A stretch of DNA of 64,000 nt, from positions 434,001-498,000 of the forward strand of contig NZ_CP123961.1 in assembly GCF_036327415.1 (NCBI RefSeq), in the 5' to 3' direction. The position numbers and the translations under genes are program-made. Of the stretch, positions 1 through 64,000 are shown one piece after another. The notes below the pieces were generated by a model. That model was not told the DNA's origin, made no database searches, and saw only the letters and a list, made by a program, of their open reading frames with translations. Within the stretch, counting starts at the first letter, position 1, and each line of letters begins with the position of its first letter. The DNA comes from Bartonella grahamii subsp. shimonis (GTDB lineage: Bacteria > Pseudomonadota > Alphaproteobacteria > Rhizobiales > Rhizobiaceae).

Positions 1-79
1 TTTAGGATGTTGATAAAGTGCACAATCAAGTTGCATGATTAAAAAGTCTATCTTTCAAAGCTTTTAAAATAATCAATTT

Positions 80-1399
80 CTAGCACGGAGGTGTTTTATT
101 GTCACGCAAAATATCGCCCGCAAGATAAAGGGAACCACCAATAAGGACAATTGCCTCTTTATATTCTGCTCTAATCTTATGCAAAGCATCTTGTAGATGT
201 GCTTGTGGAGTAGCAAAAATTCCTGCTTTTTGTGCTGATTCAGCTAAGTTTATTGGAGAGATACTGGCATTATTGTTAATCAGCGGTATCGTATATATTT
301 TATCGACAAGGTTCGCTAAGGAACGAAAATAACCGACAGCATCTTTGGTATTGATCATGCCAGCAATCATAATAATGGGACGATCTGTTTTTTTTCTCCA
401 TTGTATAAGTTCTGCCGCAATAACTTTTCCAGCAGCAGGATTGTGACCACCATCTAACCATAAATCAATATTAGGAGACAATTGATCAACCAAATGTCCT
501 TGGATAAGATGTTGCATCCGTGCGGGCCAATAAATATTTTTCAAAGCGTCATTTATGGTTTGTTCTGAAAGTTGAAAACCCGCTTGCTCAACTGCTTCAA
601 GAGATGCGCCAGCATTGGCAACTTGGTGGTCTCCAATAAGGTTAGGAAGTGAAAGATCCATGAGACCTTGATTGTTTTGAAAAACCATACGTCCATGTTC
701 TTTATAACTTTGATAATCTTGATCAAATAGAGAATAAGGTGCTTTATTTTTATCGGCAAGGGGTATTAAAGTAGCAAGAGTTTCTTCATAATTTTGCTTC
801 CCAATGACCACTGGAACGTTTGGTTTGATAATCCCTCCCTTTTGAAAAGCGATTTGAGCAATTGTGTTTCCAAGAAAGTTCTCATGATCATAATCAATGG
901 GCATAATAAGCGATACAGCTGGTTTATTAATGACATTGGTAGCATCAAAACGTCCTCCCAACCCAACTTCTAAAATGACAACATCAGCTGGATGTATACT
1001 AAACAGCATAAAGGCAGCGGCTGTAAAAATTTCAAAAATAGTAATCGGCTCTTGACGATTTACTTTTATAATTTCACGGATTGTCTCAGCTAATTGGTTT
1101 TCTGTAACAAGTTGTCCACCTCCTTTTTGACCTAACCGGCAGCGTTCATTCCAGTTGACGAGATGAGGTGAGCTGTAGACATGAACGCAGTATCCTGCGC
1201 TTTCTAAAAGAGCACGGCAAATTGCTGAGGCAGATCCTTTACCATTTGTTCCAGCGATGTGAATAATGGGGGCAAGTTTTAAATGTGGATTACCAAGACG
1301 CTCTAAAAGGTGAACAATACGCTCTAAAGAAAGATCAAATTTTTTCGGATAATTTTTTAGTAAATCATCCACCACCTTTTGTATTTGGCTTTGTTGCAT
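80..1399 (-). CDS. folC: Bifunctional dihydrofolate/folylpolyglutamate synthase
   Basis: This cytoplasmic ligase adds glutamate to dihydropteroate to make dihydrofolate, and then extends the polyglutamate tail of folates using ATP. The 439-residue length is normal for the family. The Mur-ligase-type ATP-binding loop GTNGKGS lies at residues 50-56 after an N-terminal helix region, the central domain has the run EVGLGGRFDATN, and the C-terminal domain has DGGHNPAAGK. The ATG start lies only 4 nt after the accD stop, so the two genes are almost certainly one transcript. accD-folC adjacency is a standard rhizobial arrangement. The stop is 79 nt from the window edge, and those 79 nt show no recognisable gene. 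Confidence 0.96.
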   Translation of the reverse strand: MQQSQIQKVVDDLLKNYPKKFDLSLERIVHLLERLGNPHLKLAPIIHIAGTNGKGSASAICRALLESAGYCVHVYSSPHLVNWNERCRLGQKGGGQLVTENQLAETIREIIKVNRQEPITIFEIFTAAAFMLFSIHPADVVILEVGLGGRFDATNVINKPAVSLIMPIDYDHENFLGNTIAQIAFQKGGIIKPNVPVVIGKQNYEETLATLIPLADKNKAPYSLFDQDYQSYKEHGRMVFQNNQGLMDLSLPNLIGDHQVANAGASLEAVEQAGFQLSEQTINDALKNIYWPARMQHLIQGHLVDQLSPNIDLWLDGGHNPAAGKVIAAELIQWRKKTDRPIIMIAGMINTKDAVGYFRSLANLVDKIYTIPLINNNASISPINLAESAQKAGIFATPQAHLQDALHKIRAEYKEAIVLIGGSLYLAGDILRDNKTPPC

Positions 1400-1403
1400 A
1401 AAT

Positions 1404-2324
1404 TTAAGCTGCTTTTGTTGCAGAAAGCGATGTTTGAGAGTCTGTTGGGGATGGATCGGAAGGGTTAAAAACAGCAGGACGTTTCATCATTAAACGTAAA
1501 AGACGTGCAATTGTTGTTTTCATTTCTAAACGCGATACAACCATATCAATCATACCATGTTCGAGCAGATATTCACTACTTTGAAAACCTTCTGGTAGGG
1601 TTTCGCGTATAGTTTGTTGAATCACACGTGGACCAGCAAAACCAATCATAGCGCCAGGTTCGGCAATGTGAATATCACCAAGCATGGCGTAAGAAGCAGT
1701 AACACCACCGGTGGTTGGATTAGTTAGCACAACAATATAGGGAAGTTTTGCTTCTTTTAACATTTCAATCGCTACTGTTGTACGAGGCATTTGCATCAAC
1801 GAGAGTGTTCCTTCTTGCATGCGCGCGCCACCAGAAGCAGAAAAAAGAACCAGCGGGCACCTTTCGGCAATAGCAGTATCAAAAGCTTTGATAATAGCTT
1901 CTCCTGAAGCCATACCGAGTGATCCACCCATAAAGGCGAAATCTTGAACGGTTGCAATAATTGGTAAGCCTTCAATCGTACCACGTGCACTTAAAATATT
2001 GTCATCAACACCAAGTTTAGAACGATAATCTTTTAACCGGTCAATATAGCGTTTTTCGTCACGAAATTTTAAAGGATCTGTTACAACTTTTGGATTTTCA
2101 AGAACTGTATAAGCACCATCATCAAAAAAATGCATGAGACGATTTTTAGCGCTGATACGCATATGATGGCCAGAGTTGGGAGCTACAAATTGATTGGCTT
2201 CCAGATCTTTATGGAAGACCATTTCACCACTGGTAGGATCTTTAATCCATAGATTTTCTGGAATTTCACGGCGTCCCAATATAGAGTTAATTTTAGGACG
2301 AACATAATTTGTAATCCAGTTCAT
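1404..2324 (-). CDS. accD: Acetyl-CoA carboxylase carboxyltransferase subunit beta
   Basis: AccD pairs with AccA to transfer the carboxyl group from biotin to acetyl-CoA, the first step of fatty-acid synthesis. The 306-residue protein has the crotonase-like core with [23 protein letters not shown] and [17 protein letters not shown]. The N-terminal zinc ribbon is odd: at the spacing where E. coli AccD has its four zinc cysteines (C27, C30, C46, C49) this protein has D29, S32, A48 and S51, while the surrounding residues (LW.K, GE.V, HHMR) still align. Zinc is therefore probably not bound. The gene heads the accD-folC pair. The trp genes that usually lie upstream in rhizobia are absent, and the upstream gap holds repeats instead. 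Confidence 0.96.
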
Positions 2325-3225
2325 CTTTATAACCTTCCTTTAAATATTACACATCTTTCGCATGATTTGAAAGAATATAAACTTAAGCAGTCACATTTGT
2401 TTTACCGGTGAAACAAAGGAGCCTATTTAATATTTTTATCAGTGTACGTATAGCTTGTTTTTTAATTTTTTATTTTTTACTTTGGTATTAAAATCCACTC
2501 CTTGCGATGGTTAACAAACCCCTTATTTTTTAATAAAAATGAATATCCAATTAATCATTCATATCAACAGTCTTGAAGAAAAGAAGCCTTATAATATAAG
2601 GCGTTAACAAGGCTAAAATAATCCATTAAAAATAATGAATATGATAACGCCATATTAGCGTTTCGCTAACATCAGAGCAAGATTTTTTTCAAAAGTCTCT
2701 TTAAAGCGCGTACTTTTCATAATTAAAGTAGAATACCCTCAAAAATACTATTATTCATTTATGTACTTTGTTACACAGACATTTTTAATAATTCTCAAAA
2801 CTCTCTTATGACGGTGCTCATGAAGAGTATATACTCTCCATGAATGGTATAAAATACATTATGCTCTCCATTTTTACTGAAATAGAAGGTACAAATCGAT
2901 GCCATCACACTCTTTTCCAGTTTTCAATGTGACGATAATGTTTGTATTGAGAGGATTCATAAAAGATATTTCACGCCTTTTTGAAAGTATTTTTATCCAT
3001 ACACCACCTCCGCTTATGACATATTAACATAACGATTTCAATTGATCCAATATGAATAGGATTAAAATGAGAAAGCCTCATGATATTTAGTTTTTTCACT
3101 CATGTTGTGAAACGATAAATTATCATTATACATCAATATATTGCTTTAATAAGAGAGAAAGCATAAAATTTTATATTATGCTTTCTTTGGCTGGCAAGTT
3201 TTATTAGCCTTAAAGTCAAGGAACA
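2325..3225. other. Non-coding gap with repeat
   Basis: I see no credible gene here. In related rhizobia trpF/trpB/trpA lie upstream of accD, and no trace of them was recognised. The right half (about 2690-3144) is a degenerate copy of dispersed repeat family B. The left part is AT-rich and unassigned. Confidence 0.7.
2690..3144 (+). repeat. Dispersed repeat family B, copy 1
   Basis: A degenerate copy in direct orientation. Recognisable parts in order are a double 'gaatggtataaaat' motif near 2840-2865, the 'tttttatccatacaccacc' block near 2990, a block like 'gatccaatatgaatagg' near 3043, and the conserved end ATAAATTATCATTATACATC near 3116. It ends about 80 nt from the 3' end of the minus-strand cysZ-like gene. 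Confidence 0.7.
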
Positions 3226-3945
3226 TTATTTTTGTGTAATGCGCGCCATGGTCTTTTGGGAAAGCATTTTGTGTAAATATGTCATAAAGGCGGCTGCAAA
3301 AAGCGGTGTTGCTAAATTAAGAATTGGAATCGAAACAAAAAGCGCTATCAATAATCCTGCACCAAAAACCGTTGTGTAATGAGTATGTAAAAAAGCACGT
3401 GCATCTTGCTCTGTTCGAAAACGATAAGCAGCAAACAAGAAATATTCATGACCAAGCAAATAACCATTAATAACATAAAAAGCAATTAAATTAATACCTG
3501 GTATGAAGAATAAAACAAAAGCAATTCCATTACCAAGAAGGCTTAAAATAACAAATTTAAAGGAAATGATAAGAGAACGCCGAAACGGCAAAGCTTGTCC
3601 AATAGGCTCGTTTGGATAATCCTCTTTTTCAATGATTTCAGCAGCAGAGTCAATGAAAAAACCACCAATCATAGCTGCGATTGGTGCAATAAAAAAAGCC
3701 AATAAAAGAACCAAACCAAGATTAAAAATGATAAGCATGCTAAAACCAATCCATCCTGCCCAACTAGGGAGTCCAGGAAAAAACTGAGCAATCCAGGGCC
3801 AAAAGTAAGACACAAAAAGTTGATGCAGACATAACCATAAAATGGCGAGAATGAAAAAAGTAACCCCCAATGCTTTCAGTATCATAATACTATATTGCGA
3901 GGTCAGAAGCCGTTGTAAAGCACGATAGGCAGCAGTAAAAATCAT
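3226..3945 (-). CDS. EI24/CysZ-like integral membrane protein
   Basis: This is a 239-residue inner-membrane protein of the EI24 (PF07264) type, the family of E. coli CysZ. Long hydrophobic segments are visible near residues 22-45, 62-95, 130-160 and 195-220, and a conserved-looking loop contains YLLGHEYF. CysZ in enterobacteria is linked to sulfate uptake, but alphaproteobacterial members are mostly uncharacterised and nothing around this gene points to sulfate. It stands alone between two repeat-rich gaps. Family membership is fairly sure; function is not. Confidence 0.8.
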   Translation of the reverse strand: MIFTAAYRALQRLLTSQYSIMILKALGVTFFILAILWLCLHQLFVSYFWPWIAQFFPGLPSWAGWIGFSMLIIFNLGLVLLLAFFIAPIAAMIGGFFIDSAAEIIEKEDYPNEPIGQALPFRRSLIISFKFVILSLLGNGIAFVLFFIPGINLIAFYVINGYLLGHEYFLFAAYRFRTEQDARAFLHTHYTTVFGAGLLIALFVSIPILNLATPLFAAAFMTYLHKMLSQKTMARITQK

Positions 3946-4629
3946 AGATTAATAAACTAAGGAAAGAAGCAAAAAAAACAAGAAATATATTTAAAGAATG
4001 TACGGTGTGATTTTTTCTTTTTTGAATTAAAGATTTCTTTTCAAGAACATTATAAAAAAACGGCTAAGAGCTTCTTTGTTTAAAATAAAGTTTGAGTAAA
4101 TAGAAATTTTGATTTTTAAAAACCAAGAAGAATTTAAAAAGCAGCTGTTATAGAAGAAATTTTTAATATTTTGTACAGAGTGTAGATTATTGCATTTGTA
4201 TGATATATGTGAAAAATTAAGGAATAAGAACTATTTGGGAGGAAAGTATTTATTCAGTAGAGTTGTCTAACTTCGTTTATCTATGTGCTTAATTGTTTTG
4301 CACAAATCCTAATATTCTGTACTTTTCTACTATTTGGCAACATGCTTTTGCCTCTGGCTTTTATTCAAAACAATATTGAGTTCAATGGAATAGGAGTAAT
4401 GTAGCAGCTCCGTAGATATTCTGATTTTGTGCAACAAAATGATTAATATGATAGAAGTGAAAAAATAGGCTTAGGCGATTGACCATCTATATCCCATGGA
4501 AGGGCAATTTCTTGAGAAGAAGCAAAGAGTGGGAGACACCACTGATGATTAAAAATGATGAAATTTTAAAAGCTATAAGTGCAACGAAGTAAGAATTCAT
4601 TGAAGCACTTTTCATACAAGTGGTGCACT

Positions 4630-4905
4630 GTATCAAATAATTTTTAGATAATGACACCGTTAATTTATGAAGAGAATTGATCATTTTCAACTTGAATAAG
4701 AATCCAAAATATAGAAATATTCTTTCATTTCTAAAGCCTCTATTCAACATCAAAAAATTATTTATTTGCACATTATAGGTGAGACCAATGTGTGGATACA
4801 AAGTTTTCGATAAAGGAACAAAAATGCTTCTCATGAAACATCACAATGTAAGGATATCATGGATCAAATTCTAGTCTTTGTGGGTCTTGGTAGGCTGGAG
4901 AGAGG
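4630..4905 (-). repeat. Dispersed repeat family B, copy 2 (inverted, partial)
   Basis: An inverted, weaker copy. 'ttttcaacttgaataagaat' near 4682 matches the equivalent part of the copy at 23653. 'ttatttgcacattatagg', 'gtgtggataca' and 'atgcttctcatgaa' follow in the expected order. Confidence 0.55.
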
Positions 4906-5052
4906 ACACACACCTTTAATCTTAAAGACCGATTACAGAGGAAAATAATAAAGGCGTCAGTTTCATAAACTGATAGACAGTGGTGCAATGAATTTTGTCT
5001 ACACTCTTTATGAGTATCAGTGTGAGATATGTTTCAAATTGCATTGAGATGT

Positions 5053-5380
5053 TATAATATATTGATTTATACATTATTTTACATAGTGAATAAGAGCCCC
5101 AAATAAAGTTGTCATATTTTCTTATTAGCGGCTCTTATCATGAAACAATCAAAATCATTTATTTGCACATCATAAATAGAACCAATATGGGGATAAAAAC
5201 ATTGAAGAAAGAAAATACTTTTTATAAATTTTATCCAGTGCAAGAGCTTTCTCAAAATTGATGATAGGTAAAATGAGTGATAGTTTGTTTTTTTTATAAG
5301 CTGGGGAGACAGTGGCGCAATAGATCCTACTTTTTTGCAGGTTAGGATGAGGTGGGATTTTTAAAGAAACATTTCCCAAC
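5053..5380 (-). repeat. Dispersed repeat family B, copy 3 (inverted)
   Basis: This copy starts with 'aatatattgatttatac', the reverse complement of the conserved family end. It continues with 'gaaacaatcaaaatcattta', 'ttgcacatcataa' and 'atggggataaaaac'. It abuts the direct copy that begins near 5395. Confidence 0.65.
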
Positions 5381-5394
5381 GCCCGTCACACCCA

Positions 5395-5740
5395 TTTCGC
5401 AACAGCGCCTGTGAATGGTATAAGGGTAAAGCTCTCGTGAATACTATAAAACTTATAGGGCATCACTATCTTTACGCTTAATAAAAGGGCACGCTGGTGT
5501 CACCATCTTCAGTGTTGCTCGACAGCCTTTGGTCCTTGAGACGGTCCATCATAAGCATTTTTAGTTCTTTCTTAAACGTTTTGTATTCATACGGCTATCC
5601 TTGTTTGCAACATGCAAGGCAAATGGTTTTGATTGATTCAACATGAGAGAGATTCGCAATGAGAGAATCATACGATATGCGGGATTCTAATTTAATATGA
5701 ACAACGCTAGATTATCATTATAAATCAAAATATTATATAC
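5395..5740 (+). repeat. Dispersed repeat family B, copy 4
   Basis: A direct copy with 'gtgaatggtataagg', 'gcatcactatctttacgctt', 'gcaaatggttttgattgatt' and 'gcaatgagagaatcatacga'. It ends with GATTATCATTATAAATCAAA near 5711. The end lies about 75 nt from the coaBC stop codon. Confidence 0.75.
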
Positions 5741-5814
5741 TAATCGAGATGGATAGACACCTATTGTAGTTCTATTTTATAAGGTGTTTTAATACCAACA
5801 CGTTTGAAGAGTTA

Positions 5815-7236
5815 TTATTTGAAATGGGGTATATTTTCCTCATGAGGAGTAGGTGTCTGGGGGACAAAAAATGATACAATCATGTTTGCTAATTTTTGTG
5901 CTACGTGTTGTTTACTCATATGGGGCCATTGTTCAACTTTTTTCTTACTCACGAGATAAACTTGATTTGTATCAGCCCCCATGACACCTGTGCCATCTAG
6001 TTGAAGAGAAATATCATTAGCAAGAATGAAATCAGCTCCTTTTTCAACACATTTTTTTTGTGCATTGGCAATGATATCACATGTTTCAGCAGCAAAACCA
6101 ATGACCAATGAGGGGCGGTTTGGAGCGTGTCCAATCGTTGCTAAAATATCAGGATTTTCGACCATATGAAGGGATGGTGGTATTTTATGAGCATTCTTTT
6201 TAATTTTGTGTAAAGACTGCGTTTGACTGCGCCAGTCACAAACAGCGGCAACAAAGATGGCACCATCAGCAGGCAATGCGGTTTGAACGGCTTGTAACAT
6301 CTGTTGAGCTGTTTCAACATGAATGGTTTTTACGTCTTGTGGGTCTGCAAGATTAACAGGTCCACAAATAAGTGTCACTTTTGCACCCAAATGCGCAAGA
6401 GCGGTTGCGATGGCATGACCTTGTTTACCTGAAGATCGATTAGAAAGATAACGTACTGGATCAATTGGTTCATGGGTAGGGCCAGAGGTAACGATGAAAT
6501 GGCGGTCAGAGAGAGGTTTTTCATGCACATTCAAAAGAGTCTCTATAGTAGCGACAATGGTTAAAGGTTCGCTCATGCGCCCATATCCTATCTCGTCACG
6601 TTCAGCCATATTTCCGATTTCTGGTCCAATGATATGAACGCCATCTGCGCGCAGTTGTGCAACATTGCGAATAGTGGCTGGATGCGCCCACATGGACGGA
6701 TTCATAGCAGGTGCAATTAAGAGTGGACAGCGTGCCGCTAAAAGGATGCAATCAGCCAGATCATCTCCTATGCCATTGGCTATTTTTGCAATGCGATTGG
6801 CTGTAGCAGGGGCTAAAATAATAAGGTCAGCATTACGTGCTAATCTGATATGTCCAATATCGTGTTCTTCTTCACGTGAAAATAAATCAGTATATACAGT
6901 ACCACCGCTTAAAGCTTCAGCAGCTAAAGGCGTAATAAATTTTTGCGCTGCTTTTGTCATCACAACTTTTAAGTGTGCTCCACGTTCTTGTAAACGGCGA
7001 ATCAAATCAAGTGCTTTATAGGATGCAATACTTCCACCAATAATAAGAAGGAGCGATTTTGATTTCAATGATTGCACTTCAACAGCACTAGTATGAGAGA
7101 GTTGTGTGGTGAGAGGAGTGGAATTGCTTAAAAGGCGTCGGACTTCTTCTTCCATAGAAATACCATTTTGCGCGGCACGTATGCGCAAAGCTTCTTTGGT
7201 TTCAGGAGACAGGTTGCGAATAGTAATACTGGCCAT
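5815..7236 (-). CDS. coaBC: CoaBC with N-terminal ribbon-helix-helix domain
   Basis: This bifunctional enzyme of coenzyme A synthesis joins cysteine to phosphopantothenate (CoaB) and decarboxylates the product (CoaC). At 473 residues it is longer than usual CoaBC (about 400). Residues 1-40 form a separate ribbon-helix-helix domain like FitA/Arc antitoxins (TIRNLSPETKEALR, then SMEEEVRRLL). CoaC starts near residue 60 (LLIIGGSIASYKA), with H129 in GHIRLARNADL and the AMNPSMW motif at 177-183. CoaB starts near 245, with SGPTHEPIDPVR, SNRSSGKQG and the lysine run KIKK. By eye, the cysteine E. coli CoaC has before GDIGPGRM is absent; this protein reads MAERDEIGYGRM there. The ATG at 7236 begins the RHH domain, and no better internal start was seen. 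Confidence 0.95.
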   Translation of the reverse strand: MASITIRNLSPETKEALRIRAAQNGISMEEEVRRLLSNSTPLTTQLSHTSAVEVQSLKSKSLLLIIGGSIASYKALDLIRRLQERGAHLKVVMTKAAQKFITPLAAEALSGGTVYTDLFSREEEHDIGHIRLARNADLIILAPATANRIAKIANGIGDDLADCILLAARCPLLIAPAMNPSMWAHPATIRNVAQLRADGVHIIGPEIGNMAERDEIGYGRMSEPLTIVATIETLLNVHEKPLSDRHFIVTSGPTHEPIDPVRYLSNRSSGKQGHAIATALAHLGAKVTLICGPVNLADPQDVKTIHVETAQQMLQAVQTALPADGAIFVAAVCDWRSQTQSLHKIKKNAHKIPPSLHMVENPDILATIGHAPNRPSLVIGFAAETCDIIANAQKKCVEKGADFILANDISLQLDGTGVMGADTNQVYLVSKKKVEQWPHMSKQHVAQKLANMIVSFFVPQTPTPHEENIPHFK

Positions 7237-7304
7237 AAAATACCTTCAAGAAATAAAATGATTGCAATGATTTCATTGTTGATATTTTTAGCATATTAAG
7301 GAGA

Positions 7305-8891
7305 TTAGAAAAGATGAAAAAAGTAAAAAGTGAGATAAACGCAACAAAGCGCAATGATGAAAAGGCTATAACGACCATAACGGTTTCTACGACTTTGTTC
7401 GACAGCAAGTTGTTTGAGGGTGGCAGGAGAAAGATTAAAACCTGTTTTTCTCATTTGATTGAAATCTTCTTCTATCCGTTGGAAATTTTGAACTAATTGT
7501 GGTGTTTTACGTGCCAGCGAAAGGAGAGCTTGCGCTCCTTCACTAAAGTCTTTTGCAACGCCTACGGGTCCTAAATTTTTACTAATCCATTCTTTGACAA
7601 CAGGTTCAGAAGCTTTCCACATATTAAAAGTGGGGTCTAATGTGCGGGCAACACCTTCCACGACAACCATCGTTTTTTGCAGCAATAAAAGTTCAGGTCG
7701 CGTTTGCATATCAAATAATTCAGTGACTTCAAACAATAAAGTGAGCAATTTAGCCATGGAAATGCTTTGTGCTGATTGTCCATGTATTGGTTCGCCAATA
7801 GCGCGGTTGGCTTGCGCAAAACTTTCAATACTATGGTGTGAAGGAACATAACCTGCTTCGAAGTGGGCGCGTGCAACCCGATGGTAATCGCGGGTAATAA
7901 AGCCGTAAAGAATTTCAGCAAGAAAATGCTTTTCTTTTTTGCCAAGCCTTCCTGTAATGCCTAGATCAACAGCAACAATACATCCTTTTGCGTCTACAAA
8001 TAAATTACCAGGATGCATATCGGCGTGAAAAAAACCATCACGCAATGTATGACGAAGAAAAGATTGAATAAGCGTAATGGCAAGCGCCTGCAAATCAAAA
8101 CCTGCTTCTTTGAGTTTGGAAATTTCGGATATTCTGATACCATCAATCCATTCCATTGTAAGAACATTACGCCCTGTCCGTTCCCAGTCAATACGTGGAA
8201 CCCGAAAGCCTATATCATGTTGAATATTTTCAGCCATTTCAGATATAGCTGCTGCTTCTAAACGTAAATCCATTTCAATGCGTGTGGTTTGTGCTAAAGT
8301 ATCCACCACACGAACAGGACGAAGCCTTCGAGAGGCAGGGATATAACGCTCTTGTAAATGCGCAATGAGATAGAATCCTCTAAGATCTTTAGAAAAACGT
8401 GCTCTGATATTAGGACGAATAACTTTTACAGCACATTTTTTCTTATGACCAGTTTCATCACTGTATTCAGCTGGATGAACTTGAGCTATAGAAGCGGCGG
8501 CAATGGGGGGATAAAAATTTACGAATAAATCATCAATAGAGCGACCAAGAGAACTTTCAATTTGAGCAATAGCGGCAGTGCAAGAAAATGTTTGGACACG
8601 ATCTTGTAGCTGTGACAAATCTTCCGCAATATCACGACCAACAATATCAGGTCTTGTGGCAAGAAATTGACCAAGTTTTATGTAAGAGGGTCCAAGCTTA
8701 TTAATGGCATACGAAATATTTTCAGACCGCTGTTTTTTTTTCGTTTTGCGTCGTGCTAATGTACCTGCTATACGATGACATAGGGCTGGAAATCCTTGAA
8801 GATCATCATGAGGAAGAGCACTTAAAACACCTTCACGTGTTAAAATCCATCCTGCACGCATCAATTGAAAGTAAGGGGAAATTTGCACCAT
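7305..8891 (-). CDS. ubiB: UbiB ubiquinone biosynthesis accessory kinase-like protein
   Basis: UbiB is an atypical protein-kinase-like (ABC1/ADCK) ATPase needed for ubiquinone synthesis. The sequence shows the family motif KLGQFLATRPD, a nucleotide-binding CAVKVIRPN, HADMHPGNLFVD and VDLGITGRLG, and a C-terminal hydrophobic anchor in the last 25 residues (SLFIIALCCVYLTFYFF). I chose the ATG at 8891 (528 residues), 2 nt after the ubiE stop. A TTG five codons upstream (8906) would overlap ubiE and is less likely. The gene is translationally tied to ubiE, its pathway partner, as in many alphaproteobacteria. Confidence 0.95.
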   Translation of the reverse strand: MVQISPYFQLMRAGWILTREGVLSALPHDDLQGFPALCHRIAGTLARRKTKKKQRSENISYAINKLGPSYIKLGQFLATRPDIVGRDIAEDLSQLQDRVQTFSCTAAIAQIESSLGRSIDDLFVNFYPPIAAASIAQVHPAEYSDETGHKKKCAVKVIRPNIRARFSKDLRGFYLIAHLQERYIPASRRLRPVRVVDTLAQTTRIEMDLRLEAAAISEMAENIQHDIGFRVPRIDWERTGRNVLTMEWIDGIRISEISKLKEAGFDLQALAITLIQSFLRHTLRDGFFHADMHPGNLFVDAKGCIVAVDLGITGRLGKKEKHFLAEILYGFITRDYHRVARAHFEAGYVPSHHSIESFAQANRAIGEPIHGQSAQSISMAKLLTLLFEVTELFDMQTRPELLLLQKTMVVVEGVARTLDPTFNMWKASEPVVKEWISKNLGPVGVAKDFSEGAQALLSLARKTPQLVQNFQRIEEDFNQMRKTGFNLSPATLKQLAVEQSRRNRYGRYSLFIIALCCVYLTFYFFHLF

Positions 8892-8893
8892 TT

Positions 8894-9676
8894 TTAAATT
8901 TTCCAACCTGAATGCAGCGCTGCAATCGCACCGGTGAGATTGCGGTACGATACCCGCGAAAACCCCGCATGTTTGATCATATGGGCAAAATCATCTTGTT
9001 TAGGAAATTTGCGGATAGATTCAACCAAATAACGATAAGCATCGCCATCATTTGCAATAAATTGACCCAGCTTAGGGATAGCATGGAAAGACCAAAGATC
9101 ATAAATTTTATCGAGCCAAGGCATTTCGACATTTGAAAATTCTAAACATAAGAAACGTCCACCGAGCTTTAAAACACGAAAAGCTTCTCTAAGAGCTTGA
9201 TCGATATGAGGAACATTGCGAATTCCAAAAGCAATAGTGTAAGCATCAAAGCTTTGATCTTCAAAAGGTAGATTTTCTGCATTGGCTTCAACAAAATCAA
9301 TCAGAGGGGCAAGACCATTTTTTTGTGCGCGTTTTTTGCCAACGCTGAGCATTGAGCCATTAATATCAAGCACTGTAGCATGGGCTTTTTGGCGTGAAGC
9401 ATTAAGAATACGAAAAGCAATATCACCTGTACCGCCAGCGACATCAAGAAATTTCCAATGAGAAAGTGCTGGTGGGGAAAGCCAAGCAATCATGGAATTT
9501 TTCCACACACGGTGCAGCCCTAATGATAAGATATCATTCATCTTATCATAATTTTCAGCAACAGAATGAAACACACCATCAACCATGGATTGTTTTTGTG
9601 TTTCATCCACTCTTGTAAAACCAAAAGAGTGCTCCATACCACCCTTGGTTCCTACCCGTTCTGTTTCAACTGCCAT
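8894..9676 (-). CDS. ubiE: Demethylmenaquinone/ubiquinone methyltransferase UbiE
   Basis: This is a SAM-dependent C-methyltransferase of ubiquinone (and, where present, menaquinone) synthesis. The 260-residue protein has the family start [18 protein letters not shown], the SAM-binding loop [24 protein letters not shown], and the UbiE signature [20 protein letters not shown]. The C-terminus [14 protein letters not shown] is typical. It is the first gene of the ubiE-ubiB pair; the stop overlaps the AT-rich spacer just before the ubiB ATG. The gap to gyrB upstream is about 120 nt. Confidence 0.97.
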
Positions 9677-9794
9677 GTGTATGACCTTCCTTATTTTTCT
9701 TTTATCGTAAATGAAATAAAGAGGGAATGTTCAAATACGAAAAAACAACGTATAAAACTGCGACATTTACACAGCTAAAAACAGAAGAGTATCT

Positions 9795-12230
<2,436 letters not shown>

Positions 12231-12379
12231 TTAGTCCATTCCTGTGTTCAATTTGCAATATCTTATCTGCTTTTTTAAAGCTTAACGTTCTGATCAGTTA
12301 TTTATGGAATAACCACATTAAACATTTACCGTATATCAGAACTATATTCAATATCTGTCGATATATAATGAAAAGAATG

Positions 12380-12665
12380 ATGAAATGAGATTGTACTGTT
12401 ATGTCGTAAAACTCCGTCATTGAGGGCGGTGATATGGTGATGTAAGGAAAGTAAGCACTTCCTTGATACATTAAGTATTTTTTAAGTGCGTGGTGAATAT
12501 TCGGAGCAGGGTTTATTTGTATAACCTTTAGTTAAGTGAATCGCATGAGTGAATAGCCCCGAGAAGTTAGTCGAGAGAAGCAGGATTGTTTAGACGCCAA
12601 GGCTAGTAGGAATCCTTTTCCTTTGAGAGGTGTGGGATATGGGGTCAATTAAGCTTTACAATTGT
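12380..12665 (+). repeat. Dispersed repeat family A, copy 1
   Basis: Matches the other family A copies in order: 'ggtgatatggtgatgtaagg', 'tacattaagtattttttaag', 'gtggtgaatattcggagcag', 'ttagttaagtgaatcgcatg', and 'aagcaggattgtttagacgc'. No open frame is conserved among the copies. Confidence 0.65.
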
Positions 12666-13249
12666 GCGAAGAGTGAAATTTTATTTATCGTGTCATGAGA
12701 TAATAATAATAAATTCTGATATTTTTATAAACACTTTTGATTTATACAAAAAGTTATTTCATAAAATGATGCTATTTATTTTGTTTATTTTTGCATATGC
12801 GTAATGTTTCAAAATTAGTTATGCATTTTTGTGTTACACTAACAAAGGTTTTACTTGTTTTATCCATAAATAAATTTTCAATTCTAATACTGCTGTACAT
12901 TTGAAATAAAAGTTACGAGCTCTCTAAGCAGCTCAAGCTTTTGTATGTTAGATTGAGGCGAAGATATTGTCTATATTGGTTTGTTTCATCTTTACAATGT
13001 GGAAAAAGCCTTGTTTGTGGAAAATAATAAAGGCATAAATGTAAAAACACGTTTCCACGATCGTTCTTTTATTCAGTTTTACAACTTTTAATAACGTCTA
13101 CAGCAATGTTTTTAAATAATGGGGGTAATGACGCATTGTCTTACGCTTTTGTTTTTCTCATTCCTGTAATGAAGATTACGTTCCTCATTTAAAACAAAGC
13201 ACCATTGCGCTGATATCCGCGCGCATTTTTAAGAAGCATCTCTCAATGT

Positions 13250-13595
13250 CTCAAAACTCATTTTACAACGATGTTTGAATAGTATAACGTAAAATACCCT
13301 GTGAATATTACAAGATACATGTCCTCTATCTTGCCCATTTTGACGATAAGGTGCAAATTAGCAGCAGCATTTTATTTTCCAGCTCTTAAATGTTGATGCA
13401 ACCTTAATGTTGAGAAAATCCTTGGCATTTGAAGGGTATTTTTACTCTTTTCTTTAACAGTATCTATATGCTCCCTCTGGTTGTGATATGCAAGAAAATG
13501 GTTTTGATGTTTTCAATATAAATAGATTTGAAATAAAGTTTTTTATTCACATAAGAAATAATAAATTATCATTACAAATTAGTATCTTAATATTT
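13250..13595 (+). repeat. Dispersed repeat family B, copy 5
   Basis: A direct, degenerate copy: 'gtttgaatagtataacgtaa', 'gcaagaaaatggttttgatg', 'ttgaaataaagtt', then the conserved end ATAAATTATCATTACAAATT at 13561. Unlike most copies it is not downstream of a gene 3' end. Confidence 0.6.
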
Positions 13596-13769
13596 TAAGA
13601 TACGCGGGATATTTTGATAAAATGGAGTGTGCCACTAAAGTATGTAAAGCTTATTTCTTATATTTTAAAAATCAAAACGCCTTTCTCTCAAATTACTTTT
13701 TATATATTCATTTGGGAAAATTAACATCAGAAATCTAAGCCTTTTTAAGGGTTTTTAAAAAAATATATG

Positions 13770-13796
13770 AAAACTGTTAAAAAATTTAACAGTTTT
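13770..13796. promoter_or_regulatory. AT-rich perfect hairpin upstream of binding-protein gene
   Basis: A 12-bp perfect stem (AAAACTGTTAAA paired with TTTAACAGTTTT) around a 3-nt loop, about 110 nt before the TTG start at 13905. It could be a regulator-binding dyad or a weak bidirectional terminator. The sequence alone does not decide. Confidence 0.4.
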
Positions 13797-13904
13797 TAAA
13801 AATAGCAAGAATTTTATTTATTAAACGCCAGATATTTTGGTGAAGTGCGTTAGATAATAATTGAGAAGAGTTGCATCTTAGTTTTGAAAAATGGGGGAGA
13901 GATT

Positions 13905-14810
13905 TTGAAAATAAAAAAATCTATATATGTAAAACATCTTCAATTGCGTTTACGGTACTTTTTATTCAATAATCCATACAATATTTTTATTCGTATTTTA
14001 TTTGTAGCAGTGGGGGTTCTATTTTCCTCTTACACAGAAGCTGAAAGGCTGCCTTCTTTTTTTGATTCGCATGAACATTTGGTACAACCTGATACAACGG
14101 ATATCCTTCGTTTGCGTTTTGTAACAACTTTTGATTTTCCTCCTTTTAATTTTCTTGATCAAACGGGGCATCTTGCAGGTTATAATATCGATTTATTGCG
14201 CGCTATTTGCTCAAAGTTAAAATTAGATAAGCTTTGTGAAGTAGAAGTAATTCCTTGGAAAGAGCTTGTAGAACATGTTAAAAATGGTGGTGCAGAAGTC
14301 ATTATTGCGGGTTTAAAAGAAACAAGTAAAACCCAGCAAGATCTTGTTTTTACAAAGTCATATTTACGCTTTCCAGCGCGATTTGTTGCTTCTCGACTTT
14401 TAAATCTCGATGAGCCAATAAGTGATCAATTGGCACATTTAACCAGTGGTGTTTTGTCTAAAAGTGTTCATGAAAAGCTCTTTCGTCATTATTTCCCTAA
14501 AGCTAAATGGCAAGGATTTAAAAAGAGAGAAGAGCTCTATAAAGCATTACAGGAGCGTAAAATTGACCTTATTTTTGATGATGGATTTGCTTTATCGTCA
14601 TGGTTCAAAAAACAAAAATCTGTTGATTGCTGTCATTTTGTTGGGGGGGCATATATGGCGCCACAGTTATTGGGACAAGGAATGCAGCTTGCTGTTGCAA
14701 AAAAGAATGAAAAATTGGTTGATATACTCAATTATGCGCTGAAATCACTAGAAGAGGATGGTAAACTTACAGAACTTTATTTGCGTTATTTTCCAATAAG
14801 TTTTTATTGA
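13905..14810 (+). CDS. Periplasmic amino-acid-type substrate-binding protein
   Basis: The protein has the SBP_bac_3 fold (family 3 extracellular solute-binding protein) of polar amino acid ABC importers: FPPFNFLDQTGHLAGYNIDL is the ligand-site signature, followed by AEVIIAGLKET and the typical C-terminal half. A hydrophobic segment near residues 25-45 (IFIRILFVAVGVLFSSY) is the likely signal peptide, preceded by an unusually long basic N-region. The start is probably the TTG at 13905, seven bases after the strong ribosome site GGGGGAGAG; the TTG at 13884 is also in frame. No permease or ATPase gene is adjacent, so it is an orphan component or a stand-alone receptor. Substrate unknown. Confidence 0.85.
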   Translation: MKIKKSIYVKHLQLRLRYFLFNNPYNIFIRILFVAVGVLFSSYTEAERLPSFFDSHEHLVQPDTTDILRLRFVTTFDFPPFNFLDQTGHLAGYNIDLLRAICSKLKLDKLCEVEVIPWKELVEHVKNGGAEVIIAGLKETSKTQQDLVFTKSYLRFPARFVASRLLNLDEPISDQLAHLTSGVLSKSVHEKLFRHYFPKAKWQGFKKREELYKALQERKIDLIFDDGFALSSWFKKQKSVDCCHFVGGAYMAPQLLGQGMQLAVAKKNEKLVDILNYALKSLEEDGKLTELYLRYFPISFY

Positions 14811-14821
14811 TAAATAGTTTT

Positions 14822-16354
14822 TTAGTTAAGGGCTGTTAATCTTTCTGTGCCTAGTCGATAGGAAATAGCTTCTGCGAGATGATAGCGTGAAAGATTATCT
14901 GATCCATCAAGATCAGCAATTGTACGTGCAACTTTGAGAATGCGATGATAAGCGCGTGCAGAGAGGTGCATTTTTTCACTCACATCTCGTAAGAGTATGG
15001 TCGCACTTTTATCAGGAATGGCAATCTGTTCTATAATTTTGGCAGGGCAATCGCCATTGGTACGAATATGATCAAACCCCATTGTTGCAAAACGTTTAGC
15101 TTGAATGGTACGGCACCGTGTGACGCGTTTGGCAACATCGCAGCTTTTTTCTGATTGTTCTGGTTGCATAAGATCCATAGCTGTCAAAGCAGGGACATCA
15201 ATCCGTAAATCAATTCGGTCAAGCAGAGGACCAGAAATACGGGACTGATAATCGATTTGACAGCGTATTCCTTTAGCGCAAACATGGTCTTTTTCGCCTG
15301 CCATACCACAACGGCAAGGATTCATTGCGGCAATGAGTTGGAAGCGAGCTGGATAGCTAATATGGTGATTAGCGCGCGCGATAACCGACTCCCCACTTTC
15401 TAAGGGTTGACGAAGAGAATCAAGAACCTGTGGAGAAAATTCAGGCAATTCATCAAGAAATAACACACCATTATGGGCAAGGGAGACCTCTCCCGGTCGT
15501 CCTTTAAGTCCCCCACCAATCATTGCGGCCATGGAAGCAGAATGATGCGGGGAACGAAAGGGGCAATGAAGTGAAATGGTATTATGAACCGTTTCTCCTG
15601 TAATAGAAGCAATCAGAGAGACATCTAAAAGCTCACGGCTATCAAGAGGTGGCAAAATGGAAGGTAAGCGTTGTGCTAACATAGATTTCCCAGCACCAGG
15701 AGGACCTACAAACAAGAGGTTATGGCGTCCAGCAGCACAAACTTCTAAGGCACGTTTGGCTGTTTTCTGTCCTTTGATTTCGCATAAATCTGGAAGTTCA
15801 GTTTCGATAGTATATTGGCGCGGTTGTGGACGTTTTTGAATTTGGGTTCCTTTGAAATGGTTAACTATAGTAAGCAGAGTCTCTGGGGCAAGAATATTTA
15901 TTTCTGCATTTGCCCAAGCAGCTTCAGGTCCACATTGAAAAGGACAAATCAGTCCTTTATCGAGTGATAAAGCTGTCATGGCAGCTGGTAAAACACCATT
16001 AACAGCGGTAAGTGAACCATCCAGTGATAATTCTCCTAAAATGATATAGTCTTGTGCTACTTCGGGAGGGAGAATTCCCATAGCAAGCATTAAGCCTACG
16101 GCGATTGGCAAATCATAATGCGAGCCCTCTTTAGGCAAATCAGCCGGCGCAAGATTAATCGTAATCCGTTTAGTAGGCATAGAAAGTCCACAAGCGTGGA
16201 GGGCTGCTTGTACACGTTCACGGCTTTCTGCAACTGCCTTATCAGCTAATCCAACAATAGCCATTCCTATTTTACCAGAGGAAATCATAACCTGTACATC
16301 GACAGGGACTGCTTCTAGACCGCGAAAAGCAACAGTTGTAATACGTGCGATCAT
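14822..16354 (-). CDS. comM: ComM/YifB-family Mg-chelatase-like AAA+ ATPase
   Basis: ComM is an AAA+ helicase that promotes branch migration during natural transformation in some bacteria; in most species its role is untested. The 510-residue protein has the N-terminal ChlI-like domain (VGLADKAVAESRERVQAAL), Walker A GPPGAGKSMLAQRLP near residue 216, SPHHSASMAAMIGGG, Walker B GVLFLDELPEF, and a C-terminal region with LSARAYHRILKVARTIADL. It converges on the binding-protein gene, with only about 11 nt between their stops. Confidence 0.95.
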   Translation of the reverse strand: MIARITTVAFRGLEAVPVDVQVMISSGKIGMAIVGLADKAVAESRERVQAALHACGLSMPTKRITINLAPADLPKEGSHYDLPIAVGLMLAMGILPPEVAQDYIILGELSLDGSLTAVNGVLPAAMTALSLDKGLICPFQCGPEAAWANAEINILAPETLLTIVNHFKGTQIQKRPQPRQYTIETELPDLCEIKGQKTAKRALEVCAAGRHNLLFVGPPGAGKSMLAQRLPSILPPLDSRELLDVSLIASITGETVHNTISLHCPFRSPHHSASMAAMIGGGLKGRPGEVSLAHNGVLFLDELPEFSPQVLDSLRQPLESGESVIARANHHISYPARFQLIAAMNPCRCGMAGEKDHVCAKGIRCQIDYQSRISGPLLDRIDLRIDVPALTAMDLMQPEQSEKSCDVAKRVTRCRTIQAKRFATMGFDHIRTNGDCPAKIIEQIAIPDKSATILLRDVSEKMHLSARAYHRILKVARTIADLDGSDNLSRYHLAEAISYRLGTERLTALN

Positions 16355-16725
16355 TTATTTTTCCCCCTTTAGACTTTGTAGAGACAATCATATCTATACA
16401 TAAAAATCAAGAAGCATCTCTATGGTTTTTTTTATAGAGAGATCTATATACACGAGCAGTTTTTAGCGTTCTCATGGAAGTCATTTGTACAAATTTAACC
16501 ATGATAGTATGGAATGCAATAAAACATTTATAATAAGCTAAATAAATATGTTAAGAAAAAAGAATGAGGCTGTTCGTGTTATGCAACAGTGCAGAATTTT
16601 ATGAAAACATAAGGGGAGAGTGACGTTATGTATCGCAGAGTGTTATTTGATATGATAAAACGTGTAAAATATGCAAAGTAGTTATATTTACCTTTTTTAT
16701 TTTTATATTATTTAAAGCGTAGTAG
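16355..16725. other. Intergenic region between divergent comM and tamA
   Basis: About 370 nt of AT-rich sequence between two divergent starts. It must hold both promoters. I saw no repeat copy and no RNA gene in it. Confidence 0.6.
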
Positions 16726-18720
16726 ATGCAAAGTGTATTAAAGGTATCTGATTTTATGGTATACCAGACAAGAGTTTTGTTAAAATCAGGAACTGTACGC
16801 TGTATATTTATAGGTTTGTGTTTCGCTTGTGCTTTCCCACAGCCACTTTCTGCATTTAATTTGTTTGGCATCCCTCTTTTTGGTCAAAAGAAAACAAATT
16901 CTCCTTCACAGTATGTTAAAAGTACAGAGAGATTTTATAAAGTTGATATTGTTGCACCGCCAGGGGCGCCATTAGAAGGTGTAAAAATAGTTAAATCTGT
17001 CTCTTCTCTTTTTGCAGATAAAGAGAAAGCAGTTGCCAGTTCTTCTGGTTTGTTAGCCAAAGCGCGTTCAGATTATCGGGCTATTCTTTCTGCTCTTTAT
17101 GCTGATGGGCGCTACGGTGGTGTTATTAGTATTAAAATTAATGGTTTAGAAGCCGCTGATTTAAGTCCGGTAACTCAACTTCCAGCACAATCCAATATCG
17201 TTATTACAATTAATGCCGGTCCACAATATGTTTTTAGTATTGCAAATATTGATAAAGTAGCTCCGTTAGAAAAACGTAGAGCGCATAAAATGCCTACAAT
17301 TGAAGAATTGGGCTATAAAGTTGGAGCTATTGCCAAATCTGAAGCCATTTTGAAAGCAGAAAAATGGGCAGTAGAAGGATGGCGTCAACAAGGTTATGCT
17401 AAAGCTAAAATTATGAAGAGTGAGGTCGTGGCTGATCATGCTGCGTTGTGTGTTGAAGGACGGATTGTTGTTGATCTTGGACAAAAGGCTCATTATGGTC
17501 CTTTAAGTGTGCGTAATATAAGTAAGAAACCACGTGTAGATTCAGCTTATATCGCATGGATGACCGGATTGAAGTTAGGTCAGAAATACGATTCCGATGC
17601 GTTAACTAAAGCAAATGAACGTCTTGCGCGCCTTGGCGTTTTTCGTGCTATCAATATACGTGAGGCTGATACCATTAATCTAGATGGCAGTTTACCGCTT
17701 ATGCTTGTTGTACAAGAACGTAAACCGCGTCGTTTTGGTGTAGGTGGTAGCTATTCAACATTAGATGGTGCTGGTTTTGAGGCTTATTGGATGCATAACA
17801 ATCTTTTTGGTCATGCAGAGGTTCTTAAAATTGAAACAAAAATAAGTGGTGTTGGTAGCAATAAAAAGCAATCGTATAATTTTAAAAACTTTGATTATCT
17901 TTTCGGTGGCACGTTTATAAAGCCTGGTGTACTCACGCCAGATACAGATCTCAGGTCAGAACTAAAAATACAACAAGATGTTCTAGAAAATTATACGACA
18001 AAAGCCATCAAAGGAAGATTAGGTATTACACATATTTTCAATGGTAATCTATCGGGGCAGGCTGCTGTAGAAGTTTCAAATGGTTATTCACGTGATATCT
18101 ATTTTGGAAGCCGTAATTTTACAACAATAGGTTTCCCTAGCAGTTTGATTTACGATAGTCGTAATAATAAGTTTAATGCAACAAAAGGTTTATATGGTGA
18201 AGTTTTCATTGAGCCTTTTTATGAGATGCGTTTTAGCAACTTTGTTGCAAAAGTAACAGCAGAAGGTCGTTCTTATTGGGCGTTGGATGAAGGGGATCGT
18301 TTTGTTTTTGCTGCGCGGGCAAAGCTTGGTACAATTCTTGGGAATGATACAGCACAAATCCCTGCGAATACGCTTTTTTTTGCTGGGGGTGGGGGCTCTG
18401 TTCGTGGTTATGCTTACCGTAATATTGGTATCAAAACAAAAAATGATGCGGTTGTTGGTGGACGGGTGGTTGTTGAGGGATCGGCAGAATTGCGTGTTTC
18501 TTTAAATGATAAAATAGGGTTTGTCGGTTTTCTTGATGGAGGTGTCGTAGGGGAAAATGCGAATTTTGATTTTTCTCAAAAAATTAAATGGGGAGCTGGT
18601 ATAGGGGGTCGTTATATGACGGGTCTTGGTCCTTTACGCGTTGATTTAGCCTTTCCTTTAAAGAGAGAGAAAGGTGACCCTCGCATTGGTTTTTATGTGG
18701 GTATAGGACAAGCATTTTAA
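16726..18720 (+). CDS. tamA: TamA outer-membrane translocation/assembly protein
   Basis: This Omp85-family outer-membrane barrel works with the inner-membrane-anchored TamB to assemble outer-membrane proteins such as autotransporters and to move lipids. A signal peptide is visible (IFIGLCFACAFPQPLSA, cut before FNLFG). Periplasmic POTRA domains span roughly residues 60-330, and the beta-barrel fills the C-terminal half, with the conserved GGGGSVRGYAYRNIG loop motif and a terminal aromatic residue (VGIGQAF). The start is uncertain between 16726 and an in-frame ATG at 16756, both upstream of the signal peptide. The stop overlaps the tamB ATG by one base (TAATG), showing translational coupling. 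Confidence 0.93.
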   Translation: MQSVLKVSDFMVYQTRVLLKSGTVRCIFIGLCFACAFPQPLSAFNLFGIPLFGQKKTNSPSQYVKSTERFYKVDIVAPPGAPLEGVKIVKSVSSLFADKEKAVASSSGLLAKARSDYRAILSALYADGRYGGVISIKINGLEAADLSPVTQLPAQSNIVITINAGPQYVFSIANIDKVAPLEKRRAHKMPTIEELGYKVGAIAKSEAILKAEKWAVEGWRQQGYAKAKIMKSEVVADHAALCVEGRIVVDLGQKAHYGPLSVRNISKKPRVDSAYIAWMTGLKLGQKYDSDALTKANERLARLGVFRAINIREADTINLDGSLPLMLVVQERKPRRFGVGGSYSTLDGAGFEAYWMHNNLFGHAEVLKIETKISGVGSNKKQSYNFKNFDYLFGGTFIKPGVLTPDTDLRSELKIQQDVLENYTTKAIKGRLGITHIFNGNLSGQAAVEVSNGYSRDIYFGSRNFTTIGFPSSLIYDSRNNKFNATKGLYGEVFIEPFYEMRFSNFVAKVTAEGRSYWALDEGDRFVFAARAKLGTILGNDTAQIPANTLFFAGGGGSVRGYAYRNIGIKTKNDAVVGGRVVVEGSAELRVSLNDKIGFVGFLDGGVVGENANFDFSQKIKWGAGIGGRYMTGLGPLRVDLAFPLKREKGDPRIGFYVGIGQAF

Positions 18721-21700
18721 TGAAAAAAGGCGTATATTTATCAGCTTTCTTCTTGATATTTTTGTTTTTTGGGGTGGGTGGTTTTGTTTTTGCGCAAAGA
18801 GGAGATACTCTTCCCTCTAGCGAAATGAAAACAGATGATCGCTCATGGTTTGTTTCTTTAATTGAACGAAAGCTTTCAGCGCCTAATCGTCAAGTTCGTT
18901 TATATAATATGCAAGGGACACTGTCTTCTCGAACATCAATTGATGCCATTACTGTCAGTGATAAAAAAGGGGTTTGGCTTAAAATTACCAATGCTAAAAT
19001 GGATTGGAATCGTCTAGCGTTGCTGCGAGGGCGGATGGATATTAACCAGCTTTCGGCAGAACAGGTTACATTTTTACGCAAACCGCAAGGCAATTCTTCT
19101 TTTGTTTCTTCCCTTGAGACGGGTAAGTTCTCTTTACCAAAATTGCCGCTTGCTCTTTCTATCAATACACTTACAGCTCAACATGTGACATTTGAACAGA
19201 ATCTTTTTGGTTTTTCTGCTGATATGTCCTTAAAAGGCAATTTCACTTTGGCTAGTGGTAATTTTGATGTCGCTATAGCGGCGCATCGTTTAGATGCACC
19301 GGGTTCTTTTTCTATTCTCACCAAGATATCTGATAGTAATCGTACAGCCCAAATTGATATTTCTGCTAATGAACCACAAAATGGTATTTTGGCGAATATT
19401 TTTAACATTGAACAACGTCCAGCATTAAATCTTGTGGTGAAAGGTGATGGTACTTTTGATGATTTGGTTATCAAACTTTCTTTAGAGTCCGATCATCATT
19501 CTATTTTAGATGGTAATGTTATTCTTGCAAGTATTCCAGAAGGATACAGTTTTTCTACGAAACTAGAGGGAACACTGATTCCTTTAATACCTTCTCAATA
19601 TCGTAGCCTCTTCGAATCTGATATGACATTAAAAGCAAAGGCAAGAAGAACAAAAAAAGGTGTGACACACCTTGATCAGATGGTTATTCAGAGCAAAGCA
19701 ATGAATGTTATAGCCAATGCTGAAATAACCGCCGATGGATTTTTACGGCGGCTTTTTGTTGATGGCAAAATGGCCCTTTATAACGAACAGGAGTCTGTTC
19801 ATCTACCTGTATCAGAAGTGCCAAAACCTGCAAATATTCTTGCTTTGAACATTGACTATGGTCGCGAAGGGCAACAATCTTGGAATGGGCGGTTGGTTGT
19901 AGGTCATTTAAGCAATAAAAATATTTATATTCGCGATGCAATTTTTGATATGGGAGGAGTAAGCGAAAATCTTGATAATGCAGCTTCTCGTCATGTTGGT
20001 GTTCAGGTTAAAGGGACGCTTCAAGGAGTTAAAAAAATTAAGGGAGCGTTAGTAGAAAATTTAAGCCAAGCGGTTCATGTGCATTTAGATACGGATATTG
20101 TTTCGAATAAACCAATTTTGATTCATGATCTGAGTGTTACGGCTCAGGGTTTTTCTTCTTGGTTAAAAGGGACAATGGAGAATTTTGTTTTTAAAGGCGA
20201 TTTGGGTTTAAAAGCTCAAACATTAACTCCTTTGGAAGTGCTCAGTAAACAATCACTTTCCGGTAGTGCAGATATTAAAGCCAAAGGAACGATCAGTCTA
20301 TTGAGTGGTATTTTTGATCTCCAATTATCAGGAATGGCTGATGATATGAAAATAGGCGTGCAGCCTTTTGATCGTTTATTCAAAGGAAACATCACTCTTT
20401 CAGGTGGTGTTACTCGAAATACGAGTGGTTTCATTTTTCGTCATTTTAATTTGAAAAATCAATATACAAACATAAAGGCTAATGGTTATTTTTCAGATGA
20501 AAGCGCTAAAATGGATCTATCTGCTCAAATATCTGATTTGTCCAAATTAGATCCAAAGATAAGCGGTGCGCTTACAATTCAAAGTACGGCGAGAGGGCGC
20601 AATAGCCATATAAAACTAAATACACGTGCCCATATTGCTGAAGCATTAATCGTAGGGAAGAAACTTCAAAACACAACATTTAACATAGATGTACTTGTAG
20701 ATAATACAGCACCAGTTACTGCTTTGACGGGAGCGGTAAAAGGTGAAGGGATTTTTGCTAAGAAACCTTTGCATTTATCGGCCTCTTTTAAAGATTCTCA
20801 TAAAATTCGAAAACTTGAAAATATCGATATTAGAGGGGGAAGTGCAAAAATAACGGGTGATCTTTCTCAACCAATTGGCGGTTTTTTGAAAGGCGCGCTG
20901 CATATTGATGCCGATGATATTTCCCTACTTTCAGCGTTATTTTTGCAGGATGGTAGTGGAAAAGTAAAAGGAGATTTTATTTTTGATGAACAAAATGGCA
21001 GACAAAAAACCAATGTGAAGGCGCATGTTAACCATTTTAATTTTTCCAAGAATAAAATAAAAAAATTGGCAATAGATGCTGACATATTCGATCCTTTTGG
21101 CATGACTCAGTTTGAAGGAGTTATCAAGGCAGAACATATTCAAACACCTTTTATAATGGTCAATCGTTTAAATGCTCATGCCGATAGAAATAATGGACAA
21201 ACGGTTTTTACTGTCCAAGCGATGTTGCATGATACTCTCAATGCACAGCTTTCTGGTCGTTTAATGGTTGAGGAACTTCCAGAAAGTATAAAGCGAGAAG
21301 TGCAAATTGAAACTGTGGACCTAAAACAACACACTTTTCATGCCACATTGCCGAAACCATCCATAATTGCTTTTGATAAAGATGGAATGACAATCAATGA
21401 ATTAGGAATTGCAATAAATGGAGGCAACATCATCTTAGCAGGAAATATTCAAGATACCCTGAATTTGCAACTTACAATGAATGCGCTTCCTGCTACTTTA
21501 GTCAATCTGTGGAAATCGGATCTTGGAGCAGCAGGGAGTATAACAGGGCGGGTTATGATTCGTGGTCATTTTAAAAAGCCTGATATAACTTACGATATAA
21601 AAGGTGAGGGACTGACAACTGTTGCTTTTCAAGATAAAAAAATCATGCCTTTTTCTCTTTCTGCTACAGGGAAAACCTTAGATCAAAATCTTACTTTGAA

Positions 21701-23377
21701 TGCAAATTTAACAGGAGAAGGAGTACAAGCACAAGCTCAGGGGCGTGTATCTCTAGAGGAAAAAAAGCTTGATCTTCATATTAATTTACAAAATTTATCT
21801 GCACGTTTGGCGAATGGTTTTATTATAGGACAAGCGCTTGATGGGACAATGATAGGAAAAGTTGATATTGGTGGAACAATAAAGGATCCATTTGCTCATT
21901 TTGAGCTTTCTAGTCAAAATTTAACCGCTATGACGCATAAAGGACCGATGTCAATCAATATAAATGCGCGTGGTTCTTATAAAAAATCGACATTTCATAT
22001 TGAAAATATGATAGCTACTGGAGATAAAGGATTAGATCTTTCTATCCATGGGCCTGTATCTTTTAATGGTTCAGAGGCAAAATTAAACGTTAAAGGGATA
22101 ATGCCTCTTGATTTTTTTAATCTCTTATTAGCCAAGCGTGGTGCACATATAACAGGTACAGCAAGAATTGATACAGCTCTTAATGGAGCGTTATCAAAGC
22201 CACAATTGATAGGAAATATTTCTATAGGCGACGGTAGCTTTTTTGATTCACAAACAAATGTAGGATTGAATAATATAACGCTTGAAGGCAAATTGAATGG
22301 TGATCATTTCCTTATAGAGAAAGCTTCAGCTTCTTCGTTTGGGGGGGGGGGATTTCTGCTTCAGGTCGTATCTCTAATAGTCTAGAGACAGATTTGATAT
22401 TTCATCTTGATAATGCCAATTATAATGATGGTTCTATGATTCTGGCAACATTATCAGGTGAGATGACAATGAAAGGTCATTTTTTAAATGATCTTGTTAT
22501 TGGTGGTGATATTATCGTTGAAAAAGCTGAAGTTTTTGTTCCGGATCATTTTAAAAGTGCCAAGTTTCTTGATGTTAGAAATAAGAATTTAACTAAATCG
22601 ATTCAAACAACACTTGAACGTGCTGATGTTAAGAATACGAACAAAAGCAAAAGTCATATAGTTACACAAGCATCTTCATCTATCGTGCTATCAAATATGC
22701 GCATTGCAGCACGCAATCAATTTTTTGTACGCGGAAAAGGCTTAGATGCTGAACTTGGAGGACGCATTAATCTAGCAGGTCCATTGAATGATGTACATCC
22801 AGTTGGTGAATTTAGAATGATTCGTGGACGTTTTGATATTCTTTCGCAACGTCTTAATTTTGATCAAGGACAAGCGAGTTTTAGCGGTAATCTTAACCCT
22901 ACGGTTTATTTTGTAACCAACAATAACAGTGGTGATATTCAAGTCACTGTAACTGTAAGTGGGACGATTGATAATCTTGATATTAATTTTTCGTCACAAC
23001 CGAATTTGCCTCAGGATGAGATTTTGGCGCGTTTGATTTTTAATCGCTCTCTTAATGAATTATCACCATTTCAGATTGCTCAACTTGCAGCAGCAGCGGC
23101 TGATCTTGCAGGTGCTTCTAATACATCTTTGTTAAATACGTTACGAACTAAAATTGGGCTTGATGATCTTGATGTTATCGTTAATGAGAAGGGTAATACA
23201 GGCTTACGTATTGGACGCTATATACACAATAATATTTATTTGGGCTTTGAAGCAGGGTCTGATGGAACGACGAAAGGGACAATTAATTTGGATATTTCGC
23301 GTCATCTCAAAGCTAAAGGTGCTATAGGAAATGAACAAAATTCTAGTATTGGTCTCTTTTATGAAAGAGATTATTAA
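18720..23377 (+). pseudogene. tamB: TamB translocation/assembly protein, frameshifted at a poly-G tract
   Basis: TamB is a very long periplasm-spanning AsmA/DUF490-type protein, anchored in the inner membrane by its N-terminus (signal anchor AFFLIFLFFGVGGFVFA) and acting with TamA. The frame opened at 18720 reads 1221 residues of repetitive beta-rich sequence, then hits TAG at 22383-22385 just after an 11-G run (22341-22351). The remaining 327 or so residues, including the conserved DUF490 C-terminus (RGRFDILSQRLNFDQG, ISRHLKAKGAIG), continue in another frame to 23377. With 9 or 12 Gs the whole reads through as about 1551-1552 residues across a natural glycine run followed by ISASGRI. It is either a switchable/broken gene or a homopolymer sequencing error. 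Both halves are well preserved, so any break is recent. Confidence 0.9.
22341..22351 (+). repeat. Homopolymeric G tract (11 G) in tamB
   Basis: Eleven consecutive G follow a TTT codon. The tract sits exactly where the tamB reading frame breaks. Slippage by one base up or two bases down restores the frame. Confidence 0.95.
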
Positions 23378-23652
23378 AGATTGAATTTAAAAAAACACTC
23401 TCTTCGTTTTTTGTCCATTTCTAAGGCTGAAGAAGGAGGCATAGACCAGGAATCTATCAAAAAAGGAGCTTTTTGTTGAGACGCGAAGAGATATATCTGA
23501 AATATTCGATTTTTTATTTATAGCATTCTCTAAAGGGACAAAATTTTCACGAAGAATAGTATATTATTTTGCTGTTATATATTTATTTTAGAGAAATATC
23601 TTACCTTGTTCTCAAACTCATCTCGTGTTGTTGCCTAAAGAATGAAATGTAT

Positions 23653-23930
23653 GCAATATATTGATTTATAAAGATAATTTATCTTTATTCAACTTGAATT
23701 AGAACTTTGAATATCGTATGATTCTCTCATTGCGAATTTCTCTCATGTTAAATCAATCAAAACCATTTGCTTTGCCTGTTACAGGCGGGGAATCCTGTGT
23801 GGATAGAACTATTAAGAAATGACTAAAAATGCCTTTTATGAACCATCTCGAGAGCTAAGGGCTGTCGCAACACTAGGGGCTGGTAAAATAGTGTGAATGC
23901 TGCTGGCTTGTTACTCCATAAGCGTAAAGA
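23653..23930 (-). repeat. Dispersed repeat family B, copy 6 (inverted)
   Basis: Begins with 'gcaatatattgatttataaa' and 'gataatttatctttattcaa', then 'cgtatgattctctcattgcg', 'aatcaatcaaaaccatttgc' and 'tgtgtggataga'. It lies about 275 nt downstream of the tamB stop, oriented away from it. Confidence 0.75.
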
Positions 23931-23943
23931 TAAGGGGGCTTAA

Positions 23944-24123
23944 TGGGTTTATAGTTATACAATTCACGGACGTTATCGCGAAATGGGCTTTGGGAGAACT
24001 TTGAGAGAGGTCTCTTTAAAACAAACACCTGAATTTGCAACACAATGGCATTCTGTTTTTACGTGAAGGGCGTAATTCCATTAAAGAACGCGATAAACAA
24101 AAGCGTGAGGCAAGCGTAGAGTT
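23944..24123 (+). pseudogene. Phage integrase (P4 type) N-terminal fragment, decayed
   Basis: In the + strand frame starting at 23944 the sequence reads WVYSYTIHGRYREMGFG followed by EVSLKQTPEFATQWHSV. After a frameshift near 24055-24065 it continues LREGRNSIKERDKQKREAS. This order is that of the arm-DNA-binding N-terminal domain (DUF4102) of P4-type tyrosine integrases, whose members typically read W.YRY...GR.R.MGLG then SL..AR then L..G.DP...R. No start codon, catalytic domain or intact frame remains, and a stop codon (TAA, 23941-23943) lies just before it. It marks an old integrative-element insertion. No tRNA gene is adjacent. Confidence 0.7.
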
Positions 24124-24289
24124 CATAAGATATCGGTTTTATTTTTAAACGGATTTAAAGCAATATTTTTTAATAATAAAAATTACCTATTATTTTAGAT
24201 TTTTGTTTATTGTTTTTTTGAATGAGATTACTTTCCTTATAACGAATAGCCTCCAAACGGAACACTAGAAAAGATAACACTACAGTGTT

Positions 24290-24696
24290 GCAAATTCATT
24301 TGCTCGTTTTAAAGAAACATTCCTCAGTGTTGTGCTTGAGCCTATTTCATAAGATTGCTTGTGAAATGGTATAAAGTACCTTTTATGAATGGTATAAAAT
24401 CCATACTACCGTTATTAATAAAGGTATAAGTATTCATTAAAGATATAAGCCGGCATTATCATTCTATTTTTCAGCTTCTCATGTTGCCGACAATCTTTTC
24501 ACTTGAAAATGTAGAGGTATTTTTATTGCTTATCTTAAAAGCTTTTATGCATACACCAATATCTCTTATGACACGCAACAAGTACTTTTAATTGATTCAT
24601 CGTAAATATAAAGAAAATTTGCAATAAGCAAATTACATCTTATCTTTTATTTAAGATATAAAGTAATAAATTATGCTTATAAATCAAAGTATTAAG
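24290..24696 (+). repeat. Dispersed repeat family B, copy 7
   Basis: One of the longest copies: 'cgttttaaagaaacattcct', 'gtgaaatggtataaagtacc', 'gaatggtataaaatccatac', 'ttttatgcatacaccaatat' and 'ttatgacacgcaac', ending ATAAATTATGCTTATAAATC at 24666. It lies downstream of the minus-strand ABC exporter. Confidence 0.75.
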
Positions 24697-24928
24697 ACGC
24701 ATGCCAAAAGATATTTTTTGTGAAAATATTTATCAGAGTTATATGTCGTATTTTTCTATTTAGGCAGTTAAAAGAAAGAGGAATGCCATTTTACTTTTCA
24801 TCTGTTTTTTTTGCATATTGAAATCATAGCCTTATATAAGCACTAACGTTGTGCACTTATAAACTCTTCAAGAAGTTCAGGTATTGGAGGAATGTCACTT
24901 TAGTTTCTAGATGTAGAAAAAATAGCAA

Positions 24929-24948
24929 AGCTTGCTTTAAAGCAAGCT
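24929..24948. terminator. 20-bp perfect palindrome
   Basis: AGCTTGCTTTAAAGCAAGCT is a perfect 20-bp palindrome. On the minus strand it is followed by TTTGCTATTTTTT, so it could terminate transcripts from the right, although the nearest gene end is about 690 nt away. A protein-binding dyad is the alternative. Confidence 0.4.
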
Positions 24949-25039
24949 ACAATAGTAAAAAAGTTTTATAATAAATCCTCTCTTATTTTTTCAATGTTTT
25001 TCTTTTACGCTGAGTGTATCTATAATTTGCAGCACAATT

Positions 25040-25310
25040 TATAATTGTCAGCTTATCCTGTTGTACCATAAAAGATCTATTATTTGAGGTGTGGTGATAA
25101 TAAAAGCGTGTAGCCTCTTTGATCAAGTGCTTTGAAAGCATGTGATGAATCTTTAGGGTAAGCCTTGTATTAAGTGAATCACATAAGTTGTTATCAAGTA
25201 GAACGAACTCGATAAGAATCTAGATTGTTTACAGATGAGATTGGGTAGGAATTTTTAACCTTTAAGGTATGATGAGGAAAAAACTGTCAGTGCAGGGATA
25301 AACACGGATA
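25040..25310 (+). repeat. Dispersed repeat family A, copy 2
   Basis: Shares in order 'cctgttgtaccataaaag', 'ttgaggtgtggtgata', 'tattaagtgaatcacataag' and 'aagaatctagattgtttaca' with the other family A copies. Confidence 0.65.
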
Positions 25311-25638
25311 AAGGTGGCATCAATCTACATGCTTCCTTTTTCTTGACAGTTTTTTACAACTTTATGCCCTCTCTTTTAGGATTCACAACACTTATGAATG
25401 TTTCAACACTCATTTGAGGAAAGGAGGGGGGAATTTCATTGTTAAAGTCAATTGCATTCAACAAAATAGTGGGTAAAGTTTTCATCTAAATCCGAGAAGT
25501 TTATTTTCAATAAACTATAAATTCTTTGCTAATTCTTGATTGAAGTAATATTTTTTCTTGGTAACTTATCTATTTTTACAAATGGGGCGTTAGCTTCTAT
25601 CCATTTTTGATTTTAAATTTTATTTAAATACTTAGAAA

Positions 25639-27405
25639 TTAGGACGTGTGTTTTTTAAACTGGATATTATGAAGTTTTTTATAAAACCCATGTTCTTTTG
25701 CGAGTAATTCTTTCTGAGTACCTTGTTCAATCAGTTGTCCATTTTGTATGATCACAATTTTATGAGCACGAGCAATCGTTGAAAGGCGATGAGCAATAAT
25801 GATCGTTGTGCGTCCTTTGGTAAGGTGATGAAGTGCTTCATTAATTTGTGCTTCGGTGTGTGAATCCAGAGCGCTTGTTGCTTCATCAAGAATCAGAATT
25901 TCACTATCGTGAATCATTGCTCTAGCGATAGCGAGTCGTTGTTTTTGTCCTCCTGAAAGATTACAGCCATTATCACCTATTTGTGTATCATAACCATTTG
26001 GCAAACTCATAATAAAGTCATGAGCATTTGCTGCTTTTGCTGCTTCGATAATTTCGTCATCACGAGCCCCTTCTTTTCCAAGCCCGATATTATATTTAAT
26101 AGTTCCTTGAAAGAGAAACGTATCCTGTCCTACATAAGCCATCAGGTTTCTCAGAGAGCGAAATGTCGTGTAGCGGATGTCTTGATCATTAATCAATATG
26201 CGTCCTTTTGTGGGGTCATAGAGGCGCATAATAAGATTGATAAGGGTTGACTTTCCCGAACCGGATGGTCCCACCAATGCTGTCATTTTTCCAGTTTCTA
26301 TTTCTAGGTTGATGTCTTTCAGGACCATTTTTTTATCAGTGTAGGCAAAAGAAACATGTTCGAAACGAATAGTTCCTTGCGTTTTATTCAGATCTTTAGC
26401 TTCTTTATGTTCTATAACTGTAAGGGGACAATCGAGTATTTCAAACATCGTACGGATATTGACCAAGCCAGATTCAATTTTGACACGTACATTTGCTAGC
26501 CTTTTTGCGGGTTCATAAGCTAAAAGTAAAGCAACAATAAAGGACATAAATTCACCTTGAACACCTGCACGTTGGGTTGCAAGATAACCGGAAAAACAAA
26601 TAATACCTGCAATGGCAACACCCGTGAGTGTTTCCATAATCGGATTAGTAATAGCTTCGAGTGTTGCAATATTGTTTGTTTGTTTTTCAACATCACAAAT
26701 AGCTTTGTCCATACGTTTTTTCATGACTTCTTCTAGTGAAAAAGCTTTAATAACTCGAATACCAACAGCTGTTTCCTGTACGATCTTGATAATTTCACCA
26801 AGTGAAAGGAGCTCTTTTTCCATCAGGTGGCGAACGCGTTTTAAAGCCATTCGAACGCCTAAAAAGGCTAGTGGTCCTACGATTAAAGTAATAGAGATTA
26901 ACACAAAGTTTTGAATGAACATGACAAGCAACAAACCACTAACGGAAAGCAGATCACGTACAAAAGTTGTGATAATAGTATCAATTATATTACGTACGGC
27001 TGTCGCATTATGAGTTACACGAACAAGAAGATCAGATGAAGTGTTATTATGATAAAAAGAGACTCCTTGTTCCATAAGTCGTGCAAAAATTTTACGCTGT
27101 TGTTCAGCAATGATACTATTACCTGCTTTATTTAGAAAGTAAGTTTGGGAAAAAGTTGCAACTCCTTTGAGAATAAAGATAAAAGCAATGAAGCTAGAAA
27201 TCAAAACAATCATAGGAAAATCTTGTGCATCAATAATCTGATTAACAACATCACGCATAATCCATGCACTGGTTGCCGTGGTACAAGAAATGATGATCAT
27301 TGAGAAAATAGCCGCACTGTACCAACGCATATGTTTACGAAAATTTTCTCGCAAAAGGCGGATAATAAGATGTTTATCGAAAGAGGAAATTTGTTTTTTA
27401 GCCAT
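25639..27405 (-). CDS. ABC exporter, fused permease-ATPase (MsbA/lipid A-type)
   Basis: This is a half-transporter of 588 residues that should work as a homodimer in the inner membrane. The N-terminal half has six predicted membrane segments (for example near residues 25-47, 60-82, 140-185 and 255-300). The ATPase half carries Walker A GPSGSGKSTL, the Q-loop AYVGQDTFLFQGT, the signature NLSGGQKQRLAIARAM, Walker B EILILDEATSALD and the H-loop IIIAHRLSTI. It resembles MsbA-type lipid flippases and is often annotated so in this group, but substrate cannot be read from sequence. It is a single gene flanked by repeats on its 3' side. Confidence 0.9.
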   Translation of the reverse strand: MAKKQISSFDKHLIIRLLRENFRKHMRWYSAAIFSMIIISCTTATSAWIMRDVVNQIIDAQDFPMIVLISSFIAFIFILKGVATFSQTYFLNKAGNSIIAEQQRKIFARLMEQGVSFYHNNTSSDLLVRVTHNATAVRNIIDTIITTFVRDLLSVSGLLLVMFIQNFVLISITLIVGPLAFLGVRMALKRVRHLMEKELLSLGEIIKIVQETAVGIRVIKAFSLEEVMKKRMDKAICDVEKQTNNIATLEAITNPIMETLTGVAIAGIICFSGYLATQRAGVQGEFMSFIVALLLAYEPAKRLANVRVKIESGLVNIRTMFEILDCPLTVIEHKEAKDLNKTQGTIRFEHVSFAYTDKKMVLKDINLEIETGKMTALVGPSGSGKSTLINLIMRLYDPTKGRILINDQDIRYTTFRSLRNLMAYVGQDTFLFQGTIKYNIGLGKEGARDDEIIEAAKAANAHDFIMSLPNGYDTQIGDNGCNLSGGQKQRLAIARAMIHDSEILILDEATSALDSHTEAQINEALHHLTKGRTTIIIAHRLSTIARAHKIVIIQNGQLIEQGTQKELLAKEHGFYKKLHNIQFKKHTS

Positions 27406-28001
27406 GAAATGCTTCTATATTCTCTCATTATTTTATGCAAGATTGGAACACTCTTAATTAAAAAGTCCCTTAATCTTTTTTACAAAAATAACCTTTTGTT
27501 TCAAGGTTCATCACATCAATTTCACGACGGCGAGAGTGAAGAATGTAGTGCAAAGTTTCGGTGAAAGGTACAACGAAAATTCATTGTTCATCATTATTTT
27601 TAGTTTTCAATAAAAGGTACCGGCGAGTTTCACCATTATATTTACCAATTTCCATATTGTGATAGCCTTTGGCATTTGAAATGATTCACAAAAAATACTT
27701 CTGCTTTTTTAATAATTTTTATGTATCATCTCTATTTGTGATGTATAAGCAAACAATTTTGCTGTATTGCATGAGAAGAGAGCTTGAAATGAAAAGATCT
27801 TACGATGTTCGAGCTCTCTCATTTAAGATGCAAAATAACGAATTCTTTTTATAAATCGATAAAGCATTATTAGACTCTTAAAAGGATTTATACACATTTA
27901 TAAAACCCTAAAAGCACCACAAAAATTCTATGTGGTACTTCTAAATAATGCTATACACATCATTTTGATGAGTTGCATGCAAATATTATTCCAACGCAAA
28001 A
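27406..28001. other. Intergenic region with repeat
   Basis: About 600 nt between the exporter start and the infC stop. The part 27650-27860 is a family B copy. The rest is AT-rich with no recognisable gene; small open frames here overlap the repeat. Confidence 0.65.
27650..27860 (+). repeat. Dispersed repeat family B, copy 8 (degenerate)
   Basis: Degenerate direct copy: 'ggcatttgaaatgattcaca', 'acttctgcttttttaata', 'cgatgttcgagctctctcat', 'ttataaatcgata'. It lies about 140 nt downstream of the minus-strand infC stop. Confidence 0.5.
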
Positions 28002-28538
28002 CTATTTAGGCGCTATCACCATCATCATTTGCCGGCCTTCAAGCTTTGGCTCCAATTCGATTTTAGCAATTTCACTTGTATCTTCTTTCACACGCTGAAG
28101 AAGCTTTAATCCAAGGTCTTGGTGAGCCATTTCACGACCACGAAAACGCAAAGTAATCTTTACTTTATCACCATGATCAATAAAGCGATGAACAGCCTTG
28201 AGTTTGACTCCATAATCATGGACATCGACATTTGGGCGCATCTTAATCTCTTTGATTTCGATGACTTTTTGCTTCTTACGCGTTTCAGCAGCTTTTTTTT
28301 GGGTTTGATATTTTAATTTGCCCAAATCGATGATTTTACACACGGGTGGCTCTGCATTCGGTACAATTTCAACCAAATCCAGTCCGGCATCTGCAGCCAT
28401 AGCAAGAGCTTCTTGTATCGCAACAACTCCCTGATGTTGTCCCTCATCATTGATAAGCTGAACATGAGGTACCCGGATATCCTGATTTGAACGTGGTCCG
28501 TCTTTTTGGGTAGGTGTCATTTTAAACGGTTTACGAAT
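28002..28538 (-). CDS. infC: Translation initiation factor IF-3
   Basis: IF-3 binds the 30S subunit, keeps it free of 50S and checks start-codon and initiator-tRNA pairing. The N-domain ([34 protein letters not shown]) and C-domain ([31 protein letters not shown]) are complete. The first ATG is at 28520, but the frame continues upstream as IRKPFK from an ATT at 28536-28538 preceded by GGAG 8 nt away. That matches the alphaproteobacterial IF-3 N-terminus (MRRPF-like). I therefore call ATT as the start, giving 178 residues. Starting infC on a rare codon (AUU in E. coli) lets IF-3 repress its own translation, and the same control is likely here. Confidence 0.93.
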
Positions 28539-28711
28539 GGTTTATGCTCCTTAATTTGATTCAACTACAGTTAATTTAATATACAATTATGCACCTAAAA
28601 ACAACTATAATTCGCGCCTTTTTCATTATTTGATTTATTACTTTTTGGGATTTAGATTATAAAAGTTTTTCTCTTAATTTAAAGAAATTGTTTTATGGAG
28701 GCTACAGAATT

Positions 28712-29491
28712 ATGGATCAAAATATTTCTTGTCAGTTTTTTTCATTTGAGAACACCGCACTTGCAGTACGCTATCGCAAGGGGCGCCAATCTCCAGGTTT
28801 GGTTTGGCTTCATGGCTATCTATCCGATATGTCAGGGGATAAGGCGATGTTGGTTGATAGTTTTGCTCAGAAGAATGATTTGTCTTGTTTACGTTTTGAT
28901 TACTCTGGACATGGAGAATCGGGTGGTGATTTTTTTCAAGGAACGATTTCGCGCTGGGTTAAAGAAAGTTTAGCGGTTTTTGAAACTTATTGTGAGGGGC
29001 CACAAATTTTGATTGGCACCTCTATGGGCGGGTGGATTGCGCTAAAGCTTGCTATGATGCTAGCACAGAAAAATAAGAAGCTTGCTGGCATGGTCTTGAT
29101 TGCGCCAGCACCTGATTTTACACAAACATTGATAGAATCAGGGGTGGGTCGAAAGGGGTGGAAAATTTTAGAAGAAACAGAGCATATTGAACGATCTGCG
29201 ATTAGTTATACGGAGCCGGTTCCCTTTACAAAAGTATTTATTGAAGATGGCAGAGACAACTGCGTCATGAAGGGATGTATAGATGTTGGATGTCCAATCC
29301 ATATTCTACAAGGGATGGAAGATGTGGAGATACCCTATCAGCATACTATGACTTTACTTGATCATTTGCCTCTCCATGATGTAACATTGACACTTGTTCG
29401 TGATGCAGATCATCGCTTTTCTCGTCCACAAGATTTGGATTGCCTTGAAATGGTATTGAGATCTTTTATTAATCAGATTAATACAAAATAA
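28712..29491 (+). CDS. Alpha/beta hydrolase
   Basis: A cytoplasmic-looking serine hydrolase of 259 residues. The nucleophile elbow GTSMGG is near residue 107, an acid residue is likely in GMEDVEIPYQH, and the catalytic histidine in RDADHRFSRP. The oxyanion region is LVWLHGYLSDMSGDKA. The ATG at 28712 follows GGAGG at a good distance and is preferred over an in-frame ATG at 28688. The gene is divergent from infC and shortly upstream of the YgjP-type peptidase gene (31 nt). Substrate unknown; esterase or acyl-hydrolase activity is the usual guess for this family. Confidence 0.88.
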   Translation: MDQNISCQFFSFENTALAVRYRKGRQSPGLVWLHGYLSDMSGDKAMLVDSFAQKNDLSCLRFDYSGHGESGGDFFQGTISRWVKESLAVFETYCEGPQILIGTSMGGWIALKLAMMLAQKNKKLAGMVLIAPAPDFTQTLIESGVGRKGWKILEETEHIERSAISYTEPVPFTKVFIEDGRDNCVMKGCIDVGCPIHILQGMEDVEIPYQHTMTLLDHLPLHDVTLTLVRDADHRFSRPQDLDCLEMVLRSFINQINTK

Positions 29492-29522
29492 GGGATACAT
29501 TTATTGATGAAGATAAAAATAT

Positions 29523-30269
29523 ATGAGCATTTCTAAACAGTATTTTAGTTTTTCTGATCGCTCCGTACCTGTACGGGTGCGGGAAAATAAATGTGCACGC
29601 CGTCTTACCTTACGTGTTGATGCGAGCGGACAGAGGATTTGTGTAACAACACCACCAGCGGTAAGTCTCTGTACGATTCAAACTTTTATTGAAAAACACC
29701 GCTCTTGGATTGAGGCACGTCTTACTTGTGTACAAATCTCTCATGAACATGCTTATCTCAAAGAGGGGGCAACTATTCCTTTATTGGGTGTTTCCCATAC
29801 CATAAAGCATGGAGAAGGACGTGGGGTAACAGAAATCATTACAGCAGATGCGGAGCAAGGACCTAAAATTATTGTTTATGGTCGATTAGAATACCTCCCA
29901 AGACGCATTGCCGACGTTTTGAAAAAACAAGCAGCACGCATTATAACACCTTTGGTGGCACATTATGCCCATAAAGTAGAGCGTAAAGTCAAATCAATTT
30001 GTTATAAAGATACGAGAAGTCGTTGGGGATCTTGTTCAATAGATAAGCGTCTTTCTTTTTCTTGGCGCCTTGTTATGGCACCAAAAGAAGTTGTGGGATA
30101 TGTTGTTGCTCATGAGGTTGCTCATCTTGTTGAAATGAATCACGGTCCAAGATTTTGGGCTCTTTGTGAAGAACTATGTCCTGATAGTAAAATGTATCGT
30201 GCTTGGTTGAAGGAAAATGCTCATAGATTACAAGCAATTAATTTTGATTCATATAGTTTAGAGGCGTAA
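29523..30269 (+). CDS. YgjP/SprT-like zinc metallopeptidase (DUF45)
   Basis: A 248-residue protein of the YgjP family (M48-type). The zinc motif HEVAH is near residue 200 in VAHEVAHLVEMNHGPRFW, the third ligand region follows in NHGPRFWALCEELCPD, and the upstream signature RSRWGSCSIDKRLSFSWRL is diagnostic. No signal peptide is seen, so it is probably cytoplasmic. It follows the hydrolase gene closely and may share its transcript. Its physiological substrate is not known. The stop codon lies inside a 20-bp tandem duplication (30253-30292). Confidence 0.9.
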   Translation: MSISKQYFSFSDRSVPVRVRENKCARRLTLRVDASGQRICVTTPPAVSLCTIQTFIEKHRSWIEARLTCVQISHEHAYLKEGATIPLLGVSHTIKHGEGRGVTEIITADAEQGPKIIVYGRLEYLPRRIADVLKKQAARIITPLVAHYAHKVERKVKSICYKDTRSRWGSCSIDKRLSFSWRLVMAPKEVVGYVVAHEVAHLVEMNHGPRFWALCEELCPDSKMYRAWLKENAHRLQAINFDSYSLEA

Positions 30270-30292
30270 AAAATAGTTTAGAGGCGTAAAAA
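30253..30292 (+). repeat. Exact 20-bp tandem duplication over the stop codon
   Basis: ATAGTTTAGAGGCGTAAAAA occurs twice in a row. The first unit contains the last codons and TAA stop of the YgjP-type gene, so the second is a non-coding copy of the gene's end. Confidence 0.95.
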
Positions 30293-30512
30293 ACTTTCTA
30301 ATGAAGGCAATATTTAACGGAACTTTTTGTTGAGTGTTTTGTTGTGTGTGTACTTGCTCATGCATAATGAGGAAGCCATTGAAGCTCTCAGCACGATTGT
30401 TCTCCCCTGCTTGGTTTGCTGAGTGTCTTCAATGTTTTTGCTTTATCTTTTTCGTAATTCAGCGTAATAATCTTAAGTTTCGATGACTTATAAAAAATGG
30501 GAAGGGGACCTT

Positions 30513-31685
30513 ATGCCTGTTCTTACAGATCCACTTCAGCTACTACAGACGCTTATCCGTTGTCCTTCTGTTACACCTCATGAAGCAGGGGCTTTATCAG
30601 CTTTGGAACAATTTTTGAAAAAAATGGGATTTCATGTCGAGCGCCCTATTTTTACGGATAAAAATACAGATAATGTTGAAAATCTTTATGCAAAAATGGG
30701 AAATGAAGGACCCCATCTTATGTTTGCAGGTCATACAGATGTCGTACCACCAGGTGCATTGGGTGAATGGACCTACTCACCTTTTGAAGCTGTCATAGAT
30801 CAGGGGAAATTATATGGGCGGGGTGCTGTTGATATGAAGGGCGGAATCGCTTGTTTTATTGCGGCGCTAGCGCGAGTTCTTGAGAAACGGCCCATTAAAG
30901 GAATGGTAAGTTTTTTGATTACCGGTGATGAAGAGGGACCTGCTATTAATGGTACTGTCAAACTTCTCAAATGGGCAGAAAAAAAAGGCGAAAAATGGAC
31001 TGCGGCTCTTGTGGGGGAACCAACAAGTGTAAAGACTGTTGGGGATGTCATCAAAATTGGTCGCCGCGGATCGATTTCTGGTATTATTACTGTGAGAGGT
31101 CGCCAAGGTCATGTTGCTTTTCCAGAGCGGGCTGCTAATCCATTGCCTTTGGCAAGTAAGCTTATTCAAGCATTGACACAAACTGTTTTAGATAAAGGGA
31201 CAGAGAATTTTCAACCCAGTAATTTAGAGCTAACAAGCATCGATACCGGTAATTTAGCGGTCAATGTTATCCCAGCGCAGACAACAGTTCATTTTAATAT
31301 ACGCTACAATGATCTTTGGACAAAAGAAACACTGATGGAGGAAATTAAAAAGCGTCTTGCTTTGGTGCAACCAAAAAACAATAGTGACCAATATCCCTCT
31401 TATCAGCTTGAATGGATTCCAAGTTTAGGGGATGTTTTTTTGACCAAAAATGATAAACTCATTCAAACTTTATCCAATGCTATTAAAAGTGTAACAGGGA
31501 GTATACCAGAATGTTCCACTTCTGGTGGTACTTCAGATGCGCGATTTATTAAGGATTATTGCCCAGTGGTTGAATTTGGCTTACCAGGGCAAACGATGCA
31601 TATGGTAGATGAGTGTGTAGCCCTTGATGCAGTGGAAACGCTTACTGCTATTTATGAGCGTTTTATTGTTGATTTTTTTGCATAA
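30513..31685 (+). CDS. dapE: Succinyl-diaminopimelate desuccinylase
   Basis: DapE removes succinate from N-succinyl-LL-diaminopimelate, supplying diaminopimelate for peptidoglycan and lysine. This zinc M20-family enzyme shows metal ligands in [11 protein letters not shown] and [12 protein letters not shown], the catalytic glutamate pair in TGDEEGPA, and the ends [10 protein letters not shown] and GQTMHMVDE. The ATG at 30513 follows AAGGGG and gives 390 residues; an upstream ATG at 30483 is in frame but adds a non-conserved leader. In many rhizobia dapE lies beside dapD and truA. Here dapD is about 24 kb away at 55056, so the cluster has been split. Confidence 0.96.
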
Positions 31686-31709
31686 AAAGAAATGATTGCT
31701 GGTTTAAAA

Positions 31710-31975
31710 ATACCTTTATCTTGTTGTGCCATAAGACATTGCCATTTGAGATGTGGTGATATGAGACACGTAAGACTTAATATATTAAGTGGTTTTAGAG
31801 TAAGTGGTGAATATTCTTAAGTTGGGTTCTTGCCTGTAGAGCCTTTCGTTAAGTGAATTACATAATTGGAAAGCCAAGAGGGACCTGCTTTAAGAAGCAG
31901 AACTTTTTACAGACTGTATTGGATTAAAAATATTCGTTCTTTAAAGTATAGAAAGGAAGTCAACATGCAATCATA
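31710..31975 (+). repeat. Dispersed repeat family A, copy 3
   Basis: 'cttgttgtgccataagacat', 'tttgagatgtggtgatatga', 'aatatattaagtggttttag', 'agtaagtggtgaatattctt', 'ttcgttaagtgaattacata' and 'ctttttacagactgtattgg' follow in the same order as in copies 1 and 2. It starts about 25 nt after the dapE stop. Confidence 0.7.
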
Positions 31976-32914
31976 TATGGAAAACAATGAATACTATATC
32001 GCAATTGTGTGATGACAGGTTGAAGCCATAAAGATATACAAAAATATATTGCTATTGTAAAAAGTTCGTACAGCATAAATGTGCTCATTCACGGTTTATG
32101 CCTTAATATGGTTTCTGCACTCTCATAAAGGTACTTCTTGTTTCAATTAGCTTCTCTTAGAGTAAAGCCCATAGGAATGCGCTTTAAGTTTGTTTTATTT
32201 CATATATTTTTCCCTGCTTTTTTTGTTTTCAAGAACTTTCGTTGCAAAATCATTATGAGATAGAAGGTGAGCTTATTTACTCAGCTTTAATATTGGTTAT
32301 GATAAAGATACACAAAAATTCTTTTGTAGCAGCACGTTGACTTCTTTAGTCAAGGATTGCCCTGGTATTATTCTTTTTAATAAAATAATCTTAAAGGGCG
32401 CGTACAGATACTCATAAGCATGTACGCATACAAGTAAGATTATATGGGATTAATGTCATTTCGCTCGCTAACAAAGCAATCTCGATTCATATTTGGTATA
32501 TTTGCCATTTTAAGTGCATTATTTTTTAATAAAGCTCATGATTTTACTCTGACCTATAAATCAATACCAATCATACAGCCGCGTATCTCAAATAAATATT
32601 GGTTCAGTATTTTTTGCGACAACAGCCTTTACATGCCAGAATAGGATAAAAGTATTGTGTATATCTATTTTTGTAATCTCTGAAGCAGACATACAACCAC
32701 AACCTCACTGAGGGAAAAGGTATAAAGGTAAAAATCAGCGTGCTTTTTTACTCTCTTTTTTTATTTTGCTTTACGGTTTTCAAAAGTATCTAGAGTAATA
32801 TCTTTTTAAATAATCAGAGATTAATGCATAGTTTCATGCTTATTTCTCTAGTTCTTTAAATTGTGCCACGATTTCATAAAGAACAATACATTATTGTATT
32901 ATGCATTCACATAC

Positions 32915-33292
32915 TTGTTTTAAAGAAGTTTTCTCAATGTTTGTCACATTCATGCTACTACGGTGCTTATAAATAGTGCAATATAAAATTTTCCGTGAAA
33001 TGTACAAGATCTATAGTGCCTCACCATCTTTATGTTTATGAAAAAGAAAGTTAGACCACCATACACTTTCTAGCTCAAAATATTGCGCTAGCTTTTAGTA
33101 CTTAAGAGTATTCATAAGAGGCATTTACTCCTTTTTTATAGTTTTTATCCGCACGCTTCCCTACTTTTAAGATGTAAAAAAATGGTGGTAACTAATTTAC
33201 TATAAATAGTTTTGAAATGAGAGAATCTCACGATATTCTAATCTTGATTTTGCTATGAAAAATGATAATTATAATTAAAATCAGTATGTTGT
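32915..33292 (+). repeat. Dispersed repeat family B, copy 9
   Basis: 'tgttttaaagaagttttctc', 'gtgcaatataaaattttccg', 'gcctcaccatctttatgttt', 'ttttgaaatgagagaatctc' and 'acgatattctaatcttgatt' are recognisable. The copy ends within 15 nt of the hemW stop codon. Confidence 0.7.
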
Positions 33293-33302
33293 TGTAAAAA
33301 CT

Positions 33303-34502
33303 TTAGTTTGCGAGTTGGCTGATGATATGATCAAGAACAATACGTCCTTTGGTTGTCACTTTTAAGCGTTGGTTATCCACCATTTCTATCAATTCTTGGT
33401 GTTGTAAAGCGATAAGTTTTTCCATTGGGATGCGTTTAGGGCTTAAGGTTTCATAGCGTATAAGTTCTAAGCCTTCGCAAAGGCGTAATCCCATAAGGAG
33501 CATTTCATTTGCCTGTTGTTCAGTGGTTAAATGTTCCGTTTCGATACAACCATGTCCTGTTGTTTCTACCAAATTAAGCCACTGTTCGGGATGTTTTTCA
33601 TTTATTGTGACATAACGTTTACAGTTTTCAAGGTGTGATGACAATATTTTTGAACAGGTAGAGGAATGATTCGGTGCGTGCTCAATGAAACGTCCATGTG
33701 CTCCTGGGCCAAAGCCTGCATATTGGTGATAACGCCAATAAAGAAGATTGTGTGCTGATTCAGCACCGGACATTGCATGGTTTGAGATTTCATAGGCAGG
33801 AAGTCCATGCAGCGCCGTTATTTCTTGGGTAAGATGATACAGATCCGCTGCTAACTCTGATGAGGGAAGGATAAGTCTTCCTGTATCATGAAGCCGTTTA
33901 AAGGCAGTTCCTTCTTCGATCGTCAATTGATAAAGAGAAAGATGGTCCGCTGCCAAATCAATTGCTTGTACAAGTTCAGATTTCCATTGTTCAAGGGTTT
34001 GTTCGGGGCGGGCATAAATGAGATCAAAGGATAAACGTGGAAAAATTTGCCGTGCTAAAGCAATGGCACAAAGAGCCTGTTCCACATTATGGAGTCGGCC
34101 AAGTTTACGCAATGCTTTATCATTGAGCGCTTGTATCCCTAGAGATAAGCGATTAACACCTGCTGCACGGTATCCACGAAAGCGCTCTGCCTCCACGCTG
34201 GATGGATTAGCTTCTAATGTAATTTCAACTTTATCATCGACTACCCATCTTTTTGCAAGTGCTTGCAATAGGGCATCGACAGTTTGCGGCTCCATAAGAG
34301 AAGGGGTTCCCCCACCAATAAAAATACTTGTAATATGGCGTGGGCCTATTTTGTGGTATTGCGTTTCTATTTCGCGCTTAAAGGCGGTGACAAAACGTGG
34401 TTGATCAACACCATGGGTGCGAACATGCGAATTAAAGTCACAATAAGGACATTTAGCTGCACAAAAGGGCCAATGAATGTAAATGCCAAAAGGTTCATTC
34501 AT
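33303..34502 (-). CDS. hemW: HemW-type radical SAM heme chaperone
   Basis: A radical-SAM protein of 399 residues, formerly called a coproporphyrinogen oxidase-like HemN. The radical-SAM cluster motif CAAKCPYC is at residues 14-21, followed by IGGGTPSL and [18 protein letters not shown]. The C-terminal HemN_C domain is present. True HemN has a longer N-terminus with an extra cysteine; this length and the lone motif fit HemW, which binds heme and inserts it into respiratory enzymes. Its start overlaps the rdgB stop by 4 nt, so the two are coupled. Confidence 0.93.
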
Positions 34503-35146
34503 GAGAATGCTAAAAGGTTTTCTGCCAAAAGTTTGAAAGCACGTGCGCGATGTGAAAGAGGGGGAATATCATTACGTTTCCAGTTGTGTTTTTGCTCTGT
34601 TGACATTTCTCCAAAGGTATTTTCACATCCATCTGGTAAAAAAATAGGATCAAAACCAAAGCCTTTGTCTCCCCGTGGAGGCCAAATGAATGTTCCTTCA
34701 ACGCATCCTCGGAAGTAATCTGCGTGGGCATCAGGCCATGCAATGCAAATGACGGATATAAAACGGCATTTTCGTTGGCTTTTTTCTTGCGCTCCGACTT
34801 TTTGGAGTTCATTTTCTATTTTTTTCATAGCTTTTGGAAAATTGCGTGTACCATCGGCTTGAATCGCCCAATCGGCGGTATAAACGCCTGGCGCACCTTC
34901 CAATGCATCTATTTCTAAGCCTGAATCATCAGAAAGGGCAGGAAGTCCTGTCTTTTTTGCTGCTGAAAAGGCTTTAATATAAGCATTTTCTTCAAATGTT
35001 TTTCCCGTTTCTTTTGGTTCTGGCAAGCCTAGTTCTTTTGCCGATTGTATTATTAAACCGAAAGGCGCAACCAAAGTAGTGATTTCATGCAATTTGCCGG
35101 TGTTATGTGTAGCAATGACAAGTTTTTTATCGGCTATACTTCTCAT
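34499..35146 (-). CDS. rdgB: XTP/dITP pyrophosphatase
   Basis: RdgB cleaves non-canonical purine triphosphates (dITP, XTP) to monophosphates, keeping them out of DNA. The 215-residue protein has the family signatures [14 protein letters not shown] near the N-terminus, [40 protein letters not shown] and LSHRARAF. It is the first gene of the rdgB-hemW pair. In rhizobia rph (RNase PH) usually lies between rdgB and hrcA; here that space is 524 nt of non-coding DNA with a family A repeat. Confidence 0.96.
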
Positions 35147-35670
35147 ATAGATTTCTCCAAAAATGAAAGAGGAACTATTTTTGTGCTAAAACCAACATAA
35201 ATGCTCACATACATTCTACTCAATTTTACATGATATGATTATTTTACACGTTTTATGATATTTTATTCCAATAAAAATTTTTTATCTTGTGTGAAGATAA
35301 TTTTGCAAAGATATAAAAGGCACACCTTCTTTATAATAGCATTTTTATGGTAAATTTCCAATTTCCTACTTGCTCTAAAGGGTGAAATTTTCTATCCGTA
35401 GCGGTTTGTAAACAATCCAGATTCTTTTGATCAAATTCTCTTGGCAAGTTCCTACAGCAGACCACTTTACAGATCAACTCTTATCTTAAATATTTCTCAC
35501 ATACTCTAACAAAAAATACCTCCTGCGTAATTTATCAATCATCACTCTGAAAGGTAGCATTTTATGGCTCAATAGGATAATATATTTTTATACTACTTTA
35601 GACTATTTGACCAAACCTTGGCAAAACTTATATAAGAGATGAGTATTTTAAAAGTAGTGAAACAATTGTG
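35147..35670. other. Intergenic region between divergent rdgB and hrcA
   Basis: No gene. Holds an inverted family A copy (about 35335-35580). No inverted repeat of CIRCE type (TTAGCACTC/GAGTGCTAA) was seen before hrcA. Confidence 0.65.
35335..35580 (-). repeat. Dispersed repeat family A, copy 4 (inverted)
   Basis: Read on the minus strand it shows 'cctattgagccataaaat', 'gagtgatgattgata', 'ttgttagagtatgtgagaaa', 'ttgccaagagaatttgatca' and 'aagaatctggattgtttaca', matching copies 1-3 in order. Confidence 0.6.
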
Positions 35671-36741
35671 ATGAAGCACGAAACTATTGATAATGAACTA
35701 AAATATCTTGATGAACGTTCGCGTGATATTTTTCGCCATATTGTTGAAGCTTATCTTAATGATGGTGAACCTGTAGGGTCACGCAATCTTTCACGGCTTT
35801 TACGACAGACATTATCGCCTGCGACGATTCGCAATGTAATGAGTGATCTTGAGCATCTCGGTTTGATTTATGCACCACATGTTTCTGCGGGTCGAATGCC
35901 GACACAATCAGGTTTACGCTTTTTTGTTGATGCATTTATGGAAGCGGGCGATTTGCCAAACGAAGAGCGAGAAAATATTGAAATGCAAGTTAAAGAGGCT
36001 GGTCATGCACAATCGGTTGAACATTTTCTTGTTCAAGCAAGCCGAGTTCTTTCAGATCTTTCACGTGGGGCAGGGCTTGTTTTAGCAACAAAACAAGAAG
36101 GAACATTGAAACATATTGAATTTGTGCGCCTTGATAGGGAGCACGCTCTTGCCGTTTTAGTGACTCAACAAGGTGAAGTTGAAAATCGTATTGTTCATTT
36201 GCCAGAAGGGGTTACTCATGCACAATTGACGGAAGCAACGAATTTTCTTAATGCCCATATCCAAGGGCGTACATTGAATGAAGCTAAAGGGGAAATTGCC
36301 CGCTTATGCGCAGAAACACGGGCAGCACTTGATGATTTATCGCATCACCTTGTTGAAACGGGATTAGCTCTTTGGGGAGGAGAAGGTGCTGATCATAAAA
36401 TACACCTCATTGTTCGCGGGCGTAGCAATTTACTTGAAGATGTGAAAGCAGAAGAAGATTTAGAACGGTTACGCCATTTGTTTGATGATCTTGAAACGCG
36501 TGAGAGTATGGCACAGCTTCTCGATTTAACGGATGAAGGTTCTGGGGTTCGAATTTTTATTGGTTCAGAAAATAAGTTATTTTCACTTTCTGGTTCTTCT
36601 TTAGTTGTAGCACCTTATCGTGATTCACAACAAAGAGTCATTGGTGCTTTAGGCGTTATTGGTCCTACACGGCTTAATTATGCAAGGATTGTGCCCATGG
36701 TTGATTATACAGCTCAACTTGTGTCACAGTTATTGCGTTAA
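35671..36741 (+). CDS. hrcA: Heat-inducible transcription repressor HrcA
   Basis: HrcA represses chaperone genes by binding CIRCE operators with help from GroEL. The N-terminal winged helix reads LDERSRDIFRHIVEAYLNDG then EPVGSRNLSRLL and SPATIRNVMSDLEHLGLI, and the remaining dimerisation/GAF-like domain is complete (356 residues). Either GTG 35668 or the adjacent ATG 35671 could start it; ATG fits the family. grpE follows 124 nt downstream on the same strand, the standard rhizobial pairing. No CIRCE site lies in the window, so its targets (typically groESL) are elsewhere. Confidence 0.96.
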   Translation: MKHETIDNELKYLDERSRDIFRHIVEAYLNDGEPVGSRNLSRLLRQTLSPATIRNVMSDLEHLGLIYAPHVSAGRMPTQSGLRFFVDAFMEAGDLPNEERENIEMQVKEAGHAQSVEHFLVQASRVLSDLSRGAGLVLATKQEGTLKHIEFVRLDREHALAVLVTQQGEVENRIVHLPEGVTHAQLTEATNFLNAHIQGRTLNEAKGEIARLCAETRAALDDLSHHLVETGLALWGGEGADHKIHLIVRGRSNLLEDVKAEEDLERLRHLFDDLETRESMAQLLDLTDEGSGVRIFIGSENKLFSLSGSSLVVAPYRDSQQRVIGALGVIGPTRLNYARIVPMVDYTAQLVSQLLR

Positions 36742-36865
36742 AACGATGCAGGTAAGTATTTGTACTATAAAAGCTCATTGTATTATATACATCGATACCT
36801 CTTGATTTTTGTCTGTAGAATTTCGATATCGAGAATAACGAATCTTATGAAGGAATAAAATTTTT

Positions 36866-37528
36866 ATGTCTGATGAAAAAAACAAATTTACTGACGCTTC
36901 ATTTGAAAATTGTGATTTAAAAAATCCAGCTGATCGTAATACACTTAAACAGGCAGCCGATGAGTTTTTAAAAACACATAAAACAGAAGAACACGAAGAC
37001 GTTGAAAAAGAAAGCAATGAGGTTAGTGATCTTTTAGCATCTTTGCAGGATGAAAATAAAGAACTGAAAGATCAGCTTTTACGTCTTGTTGCAGATATGG
37101 AAAATCTTCGACGCCGTACTATGCGAGATGTGGCGGATGCAAGGGCTTATTCCATTGCTAATTTTGCACGGGATATGTTATCTGTTTCTGACAATCTCAA
37201 TCGTGCTTTGGAAGCTATTCCAGAAGGAGCAAAGGAGAGTGATGCTGGTTTGAAATCATTGGCAGAAGGCGTTGAAATGACTGAACGTGCCATGATGGCA
37301 GCATTAGAACGTCATGGGGTGCAAAAAATTTATCCAGAAGGGCAAAAATTTGATCCTCACTTTCATCAAGCGATGTTTGAAATTCCTAATGCTGATGTTC
37401 CAGATAACACTGTTCAACAAGTTGTTCAGGCAGGTTATATTATCGGGGAAAGGGTGCTACGTCCAGCTATAGTGGGTGTAGCCAAAGGAGGAGCAAAAGA
37501 AGCTTCTGTTGAAGCTGATTCGGCTTAA
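36866..37528 (+). CDS. grpE: Nucleotide exchange factor GrpE
   Basis: GrpE releases ADP from DnaK so that bound substrate can cycle; its partners dnaK and dnaJ lie at 44908 and 46958. The 220-residue protein has an acidic, lysine-rich disordered N-terminus (about 50 residues), the long coiled-coil helix ([37 protein letters not shown]), and the C-terminal beta domain with [20 protein letters not shown] and [21 protein letters not shown] strong terminator follows at 37614. Confidence 0.97.
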
Positions 37529-37613
37529 AAAACATCAATAATAAATCTCCAACATAAAATGCAGTATTCCCTGCAATTACACATATATGAGGTTTTTATA
37601 TCAAAGGATTTTT

Positions 37614-37640
37614 AAAGGGTGTTATAAACACCCTTTTATT
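37614..37640 (+). terminator. Rho-independent terminator after grpE
   Basis: A perfect 10-bp stem AAAGGGTGTT / AACACCCTTT around a 3-nt loop, followed by TTATTTTT. It ends the hrcA-grpE transcript and reaches the thpR stop at 37636, so it may also serve the convergent minus-strand transcript. Confidence 0.85.
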
Positions 37641-38178
37641 TTTGAAGCGTCCAACTTCCTTTTACAATATAGGAAGCCTGATTTAAGGGAGAAGCCGATA
37701 ATAATAAAACAAAATGATCAACCACAAAAGGAGGGACAAAAAAATCATCTTGAAAAGATAGATAATAAGAAAGATCTTCAAGATTAATATCAAATATTCT
37801 TGCAAGAGCAATATGCGGAATAAATTGTCTTTCATCAGGCTTTAACTCTAATTTATTTCGGATATATTTCATCTTTTCATGTAAAAGATTAAGCTTTTCA
37901 CAAGGTTCAATGCGAACCACAAGAGAATGGGGAGCATTTTCTGAATCAAAAACTGCAAAACTCTTTATCTGTAGCGTAAAAGAAGGAAGTTCTATAGTGT
38001 TAAAGGTATGCATAATTTCATCTGCTAGGGAGCTTTCAACTTCGCCAAAAAAAGATAAGGTGGCGTAAAAATTTTGTGGGTTGATCCATTACGCTTTTGG
38101 TAAGCTATTTTGCAATGATACGAGGGCTTGTGTTGTTTGTTGAGGAATCTGAAGAGCGCTAAATAGACGACCCCACAA
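37636..38178 (-). pseudogene. thpR: RNA 2',3'-cyclic phosphodiesterase (ThpR/LigT), nonsense mutation
   Basis: ThpR opens 2',3'-cyclic phosphates on RNA (2H phosphoesterase family). Read from a TTG at 38178 with upstream AAGGAAA, the minus strand gives WGRLFSALQIPQQTTQALV, then ends at TAA (38089-38091). In the same frame it immediately resumes WINPQNFYATLSFFGEVESS and runs to 37636. Joined, the 180 codons match ThpR length. The stop falls inside the normally conserved segment just before the first histidine motif (family H.TL.FLGEV); the histidine there reads Y in NFYATLSFF, so the first catalytic motif also looks degraded. The second motif is intact (FIPHIALAR). A 125-residue product from an internal ATG at 38013 would lack the first motif. 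Confidence 0.8.
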
Positions 38179-38794
38179 TATTATTTTCCTTATAATGAAA
38201 GATGCTATCCCAAAGGCAATATAAATAATAAGGGCAAAGTACGTACCACAGAAAAAAAGGCAATAGTATAGAAAAAGAATGTCTAAAAAATGCTTACTAT
38301 AATTATGAGTGTACAAAGCTTATTCGTTTTAAGAAAATGGTTATGATATCGATAAGAATTGTGTTTTCATGATCTATCTCACAATGATGTGCAATGGAAG
38401 ATTACTTGTGTATTATAAAGGCTATAAATTTAGCAGAAAATAAGAAAAGTTGATAGATTTTTGATGTGCAAAATTATTTTGACATTTATTTTTAGCTTAA
38501 AATAAAGCATATTCTAATACAAAGTGAAGAGTTCTCTTTTCTGTAAAGATTTAATTATAAGATTAAGTTGGGTAATAGCCATAATACGCAAAACTAATCA
38601 AATTGGTCAAATAATGTTAGGAAAGGAAGAAAAAATTCAGCATAACAAATTACTATAAGTTTTTACATTTATGATAATTATGCCAATCCATAATGAATAT
38701 GAATATTGGTATAAAAGCGAAAAAGAAATTCAAAATAATGATGGAAATTTCCTATTTTCTAAGAATCATCATCCTTGTTTATGGTGAGAAAACG
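38179..38794. other. Intergenic region, no gene recognised
   Basis: About 616 nt of AT-rich sequence between thpR and ptsH. In rhizobia ahcY commonly lies downstream of the PTS genes; no trace was recognised here. No repeat copy is evident. Confidence 0.55.
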
Positions 38795-39088
38795 CTAGTT
38801 TTCTTCTCCAAAGTTGTTATTGATGAGCTTTTCAAGAGCATTAAGAGCATCTGTTGCTTCTGGTCCTGAAACATGAATGGTGAGGTTGCAACCGGATGAA
38901 GCTGCTAGCATCATAAGTCCCATAATTGATGATCCGCCAACGATTTTTCCATCCTTTTCAACTTCAACAGTAGCATTAAAATTGTCAACAGTTTGTACAA
39001 ATTTTGCAGAAGCACGTGCATGCAACCCACGTTTATTACAGATATTGAAATGACGACTTATACATGGAAGGGTATCTTTGGAAAACAT
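38795..39088 (-). CDS. ptsH: HPr phosphocarrier protein of a regulatory PTS
   Basis: HPr takes a phosphate from enzyme I and passes it to EIIA proteins. In this 97-residue protein the phosphorylated histidine is H23 in RGLHARASAKF, and the site targeted by HPr kinase is Ser54 in GGSSIMGLMML. It lies 17 nt after the EIIA gene on the same transcript. No sugar-specific EIIB/EIIC is present nearby, as expected for the alphaproteobacterial PTS that works as a sensor rather than an importer. Confidence 0.95.
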   Translation of the reverse strand: MFSKDTLPCISRHFNICNKRGLHARASAKFVQTVDNFNATVEVEKDGKIVGGSSIMGLMMLAASSGCNLTIHVSGPEATDALNALEKLINNNFGEEN

Positions 39089-39105
39089 TGGTATTTTATT
39101 ATCCG

Positions 39106-39504
39106 CTATAAAATCATACTTGGTACATTAATATATTTACGCCCTGCTTCTTGTGCTATTCTTAATGCGTCTGATAATGAAATATCAGGACATTTGCGAA
39201 TAGAAATCAGTTTAATAAGCATGGGCAAATTAACACCCGCAATCATTTCAACGCGTCCTTTTTCGATAGCAGGAATAGCTATATTTGATGGTGTTCCACC
39301 GAATACATCTGTTAATATGATCACGCCATGATCCGTATCTGTATCGGTTACTGCGGCTATAATATCACCTCGGCGCTGATCTATATCGTCATCGGGATAA
39401 ACGCATATTGTTGCAAACTTTTCTTGCACTCCAACAACATGTTCCACGACATGTAAAAATTCAACAGCCAGCTCACCGTGCGTTACAAGCACGAGTCCAA
39501 TCAT
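39106..39504 (-). CDS. PTS EIIA component, mannose family
   Basis: A 132-residue stand-alone EIIA of the mannose/fructose type (PF03610). The phosphorylated histidine is H9 in LVLVTHGELAVEF, and the family loop ILTDVFGGTPSNIA is present. It lies between hprK and ptsH and should receive phosphate from HPr. In Brucella and relatives this protein talks to metabolic regulators rather than a transporter. No partner EIIB/C is seen in the window. Confidence 0.93.
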   Translation of the reverse strand: MIGLVLVTHGELAVEFLHVVEHVVGVQEKFATICVYPDDDIDQRRGDIIAAVTDTDTDHGVIILTDVFGGTPSNIAIPAIEKGRVEMIAGVNLPMLIKLISIRKCPDISLSDALRIAQEAGRKYINVPSMIL

Positions 39505-39639
39505 TTACGCAAACTCCTGTTAACTAATAAGATCCGACCATATTGGTGGGAAGGACATTTTACAAGGCTTTGTTCTGCTGCCAAGAAAAATTTGCAAAAA
39601 AAAGGCAAAAAGTGTGATTTTTTTATCTTTAGAAAAAAA

Positions 39640-40104
39640 TTAGACAGATTTTTGCCATATTTTTCTAAACAAAAATGCTTCAATAGCTTGACAAATGGCT
39701 GTACAATCGGATTCACGAAGAGAGGGAAGTTTTAAAAGAGGAATATGCAAATTTTCAAATTGAAAAGTTTTATTTGTGGAAAAACGTTCATATTCCGGAC
39801 CGAGAAAAATAACGCAATCGATAGTTGTGTGCTTTTCAAATTCAATCATATAAAGACCAACGCCACGAATCTCGATACCGCCCTCTAAATTATCAGGAGT
39901 GTATCCGTGAAGCTTTCCATTTTCCGCACACAACATTGTATAATCATCACTGATAAGCTTCGCTTCACGTTTTGACCACTCAGCACGGTCGAGCAAAGAA
40001 AGGGTAAGGGTTGATTTTCCTGACCCCGATGGACCTATAATTAAAAGCCCCTTGCCGCCCAATTGAAGGCAATTTGCGTGGAGTATTTCACATTTTGTTT
40101 TCAT
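39640..40104 (-). CDS. hprK: HPr kinase/phosphorylase, short alphaproteobacterial form
   Basis: HprK phosphorylates HPr on a serine. The 154-residue protein is only the C-terminal catalytic domain: P-loop GPSGSGKST at residues 24-32, then LISDDYTML, LEGGIEIRGVGLY and the C-terminal helix. The N-terminal domain of Firmicutes enzymes is missing, which is usual in alphaproteobacteria. It sits 23 nt after batS (sensor kinase) and upstream of EIIA and ptsH, linking carbon or phosphate status to the two-component system. Confidence 0.93.
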   Translation of the reverse strand: MKTKCEILHANCLQLGGKGLLIIGPSGSGKSTLTLSLLDRAEWSKREAKLISDDYTMLCAENGKLHGYTPDNLEGGIEIRGVGLYMIEFEKHTTIDCVIFLGPEYERFSTNKTFQFENLHIPLLKLPSLRESDCTAICQAIEAFLFRKIWQKSV

Positions 40105-40127
40105 GCCTTTTACTTTGGATAAAAGAT

Positions 40128-41912
40128 TTATTTAGCGAGGGGAAGCATAATAATAAAACGTGCCCCAGTTTTACACTTTCCCAGTGTAGGATCAATAATA
40201 TTTTCGGCTGTAATTGTTCCATTATGAGCCTCGATGATTTGCCGACTAATAGAAAGGCCAAGGCCTGAGTTTTGACCAAAAGCATCTTCGTTTGGTCGAT
40301 CTGTATAAAAACGCTCAAAAATGCGTTCAATATTTTCTGAACGAATGCCTGGGCCATTATCTTCAATGGTTAAAATAAGGGTTGAAGCATGACTTTTCAT
40401 AGTAATGCAAATTTTGCCACGATTCCGAGGAATAAAAGAACGTGCATTTTCAAGAAGATTTGAAATCACTTGCCCTAAACGGAGTTCATGTCCCAATACA
40501 AGATAGGCTTTTCCATGAGGACGTGGGACAATATTAAGGCTTATATCAATGGTTTGTGTATTACGATACACTTCCTGAACAGCATGAACAAGACTTTCCA
40601 AAAGCGGTGTCATATCAACAACCTCTGCGGTTTCTCGTGCAAGCTCTGCATCGAGTCGCGATGCATCAGAAATATCTGTAATCAACCGATCAAGACGGCG
40701 CACATCATGTTGAATAATTTCAAGCAATTTCTCTTGTGCTTCTTCATTTTTAGCCAGAGGGAGTGTTTCAACAGCACTGCGTAGAGAGGTGAGAGGATTT
40801 TTTAATTCGTGGCTTACATCAGCAGCAAAGCGTTCAATGGCTTCAATACGCATATAAAGGGCGTTGGTCATATCACGAATAGAAGTTGAAAGGTGACCAA
40901 TTTCATCCTCACGCATTGAAAAATCAGGAATTTCTACACGCTGATTATTGCCATTACGCACTCGATTAGCCGAGGCAGATAATTTACTTAATGGATGAGC
41001 AATCGTATGGGCCAAAAAGAGAGAAAGAACCAAAAGCACGCTACCTACAACGGCAAAAACTTTAAAGATAACCAGTCTTTCGCCTTTTACAATGTTATCA
41101 ATATCGGAACCAGTGGTTGAAAGAAGAAGAGCTCCAACCACAGCACGATAGCGTTGAACAGGAACGGCAACAGAAACAATTAATTGACCTTGTCTGTTAC
41201 GTCTTTTAGCTGTAGCAAGAGATCCGTTTAATGCGCGGTACACTTCCGGATAAGCAATACCGCTGATTTTGGTTTGTTCTCTGTCAAGAGCAATACCTTT
41301 GCCATAAAATGTGCTTGAATACCATGAAGTAAGGCGATCCCACATGTTTTGTTCTGTTTTAAGTGGAGGTAAATCATAACTAAAAACTTCTCCACTAGAA
41401 TAAAGAACGCGCGAATCAAGAAGGAGAGTAGCATCACGATCATAAATACGTGCTCTTGTCGTTTTAGGGGTGATGAGACGCCGTAAAAGAGGGGCAACTT
41501 GCTCAGGGTTAATAGGGAAATCCCAAGAATCGGTTGATTGAGGGGCGGGTGTAACGCTTTCACCAGTCTGTAACTCTAAGAGTTTTTGGGGGTCAATGAG
41601 GATAGAATTTGTATCTACTGTTGCAGAAGCAGCAATAGCCCCAGCAATAATTTTTCCTTGGGTACATAAACTTTTAATTTTTGCTTCAATTAAACCATCA
41701 CGAAATTGGTTAAGATATAAAATGCCTGTAACTAAAACGGCAAGGGCAGCAATGTTTAATATAACAATGCGACGTGTGAGGCTGGAAAAAAGCAATTGTC
41801 TAAAGAGACGTTGTGTTCGAAGATGCAAACGAGAAAACATAAAAAATGGCATTGAGGATGTACCATCAACGGTTGTTTTTTGTAAAGTTTCCAGTTGAGA
41901 ATTGTCTGTCAT
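40128..41912 (-). CDS. batS: Sensor histidine kinase BatS (ChvG/ExoS family)
   Basis: The membrane sensor of the BatR/BatS system, orthologous to ChvG of Agrobacterium and BvrS of Brucella. In Bartonella henselae BatRS responds to host-like pH and controls the VirB/D4 secretion genes. Of 594 residues, the first membrane segment is near 48-66, a large periplasmic domain follows to about 280, then a second segment, a HAMP domain, the H-box AADVSHELKNPLTSLRSA, and ATPase boxes NLLENARSF, DNGPGI and GLGLSISRQI. It follows batR by 39 nt on one transcript with hprK, EIIA and ptsH. Confidence 0.93.
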   Translation of the reverse strand: MTDNSQLETLQKTTVDGTSSMPFFMFSRLHLRTQRLFRQLLFSSLTRRIVILNIAALAVLVTGILYLNQFRDGLIEAKIKSLCTQGKIIAGAIAASATVDTNSILIDPQKLLELQTGESVTPAPQSTDSWDFPINPEQVAPLLRRLITPKTTRARIYDRDATLLLDSRVLYSSGEVFSYDLPPLKTEQNMWDRLTSWYSSTFYGKGIALDREQTKISGIAYPEVYRALNGSLATAKRRNRQGQLIVSVAVPVQRYRAVVGALLLSTTGSDIDNIVKGERLVIFKVFAVVGSVLLVLSLFLAHTIAHPLSKLSASANRVRNGNNQRVEIPDFSMREDEIGHLSTSIRDMTNALYMRIEAIERFAADVSHELKNPLTSLRSAVETLPLAKNEEAQEKLLEIIQHDVRRLDRLITDISDASRLDAELARETAEVVDMTPLLESLVHAVQEVYRNTQTIDISLNIVPRPHGKAYLVLGHELRLGQVISNLLENARSFIPRNRGKICITMKSHASTLILTIEDNGPGIRSENIERIFERFYTDRPNEDAFGQNSGLGLSISRQIIEAHNGTITAENIIDPTLGKCKTGARFIIMLPLAK

Positions 41913-41951
41913 CGATTTGATTGCCGTTCAAATTTTTGCGACAAAGCAGTT

Positions 41952-42674
41952 TTATACCTCGTGGAAACGATAACCTACACCATAAAGTGTTTCAATCATT
42001 GCAAAATCATCATCCACTTGTTTAAACTTTTTACGCAGACGTTTAATGTGACTATCAATGGTGCGATCATCTACGTAGACTTGATCACTATAGGCAGCAT
42101 CCATTAAAGCATCACGACTTTTTACAACTCCTGGTCTTTGTGCTAAGGTTTGCAGAATCAAAAATTCCGTAACGGTTAAAATAACAGGTTTATCTTTCCA
42201 TGTACAGGTGTGGCGTTCTTGATCCATCACAAGATCTCCACGTTTGAGAGAAGAGGTGGAAGAAGTTCCTGTAGAAAGCGGTTGGTTACGTGCATTAGAA
42301 CGGCGCAAAATAGCTTTCACGCGTTCAATGAGAAGACGTTGGGAGAAAGGTTTAGTAATAAAATCATCAGCTCCCATTTTGAGACCAAATAATTCATCAA
42401 TTTCATCATCTTTAGAGGTAAGAAAAATAACTGGAAGATCAGATTTTTGACGCAAACGGCGTAAGAGTTCCATCCCATCCATTCGGGGCATTTTAATATC
42501 AAAAATAGCTAAGTGTGGAGGGTGAAGTGTGAGACCCTTAAGTGCAGATGCTCCATCTGTATAGCTTTCAACCCGATATCCTTCTGTCTCAAGCGCGAAA
42601 GATAAAGATGTCAAAATATTGCGATCATCATCAACTAGTACAATCGTTTGCGTGATTGTTGGTGTATCTTTCAT
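41952..42674 (-). CDS. batR: Response regulator BatR (ChvI family)
   Basis: An OmpR-type response regulator of 240 residues, orthologous to ChvI and BvrR. The receiver domain has the acidic pocket VDDDR at 14-18, the phosphorylated aspartate D59 in [14 protein letters not shown], and K in [10 protein letters not shown]. The C-terminal winged helix includes [31 protein letters not shown] and the closing YGVGYRF. It is the promoter-proximal gene of the batRS-hprK-EIIA-ptsH cluster. The pckA gene found divergent from chvI in many rhizobia is not present. Confidence 0.95.
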
Positions 42675-43060
42675 GGTTTCTTAGACCTTTCTATTGCTGT
42701 GGTAGCAAATTACCCACACTTATTTATATGGGAGTTCATATTTTTTTTGCAAAACAAATATGATATAAATTATAGCAAAGTAAAAAAACTTTTGTCATTA
42801 CTGTAAAATATTGTTTTGCTTTCATAATTTATAACGTTTCTGCGTTTATTAAGATCCCTTCGTTTGAGAGAAAATTTTCATAAAGGCTTTTTTTATCAGG
42901 ATTTATTATAAAGTTTATTATTGTCTTTGTCCTATAATTGAACAGGTATAGTTTTGATTGTTGAAGTTTAGAAAATATGCCTATGTGTTTTAAGAGCAAA
43001 GAAAAGAATGTGGCAATATATGCACAAAAATTTGTTTCTGCTACACAAAAGGAGGTCGTA
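42675..43060. other. Intergenic region between divergent batR and LysM gene
   Basis: About 386 nt. It must contain the batR and LysM-gene promoters. No repeat copy or RNA gene was seen. An upstream in-frame extension of the LysM gene to 42977 is judged non-coding. Confidence 0.55.
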
Positions 43061-43516
43061 ATGGGATTTTTTAATTTTATTAAAACTGTAGGGGAAAAGT
43101 TAGGTATTGGGGACCATGAACCAAAAGAAAAAGATTTTAAGGCAGCATTTGATCATTTTCAACTCGGTACAGAAAAAGTAAATATTCAAGTTGAAGACGG
43201 TGAAGCTATTTTAAGCGGTGAAGTTCCAGACAGGGAAACACTTGAAAAAGCACTGCTGGTTGTTGGCAATTCACAAGGTATCTCTTCTGTAGATGTTGAT
43301 CAATTAAAGATTATAGATACAACGCCTAGAAAACCTTCTCGCTTTTATGAGGTTAAATCTGGTGATAATCTTTGGAAAATTGCTGAAGAGGTTTATGGAA
43401 AAGGGCAAGGTAATAAAAACACATTTATTTTTGAAGCCAATAAGCCAATGCTAAAATCTCCCGATAAAATTTATCCTGGACAAGTTTTACGTATTCCTGA
43501 AATTGACCATAGTTAA
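43061..43516 (+). CDS. BON and LysM domain protein
   Basis: A 151-residue protein like E. coli YgaU/Kbp. A BON domain (about residues 20-85; VNIQVEDGEAILSGEVPDRE) is followed by a LysM domain (about 94-147; FYEVKSGDNLWKIAEEVYG and IYPGQVLRIP). YgaU is a cytoplasmic potassium-binding protein, and like it this protein has no signal peptide. The ATG at 43061 sits right after GGAGG, so the 28-codon upstream extension is not used. It is divergent from batR. Confidence 0.9.
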   Translation: MGFFNFIKTVGEKLGIGDHEPKEKDFKAAFDHFQLGTEKVNIQVEDGEAILSGEVPDRETLEKALLVVGNSQGISSVDVDQLKIIDTTPRKPSRFYEVKSGDNLWKIAEEVYGKGQGNKNTFIFEANKPMLKSPDKIYPGQVLRIPEIDHS

Positions 43517-43564
43517 TTCATCAAAGGGGATAATTTTTTACTGATGGCATTAAACAAAAAAATA

Positions 43565-43598
43565 AAGAAGCGTACAAAATTTTCACGCTTCTTCATTT
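43565..43598. terminator. Bidirectional terminator between convergent genes
   Basis: Stem AAGAAGCGT (43565-43573) with ACGCTTCTT (43585-43593), loop of 11 nt, then TCATTTT. The A-rich left flank gives T residues on the other strand, so it can serve both the BON-LysM gene and the copper chaperone gene. Confidence 0.75.
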
Positions 43599-43630
43599 TA
43601 AAAGTGTGTATTTATAATAAAAAAAGGAGC

Positions 43631-44185
43631 TTAGTGAACAGGAGAGGAGTTAGAAGGTGATGGTGCTTTCATAGCGTTTACAGAGAAATCAACATCAATT
43701 GTTCCTGCTTTCTCAAATGTCAATTTTGCGCTAATTTTATCACCTAACTTGAATGGTTGTGAAAGCCCCATAAACATAATATGATCACCGCCAGGCTTAA
43801 GCGTGATTTCGCCATTTCCCGGAATTTCAATGCCATTGTGCATTTTTTCCATTTTCATAATATCATTAACGACAGCCATAGAGTGTATCTCTGTTGTTTT
43901 TACTCCGTTTGTGGAAATAGAAACCAAACGGTCTGGGGTATTACTGTGATTAATAATGTAAAGATAACCGCTACCAACTCTTATACCTCTAGGTGTTTCG
44001 CGTGTCCAAGGATTAAGAATTTCTATGTCGCCAAGTTTATATTGCTGAGCACCTGCTGGCAGGGTTATACCAGCAAAGAGAAGAACACACACGATATTTA
44101 TGATAACCTTTTTGTATGGATATTGCGTATGTATTATATTCTTAAAGATGAGATTTGTTATTTTCTTAATAATAGATGTCATCAT
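43631..44185 (-). CDS. PCu(A)C periplasmic copper chaperone
   Basis: A periplasmic protein of the DUF461 (PCu(A)C) family that carries Cu(I) for assembly of cytochrome oxidase. The metal motif H-x-M ... M ... H-x-M is visible as EIHSMAV, MKMEKMHNGIEIPG and GDHIMFMGL. A hydrophobic signal sequence ends at AGA before QQYKLGD; its basic N-region is unusually long. The ATG at 44185 is 7 nt downstream of GGAGGG and is preferred to the ATG at 44212. No SCO-family partner gene is adjacent. Confidence 0.93.
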   Translation of the reverse strand: MMTSIIKKITNLIFKNIIHTQYPYKKVIINIVCVLLFAGITLPAGAQQYKLGDIEILNPWTRETPRGIRVGSGYLYIINHSNTPDRLVSISTNGVKTTEIHSMAVVNDIMKMEKMHNGIEIPGNGEITLKPGGDHIMFMGLSQPFKLGDKISAKLTFEKAGTIDVDFSVNAMKAPSPSNSSPVH

Positions 44186-44907
44186 TGATTTACCCTCCTT
44201 CATAAGATTCACACTTTGAATGTTTTTTTATTTTAGCAGAACTTTTATTTAAAATAAAAGAAAGAAATGCTAAAATGAAATTGATTTGAATATGAGAATA
44301 AAAACCATAGAATTCTTAGATTTTAAAGGAAGACAGTAAGGTTTACAATGACAACACACCTCTCAATACTTCCGTGTTCATCTTGCAAAAGTATTTGTAA
44401 ATGGTATAAAATCTATGATGTACTACCATTTTACTTAAAAAGATATAATACAGAACAAACATTAACCACTTTACCAATTTTTAATATTACGACAGCTCTT
44501 GGCATTTTAAAAAGCTTTTACATGAGTATTTTTTATTAATGATGGGCAGATCAAGAGCGAAAGAGCAATCACTCTTTTATTTTTTAATTTTTATAGAAAG
44601 ATATATTTGTTGAGAGTTGCAAGAAAAATATATTATGATCTCAAGTCTCTCATAAATATGGTATTTATGGGTCATTAGAGCGCTTATTTTAAAATAAATT
44701 TTTTATTTTGGAGATGTTTCTCTCATTATTCTCTTGTAGCAATAAAAGCCTGTTCTTATATACGAGGCAGCAAGGCTTATTGCGACTTGCAATTTGTTAT
44801 TATTTTATGTTGCTTGAAGCAATATACGGGCTTTGAGTGTTATGAGGAGCTGTCTTAAAAAGATGCTTTATGAAGGTTGAGGTAGCTTGCTGAATGGAGA
44901 TTATAAT
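44186..44907. other. Intergenic region upstream of dnaK
   Basis: About 720 nt. A short stretch near 44345-44440 ('gtaaatggtataaaatctat', 'gatgtactaccattttac') resembles the middle of family B. A hairpin AAAGAG/CTCTTT followed by T-rich sequence lies at 44560-44585 and could end a small + strand transcript. The dnaK promoter (expected heat-shock type) must be here; I could not assign it with confidence. Confidence 0.5.
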
Positions 44908-46800
44908 ATGGCAAAAGTAATTGGTATTGATTTGGGGACAACGAACTCTTGTGTGGCTGTTATGGATGGCAAAAACGCAAAGGTTATCGAGAACTCAGAA
45001 GGTGCACGAACAACACCTTCCGTTGTTGCCTTTACTGATGGGGGAGAGCGGCTTGTTGGACAGCCTGCTAAACGGCAGGCGGTAACAAATCCTGAAGGAA
45101 CAGTTTTTGCAGTTAAACGTTTGATAGGGCGTCGTTTTGATGATCCTATGGTTGAAAAAGATAAAGCACTTGTGCCTTATAAAATTGTTAAAGGTGACAA
45201 TGGTGATGCGTGGGTTGAAGAAGCGGGTAAGAAATATTCTCCATCGCAAATTTCAGCTATGATTTTGCAAAAGATGAAGGAAACAGCTGAATCTTATTTG
45301 GGTGAAAAAGTTGAACAAGCGGTTATTACTGTTCCTGCTTATTTTAATGATGCGCAACGTCAAGCGACTAAAGATGCGGGTAAAATTGCTGGACTTGAAG
45401 TTTTACGGATTATTAATGAGCCGACTGCGGCTGCTTTAGCTTATGGTTTGGACAAAAAAGACGGAAAAACAATAGCTGTTTACGATCTTGGTGGTGGTAC
45501 ATTTGATATTTCAGTACTTGAAATTGGAGATGGCGTTTTTGAAGTTAAATCAACCAATGGAGATACGTTTTTAGGGGGTGAAGACTTTGACATGCGCTTG
45601 GTCGGTTATTTTGCAGATGAGTTTAAGAAAGAACAAGGAATTGATCTGAAAAATGATAAACTCGCTTTACAGCGCTTAAAAGAAGCGGCAGAAAAAGCAA
45701 AAATTGAACTTTCTTCGTCGCAGCAAACAGAAATCAATTTACCATTTATCACAGCAGATCAATCAGGCCCCAAGCACTTAACAATGAAATTGACTCGGGC
45801 GAAATTTGAATCTCTGGTTGACGATTTAGTGCAGCGTACCATCGAGCCTTGTAAAGCTGCATTGAAAGATGCTGGATTAAAGGCCGGTGAGATTGACGAA
45901 GTTGTTTTAGTGGGTGGTATGACACGTATGCCCAAGATTCAGCAAGTTGTGCAGAGCTTCTTTGGTAAGGATCCACATAAAGGCGTTAATCCTGATGAAG
46001 TTGTCGCAATGGGCGCTGCCATTCAAGGGGGGGTATTGCAAGGTGATGTCAAAGACGTGTTGCTTTTAGATGTAACACCTTTATCCTTGGGGATCGAAAC
46101 TTTGGGTGGGGTTTTTACACGTCTCATTGAGCGTAATACCACTATCCCAACGAAAAAATCTCAAGTTTTTTCAACAGCTGATGATAACCAGAGTGCTGTG
46201 ACTATTCGTGTTTTCCAAGGTGAGCGGGAAATGGCGAGTGATAATAAGTTATTGGCTCAATTTGATCTTGTTGGTATTCCTCCAGCACCGCGTGGTATAC
46301 CTCAAATTGAAGTTACTTTTGATATTGATGCGAATGGTATTGTTAATGTTTCGGCCAAAGATAAGGGAACTGGTAAAGAGCATCAAATTCGTATTCAGGC
46401 ATCAGGTGGTTTAAGTGATGCTGATATTGAAAAAATGGTACAGGATGCGGAAGAGCACGCAGCTGAGGATAAAAAACGCCGTGAAGGTGTTGAAGCTAGA
46501 AATCAAGCGGAAGCTCTTATTCATTCAACTGAAAAGTCACTCAGTGAATATGGCGATAAAGTATCAGCTGAAGAAAAAGGACAGATTGAAACAGCAATAT
46601 CTGAGTTGAAATCTGCGCTTGAAGGCAGTGATACTGAAGAAGTAACAACAAAGATGCAAAAATTAGCTGAAGTCAGTATGAAGCTTGGACAGGCTATGTA
46701 TGAAGCTTCACAAGCAGCGAGCGCTGACACTGAAACAGAAGAAAAGAATGATGATGTTGTTGATGCTGATTTTGAAGAAGTTAATGATAAGAAGAAATAG
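44908..46800 (+). CDS. dnaK: Chaperone DnaK (Hsp70)
   Basis: DnaK is the main cytoplasmic Hsp70, binding unfolded segments in an ATP cycle driven by DnaJ and GrpE. The 630-residue protein begins [20 protein letters not shown], has phosphate-binding [14 protein letters not shown] and adenosine region [14 protein letters not shown], the substrate-binding domain with [14 protein letters not shown], and an acidic C-terminal tail rich in D/E. The ATG at 44908 after TGGAGA is chosen over 44887. dnaJ follows after 154 nt with an intervening hairpin. Confidence 0.98.
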
Positions 46801-46828
46801 TGTCGGCATATGTGTTGATTAATTTATA

Positions 46829-46866
46829 AACCCGGCCTTTGAAATATAAGGCTGGGCTTTATTATT
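46829..46866 (+). terminator. Hairpin terminator between dnaK and dnaJ
   Basis: AACCCGGCCTT and AAGGCTGGGCTT form a GC-rich stem with one G-T type pair around an 8-nt loop, followed by TATTATTT. It likely attenuates read-through from dnaK into dnaJ, lowering DnaJ relative to DnaK. Confidence 0.7.
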
Positions 46867-46957
46867 TGAGTGAGTTGCAACTTTGTTGTTAAAAATATAA
46901 ATTAAAAGCAATCTTATCCATAAAGATGGATGATAGAGAAATTATCAGGAATACATG

Positions 46958-48100
46958 ATGAAGGTTGACTATTATGAAATTCTTGGCGTGACTCGTGAAT
47001 GTGATGATAAAAAATTGAAATCTGCTTTTCGCAAGTTGGCAATGCAATATCATCCTGATCGCAACGCTGGGGATAAAGAGGCAGAGCGAAAATTCAAAGA
47101 AATTGGCGAAGCCTACGAAGTCCTTAAAGATCCCCAAAAGCGTGCTGCTTATGATCGATTTGGTCATGCGGCTTTTGAAAATAGCGGTAGTCAAAGAGGA
47201 GCAAATCCCTTTGGAGGTTTTGCTGCTGGTGGTGGATTTGCTGATATTTTTGAAGATTTTTTTGGCGAAATTATGGGAGGTGCGCACCGTAAGCGTGGTG
47301 ATGGTCGCGAACGTGGTGCAGATCTGAGTTATAATATGGAAATAACCTTAGAAGAGGTATTTTCAGGAAAAACTGCAGAAATTACTATTCCCAGTTCTGT
47401 TACGTGCGATGTTTGTGAAGGATCAGGAGCGAGAAAGGGCTCTAAGCCACAAGTTTGTGGAACATGTCATGGATCTGGTCGTGTGCGTGCTGCACAAGGT
47501 TTCTTTTCCATTGAGCGGACATGTCCTTCATGTCATGGACGTGGTGAAACTATTACGGATCCATGCCCCAAATGTAAGGGGACACGACGCATAGAGAAAA
47601 AACGTTCATTGAGCGTAAATATTCCAGCTGGTATTGAAGATGGAACGCGTATTCGCCTTTCTGGTGAGGGTGATGCTGGTATTCGTGGTGGACCCAATGG
47701 TGATCTTTATATTTTCTTTTCCGTTAAACCGCATGAATTTTTTCAGCGAGAAGGAGCAGATCTTCACTGTCGCATTCCTATTTCAATGGTAACAGCTGCT
47801 TTAGGAGGAGAGTTTGAAGTTTCCGATCTTGATGGTGTTAAAGCGCGTGTTAAGATCCCAGAAGGGACACAAAATGGACGTCAATTCCGCCTTAAAGGCA
47901 AGGGTATGCCCATGTTGCGTCGGCAGCAAGCAAGGGGTGACCTTTACATCCATATCACGATTGAGACACCACAGAAACTAACGCAAGAGCAACGTGAACT
48001 ATTGCAAAAATTTGAAAAACTTTCAAATCACGAGAATTCACCACAATCACATGGCTTTTTTTCACGTATGAAAGAATTTTTTGAAAATATTTCTGGTTAA
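46958..48100 (+). CDS. dnaJ: Chaperone DnaJ (Hsp40)
   Basis: DnaJ delivers substrates to DnaK and stimulates its ATPase. The J domain (residues 1-70) has YHPDRN with the HPD triad, then a Gly/Phe-rich linker ([17 protein letters not shown]). The cysteine-rich zinc domain has four CxxCxG repeats ([32 protein letters not shown]), followed by the two C-terminal beta domains. An adjacent ATG at 46955 would add one methionine; 46958 matches family starts. Downstream is 1.9 kb of non-coding DNA. Confidence 0.97.
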
Positions 48101-49997
48101 AATATGTGAATGTTCTCAGAATAGATTAGAAAAAACTTTTGGAAAGTTATTTTAATTAAACTTTCTATAGTCTTATCATCTTTGAAAAGCATTTTTTCTT
48201 GAAAAGAAAAGAGAGAAACGATTAATTGAGGGTAAGTTCCTGTCGTTGATAGTTTTTTACATTTCACGAAGTTTTATGGGTAAGTCTTATTTTTGAGTGT
48301 CTATGATATTTAAAAAAGGGCTTATCCGTAAGAAAGATGCAATTGAGTGACTGATTTCCAGTGTCATGATAACAGCTTTTATGCATTCAGCATTTTTTGT
48401 ATTTATTGTTTTACTCAAAATTCCTTTTTAAAAGCCCTATACTAAAACTGTAAAATAGGTAGTAGCTTACCAAGAAATGCTAAATAGCTATTAGACAATC
48501 CATCTTATTTCAAATAAAATATCAATTCCTCATAACCAATTTATTTTTGGAATTTTTGATAGTTTTAACTACTGTCTCCCTTTAAATAAGGGGTATTTTA
48601 TTCGGAATAGCTTTTACATGCCTTATACCAGCTTCATTTTCTTTTAGATTGCGGATTTTGTTTTGTATTTCTGGTGTCATAAAATACTTCTTCCAGATAA
48701 TAAAAAACGCTATAATCAGATTTATTTTATTCCAAAGAAATTATGAAATGAGATGGTGCATGTTGAATGCTAAAGAAGACATAGCAAAATATGTCTTGAG
48801 ATGCTTGATACATCTCTCTTTTGGAGAAACAAATTCGATGGAATTCACCTAGTTGAATTTATTGGCATGATAAAAATTTGGTGGGGAGAAAAAGGGAGTT
48901 ACTTTCGAAAAGAAAAATAAATACAATAAAAAAATGGCACGATATGCTTAAAAAACAGCACGATATATTGTCCAAATTGATAGTGATATGGAAAGAGAAA
49001 TTCACGAAGTGAATCTTTTTCATAAAATAACATAATTAAAACAATATATTAAGAGAATTAAAAAATTCTAAAAGACATTGAAGAATTTAAGCATGTCTTG
49101 CTGTGCAGAAAGAAAAATTTAATGAACAGATCGTAAAAATGAAAAAGTTTATAAAACTTTACGAAGATAGCAATCTAAACAATTAAATGTTTTTATAAAG
49201 GTGCTTCTAGAGAGCGTTAAGAGCTATTCGCAATAAATTTAAAGGATATGATAATGTTCTATAACAAGATATTATAGATAGGTGTGAGGATTATACTGTA
49301 GCGTATTTCTTTTATTATCTTTTATATGGATTGATGTTGTCTGATTAAAGACAGTAATTAATGGGATATAAAAGCAGAATTTACTTGTATCGTAAAATTT
49401 TAGTAGAATCCTTCAGAATTCTTTTAAAAATTTCTTATTAAGCTGTTAGAGAGGTTTCTTATTCGGATTTCGGAACAGTTTCAATTATCATGAAGACAGT
49501 TAGCATAAAGGAACCATCGTATAGCTTTACGGATCTCTTCTAGAAAATTTCTTGGATAAGTACAGTGCTAAGTCAATTTATCTTGGTGATGTGTTAATTT
49601 TATTATTATAAGAAAATTTTGTTTTATCTTACAAAATCAATAGTTGTATATATTCCTATTCATTGTTAAGTATTCATAGGCGTAAACTAATGAGTTGAAT
49701 ATACGGCGTAGCTTTAAATTTTTCAGAATTTTGCTTTTCAATTTTATACATAAATTCATAAAATTTTTATACATAAATTCATAAAATAATGACGTTTTGC
49801 ACGCCTGTATTGTTTAATTTTTCGCTGTCAATTTTTTGAGGAAGTTGTTTTCTTGTTCATCTCGTTGTTACATTTTCGTAATTTAAAGGAAAATTGACGA
49901 TTTTTAGGGGATGGATAGAGTAAAGCTTTGTTTTATTGTTTTCACTTTTCCTAAATTTCACTAAGAGATGGTAAAAAGTGGTGAGGAGGCTCTATTA
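48101..49997. other. Long gap with decayed sequence after dnaJ
   Basis: About 1.9 kb without an intact gene. A 34-codon stretch at 48934-49035 reads as coding-like sequence (GCACGATAT repeated; ARYIVQIDSDMEREIHEVNL) but contains an internal stop. A 23-bp tandem repeat sits at 49742-49786. No clear family A or B copy was found. The frame at 48649-48852 has no support and is not called. Confidence 0.6.
49742..49786 (+). repeat. 23-bp tandem duplication
   Basis: TTTTATACATAAATTCATAA plus three further bases occurs twice with a 23-nt period. Non-coding. Confidence 0.9.
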
Positions 49998-50903
49998 ATG
50001 GATGATGCTAAAAACGATGCTGTAGATGTTTTAGAAAAACAAGCAGCATTTTTATCGTCTGCTTTGCCTTATATGCAAAAATACGAAAATGAAACGGTCG
50101 TAGTAAAATATGGCGGCCATGCTATGGGTGACCCTGCTTTGGGGCGAGCATTTGCGCGTGATATTGCTCTATTAAAGCAATCGGGGATTAATCCTGTTGT
50201 TGTTCATGGTGGGGGGCCTCAAATTGCTGAAATTTTGATGAAAATGGGGATTGAATCACGATTTGAAAATGGTTTACGGGTAACCGATGAGCGGATCGTT
50301 GAAGTCGTTGAAATGGTTTTAGCGGGTTCCATAAACAAAGAAATAGTTGCTCTCATCAACGCTGAGGGTGAATGGGCAATAGGATTGTGTGGCAAAGACG
50401 GCAATATGGTTTTTGCCGAAAAGGCTTATAAAACTGTCATTGATCCTGATTCGAATATTGAACGTGTTTTAGATTTGGGATTTGTTGGTGAGCCTATTGA
50501 AGTTGATCGCACATTGCTGGATCTTTTAGCTTGTTCTGAAATGATCCCAGTTCTTGCTCCTGTGGCTCCAGGACGCGATGGTAAAACTTATAATATTAAT
50601 GCTGATATTTTTGCTGGAGCCATTGCCGGTGCATTAGAGGCTAAACGCCTTTTGTTTCTCACAGATGTTCCTGGTGTTTTGGATAAACAGGGAAAACTTT
50701 TAAAGGAATTGACAATTTCTGAAGCTGAAAACCTCATCAAAAATGGCACAATTTCAGGGGGGATGATTCCAAAAGTAGAAACTTGTATAAAGGCTCTTCA
50801 AAATGGAGTAGAAGGTGTTGTCATTTTAAATGGTAAAACCCCCCATTCTGTTTTGTTAGAACTATTTACCGAACAAGGAGTTGGAACGCTTATTGTTTCA
50901 TAA
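49998..50903 (+). CDS. argB: Acetylglutamate kinase
   Basis: ArgB phosphorylates N-acetylglutamate, the second step of arginine synthesis. The 301-residue amino-acid-kinase-fold protein has [56 protein letters not shown] and [10 protein letters not shown]. The ATG at 49998 follows GAGGAGG at good spacing, so the upstream ATG at 49968 is not used. No other arg gene is in the window. The EamA transporter gene follows after 33 nt and may be co-transcribed. Confidence 0.95.
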
Positions 50904-50936
50904 GATGTACATAAAATCGGAGGAAAGAAACCTTTC

Positions 50937-51851
50937 ATGGTTGATATAAAACAATTGAAACGCCCGTTACTCAGCAAGCAGGAATTGGCAATATTTGCTG
51001 CAACAATATTGTGGGGTATTACATTTTTAGTCATTCATATTGCGGTACGCTATAGCGGTCCTCTGTTTTTTGTTGGATTTCGTTTTATTGTTTCATCTCT
51101 TATATGTGGGGCAATTTTTTGGCGCTCTATAAAAGGTATAACAGTTTATGAAGTTTTCGCTGGAATGGCGATTGGTTTAGCCATGTTTTTAGGTTATGCT
51201 TTTCAAGCAGCTGGACTTCAAACGGTTATTAGTAGTCAGTCGGCTTTTATCACAGCGCTTTATGTACCGATGGTTCCAATTTTACAATGGATTGTTTTTA
51301 AAAAACCTCCCCGTTTAGCTTGTTGGATTGGGATTGTTTTCGCCTTTATTGGGCTTGTACTTGTTTCAGGACAAAAGCCGGGAAGTTTTGATTTTTCAAA
51401 AGGCGAAATTTTGACTTTATTAGGTGCTTTAGCGATTGCTGGAGAAGTCATACTCATTGGAATTTTTGCTAACAAGGTTGATAGTCGGCGTGTGACTATT
51501 GCCCAGTTATTTTTTAGTGGTTTTTTTTCATTCGCTTGTATGCCTTTGATGGGTGAAAGCATTCCTGAATTTTCGTGGATATGGTTTAGTATTGGCATCG
51601 GATTGGCATTAATGAGTGCCATCATTCAATTGGCTATGAACTGGGCACAAAAATCTATTTCCCCTACGCGTGCGACACTCATTTACGCAGGTGAACCGGT
51701 ATGGGCCGGTATCGTTGGGCGTTTGGCTGGAGAGCATTTATCCTCTTTAGCTTTATTAGGTGGCTTGCTTATTCTGATTGGGATCATTGTGGCTGAGTTA
51801 CAACCTTCACAATGGCGTAAGAAAAATAAAGCAACTGAAAAAATTGATTAA
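50937..51851 (+). CDS. EamA/DMT-family drug/metabolite transporter
   Basis: A 304-residue inner-membrane protein with about ten hydrophobic segments and two EamA repeats: the first from about residue 20 (LAIFAATILWGITFLVIHI) and the second from about residue 160 (GEILTLLGALAIAGEVILIG). The C-terminal half includes the typical APTRATLIYAGEPVWAG-like stretch (here SPTRATLIYAGEPVWAG). The family exports or imports amino acids and other metabolites; the substrate is unknown. A clear GGAGGAAAG ribosome site precedes the ATG. It is next to argB, but a role in arginine transport would be speculation. Confidence 0.9.
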   Translation: MVDIKQLKRPLLSKQELAIFAATILWGITFLVIHIAVRYSGPLFFVGFRFIVSSLICGAIFWRSIKGITVYEVFAGMAIGLAMFLGYAFQAAGLQTVISSQSAFITALYVPMVPILQWIVFKKPPRLACWIGIVFAFIGLVLVSGQKPGSFDFSKGEILTLLGALAIAGEVILIGIFANKVDSRRVTIAQLFFSGFFSFACMPLMGESIPEFSWIWFSIGIGLALMSAIIQLAMNWAQKSISPTRATLIYAGEPVWAGIVGRLAGEHLSSLALLGGLLILIGIIVAELQPSQWRKKNKATEKID

Positions 51852-52677
51852 CTATGTATTTTTTCTATTATGATTTTATTGTGTGAGATTTTTGCTTGCA
51901 AAGTTTTCATTTTTGAGGTTTTTTTAAATATGAAGATAAGGAGGCTCTATAAGCTATTCCAGCTTTTGTATACAAATTTGAGCAATAGTATCTGTTTACT
52001 TAACCTCTGAAACGGGAAGCCGCCTTTCATTGAGTCAAAACATGAAGTGGTAAAGATAAAAATCAGCTCTCATCTTTACTTTAATTTTTAAATTCGGCTT
52101 TACAATGTTCAAAAACATCTAAGATGATACCTAATGGGGATTTTGCATTGCCGCACCTTATGCCTTTTGTTTTTTAATTGAGTTAAGCTCTTCAAGCAAA
52201 ATAGAACACACAAAGCAGCTTGCAATAATACAGCAATGAATTGATTTATAATGATAATTTATCTTTATTTATATTGAGTTAAAGACCCGAGTAGCGTCAG
52301 ATTCTCTCATTTTAAATCTGTTTATCTTGAATCAGTTAAAATCATTTTCTTGCACACCACAAGCGGGTGGCCATGTGTTAAAACTGTATAAGAAAGGCAT
52401 GCTTCTTATAAGCTCTTTTAAGTGCCAAGGAATTTCACAACCATTGGAGGCTTGCAAAGTTTGTGATGGTACCAGCTTATCCAGCCTATGAGTCATCAAA
52501 TAAGATGTGAAAAGATTATTTTAGTCCCTTTGGTATTTAATTTAGTAAACAAAAGCCTTATTTTTAGGCTACAAGAAGTTGTGTTTTGAGAAGCTCTTGA
52601 GGTGTATATTCTTTTGAAAGAGGCCGAAACATAATTGGTCTTTGCGTTTTGTATTATTCTTTGCTAAATCGCCTTAT
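51852..52677. other. Intergenic region with repeat before lepA
   Basis: About 826 nt. An inverted family B copy occupies about 52232-52460. The lepA promoter must lie to its right. No gene recognised. Confidence 0.65.
52232..52460 (-). repeat. Dispersed repeat family B, copy 10 (inverted)
   Basis: Starts 'agcaatgaattgatttataa' then 'tgataatttatctttattta', followed by 'cgtcagattctctcatttta', 'gaatcagttaaaatcatttt' and 'cttgcacaccacaagc'. It lies about 380 nt downstream of the EamA gene stop, conserved end first. Confidence 0.75.
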
Positions 52678-54483
52678 ATGACAATAGATCGTAATTATAT
52701 TCGTAATTTTTCCATCGTGGCGCATATTGATCACGGCAAATCCACTTTAGCTGATCGTTTGATTCAAATGACAGGTGGACTTGATACACGTGAAATGAAA
52801 GAACAAGTGCTCGATTCCATGGATATTGAGCGTGAACGTGGAATTACTATTAAAGCACAAACGGTACGTTTACACTATAAGGCAAAGAATGGTGAAACCT
52901 ATATTTTAAATCTTATGGATACACCTGGTCATGTGGATTTTGCTTATGAGGTTTCGCGTTCATTAGCAGCTTGTGAAGGTTCTCTGTTGGTGGTAGATGC
53001 AAGCCAAGGTGTAGAGGCGCAGACATTGGCGAATGTTTATCAAGCCATTGATAATTCCCATGAGTTAGTCGTTGTACTCAATAAAGTTGATCTTCCCGCA
53101 GCAGAACCTGAGCGTGTTAAAGAACAAATTGAAGATGTGATAGGCATTGATACATCTCAAGCAGTAGAAATATCAGCAAAAACAGGTTTGGGTGTTCCTG
53201 ATGTTTTGGAGGCAATTGTTACGCAATTACCACCTCCACGCACAGGCGATGTTGCAAATTCCTTGAAAGCTATGTTGGTTGATAGCTGGTATGATGCATA
53301 TCTTGGTGTCATTGTTTTGGTACGGGTGATAGATGGTATTTTAAAAAAAGGCCAAACCATTCGTATGATGGGTACAGGGGCAAAATATCCCGTTGAGCGC
53401 GTTGGGGTATTTACACCTAAAATGGTACAGGTTGATGAATTAGGACCAGGCGAGATTGGTTTTATCACTGCTTCTATCAAAGAGGTAGCCGATACACGGG
53501 TTGGGGATACGATTACTGAAGAGCGTCGTCCTTGTGAACATGCGTTGCCTGGTTTTAAGCCGGCACAACCAGTTGTCTTTTGTGGTCTTTTTCCAATTGA
53601 TGCTGCCGATTTTGATGATTTGCGTGCAGCCATGGGCAAATTACGCTTAAATGATGCGAGTTTTTCTTTTGAAATGGAAACATCTGCGGCTTTGGGGTTT
53701 GGTTTTCGCTGTGGCTTTTTGGGACTTCTTCATCTTGAAATTATTCAAGAGCGATTAGAGCGTGAGTTTAATTTGGATTTAATCGCGACAGCACCTTCAG
53801 TTGTTTATCGCATGAATATGAATGATGGTTCTGTTAAAGAGTTGCACAATCCAGCGGATATGCCTGATGTGGTTAAAATTTCTTCTATCGAAGAACCTTG
53901 GATTCGAGCGACAATCATGACTCCTGATAATTATCTTGGGTCAATTTTAGAACTATGCCAAGAGCGTCGGGGGATGCAGGTTGGTTTGTCCTATGTTGGA
54001 ACGCGTGCTATGGTAACGTATGATTTACCACTGAATGAAGTTGTTTTTGATTTTTATGATCGCCTAAAATCGATCTCAAAGGGTTATGCTTCTTTTGATT
54101 ATCAGATGGCAGATTATGCAGAAGGGGATTTAGTTAAAATGTCTATTTTGGTAAATGGAGAATCTATAGATGCATTGTCGATGCTTGTGCACCGCACGAT
54201 TGCGGAAAAGCGCGGGCGTTCCATGTGTGAAAAACTGAAAGATCTTATTCCCCAACATATGTTTCAAATTCCAGTTCAAGCAGCTATTGGTGGTAAAGTT
54301 ATAGCGCGCGAAACAATTCGCGCTTTGCGTAAAGATGTAACAGCGAAATGTTACGGGGGTGATGTCACGCGTAAGCGCAAACTTTTGGAAAAGCAAAAAG
54401 AAGGCAAAAAACGGATGCGCCAATTTGGAAAAGTAGAAATTCCACAATCGGCATTTATTCAAGCGCTCAAAATGAACAAATAA
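52678..54483 (+). CDS. lepA: Elongation factor 4
   Basis: LepA is a ribosome-associated GTPase implicated in back-translocation and in 30S biogenesis. The 601-residue protein has the G1 motif [14 protein letters not shown]2 [11 protein letters not shown]3 DTPGHVDF, G4 NKVDLPAA and G5 ISAKTG. It also has the LepA-specific C-terminal domain ([20 protein letters not shown]). The ATG at 52678 begins the conserved [19 protein letters not shown]; upstream in-frame codons are non-conserved. It is a single-gene unit. Confidence 0.97.
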
Positions 54484-55055
54484 TGAAAAAAGAAGTATTT
54501 TCTCTCATTGATTACGCTTTTGCTTTTGTCGATTAGTTCAGTTTTTAAAGAGCAGTTTTAAATGGAGATTGTAAAGTATTTCATGCTTTTGTGTATTGCA
54601 TAATAGTGTCGTATTTCTCACGTAAAACAAAATATTTTAAACAAAATACATTTGTGTTGCACGTTCACGTTCTTATTTTAAAGAATCATTTTTCACTGTA
54701 TCAAGCTCCATTTTATAATAGGGATCCTGAAAGGTATAATGTAAAATCGATAGTGAATGATATAAAACCCACCATTTGGCATCACCCTCTTTACACCTCA
54801 TAAAGGTTTACCCATCATATTCTTTTCCAGTTCAAAATGTTATGATAGTCCTCGGCATTTGAGAGAATTCATTAAAAACATTTTTACTCTTTTATTAAAG
54901 TGTTTTTTCCCCACACACCAACTGCATTTGTAACGTGCAAGGAAATGAGAGTGATTGATTCACCATGAAAGGATTTGAAATGAGAGAATCCTTGTATTTG
55001 AGGGTGTTATTTAAGTTAAATAAGGATAAATTATCATTATAAAGGAATATTGTGT
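54484..55055. other. Intergenic region between convergent lepA and dapD
   Basis: About 570 nt, mostly one long family B copy (about 54650-55050). No gene recognised. Confidence 0.7.
54650..55050 (+). repeat. Dispersed repeat family B, copy 11
   Basis: A long direct copy: 'cttattttaaagaatcattt', 'gaaaggtataatgtaaaatc', 'gtgaatgatataaaacccac', 'ggcatcaccctctttacacc', 'gattgattcaccatgaaagg' and 'atttgaaatgagagaatcct', ending ATAAATTATCATTATAAAGG. The end is about 15 nt from the dapD stop. Confidence 0.8.
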
Positions 55056-55904
55056 TTAATCACGTAAAAGATCATTAATAGATGTTTTTTCTCGTGTTTT
55101 TTGATCAACGCGTTTTACGATAACAGCACAATAAAGGTTCGGACCTGTCTCACCGTTTGGTAATGGCTTTCCGGGGAGGGAACCTGGTACAACAACGGAG
55201 TAGGCTGGTACTTCACCGATAAAAATTTCCCCTGTTGTACGATCAATAATCTTTGTAGATTTTCCAATAAACACTCCCATGCCTAAAACAGCACCTTCAC
55301 GGATAATACAGCCTTCAACAACTTCAGAGCGAGCACCAATAAAGCAATGATCCTCAATGATTGTTGGATTTGCTTGCAGGGGTTCCAAAACGCCTCCAAT
55401 CCCAACACCACCAGAAAGATGTACATGTTTACCAATTTGTGCGCAGGAACCAACAGTGGTCCATGTGTCAACCATTGTGCCCTCATCAATAAATGCACCG
55501 AGATTGACAAAGGATGGCATCAATATGACATTGGGTGCAATATAGGCGGAATGGCGCACAATGGCTCCAGGAACTGAACGGAAAGCAGCTTTTTTAAAAT
55601 CAGCTTCTTGCCAACCAGAAAATTTTGAAGGGACTTTATCCCACCAGTGTGTTCCATTTACTCCGCCGGCAATAATCTGCATAGGATTGAGCCGAAAAGA
55701 GAGAAGAACAGCTTTTTTTAACCATTGATGGACGTGCCATTGTCCATTTTTTTGACGTTCCGCTACGCGGATTTCACCTTTATCGAGAAGGTTTAATGCA
55801 TATTCGATACTCTCGCGGATTTCACCTTTTGTCGTGGTATCGATAAAATCACGATTATCAAAAGCCTTTTCAATAATAATTTCAAGTTGTGTAAGATGGG
55901 TCAT
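55056..55904 (-). CDS. dapD: Tetrahydrodipicolinate N-succinyltransferase
   Basis: DapD adds succinyl-CoA to tetrahydrodipicolinate, the committing step of the succinylase route to diaminopimelate and lysine. Left-handed beta-helix hexapeptide repeats are visible ([20 protein letters not shown]), together with [20 protein letters not shown] and [17 protein letters not shown]. The ATG at 55904 gives [10 protein letters not shown] and 282 residues; the upstream ATG at 55925 is in frame but adds a non-conserved leader. DapE, which acts later in the same route, is at 30513. Confidence 0.96.
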
Positions 55905-56010
55905 GACGAGAGTTCCGTTAAACAAGTTGAAAGTTTCAAGATTTATTCTCTATGGACTACGCGAAGAAATGTGTTCAGTCAATAAAACGATGAAGAAGTA
56001 GGACAGGTGT

Positions 56011-56874
56011 ATGAAAAAAGGCTGTAAAGACAAAAGAAAAGAAGAACAAGAAAACTGGACACCACTTCTCCATACGAAGGATGCTTTACAACAAATACAT
56101 AAAATTTCTAATTCAGCGCAAATGCGTTCGTCTACTTATCGTTTAGCCTATATCGATCAAGATTTTATGATGCGTCCAGAGCTGCGTTCGCAACGTATTG
56201 GTCTTGAATTTTTAAAGCCGGAAATAACCCTTAAAGAATATGATATTCAATCAACAGTTGTTTTATTTGGTGGTGCGCGTATTCCTGAACCTGGGCAAGC
56301 AGCGTGGGCTGCAAAAAATGAAATACAAAAGAAAAATTTGCATGCTATGTCACATTATTACGATGAAGCAAGAGAGTTTGCGCGTTTGTGCTCACTTTAT
56401 TCTGCTACGACAGAATATCGTGAATTTGTGGTTGTTACGGGGGGCGGACCAGGAATCATGGAGGCAGGAAACCGTGGTGCGGCTGATGTTGGTGCACCAA
56501 CGATTGGTTTGAATGTTGTTTTACCGCATGAGCAATCGCCCAATTCTTATGTGACTCCACATTTATGTTTTAATTTCCATTATTTGGGGATGCGCAAGAT
56601 GCATTTTTTAATGCGGGCAAAGGCAGTAGTCCTTTTCCCTGGAGGGTTTGGTACTCTTGATGAGTTGTTTGAGACATTAACTTTAATGCAAACCGGACGT
56701 ATGAAACAGGTTCCGGTTTTCCTGTTTGGCAAAGAATTTTGGAACAATGTTATAAATTTTGAATATTTATCTGCGCAAGGTACAATTTCTCCTTCGGATG
56801 TTGATCTTATAACATTTGTCGATACAGCAGCGGAAGCTTTTGAACAAATTCGTTTTTTTTATAAACTGCCCTAA
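56011..56874 (+). CDS. LOG-family (TIGR00730) nucleotide-binding protein
   Basis: A 287-residue Rossmann-fold protein of the lysine-decarboxylase-like LOG family. The signature PGGFGTLDELFE is near residue 215, with the nucleotide loop VVTGGGPGIMEAGNRGAADVGAP before it and an N-terminal extension of about 75 residues. Family members cleave nucleoside monophosphates to ribose-5-phosphate and base; cytokinin production is known only for some. Here a nucleotide-salvage role is the safest reading. It is divergent from dapD and convergent with truA. Confidence 0.85.
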   Translation: MKKGCKDKRKEEQENWTPLLHTKDALQQIHKISNSAQMRSSTYRLAYIDQDFMMRPELRSQRIGLEFLKPEITLKEYDIQSTVVLFGGARIPEPGQAAWAAKNEIQKKNLHAMSHYYDEAREFARLCSLYSATTEYREFVVVTGGGPGIMEAGNRGAADVGAPTIGLNVVLPHEQSPNSYVTPHLCFNFHYLGMRKMHFLMRAKAVVLFPGGFGTLDELFETLTLMQTGRMKQVPVFLFGKEFWNNVINFEYLSAQGTISPSDVDLITFVDTAAEAFEQIRFFYKLP

Positions 56875-56906
56875 CAACTTTTAAGACGTTCACTTTTGAA
56901 GGAGAA

Positions 56907-57650
56907 TTAATATTCTACTTTAGTTAAATAGAGTCCTGAAGGAGGAGCGACCATACCACAGCGTGTACGATCTTTAGCAAGGAGAGCTGCTTCAAGATCG
57001 CTTATTGTCCAACGTCCAATACCAACTTCCATGAGGCTTCCTGCAAATGAACGGATTTGATGATGAAGAAAAGAACGAGCCTGCGCATAAAGGAAAATCT
57101 CATCTCCTTCTCTTTGAACATCGAGGCGTTCAAGGGTGCGAATAGGGCTTTTGGCTTGGCAATGGGCGGAGCGGAAAGTGGTAAAATCATGTTGTCCCAC
57201 AAGCTTTTGAGCAGCTTCATGCATGGCTTCAGCATTAAGAGGCTTTGGCAACCACCACACGCGTTTGGCATTTAGAGCTGGTGGTGAGCGGCGATTGAGA
57301 ATTTTAAAAAGATAATGGCGTTTGATTGCGGAAAATCGTGCATCAAAGCTATAGGGAACATTTTCTACATGCAAAATCGAAATATCTTCACCCTGTTTTT
57401 TTAAATGCGCGTTGAGTGCATCACGTACAGTATGGGTGTGCCAATTTTTTATGAAATCAACATGCGCAACTTGTCCCGTAGCGTGTACACCCGCATCGGT
57501 TCTTCCTGCTGTTGTTATGGTCAATTGTTGTCCACTAAAGGAAAAGAGTGCCTGTTCAAGAGCTCCTTGTACAGTATGAAGCTTTTCTTGACGCTGCCAG
57601 CCAGCATAATTTGAGCCGTCATATTCAAGGGTGAGTTTAAAACGGGGCAT
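56907..57650 (-). CDS. truA: tRNA pseudouridine(38-40) synthase
   Basis: TruA isomerises uridines 38-40 in the anticodon arm of many tRNAs. The 247-residue protein begins [19 protein letters not shown], has the catalytic aspartate in [18 protein letters not shown], and the [15 protein letters not shown] motif in the C-terminal half. The ATG at 57650 starts 1 nt after the fmt stop; an upstream ATG at 57701 inside fmt is rejected. It is the last gene of a tight def-fmt-truA operon. Confidence 0.97.
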
Positions 57651-57651
57651 C

Positions 57652-58581
57652 TTAAAAAACAGCAGAAATGTGAGCACCTCGCAAAAAAGCTGTGCTCTCA
57701 AGGACTTTACCGCCAGATCTTTGGAGAGAGGTTATTTCTATCCGCCCTTGTCCACAATGGACAATCAAAGGATTTGATTCTATCCGTCCAATTTCAAGAG
57801 AAGGACCGGTTGCTAAGCGACTATCAAGAATTTTTACACGTTCTTCTCGTCCCCCAATATTCATATTGCACCAGCAACCAGGAGAAGGAGAGAGCGCACA
57901 GATATGCCTATGAATAAACTCTGCAGGTTTTGTCCAATCAATGCGGGTCTCTTCCTTTTTGATTTTAGCAGCATAGGTGATGCCTTTCTCTGATTGTGGG
58001 ATCAGTTTAAGTTGTCCTTTTTCAAGAGTTGATAGAGTTTCTATCATAAGTTCTGCGCCAATATGTGAAAGTTTGTCTGAAAGCTCAGCAGTTGTGGTGT
58101 TATCAGTAATGGGAACAGAGCGAGAAAGAGCGATAGGTCCCGTATCTAATCCTTCATCCATTTTCATAATCATGATCCCTGTTTCTTTATCACCAGCCAT
58201 AATTGCTCGTTGAATAGGCGCAGCACCACGCCAACGTGGTAAGAGTGAAGCGTGAGCATTAAAGCAACCAAAACGCGGTGTTTCGAGAATAGCTTTGGGT
58301 AACAGGAGGCCATAAGCCACCACAATAGCAGCATCAACACAAAGTGCTGCAAATTTCTCCTGTTGTTCGATTGTTTTAAGCGTTTGAGGCGTAAAGACAG
58401 GAATGGATTTTTCTTGCGCTGCACTTTGAACAGCTGAGGGGATTAATTTAAGTCCTCGACGTCCTGCAGGGCGAGGGGGTTGACTATAAACAGCAACAAC
58501 ATCATGACCTGCATCCAATAAAGCATGTAAAATAGGAACAGAAAAATCTGGTGTCCCCATAAAACTTAGTCGTAAAGCCAT
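57652..58581 (-). CDS. fmt: Methionyl-tRNA formyltransferase
   Basis: Fmt formylates initiator Met-tRNA using 10-formyltetrahydrofolate. The 309-residue protein has the N-terminal [15 protein letters not shown], the folate-binding segment [16 protein letters not shown] and [10 protein letters not shown], and an OB-fold C-terminal domain. Its start overlaps the def stop by one base (TAATG). Fmt adds and def removes the formyl group, so their coupling is functional as well as positional. Confidence 0.97.
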
Positions 58582-59117
58582 TACAAAACTGTTTCCTGCA
58601 TGTTTTTTTCTTTTGCGCGTTTTTTAAATTTTCGTATCACCATATCGCGTTTGATCTTTGAAATGTAATCAATAAAAAGGCGCCCATCTAAATGATCAAT
58701 TTCATGCTGCAAGCAAGTTGCCAAGAGATCGTCTGCTTCAATTTCTGTTTGCTTTCCTTCACGGTTCTGATAGCGAACACAAAGGCGTTTAGGACGTTCA
58801 ACCTCTGCAAAATAGTCAGGAATAGAAAGACAACCTTCTTTATAAATATTACGCTCATCTGAAAGCCATAAAATTTCAGGGTTGATAATAACAAATGGTT
58901 TTTTCTGCTCATCTTCAGAATTTCTAGAGACATCTATAACCAACATACGTAGCGGTATACCAATTTGAATAGCAGCAAGACCAACGCCCTTAGCATTATA
59001 CATAGTTTCCAACATATCATTCGCAAGTTTTTGGAGAGCTGAATCGACCTGCTCAACGGGTTTGGACACTTCTCGTAAAATCGGATCAGGTAAAGTAACT
59101 AAAGATCTCATTGGCAT
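58581..59117 (-). CDS. def: Peptide deformylase
   Basis: This metalloenzyme removes N-formyl groups from new proteins. At 178 residues all three motifs are seen: [11 protein letters not shown] (motif 1), [11 protein letters not shown] with the metal cysteine (motif 2), and [13 protein letters not shown] with HExxH (motif 3). It is the first gene of the def-fmt-truA operon and is divergent from rmuC with about 90 nt between starts. Confidence 0.97.
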
Positions 59118-59207
59118 AAGTAGAGATTAATCAATGGTTTGTTATTGGTCAATATTGAATAACGGATTCTTACGCTTTTTTACGATAAGAGCGTTATATT
59201 ACAATTT

Positions 59208-60389
59208 ATGTTTGATTCGTTTTTTTCCATACTCGCAGATGAGTTTTTTTCTAAATTAATGCTTTTGCTTTTATGTATACTTGTCTGTTTGGCATTTTTT
59301 ATGCTGATACATTCTCATCGAAAAAAAACATTGTGGGAAAATGAAACTGCTGAACGCGCGCGTGAAGCACAAATGCAGATGGCTATTTTGCTGAAAACAC
59401 AAGCTGAAATGCAAGGGCGAATGCAAACGATGGCAGAAATTTTTGGTCAACGGCAAGCTGAATTGAATAAATCACTCAGTGAGCAACTCAATGGGATGAC
59501 AACAAGCTTAGGCCAAACACTTCAGGTACAGACCAAATCCACTTATGAAAATTTGAATCGTTTGCAAGAGCGTTTAGCAGTGATTGATGCGGCACAAAAT
59601 AATATTCAATCGCTTACGGGACAAGTTGTTCAGTTGCAGTCTATTTTAAGCAATAAGCAGACACGTGGTACTTTTGGTCAAGGGCGGATGGAAGCCATTA
59701 TTGCCGATGCCTTACCAACAAATGCTTATGCTTTTCAGGCTGTTCTTTCCAACGGAAAGCGCCCAGATTGTCTCATTCATATGCCTAATAAAGCACCGTC
59801 TCTTGTTGTTGATGCTAAATTCCCTCTGGAGGCTTGGAATGCTATGCGTAAGGCAGAATCAACGCAAGAGCGTCAAGAGGCAGAACGCCAATTTCGTACC
59901 GATATGGAAGTCCATATCCGTGATATTGCGCAAAAATATTTGATTCCTGGAGAAACCCATGACACTGCTTTTCTTTTTGTACCGTCGGAATCAATTTTTG
60001 CAACAATTTATGAGGATTTTGAGCCATTGGTACAAAAAGCCAATAGAGCCCATGTAATTATTGTTTCACCGTCTTTGTTGATGCTCTCTGTTCAAGTTGT
60101 CCAAACCATTATGAAAGATGCGCGGATGCGTGAACAAGCGCATTTAATTCAATCAGAAGTAGCAAAATTGATGGAAGATTTTGGACGAATGGATATGCGT
60201 GTTCGCGCACTACAGAAGCACTTTCACAAAGCCGGTGAAGATATAGAGGGAATTTTAATATCGTCATCCAAAATTATGAAACGGGCAAATCGCATTGAAA
60301 CTATCGAATTAAAGGAAAAGTACTCTGAATCAACAAAAATGGCAACATCGGCTCAATCGCAAACATTGCGTTTTGCTGATGAGGAATAA
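59208..60389 (+). CDS. rmuC: RmuC-family DNA recombination protein
   Basis: RmuC family members carry a restriction-like nuclease fold and limit inversions at short inverted repeats in E. coli. The 393-residue protein has an N-terminal membrane segment (about 14-32, LMLLLLCILVCLAFFMLIH), a long coiled coil (about 40-140) and the conserved domain with RGTFGQGRMEAIIAD and LVVDAKFPLEAW. The final residues are basic/acidic and less conserved. Given the many inverted repeats in this window, its presence is noteworthy, but a link is only inference. Confidence 0.92.
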   Translation: MFDSFFSILADEFFSKLMLLLLCILVCLAFFMLIHSHRKKTLWENETAERAREAQMQMAILLKTQAEMQGRMQTMAEIFGQRQAELNKSLSEQLNGMTTSLGQTLQVQTKSTYENLNRLQERLAVIDAAQNNIQSLTGQVVQLQSILSNKQTRGTFGQGRMEAIIADALPTNAYAFQAVLSNGKRPDCLIHMPNKAPSLVVDAKFPLEAWNAMRKAESTQERQEAERQFRTDMEVHIRDIAQKYLIPGETHDTAFLFVPSESIFATIYEDFEPLVQKANRAHVIIVSPSLLMLSVQVVQTIMKDARMREQAHLIQSEVAKLMEDFGRMDMRVRALQKHFHKAGEDIEGILISSSKIMKRANRIETIELKEKYSESTKMATSAQSQTLRFADEE

Positions 60390-60500
60390 AGCAAAGCAAG
60401 CTTCTTAAATATCACAGGTCAGATCATGTTCTTTATTGATTGGTAATAGTTTTTTAGTATCTCTATCTTGTTTTATTTCTTAAACGAGAGGAATAGGGAT

Positions 60501-61088
60501 ATGCGACACCTTTTGTTTTTAGGGGCACTGGTGTTTCTGCTAGAGGGATGTGCAACAACTACTCCCATATACACAAACAATGCTTGTGCTATTTTGGCGC
60601 AAAAAAATGGTTTTTTTAACAATTGGGGTAAGGCATCTAAACGTGCAGAAATGCGTTATGGGATTCCTATGCCTATTATTCTTGCAACCATTAATATGGA
60701 ATCGAGCTTTCGTCACAATGCACGTCCTCCACGTAAAAAACTACTTGGTTTTATTCCATGGAAGCGTCGATCGACAGCCTATGGTTATTCTCAAGCGCTT
60801 GACAGTACATGGGCAATGTATCTTCGCTCCACGGAAAAGTCTTTTGCATGGCGTACGAATTTTGCAGATTCTGCTGATTTTGTTGCTTGGTACCATCGCC
60901 AAAGTGTTCAACGCAATGGTGTGAGGTTTGATGATGCCTATAGCCTTTATTTAAATTATCATATGGGACATGGTGCTTATGCACGTAGTGGTGGGCATGC
61001 CAATGCTGCACTTTCACAGGCAGCACAGCGCATGGCAAGAATATCGAGGCTCTATGAACAGCAGTTAAAGAGATGTGGATGGCGTTAG
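60501..61088 (+). CDS. Transglycosylase SLT-like lipoprotein
   Basis: An envelope lipoprotein of 195 residues. The signal sequence MRHLLFLGALVFLLEGC ends in a lipobox with the acylated cysteine at residue 17. The rest resembles a short SLT lytic transglycosylase domain: catalytic-type glutamate in ATINMESSFRHNARP, then AYGYSQALDSTW and YLNYHMGHGAY. It would cleave peptidoglycan glycan strands from a membrane-anchored position. The ATG at 60501 follows GAGAGGAATAGGG; the upstream ATG at 60468 adds a non-signal leader. It follows rmuC by about 110 nt. Confidence 0.85.
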   Translation: MRHLLFLGALVFLLEGCATTTPIYTNNACAILAQKNGFFNNWGKASKRAEMRYGIPMPIILATINMESSFRHNARPPRKKLLGFIPWKRRSTAYGYSQALDSTWAMYLRSTEKSFAWRTNFADSADFVAWYHRQSVQRNGVRFDDAYSLYLNYHMGHGAYARSGGHANAALSQAAQRMARISRLYEQQLKRCGWR

Positions 61089-62696
61089 AAAGGATTCTGA
61101 AAGTCTTAATCAGGGAATTGTTGTGGTAAAATTATTTGAGAACCAAATTTCTTATAGTGTGGTAAGGCTGTATTGTTTTTCCGGTTGTCTAACAAAATAA
61201 ATTGTTATTGAATAGAATAAACTCAAGCGACAGAAAGCTTTTGCAAAGCACAATATATTTGAACGCACTCTCGATATTTTTACCTCCTTTGTTAAAAGAA
61301 TTTACAATGGAAACGATCTTCTATTTGGTGCTGGCATTTAGCGCTGGATGAAATACCAGAGATTGTTGAAGAGAAATTTTTAAAGCTAGTATCTTTTTTA
61401 TTTTCACAATGCGTATTAATGGCGGATTATTACATGAATATTTTCTTTGTTAAGCGTATAAAATAGCAATTAAAAACAAATGCAATTCGAGCATTGTAAA
61501 AAAACATTCAATATAAAAAACGAGAAATACATTAAAGGAAAGAACATTACTTCATAAAACATTGCTTTGTAGGGGCAGCTATATTCCTCAAAAAGACTAA
61601 TAGTATTTAATATTGTATGAAATGAAGCATGTCCATTCATCTTGTTTGTCCATCTTAGTTGAAAGACGTTATCTTATTGTATTGTAAAAACACTATCGTT
61701 TATAGGATGGTAAGATATATGCAATTTTACACACAATGAATATTCAGGGTAGGGAATATTCAGAGAAAGATTTGTCTGTAGCGCTTATGAAGTAACAAGT
61801 CATCCTCCAATGTTGTGATAGTTTTTGTATTTGAGAATATTTATGAGAAGCATTTTTATTCTTTTCTTAAATGGTTTACAGCATATTGATTTATAAAGAT
61901 AATATATCGTTATTCATATTAAAGTAAGAATCTCGAATAGCGTAGGGTTTTATCGTTTTAGATCTCTTGAGGTTGAATCAATAAAAACAATTGGCATGCA
62001 CATAACAAGCACAATTGGCATGGGGATAAAAACTGTGAAAGAAAAGACTAAAAATATTTCTTATGAACATTCTCAAATGTAAGAATTATAGGCAACATTG
62101 GAAATTAGCACGTATAATGATGGCGCCACTTTTCTCTCACACCTCAACTTTGCTTGTGGCGTGCAAGGAAACAAAATTAATAGATTCAATATACTATTTA
62201 AGCGTTAATATACCTTAGTATTAAGCAGGTAGATGCTACTTAAGGTGGTTAATTTTTAATTGGAAGGACATCTGATTAGGCTGAAAATACTCGAAAAAAG
62301 TTCTGATTCGCAATAATTGAGAAGTATATTTTAATATTTTATTTTCTAATCTCTGTTGAGGTACTTCGTACCTTTTAAAAAGATATCGGTAACTAACATA
62401 TTATGATTTTGTGGGAATGTTGTGGTAAAGGGAATTCAAATTTTATCCTTTAAAACAAGGCGTAAGTTAAACAGCTCATTTTCTATTTCTGTGCAAAGCA
62501 TAAAAAATTATCTACTTTCACGGTTACGACAGTAAAATTTTATAACCCAACAAACAATTAAAGATATATTATAATATCATTAAAACGTAAGGAACAGGCG
62601 CTATTGAAACGATGATTAAATAGCACATAAACCTTTTAAATTGATGCACACATTCTCTATCACAATTAATTCTCTTGATAGAATAACTGGTCCTTT
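61089..62696. other. Long non-coding gap before tRNA-Ala
   Basis: About 1.6 kb. The centre (61790-62180) is made of a partial direct and a longer inverted family B copy joined back to back. A 57-codon frame at about 61305-61470 has no start codon and no recognised relatives. The rest is AT-rich. Confidence 0.65.
61790..62180. repeat. Dispersed repeat family B, copies 12a/12b (back to back)
   Basis: 61790-61865 reads as a direct piece ('ttgtgatagtttttgtattt', 'gagaagcatttttattcttt'). From about 61872 the inverted copy starts ('agcatattgatttataaaga', 'taatatatcgttattcatat') and runs on through 'gttgaatcaataaaaacaat' to 'tgatggcgccac'. Confidence 0.65.
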
Positions 62697-62772
<76 letters not shown>

Positions 62773-62889
62773 TATAAAAACAAATTTTCCCAAAAGGACA
62801 GTATACAATTCCCGCTTTTCTAGAACGATCAAAATTGAAGATCAAGAAGAATTTGCACTCAATGGAAAAGATATCTTCTTTTACTTCTC

Positions 62890-63270
62890 TTAAGCATCGT
62901 CATCATTAGAAACACCACCTCCGAGAATATCAGTAACGTCATCATCTTCATCGTCATCATCATGAGATAAAAATGTATCATCGTCATCACCGAGATCTAC
63001 ATCACTATCTTCTAAATCAGGAAGATCGTCATCTTTAGAATCCTCATCATCCTCTTCAAGAAGCATAAAAGCAGATTTTTCAAGTGCTGTATCAAGCTCT
63101 TCAGTATCAACTTCTTCCTCATTGTTTGCTTCAGCTGCAGCAACTTCAAAGTAAGAACGCGGATAAGAAATCCCTGTATAGGGCGACACAATAGGATCGC
63201 GATTTAGATCATAAAATTTTTTTCCTGTTTCTGGATCAACACGTTTAGTTCCAAGTTCTTGTTTTGCCAT
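62890..63270 (-). CDS. TIGR02300-family acidic protein
   Basis: A 126-residue protein restricted to alphaproteobacteria (FYDLN acid family, TIGR02300). The conserved head reads MAKQELGTKRVDPETGKKFY, then DLNRDPIVSPYTG, and the C-terminal half is almost entirely aspartate and glutamate. The function is unknown; the Thr/Lys/Arg head with a very acidic tail suggests a nucleic-acid- or protein-binding adaptor, which is inference. It is divergent from aroA, the usual rhizobial order. Confidence 0.93.
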   Translation of the reverse strand: MAKQELGTKRVDPETGKKFYDLNRDPIVSPYTGISYPRSYFEVAAAEANNEEEVDTEELDTALEKSAFMLLEEDDEDSKDDDLPDLEDSDVDLGDDDDTFLSHDDDDEDDDVTDILGGGVSNDDDA

Positions 63271-63436
63271 AAACCGTGCCTCTTTGATTAACTATTATTC
63301 CATTAAAAGATAAATTTTATGGTGCTTAATCGAAAAATAATGCCTTTGTCAAAGATAAATACACTGTTCCACAATGATTTTTTCATGACGTCTTTTAAAG
63401 CATGTGCTAAAGGATGCACAATTTCATAAAAGTTAG

Positions 63437-64000
<564 letters not shown>

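What the first reader, a model, noticed from the sequence alone, without database searches (positions are those of the whole stretch)
2690..62180. Family B: a long degenerate repeat placed downstream of genes in a fixed orientation
At least twelve copies, up to about 400 bp each, fill the gaps. All share the same block order and an AT-rich terminal motif. Direct copies follow minus-strand genes (cysZ-like, coaBC, ABC exporter, infC, hemW, dapD), and inverted copies follow plus-strand genes (tamB, eamA, the lipoprotein). In each of these the conserved end faces the gene's stop codon, sometimes within 15-80 nt. Exceptions are copies 2, 3 and 5. I do not recognise the family. Such a bias suggests a 3'-end function (termination, RNA stability, an RNA domain) or insertion targeted to gene ends, followed by decay.
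Basis: partly seen in the sequence, partly recalled or inferred. Interest (0 to 1): 0.75.

Follow-up and report, generated by a model that had tools for sequence, protein, structure and literature searches.

The report
Decayed ends of a promiscuous integrase element
The repeat is the worn-down front end (attachment site, leader and start of the integrase gene) of a small mobile DNA element that has inserted at well over a hundred places in this Bartonella genome, and it looks like debris of past insertions rather than a signal at gene ends.

Summary
The family is real: 12 full copies plus fragments in the window, at least 150 in the genome (capped), and matches in 42 of 61 genus genomes, this one included. 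Read on the other strand it is the leader and 5' part of a tyrosine-integrase pseudogene; the AT-rich motif is the attachment-site end, where homology stops. Other Bartonella carry intact copies of the source element. Two were delimited (15.3 and 15.6 kb); 8 nt are shared by both ends and the empty site. Its genes include int, an AlpA-like regulator, primase, DUF3987 and a type ISP restriction enzyme. Relatives show empty sites. The orientation rule fails genome-wide: same-direction gaps 27 against 32 (p=0.60); copies favour convergent gaps (54 against 8 divergent). Copies diverge about as fast as synonymous sites and share no RNA fold, so no 3'-end function is indicated. Unexplained: left ends far outnumber right ends (4 right-end matches here), and 95 of 131 left ends stop 200-450 nt in.

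The parts
2838..3148 (-). Family B copy; junction end 3148, 78 bp from the stop of the CysZ-like gene (3226-3945 -); strand = direction in which the int relic reads
   Evidence: left.hmm 7-322, E 1.2e-35
4658..4853 (+). Family B copy, junction end 4658 (exception: faces a gene start)
   Evidence: E 1.9e-27, 4.4e-23
5054..5280 (+). Family B copy, junction end 5054 (exception: faces a gene start)
   Evidence: E 4.4e-32
5358..5741 (-). Family B copy downstream of coaBC; orthologous in related genomes
   Evidence: E 2.8e-64
12832..13589 (-). Family B copy with int body, reaching model position 781; divergent gap (exception)
   Evidence: E 5e-71
23650..24134 (+). Family B copy with int body, model 8-491
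   Evidence: E 4.8e-108; int match at 23896-24113
24143..24694 (-). Family B copy, model 13-510, junction end 24694
   Evidence: E 1e-30
27517..27862 (-). Family B copy between infC and the MsbA-like exporter; own gap 596 bp against 223 and 212 bp in two relatives
32048..33295 (-). Family B copy 8 bp from the hemW stop: leader plus most of the int gene relic (model 8-1305); own gap 1617 bp against 99 and 102 bp in two relatives
   Evidence: E 2e-88
51941..52209 (-). older int fragment (model 398-685), 20 bp from the junction of the next copy (read as a nested insertion)
52229..52479 (+). Family B copy, junction end 52229, downstream of the EamA-like gene
   Evidence: E 2.2e-45
54561..55053 (-). 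Family B copy abutting the dapD stop; own gap 572 bp against 66 bp in two relatives
   Evidence: E 2.4e-55
61782..61877 (-). Family B fragment, head to head with the next copy
61875..62128 (+). Family B copy, junction end 61875
   Evidence: E 1.1e-35
62130..62192 (-). Family B fragment
   Evidence: E 8.4e-07
44466..44526 (-). weak Family B fragment, doubtful: its gap is not longer than in relatives
   Evidence: E 6.5e-05; gap 674 bp against 660 and 756 bp

Best explanation
Each copy is the left end of a 15-kb integrative element that inserted by tyrosine-integrase recombination and then decayed. Anatomy from host inwards: an attachment half-site next to ATTGATTTATAATGATAA, a leader of about 180 nt, then the 5' part of int reading away from the junction. 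Shown: homology to int, intact source elements elsewhere in the genus, both junctions of two elements (8 nt shared by left end, right end and empty site), empty sites in relatives, near-neutral divergence of the relics at two loci. Inferred: the integrase accepts many short overlap sequences and so inserts widely, also inside genes; insertions between two promoters or in needed genes are lost by selection, so surviving relics collect behind gene ends, most of all in convergent gaps. The terminal motif stands out because active elements must keep it, whereas leader and int drift between element lineages (inferred).
For: PF13356 and int-body matches lie flush against Family B copies, e.g. 1592285-1592500(+) beside 1592063-1592281(-). 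Homology starts at one point and fades into int. Ints of this kind: 43 of 61 genus genomes match at E<=1e-20; G036 has 38 matches, of which 20 in the (truncated) listing have a stop-free frame of 384-395 aa. Elements 779632-795209 and 761832-777134 of G036 were delimited against uninterrupted copies of their host sequence. Own gaps with copies are longer than in both relatives in 8 of 8 comparable gaps (a ninth could not be compared); 4 of 6 large gaps counted as copy-free are equal within 82 bp. hemW 3' end: copy in all 15 best-matching genomes (this one included), in none of the next 15 examined. Leader divergence 0.24 against 0.21-0.22 at 4-fold sites at two loci. Convergent 54, divergent 8, same-direction 27 and 32.
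Against: Decay of whole elements should leave right ends as often as left ends. Of 131 own left ends 110 stop before model position 500 (107 if colinear pieces are chained), 95 of them between 200 and 450, far from random over 15 kb. DUF3987 has 0 tblastn hits in the 499 kb against 60 for int, though these stretches were chosen around left ends. Two large gaps without a copy are also longer in the own genome, and the two relatives used for gap lengths have 2 and 3 leader matches of their own in the same 75 kb. The terminal motif is slightly less divergent between orthologues (0.16 against 0.21-0.22) over only 24-26 sites.
Confidence: 0.87

Rival explanations
1. Short left-end pieces (about 250-450 bp) are mobile in their own right: non-autonomous units with the attachment end, moved in trans by the integrase of full elements, so most copies never were 15-kb insertions.
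For: Excess of left over right ends; 95 of 131 truncation points fall at 200-450, with several near model 264 and 430; well-preserved short left ends exist in G036, e.g. 2642815-2643075.
Against: No shared sequence was seen by eye beyond the truncation points listed, and the masked comparison showed no second high-copy family; ends may bunch because local alignments stop after conserved blocks; some relics hold most of int, e.g. 32048-33295. Comparison of one short G036 copy with relatives was not decisive.
Confidence: 0.15
2. A functional 3'-end element (terminator, RNA stability or RNA domain) kept by selection behind genes.
For: 9 of 12 window copies face a stop codon; of 24 classed copies with the junction within 100 bp of a gene, 21 lie at a stop and 3 at a start (100-aa setting).
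Against: 27 against 32 in same-direction gaps (32 against 31 with a 150-aa ORF limit); leader divergence at or above 4-fold sites; RNAalifold predicts no pair on 28 copies; z-scores 0.73 and -0.13 for one copy; 15 of 30 genomes examined at hemW do without it.
Confidence: 0.04
3. Integration targeted to 3' ends of genes, as many tyrosine integrases use tRNA or gene ends.
For: Several window junctions lie within 80 bp of stops. The hemW copy is in the same place in 15 genomes, but that is best read as one inherited insertion.
Against: In 15 of 41 well-preserved left ends an open frame of at least 100 codons runs through the junction, one of them in a phage tail gene; the host side of the junction carries little information beyond A+T richness; both delimited elements interrupt sequence that occurs elsewhere in G036 without them.
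Confidence: 0.06

Closest known systems
PICMI-type phage satellites (PMC10803314, passages seen)
   Same: int, AlpA-type regulator and DUF3987 primase together; defence genes as cargo; small integrative element
   Different: About 15 kb; many copies at many sites per genome, whereas the PICMI prototype sits at fis; alphaproteobacterial host; packaging by a helper phage unknown
Tyrosine-integrase genomic islands and prophages (P4-type integrases; label recalled)
   Same: PF13356 arm-binding, PF22022 and PF00589 catalytic domains; left end next to int; short overlap shared by both junctions
   Different: The overlap differs between the two delimited insertions, and about twenty intact int copies are listed in one genome
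[quoted passage not shown]
   Same: Multi-copy 10-28 kb segments with integrase genes in the genus
   Different: The passages read do not mention dispersed short leader relics; whether the flanking integrase is this one was not tested
Tn916-like promiscuous integrative elements (recalled)
   Same: AT-rich, loosely chosen targets and a variable short overlap
   Different: No conjugation gene among the ORFs scanned

Membership tests
Tyrosine-integrase integrative element | Integrase with arm-binding and catalytic domains at one end of the element | tested here: met
   PF13356 59.5 bits, PF22022 40.4 and PF00589 41.5 in L268:7339-8502; leader directly upstream of int
Tyrosine-integrase integrative element | Short identical overlap at left end, right end and empty site | tested here: met
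   CGCTCCAA for element 1 and TGCATCAA for element 2
PICMI satellite | int, alpA (PF05930 or PF12728) and primase (PF13148 or PF19263) together | tested here: met
   PF12728 28.2 bits over cut-off 27 (the NCBIfam excisionase model stays below its cut-off, 18.1 against 28.8); PF13148 267.7 bits; model definition
PICMI satellite | Integration next to fis (optional in one passage of the paper, mandatory in another) | tested here: inconclusive
   Only some left flanks were examined; one is a tail gene; no flank was searched for fis
PICMI satellite | Packaged and spread by a helper phage | not testable with these tools
   Needs induction and particle sequencing
Structured intergenic RNA or palindromic repeat | Conserved secondary structure or known RNA family | tested here: not met
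   0 pairs predicted on 28 copies; z 0.73 and -0.13 for one copy, both strands; Rfam search at gathering thresholds gave only a tRNA
Gene-end targeted repeat | Orientation fixed relative to the upstream gene in same-direction gaps | tested here: not met
   27 against 32 copies, p=0.60; 24 against 26 with one copy per gap

The most novel reading that the evidence does not exclude
A tyrosine integrase in Bartonella spreads one-sided or truncated left-end units: short pieces with a single attachment end that insert without a right end, giving well over a hundred solo ends per genome, a MITE-like behaviour that I do not know for this enzyme class.
Probability: 0.15. Interest if true: 0.75.

Novelty: new variant of a known kind. 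Interest (0 to 1): 0.48.

Why it matters
It explains part of the long non-coding gaps of this genome (the 150 leader matches alone cover 34.4 kb, 1.6%) and gives insertion scars that can be dated across the genus. It points to an unusually promiscuous, multi-copy integrase element that carries restriction systems, and it removes a false lead on 3'-end signals. The excess of left ends over right ends is an open question that can be tested.

Tried and rejected
RNA or terminator function: Rfam, RNAalifold and single folds, divergence test: rejected. A right-end repeat family of similar copy number near the left ends: masked all-against-all, orphan core scan with 9 orphans against 1, 3 and 4 in three simulations, right-end profile in own stretches, 1 hit: not found. 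Element-in-int insertion as the general cause of truncation: 4 of 45 well-preserved and 8 of 130 decayed left ends lie within 20 bp of element DNA: too few. Precise boundary of a short recent copy in G036 by relatives: not decisive. Named survey with hemW: of 80 loci kept one is a Bartonella record. Plasmid collection searched with one leader: no match. Literature: eight searches; no listed title or abstract start names this repeat; only passages of PMC2697382 and PMC10803314 were read, the other papers were seen as listings only.

Rows dropped: the orientation test used 130 of 153 leader hits (score at least 60 and reaching model position 230); 6 of these lay at stretch edges and 3 in gaps over 4 kb, leaving 121 (100-aa setting). 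A first pass without masking int relics gave 28 against 36 and 54 against 6. The divergence test at hemW used the 15 of 30 loci that carry the copy; at coaBC it used 13 of 19 loci, then 12 after dropping L299, whose copy is disrupted. Intragenic test: 41 of 45 well-preserved left ends could be used. The weak fragment 44466-44526 was not counted as Family B.
Full report
WHAT WAS CHECKED. The repeats exist. Direct and inverted matches with a shared block order appear in the window, and nhmmer with one copy finds the others. With a profile grown from 28 genome copies (alignment A1) the window holds 12 full copies and 3 fragments, one of them weak; the reversed sequence of the whole 499-kb set gives none.

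WHAT IT IS. An iterated profile extended the family to about 370 nt, and its reverse strand reads like the start of a tyrosine integrase. In the same genome an Arm-DNA-bind_3 match at 1592285-1592500(+) lies flush against the Family B copy 1592063-1592281(-), and another pair sits at 1382601-1382801(-) and 1382805-1383027(+). The int region of the first gives 54 matches genome-wide. Its two open pieces, searched apart, match PF13356, PF22022 and PF00589. The two int regions are almost identical, but their first 60 nt or so of leader are not. Family B is therefore attachment end, leader and int 5' part.

COPY NUMBER AND SPREAD. A sequence-only model of the leader gives 150 matches at E<=4e-14 in the own genome; 150 is the scoring cap. 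Of 52 exact copies of the terminal core TTATAAATCAAT (control 0), 41 lie in that list and 11 do not; 9 of the 11 were fetched and 6 of them carry a leader in the right place. This suggests about 170 copies or more (inference). In the genus sample 42 of 61 genomes, this one included, match at E<=1e-6.

THE SOURCE ELEMENT. Searching the C-terminal int piece finds matches in 43 of 61 genomes; G036 has 38, of which 20 in the truncated listing have a stop-free frame of 384-395 aa. Two G036 elements were delimited because other copies of their host sequence are uninterrupted: 779632-795209 and 761832-777134. At element 1 the 8 nt CGCTCCAA occur at the left end, the right end and the empty site; at element 2 TGCATCAA does so. 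The overlap thus differs between the two. Genes seen in another copy (L268): int 388 aa, an HTH_17 regulator of 68 aa, a Zn/toprim primase in two frames, DUF3987 (267.7 bits) and a 1679-aa type ISP restriction-modification enzyme; towards the right end lie beta-solenoid repeat proteins. No capsid or tail gene was found among the element ORFs scanned; not every ORF was scanned. In the phage collection the best integrases are about 41% identical.

INSERTION SHOWN BY EMPTY SITES. A B. vinsonii contig is syntenic with window 19.6-44.3 kb and has no copy. At the hemW 3' end the 15 best-matching genomes all have the copy and the next 15 examined have none; this looks like one old insertion inherited by a clade (inference). 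Two more relatives show gaps of 99 and 102 bp (hemW/dapE, own 1617), 66 and 66 (dapD, own 572), 223 and 212 (infC, own 596). The own gap is longer than in both relatives in 8 of 8 comparable gaps with copies; a ninth could not be compared. Of 6 gaps of 250 bp or more counted as copy-free, 4 are equal within 82 bp and 2 (35146-35668 and 48100-49968) are also longer in the own genome. The two relatives have 2 and 3 leader matches of their own in the same 75 kb.

ORIENTATION. Of 130 copies, 121 could be classed: 54 convergent, 8 divergent, 27 same-direction with the motif at a stop, 32 with it at a start. Same-direction gaps show no preference (p=0.60; one copy per gap 24 against 26; with a 150-aa ORF limit 32 against 31). 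Convergent against divergent is strongly uneven (p=1.7e-9). In the window 9 of 12 looked like a rule partly because five lie in convergent gaps, where either orientation faces a stop.

FUNCTION OF THE COPIES. At hemW (15 genomes) and coaBC (12 genomes) the leader diverges by 0.241 and 0.237 per site, against 0.22 and 0.206 at 4-fold sites; the int part diverges by 0.305 and 0.286; the terminal motif by 0.165 and 0.16 over 26 and 24 sites. No common RNA structure on 28 copies and no unusual fold of one copy on either strand. The copies look unselected.

WHY BEHIND GENES. In 15 of 41 well-preserved left ends from other genomes an open frame of at least 100 codons runs through the junction, against 4 of 130 decayed copies (Fisher p=1e-7). 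Decay of the interrupted gene itself would also lower the second figure. The simplest reading is broad insertion followed by survival where nothing is lost.

WHAT REMAINS UNEXPLAINED. Left ends outnumber right ends: own genome 43 (capped) against 4 at 3 places, G036 40 against 25, G017 43 against 20, G050 45 against 17. Of 131 own left ends 110 stop before model position 500, 95 of them at 200-450, several near 264 and 430, with no shared sequence seen beyond. Nested insertion accounts for only a few. Some copies keep most of int, such as 32048-33295, so not all are short from birth.

NOVELTY. Integrase elements and their relics are known, and an int-alpA-DUF3987 set defines PICMI satellites (passages). 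About twenty intact int copies in one genome and well over a hundred solo left ends in another form an unusual variant. Eight literature searches named in Tried and rejected listed no title or abstract that describes this repeat; the library misses most subscription papers.

Noticed in passing
window 12431-12558, 31721-31877: A second, rarer dispersed repeat (about 70% alike); similar-looking stretches at G000 409136-409368 and 202414-202633. It has no match in the G036 stretches that hold the element ends.
   Followed up: partly
G000:C1:2096926-2098558: Int fragments arranged in a tandem array (repeated matches to int positions 577-865).
   Followed up: no
window 48101-49967: Gap twice as long as in two relatives (1867 against 900 and 836 bp) without any Family B copy.
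   Followed up: no
G000:C1:1381400-1382801 and 1592285-1593684: Twin int pseudogene regions nearly identical over about 1.4 kb while their leaders differ, which hints at gene conversion or recombination between copies.
   Followed up: partly
L268 (G036:C1:1712158 onward) and L281:3925-4851: Left flank of this element is a phage tail gene and an MFS gene fragment lies at its right end, which suggests recombination between element copies.
   Followed up: no
L047 (G000:C1:34756-35996): Minisatellite-like array of GTAACTTGCCAGC-type units.
   Followed up: no
window 27880-27960: By eye, the infC gap keeps a terminator-like hairpin between the gene and the Family B junction, in part shared with relatives.
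   Followed up: no
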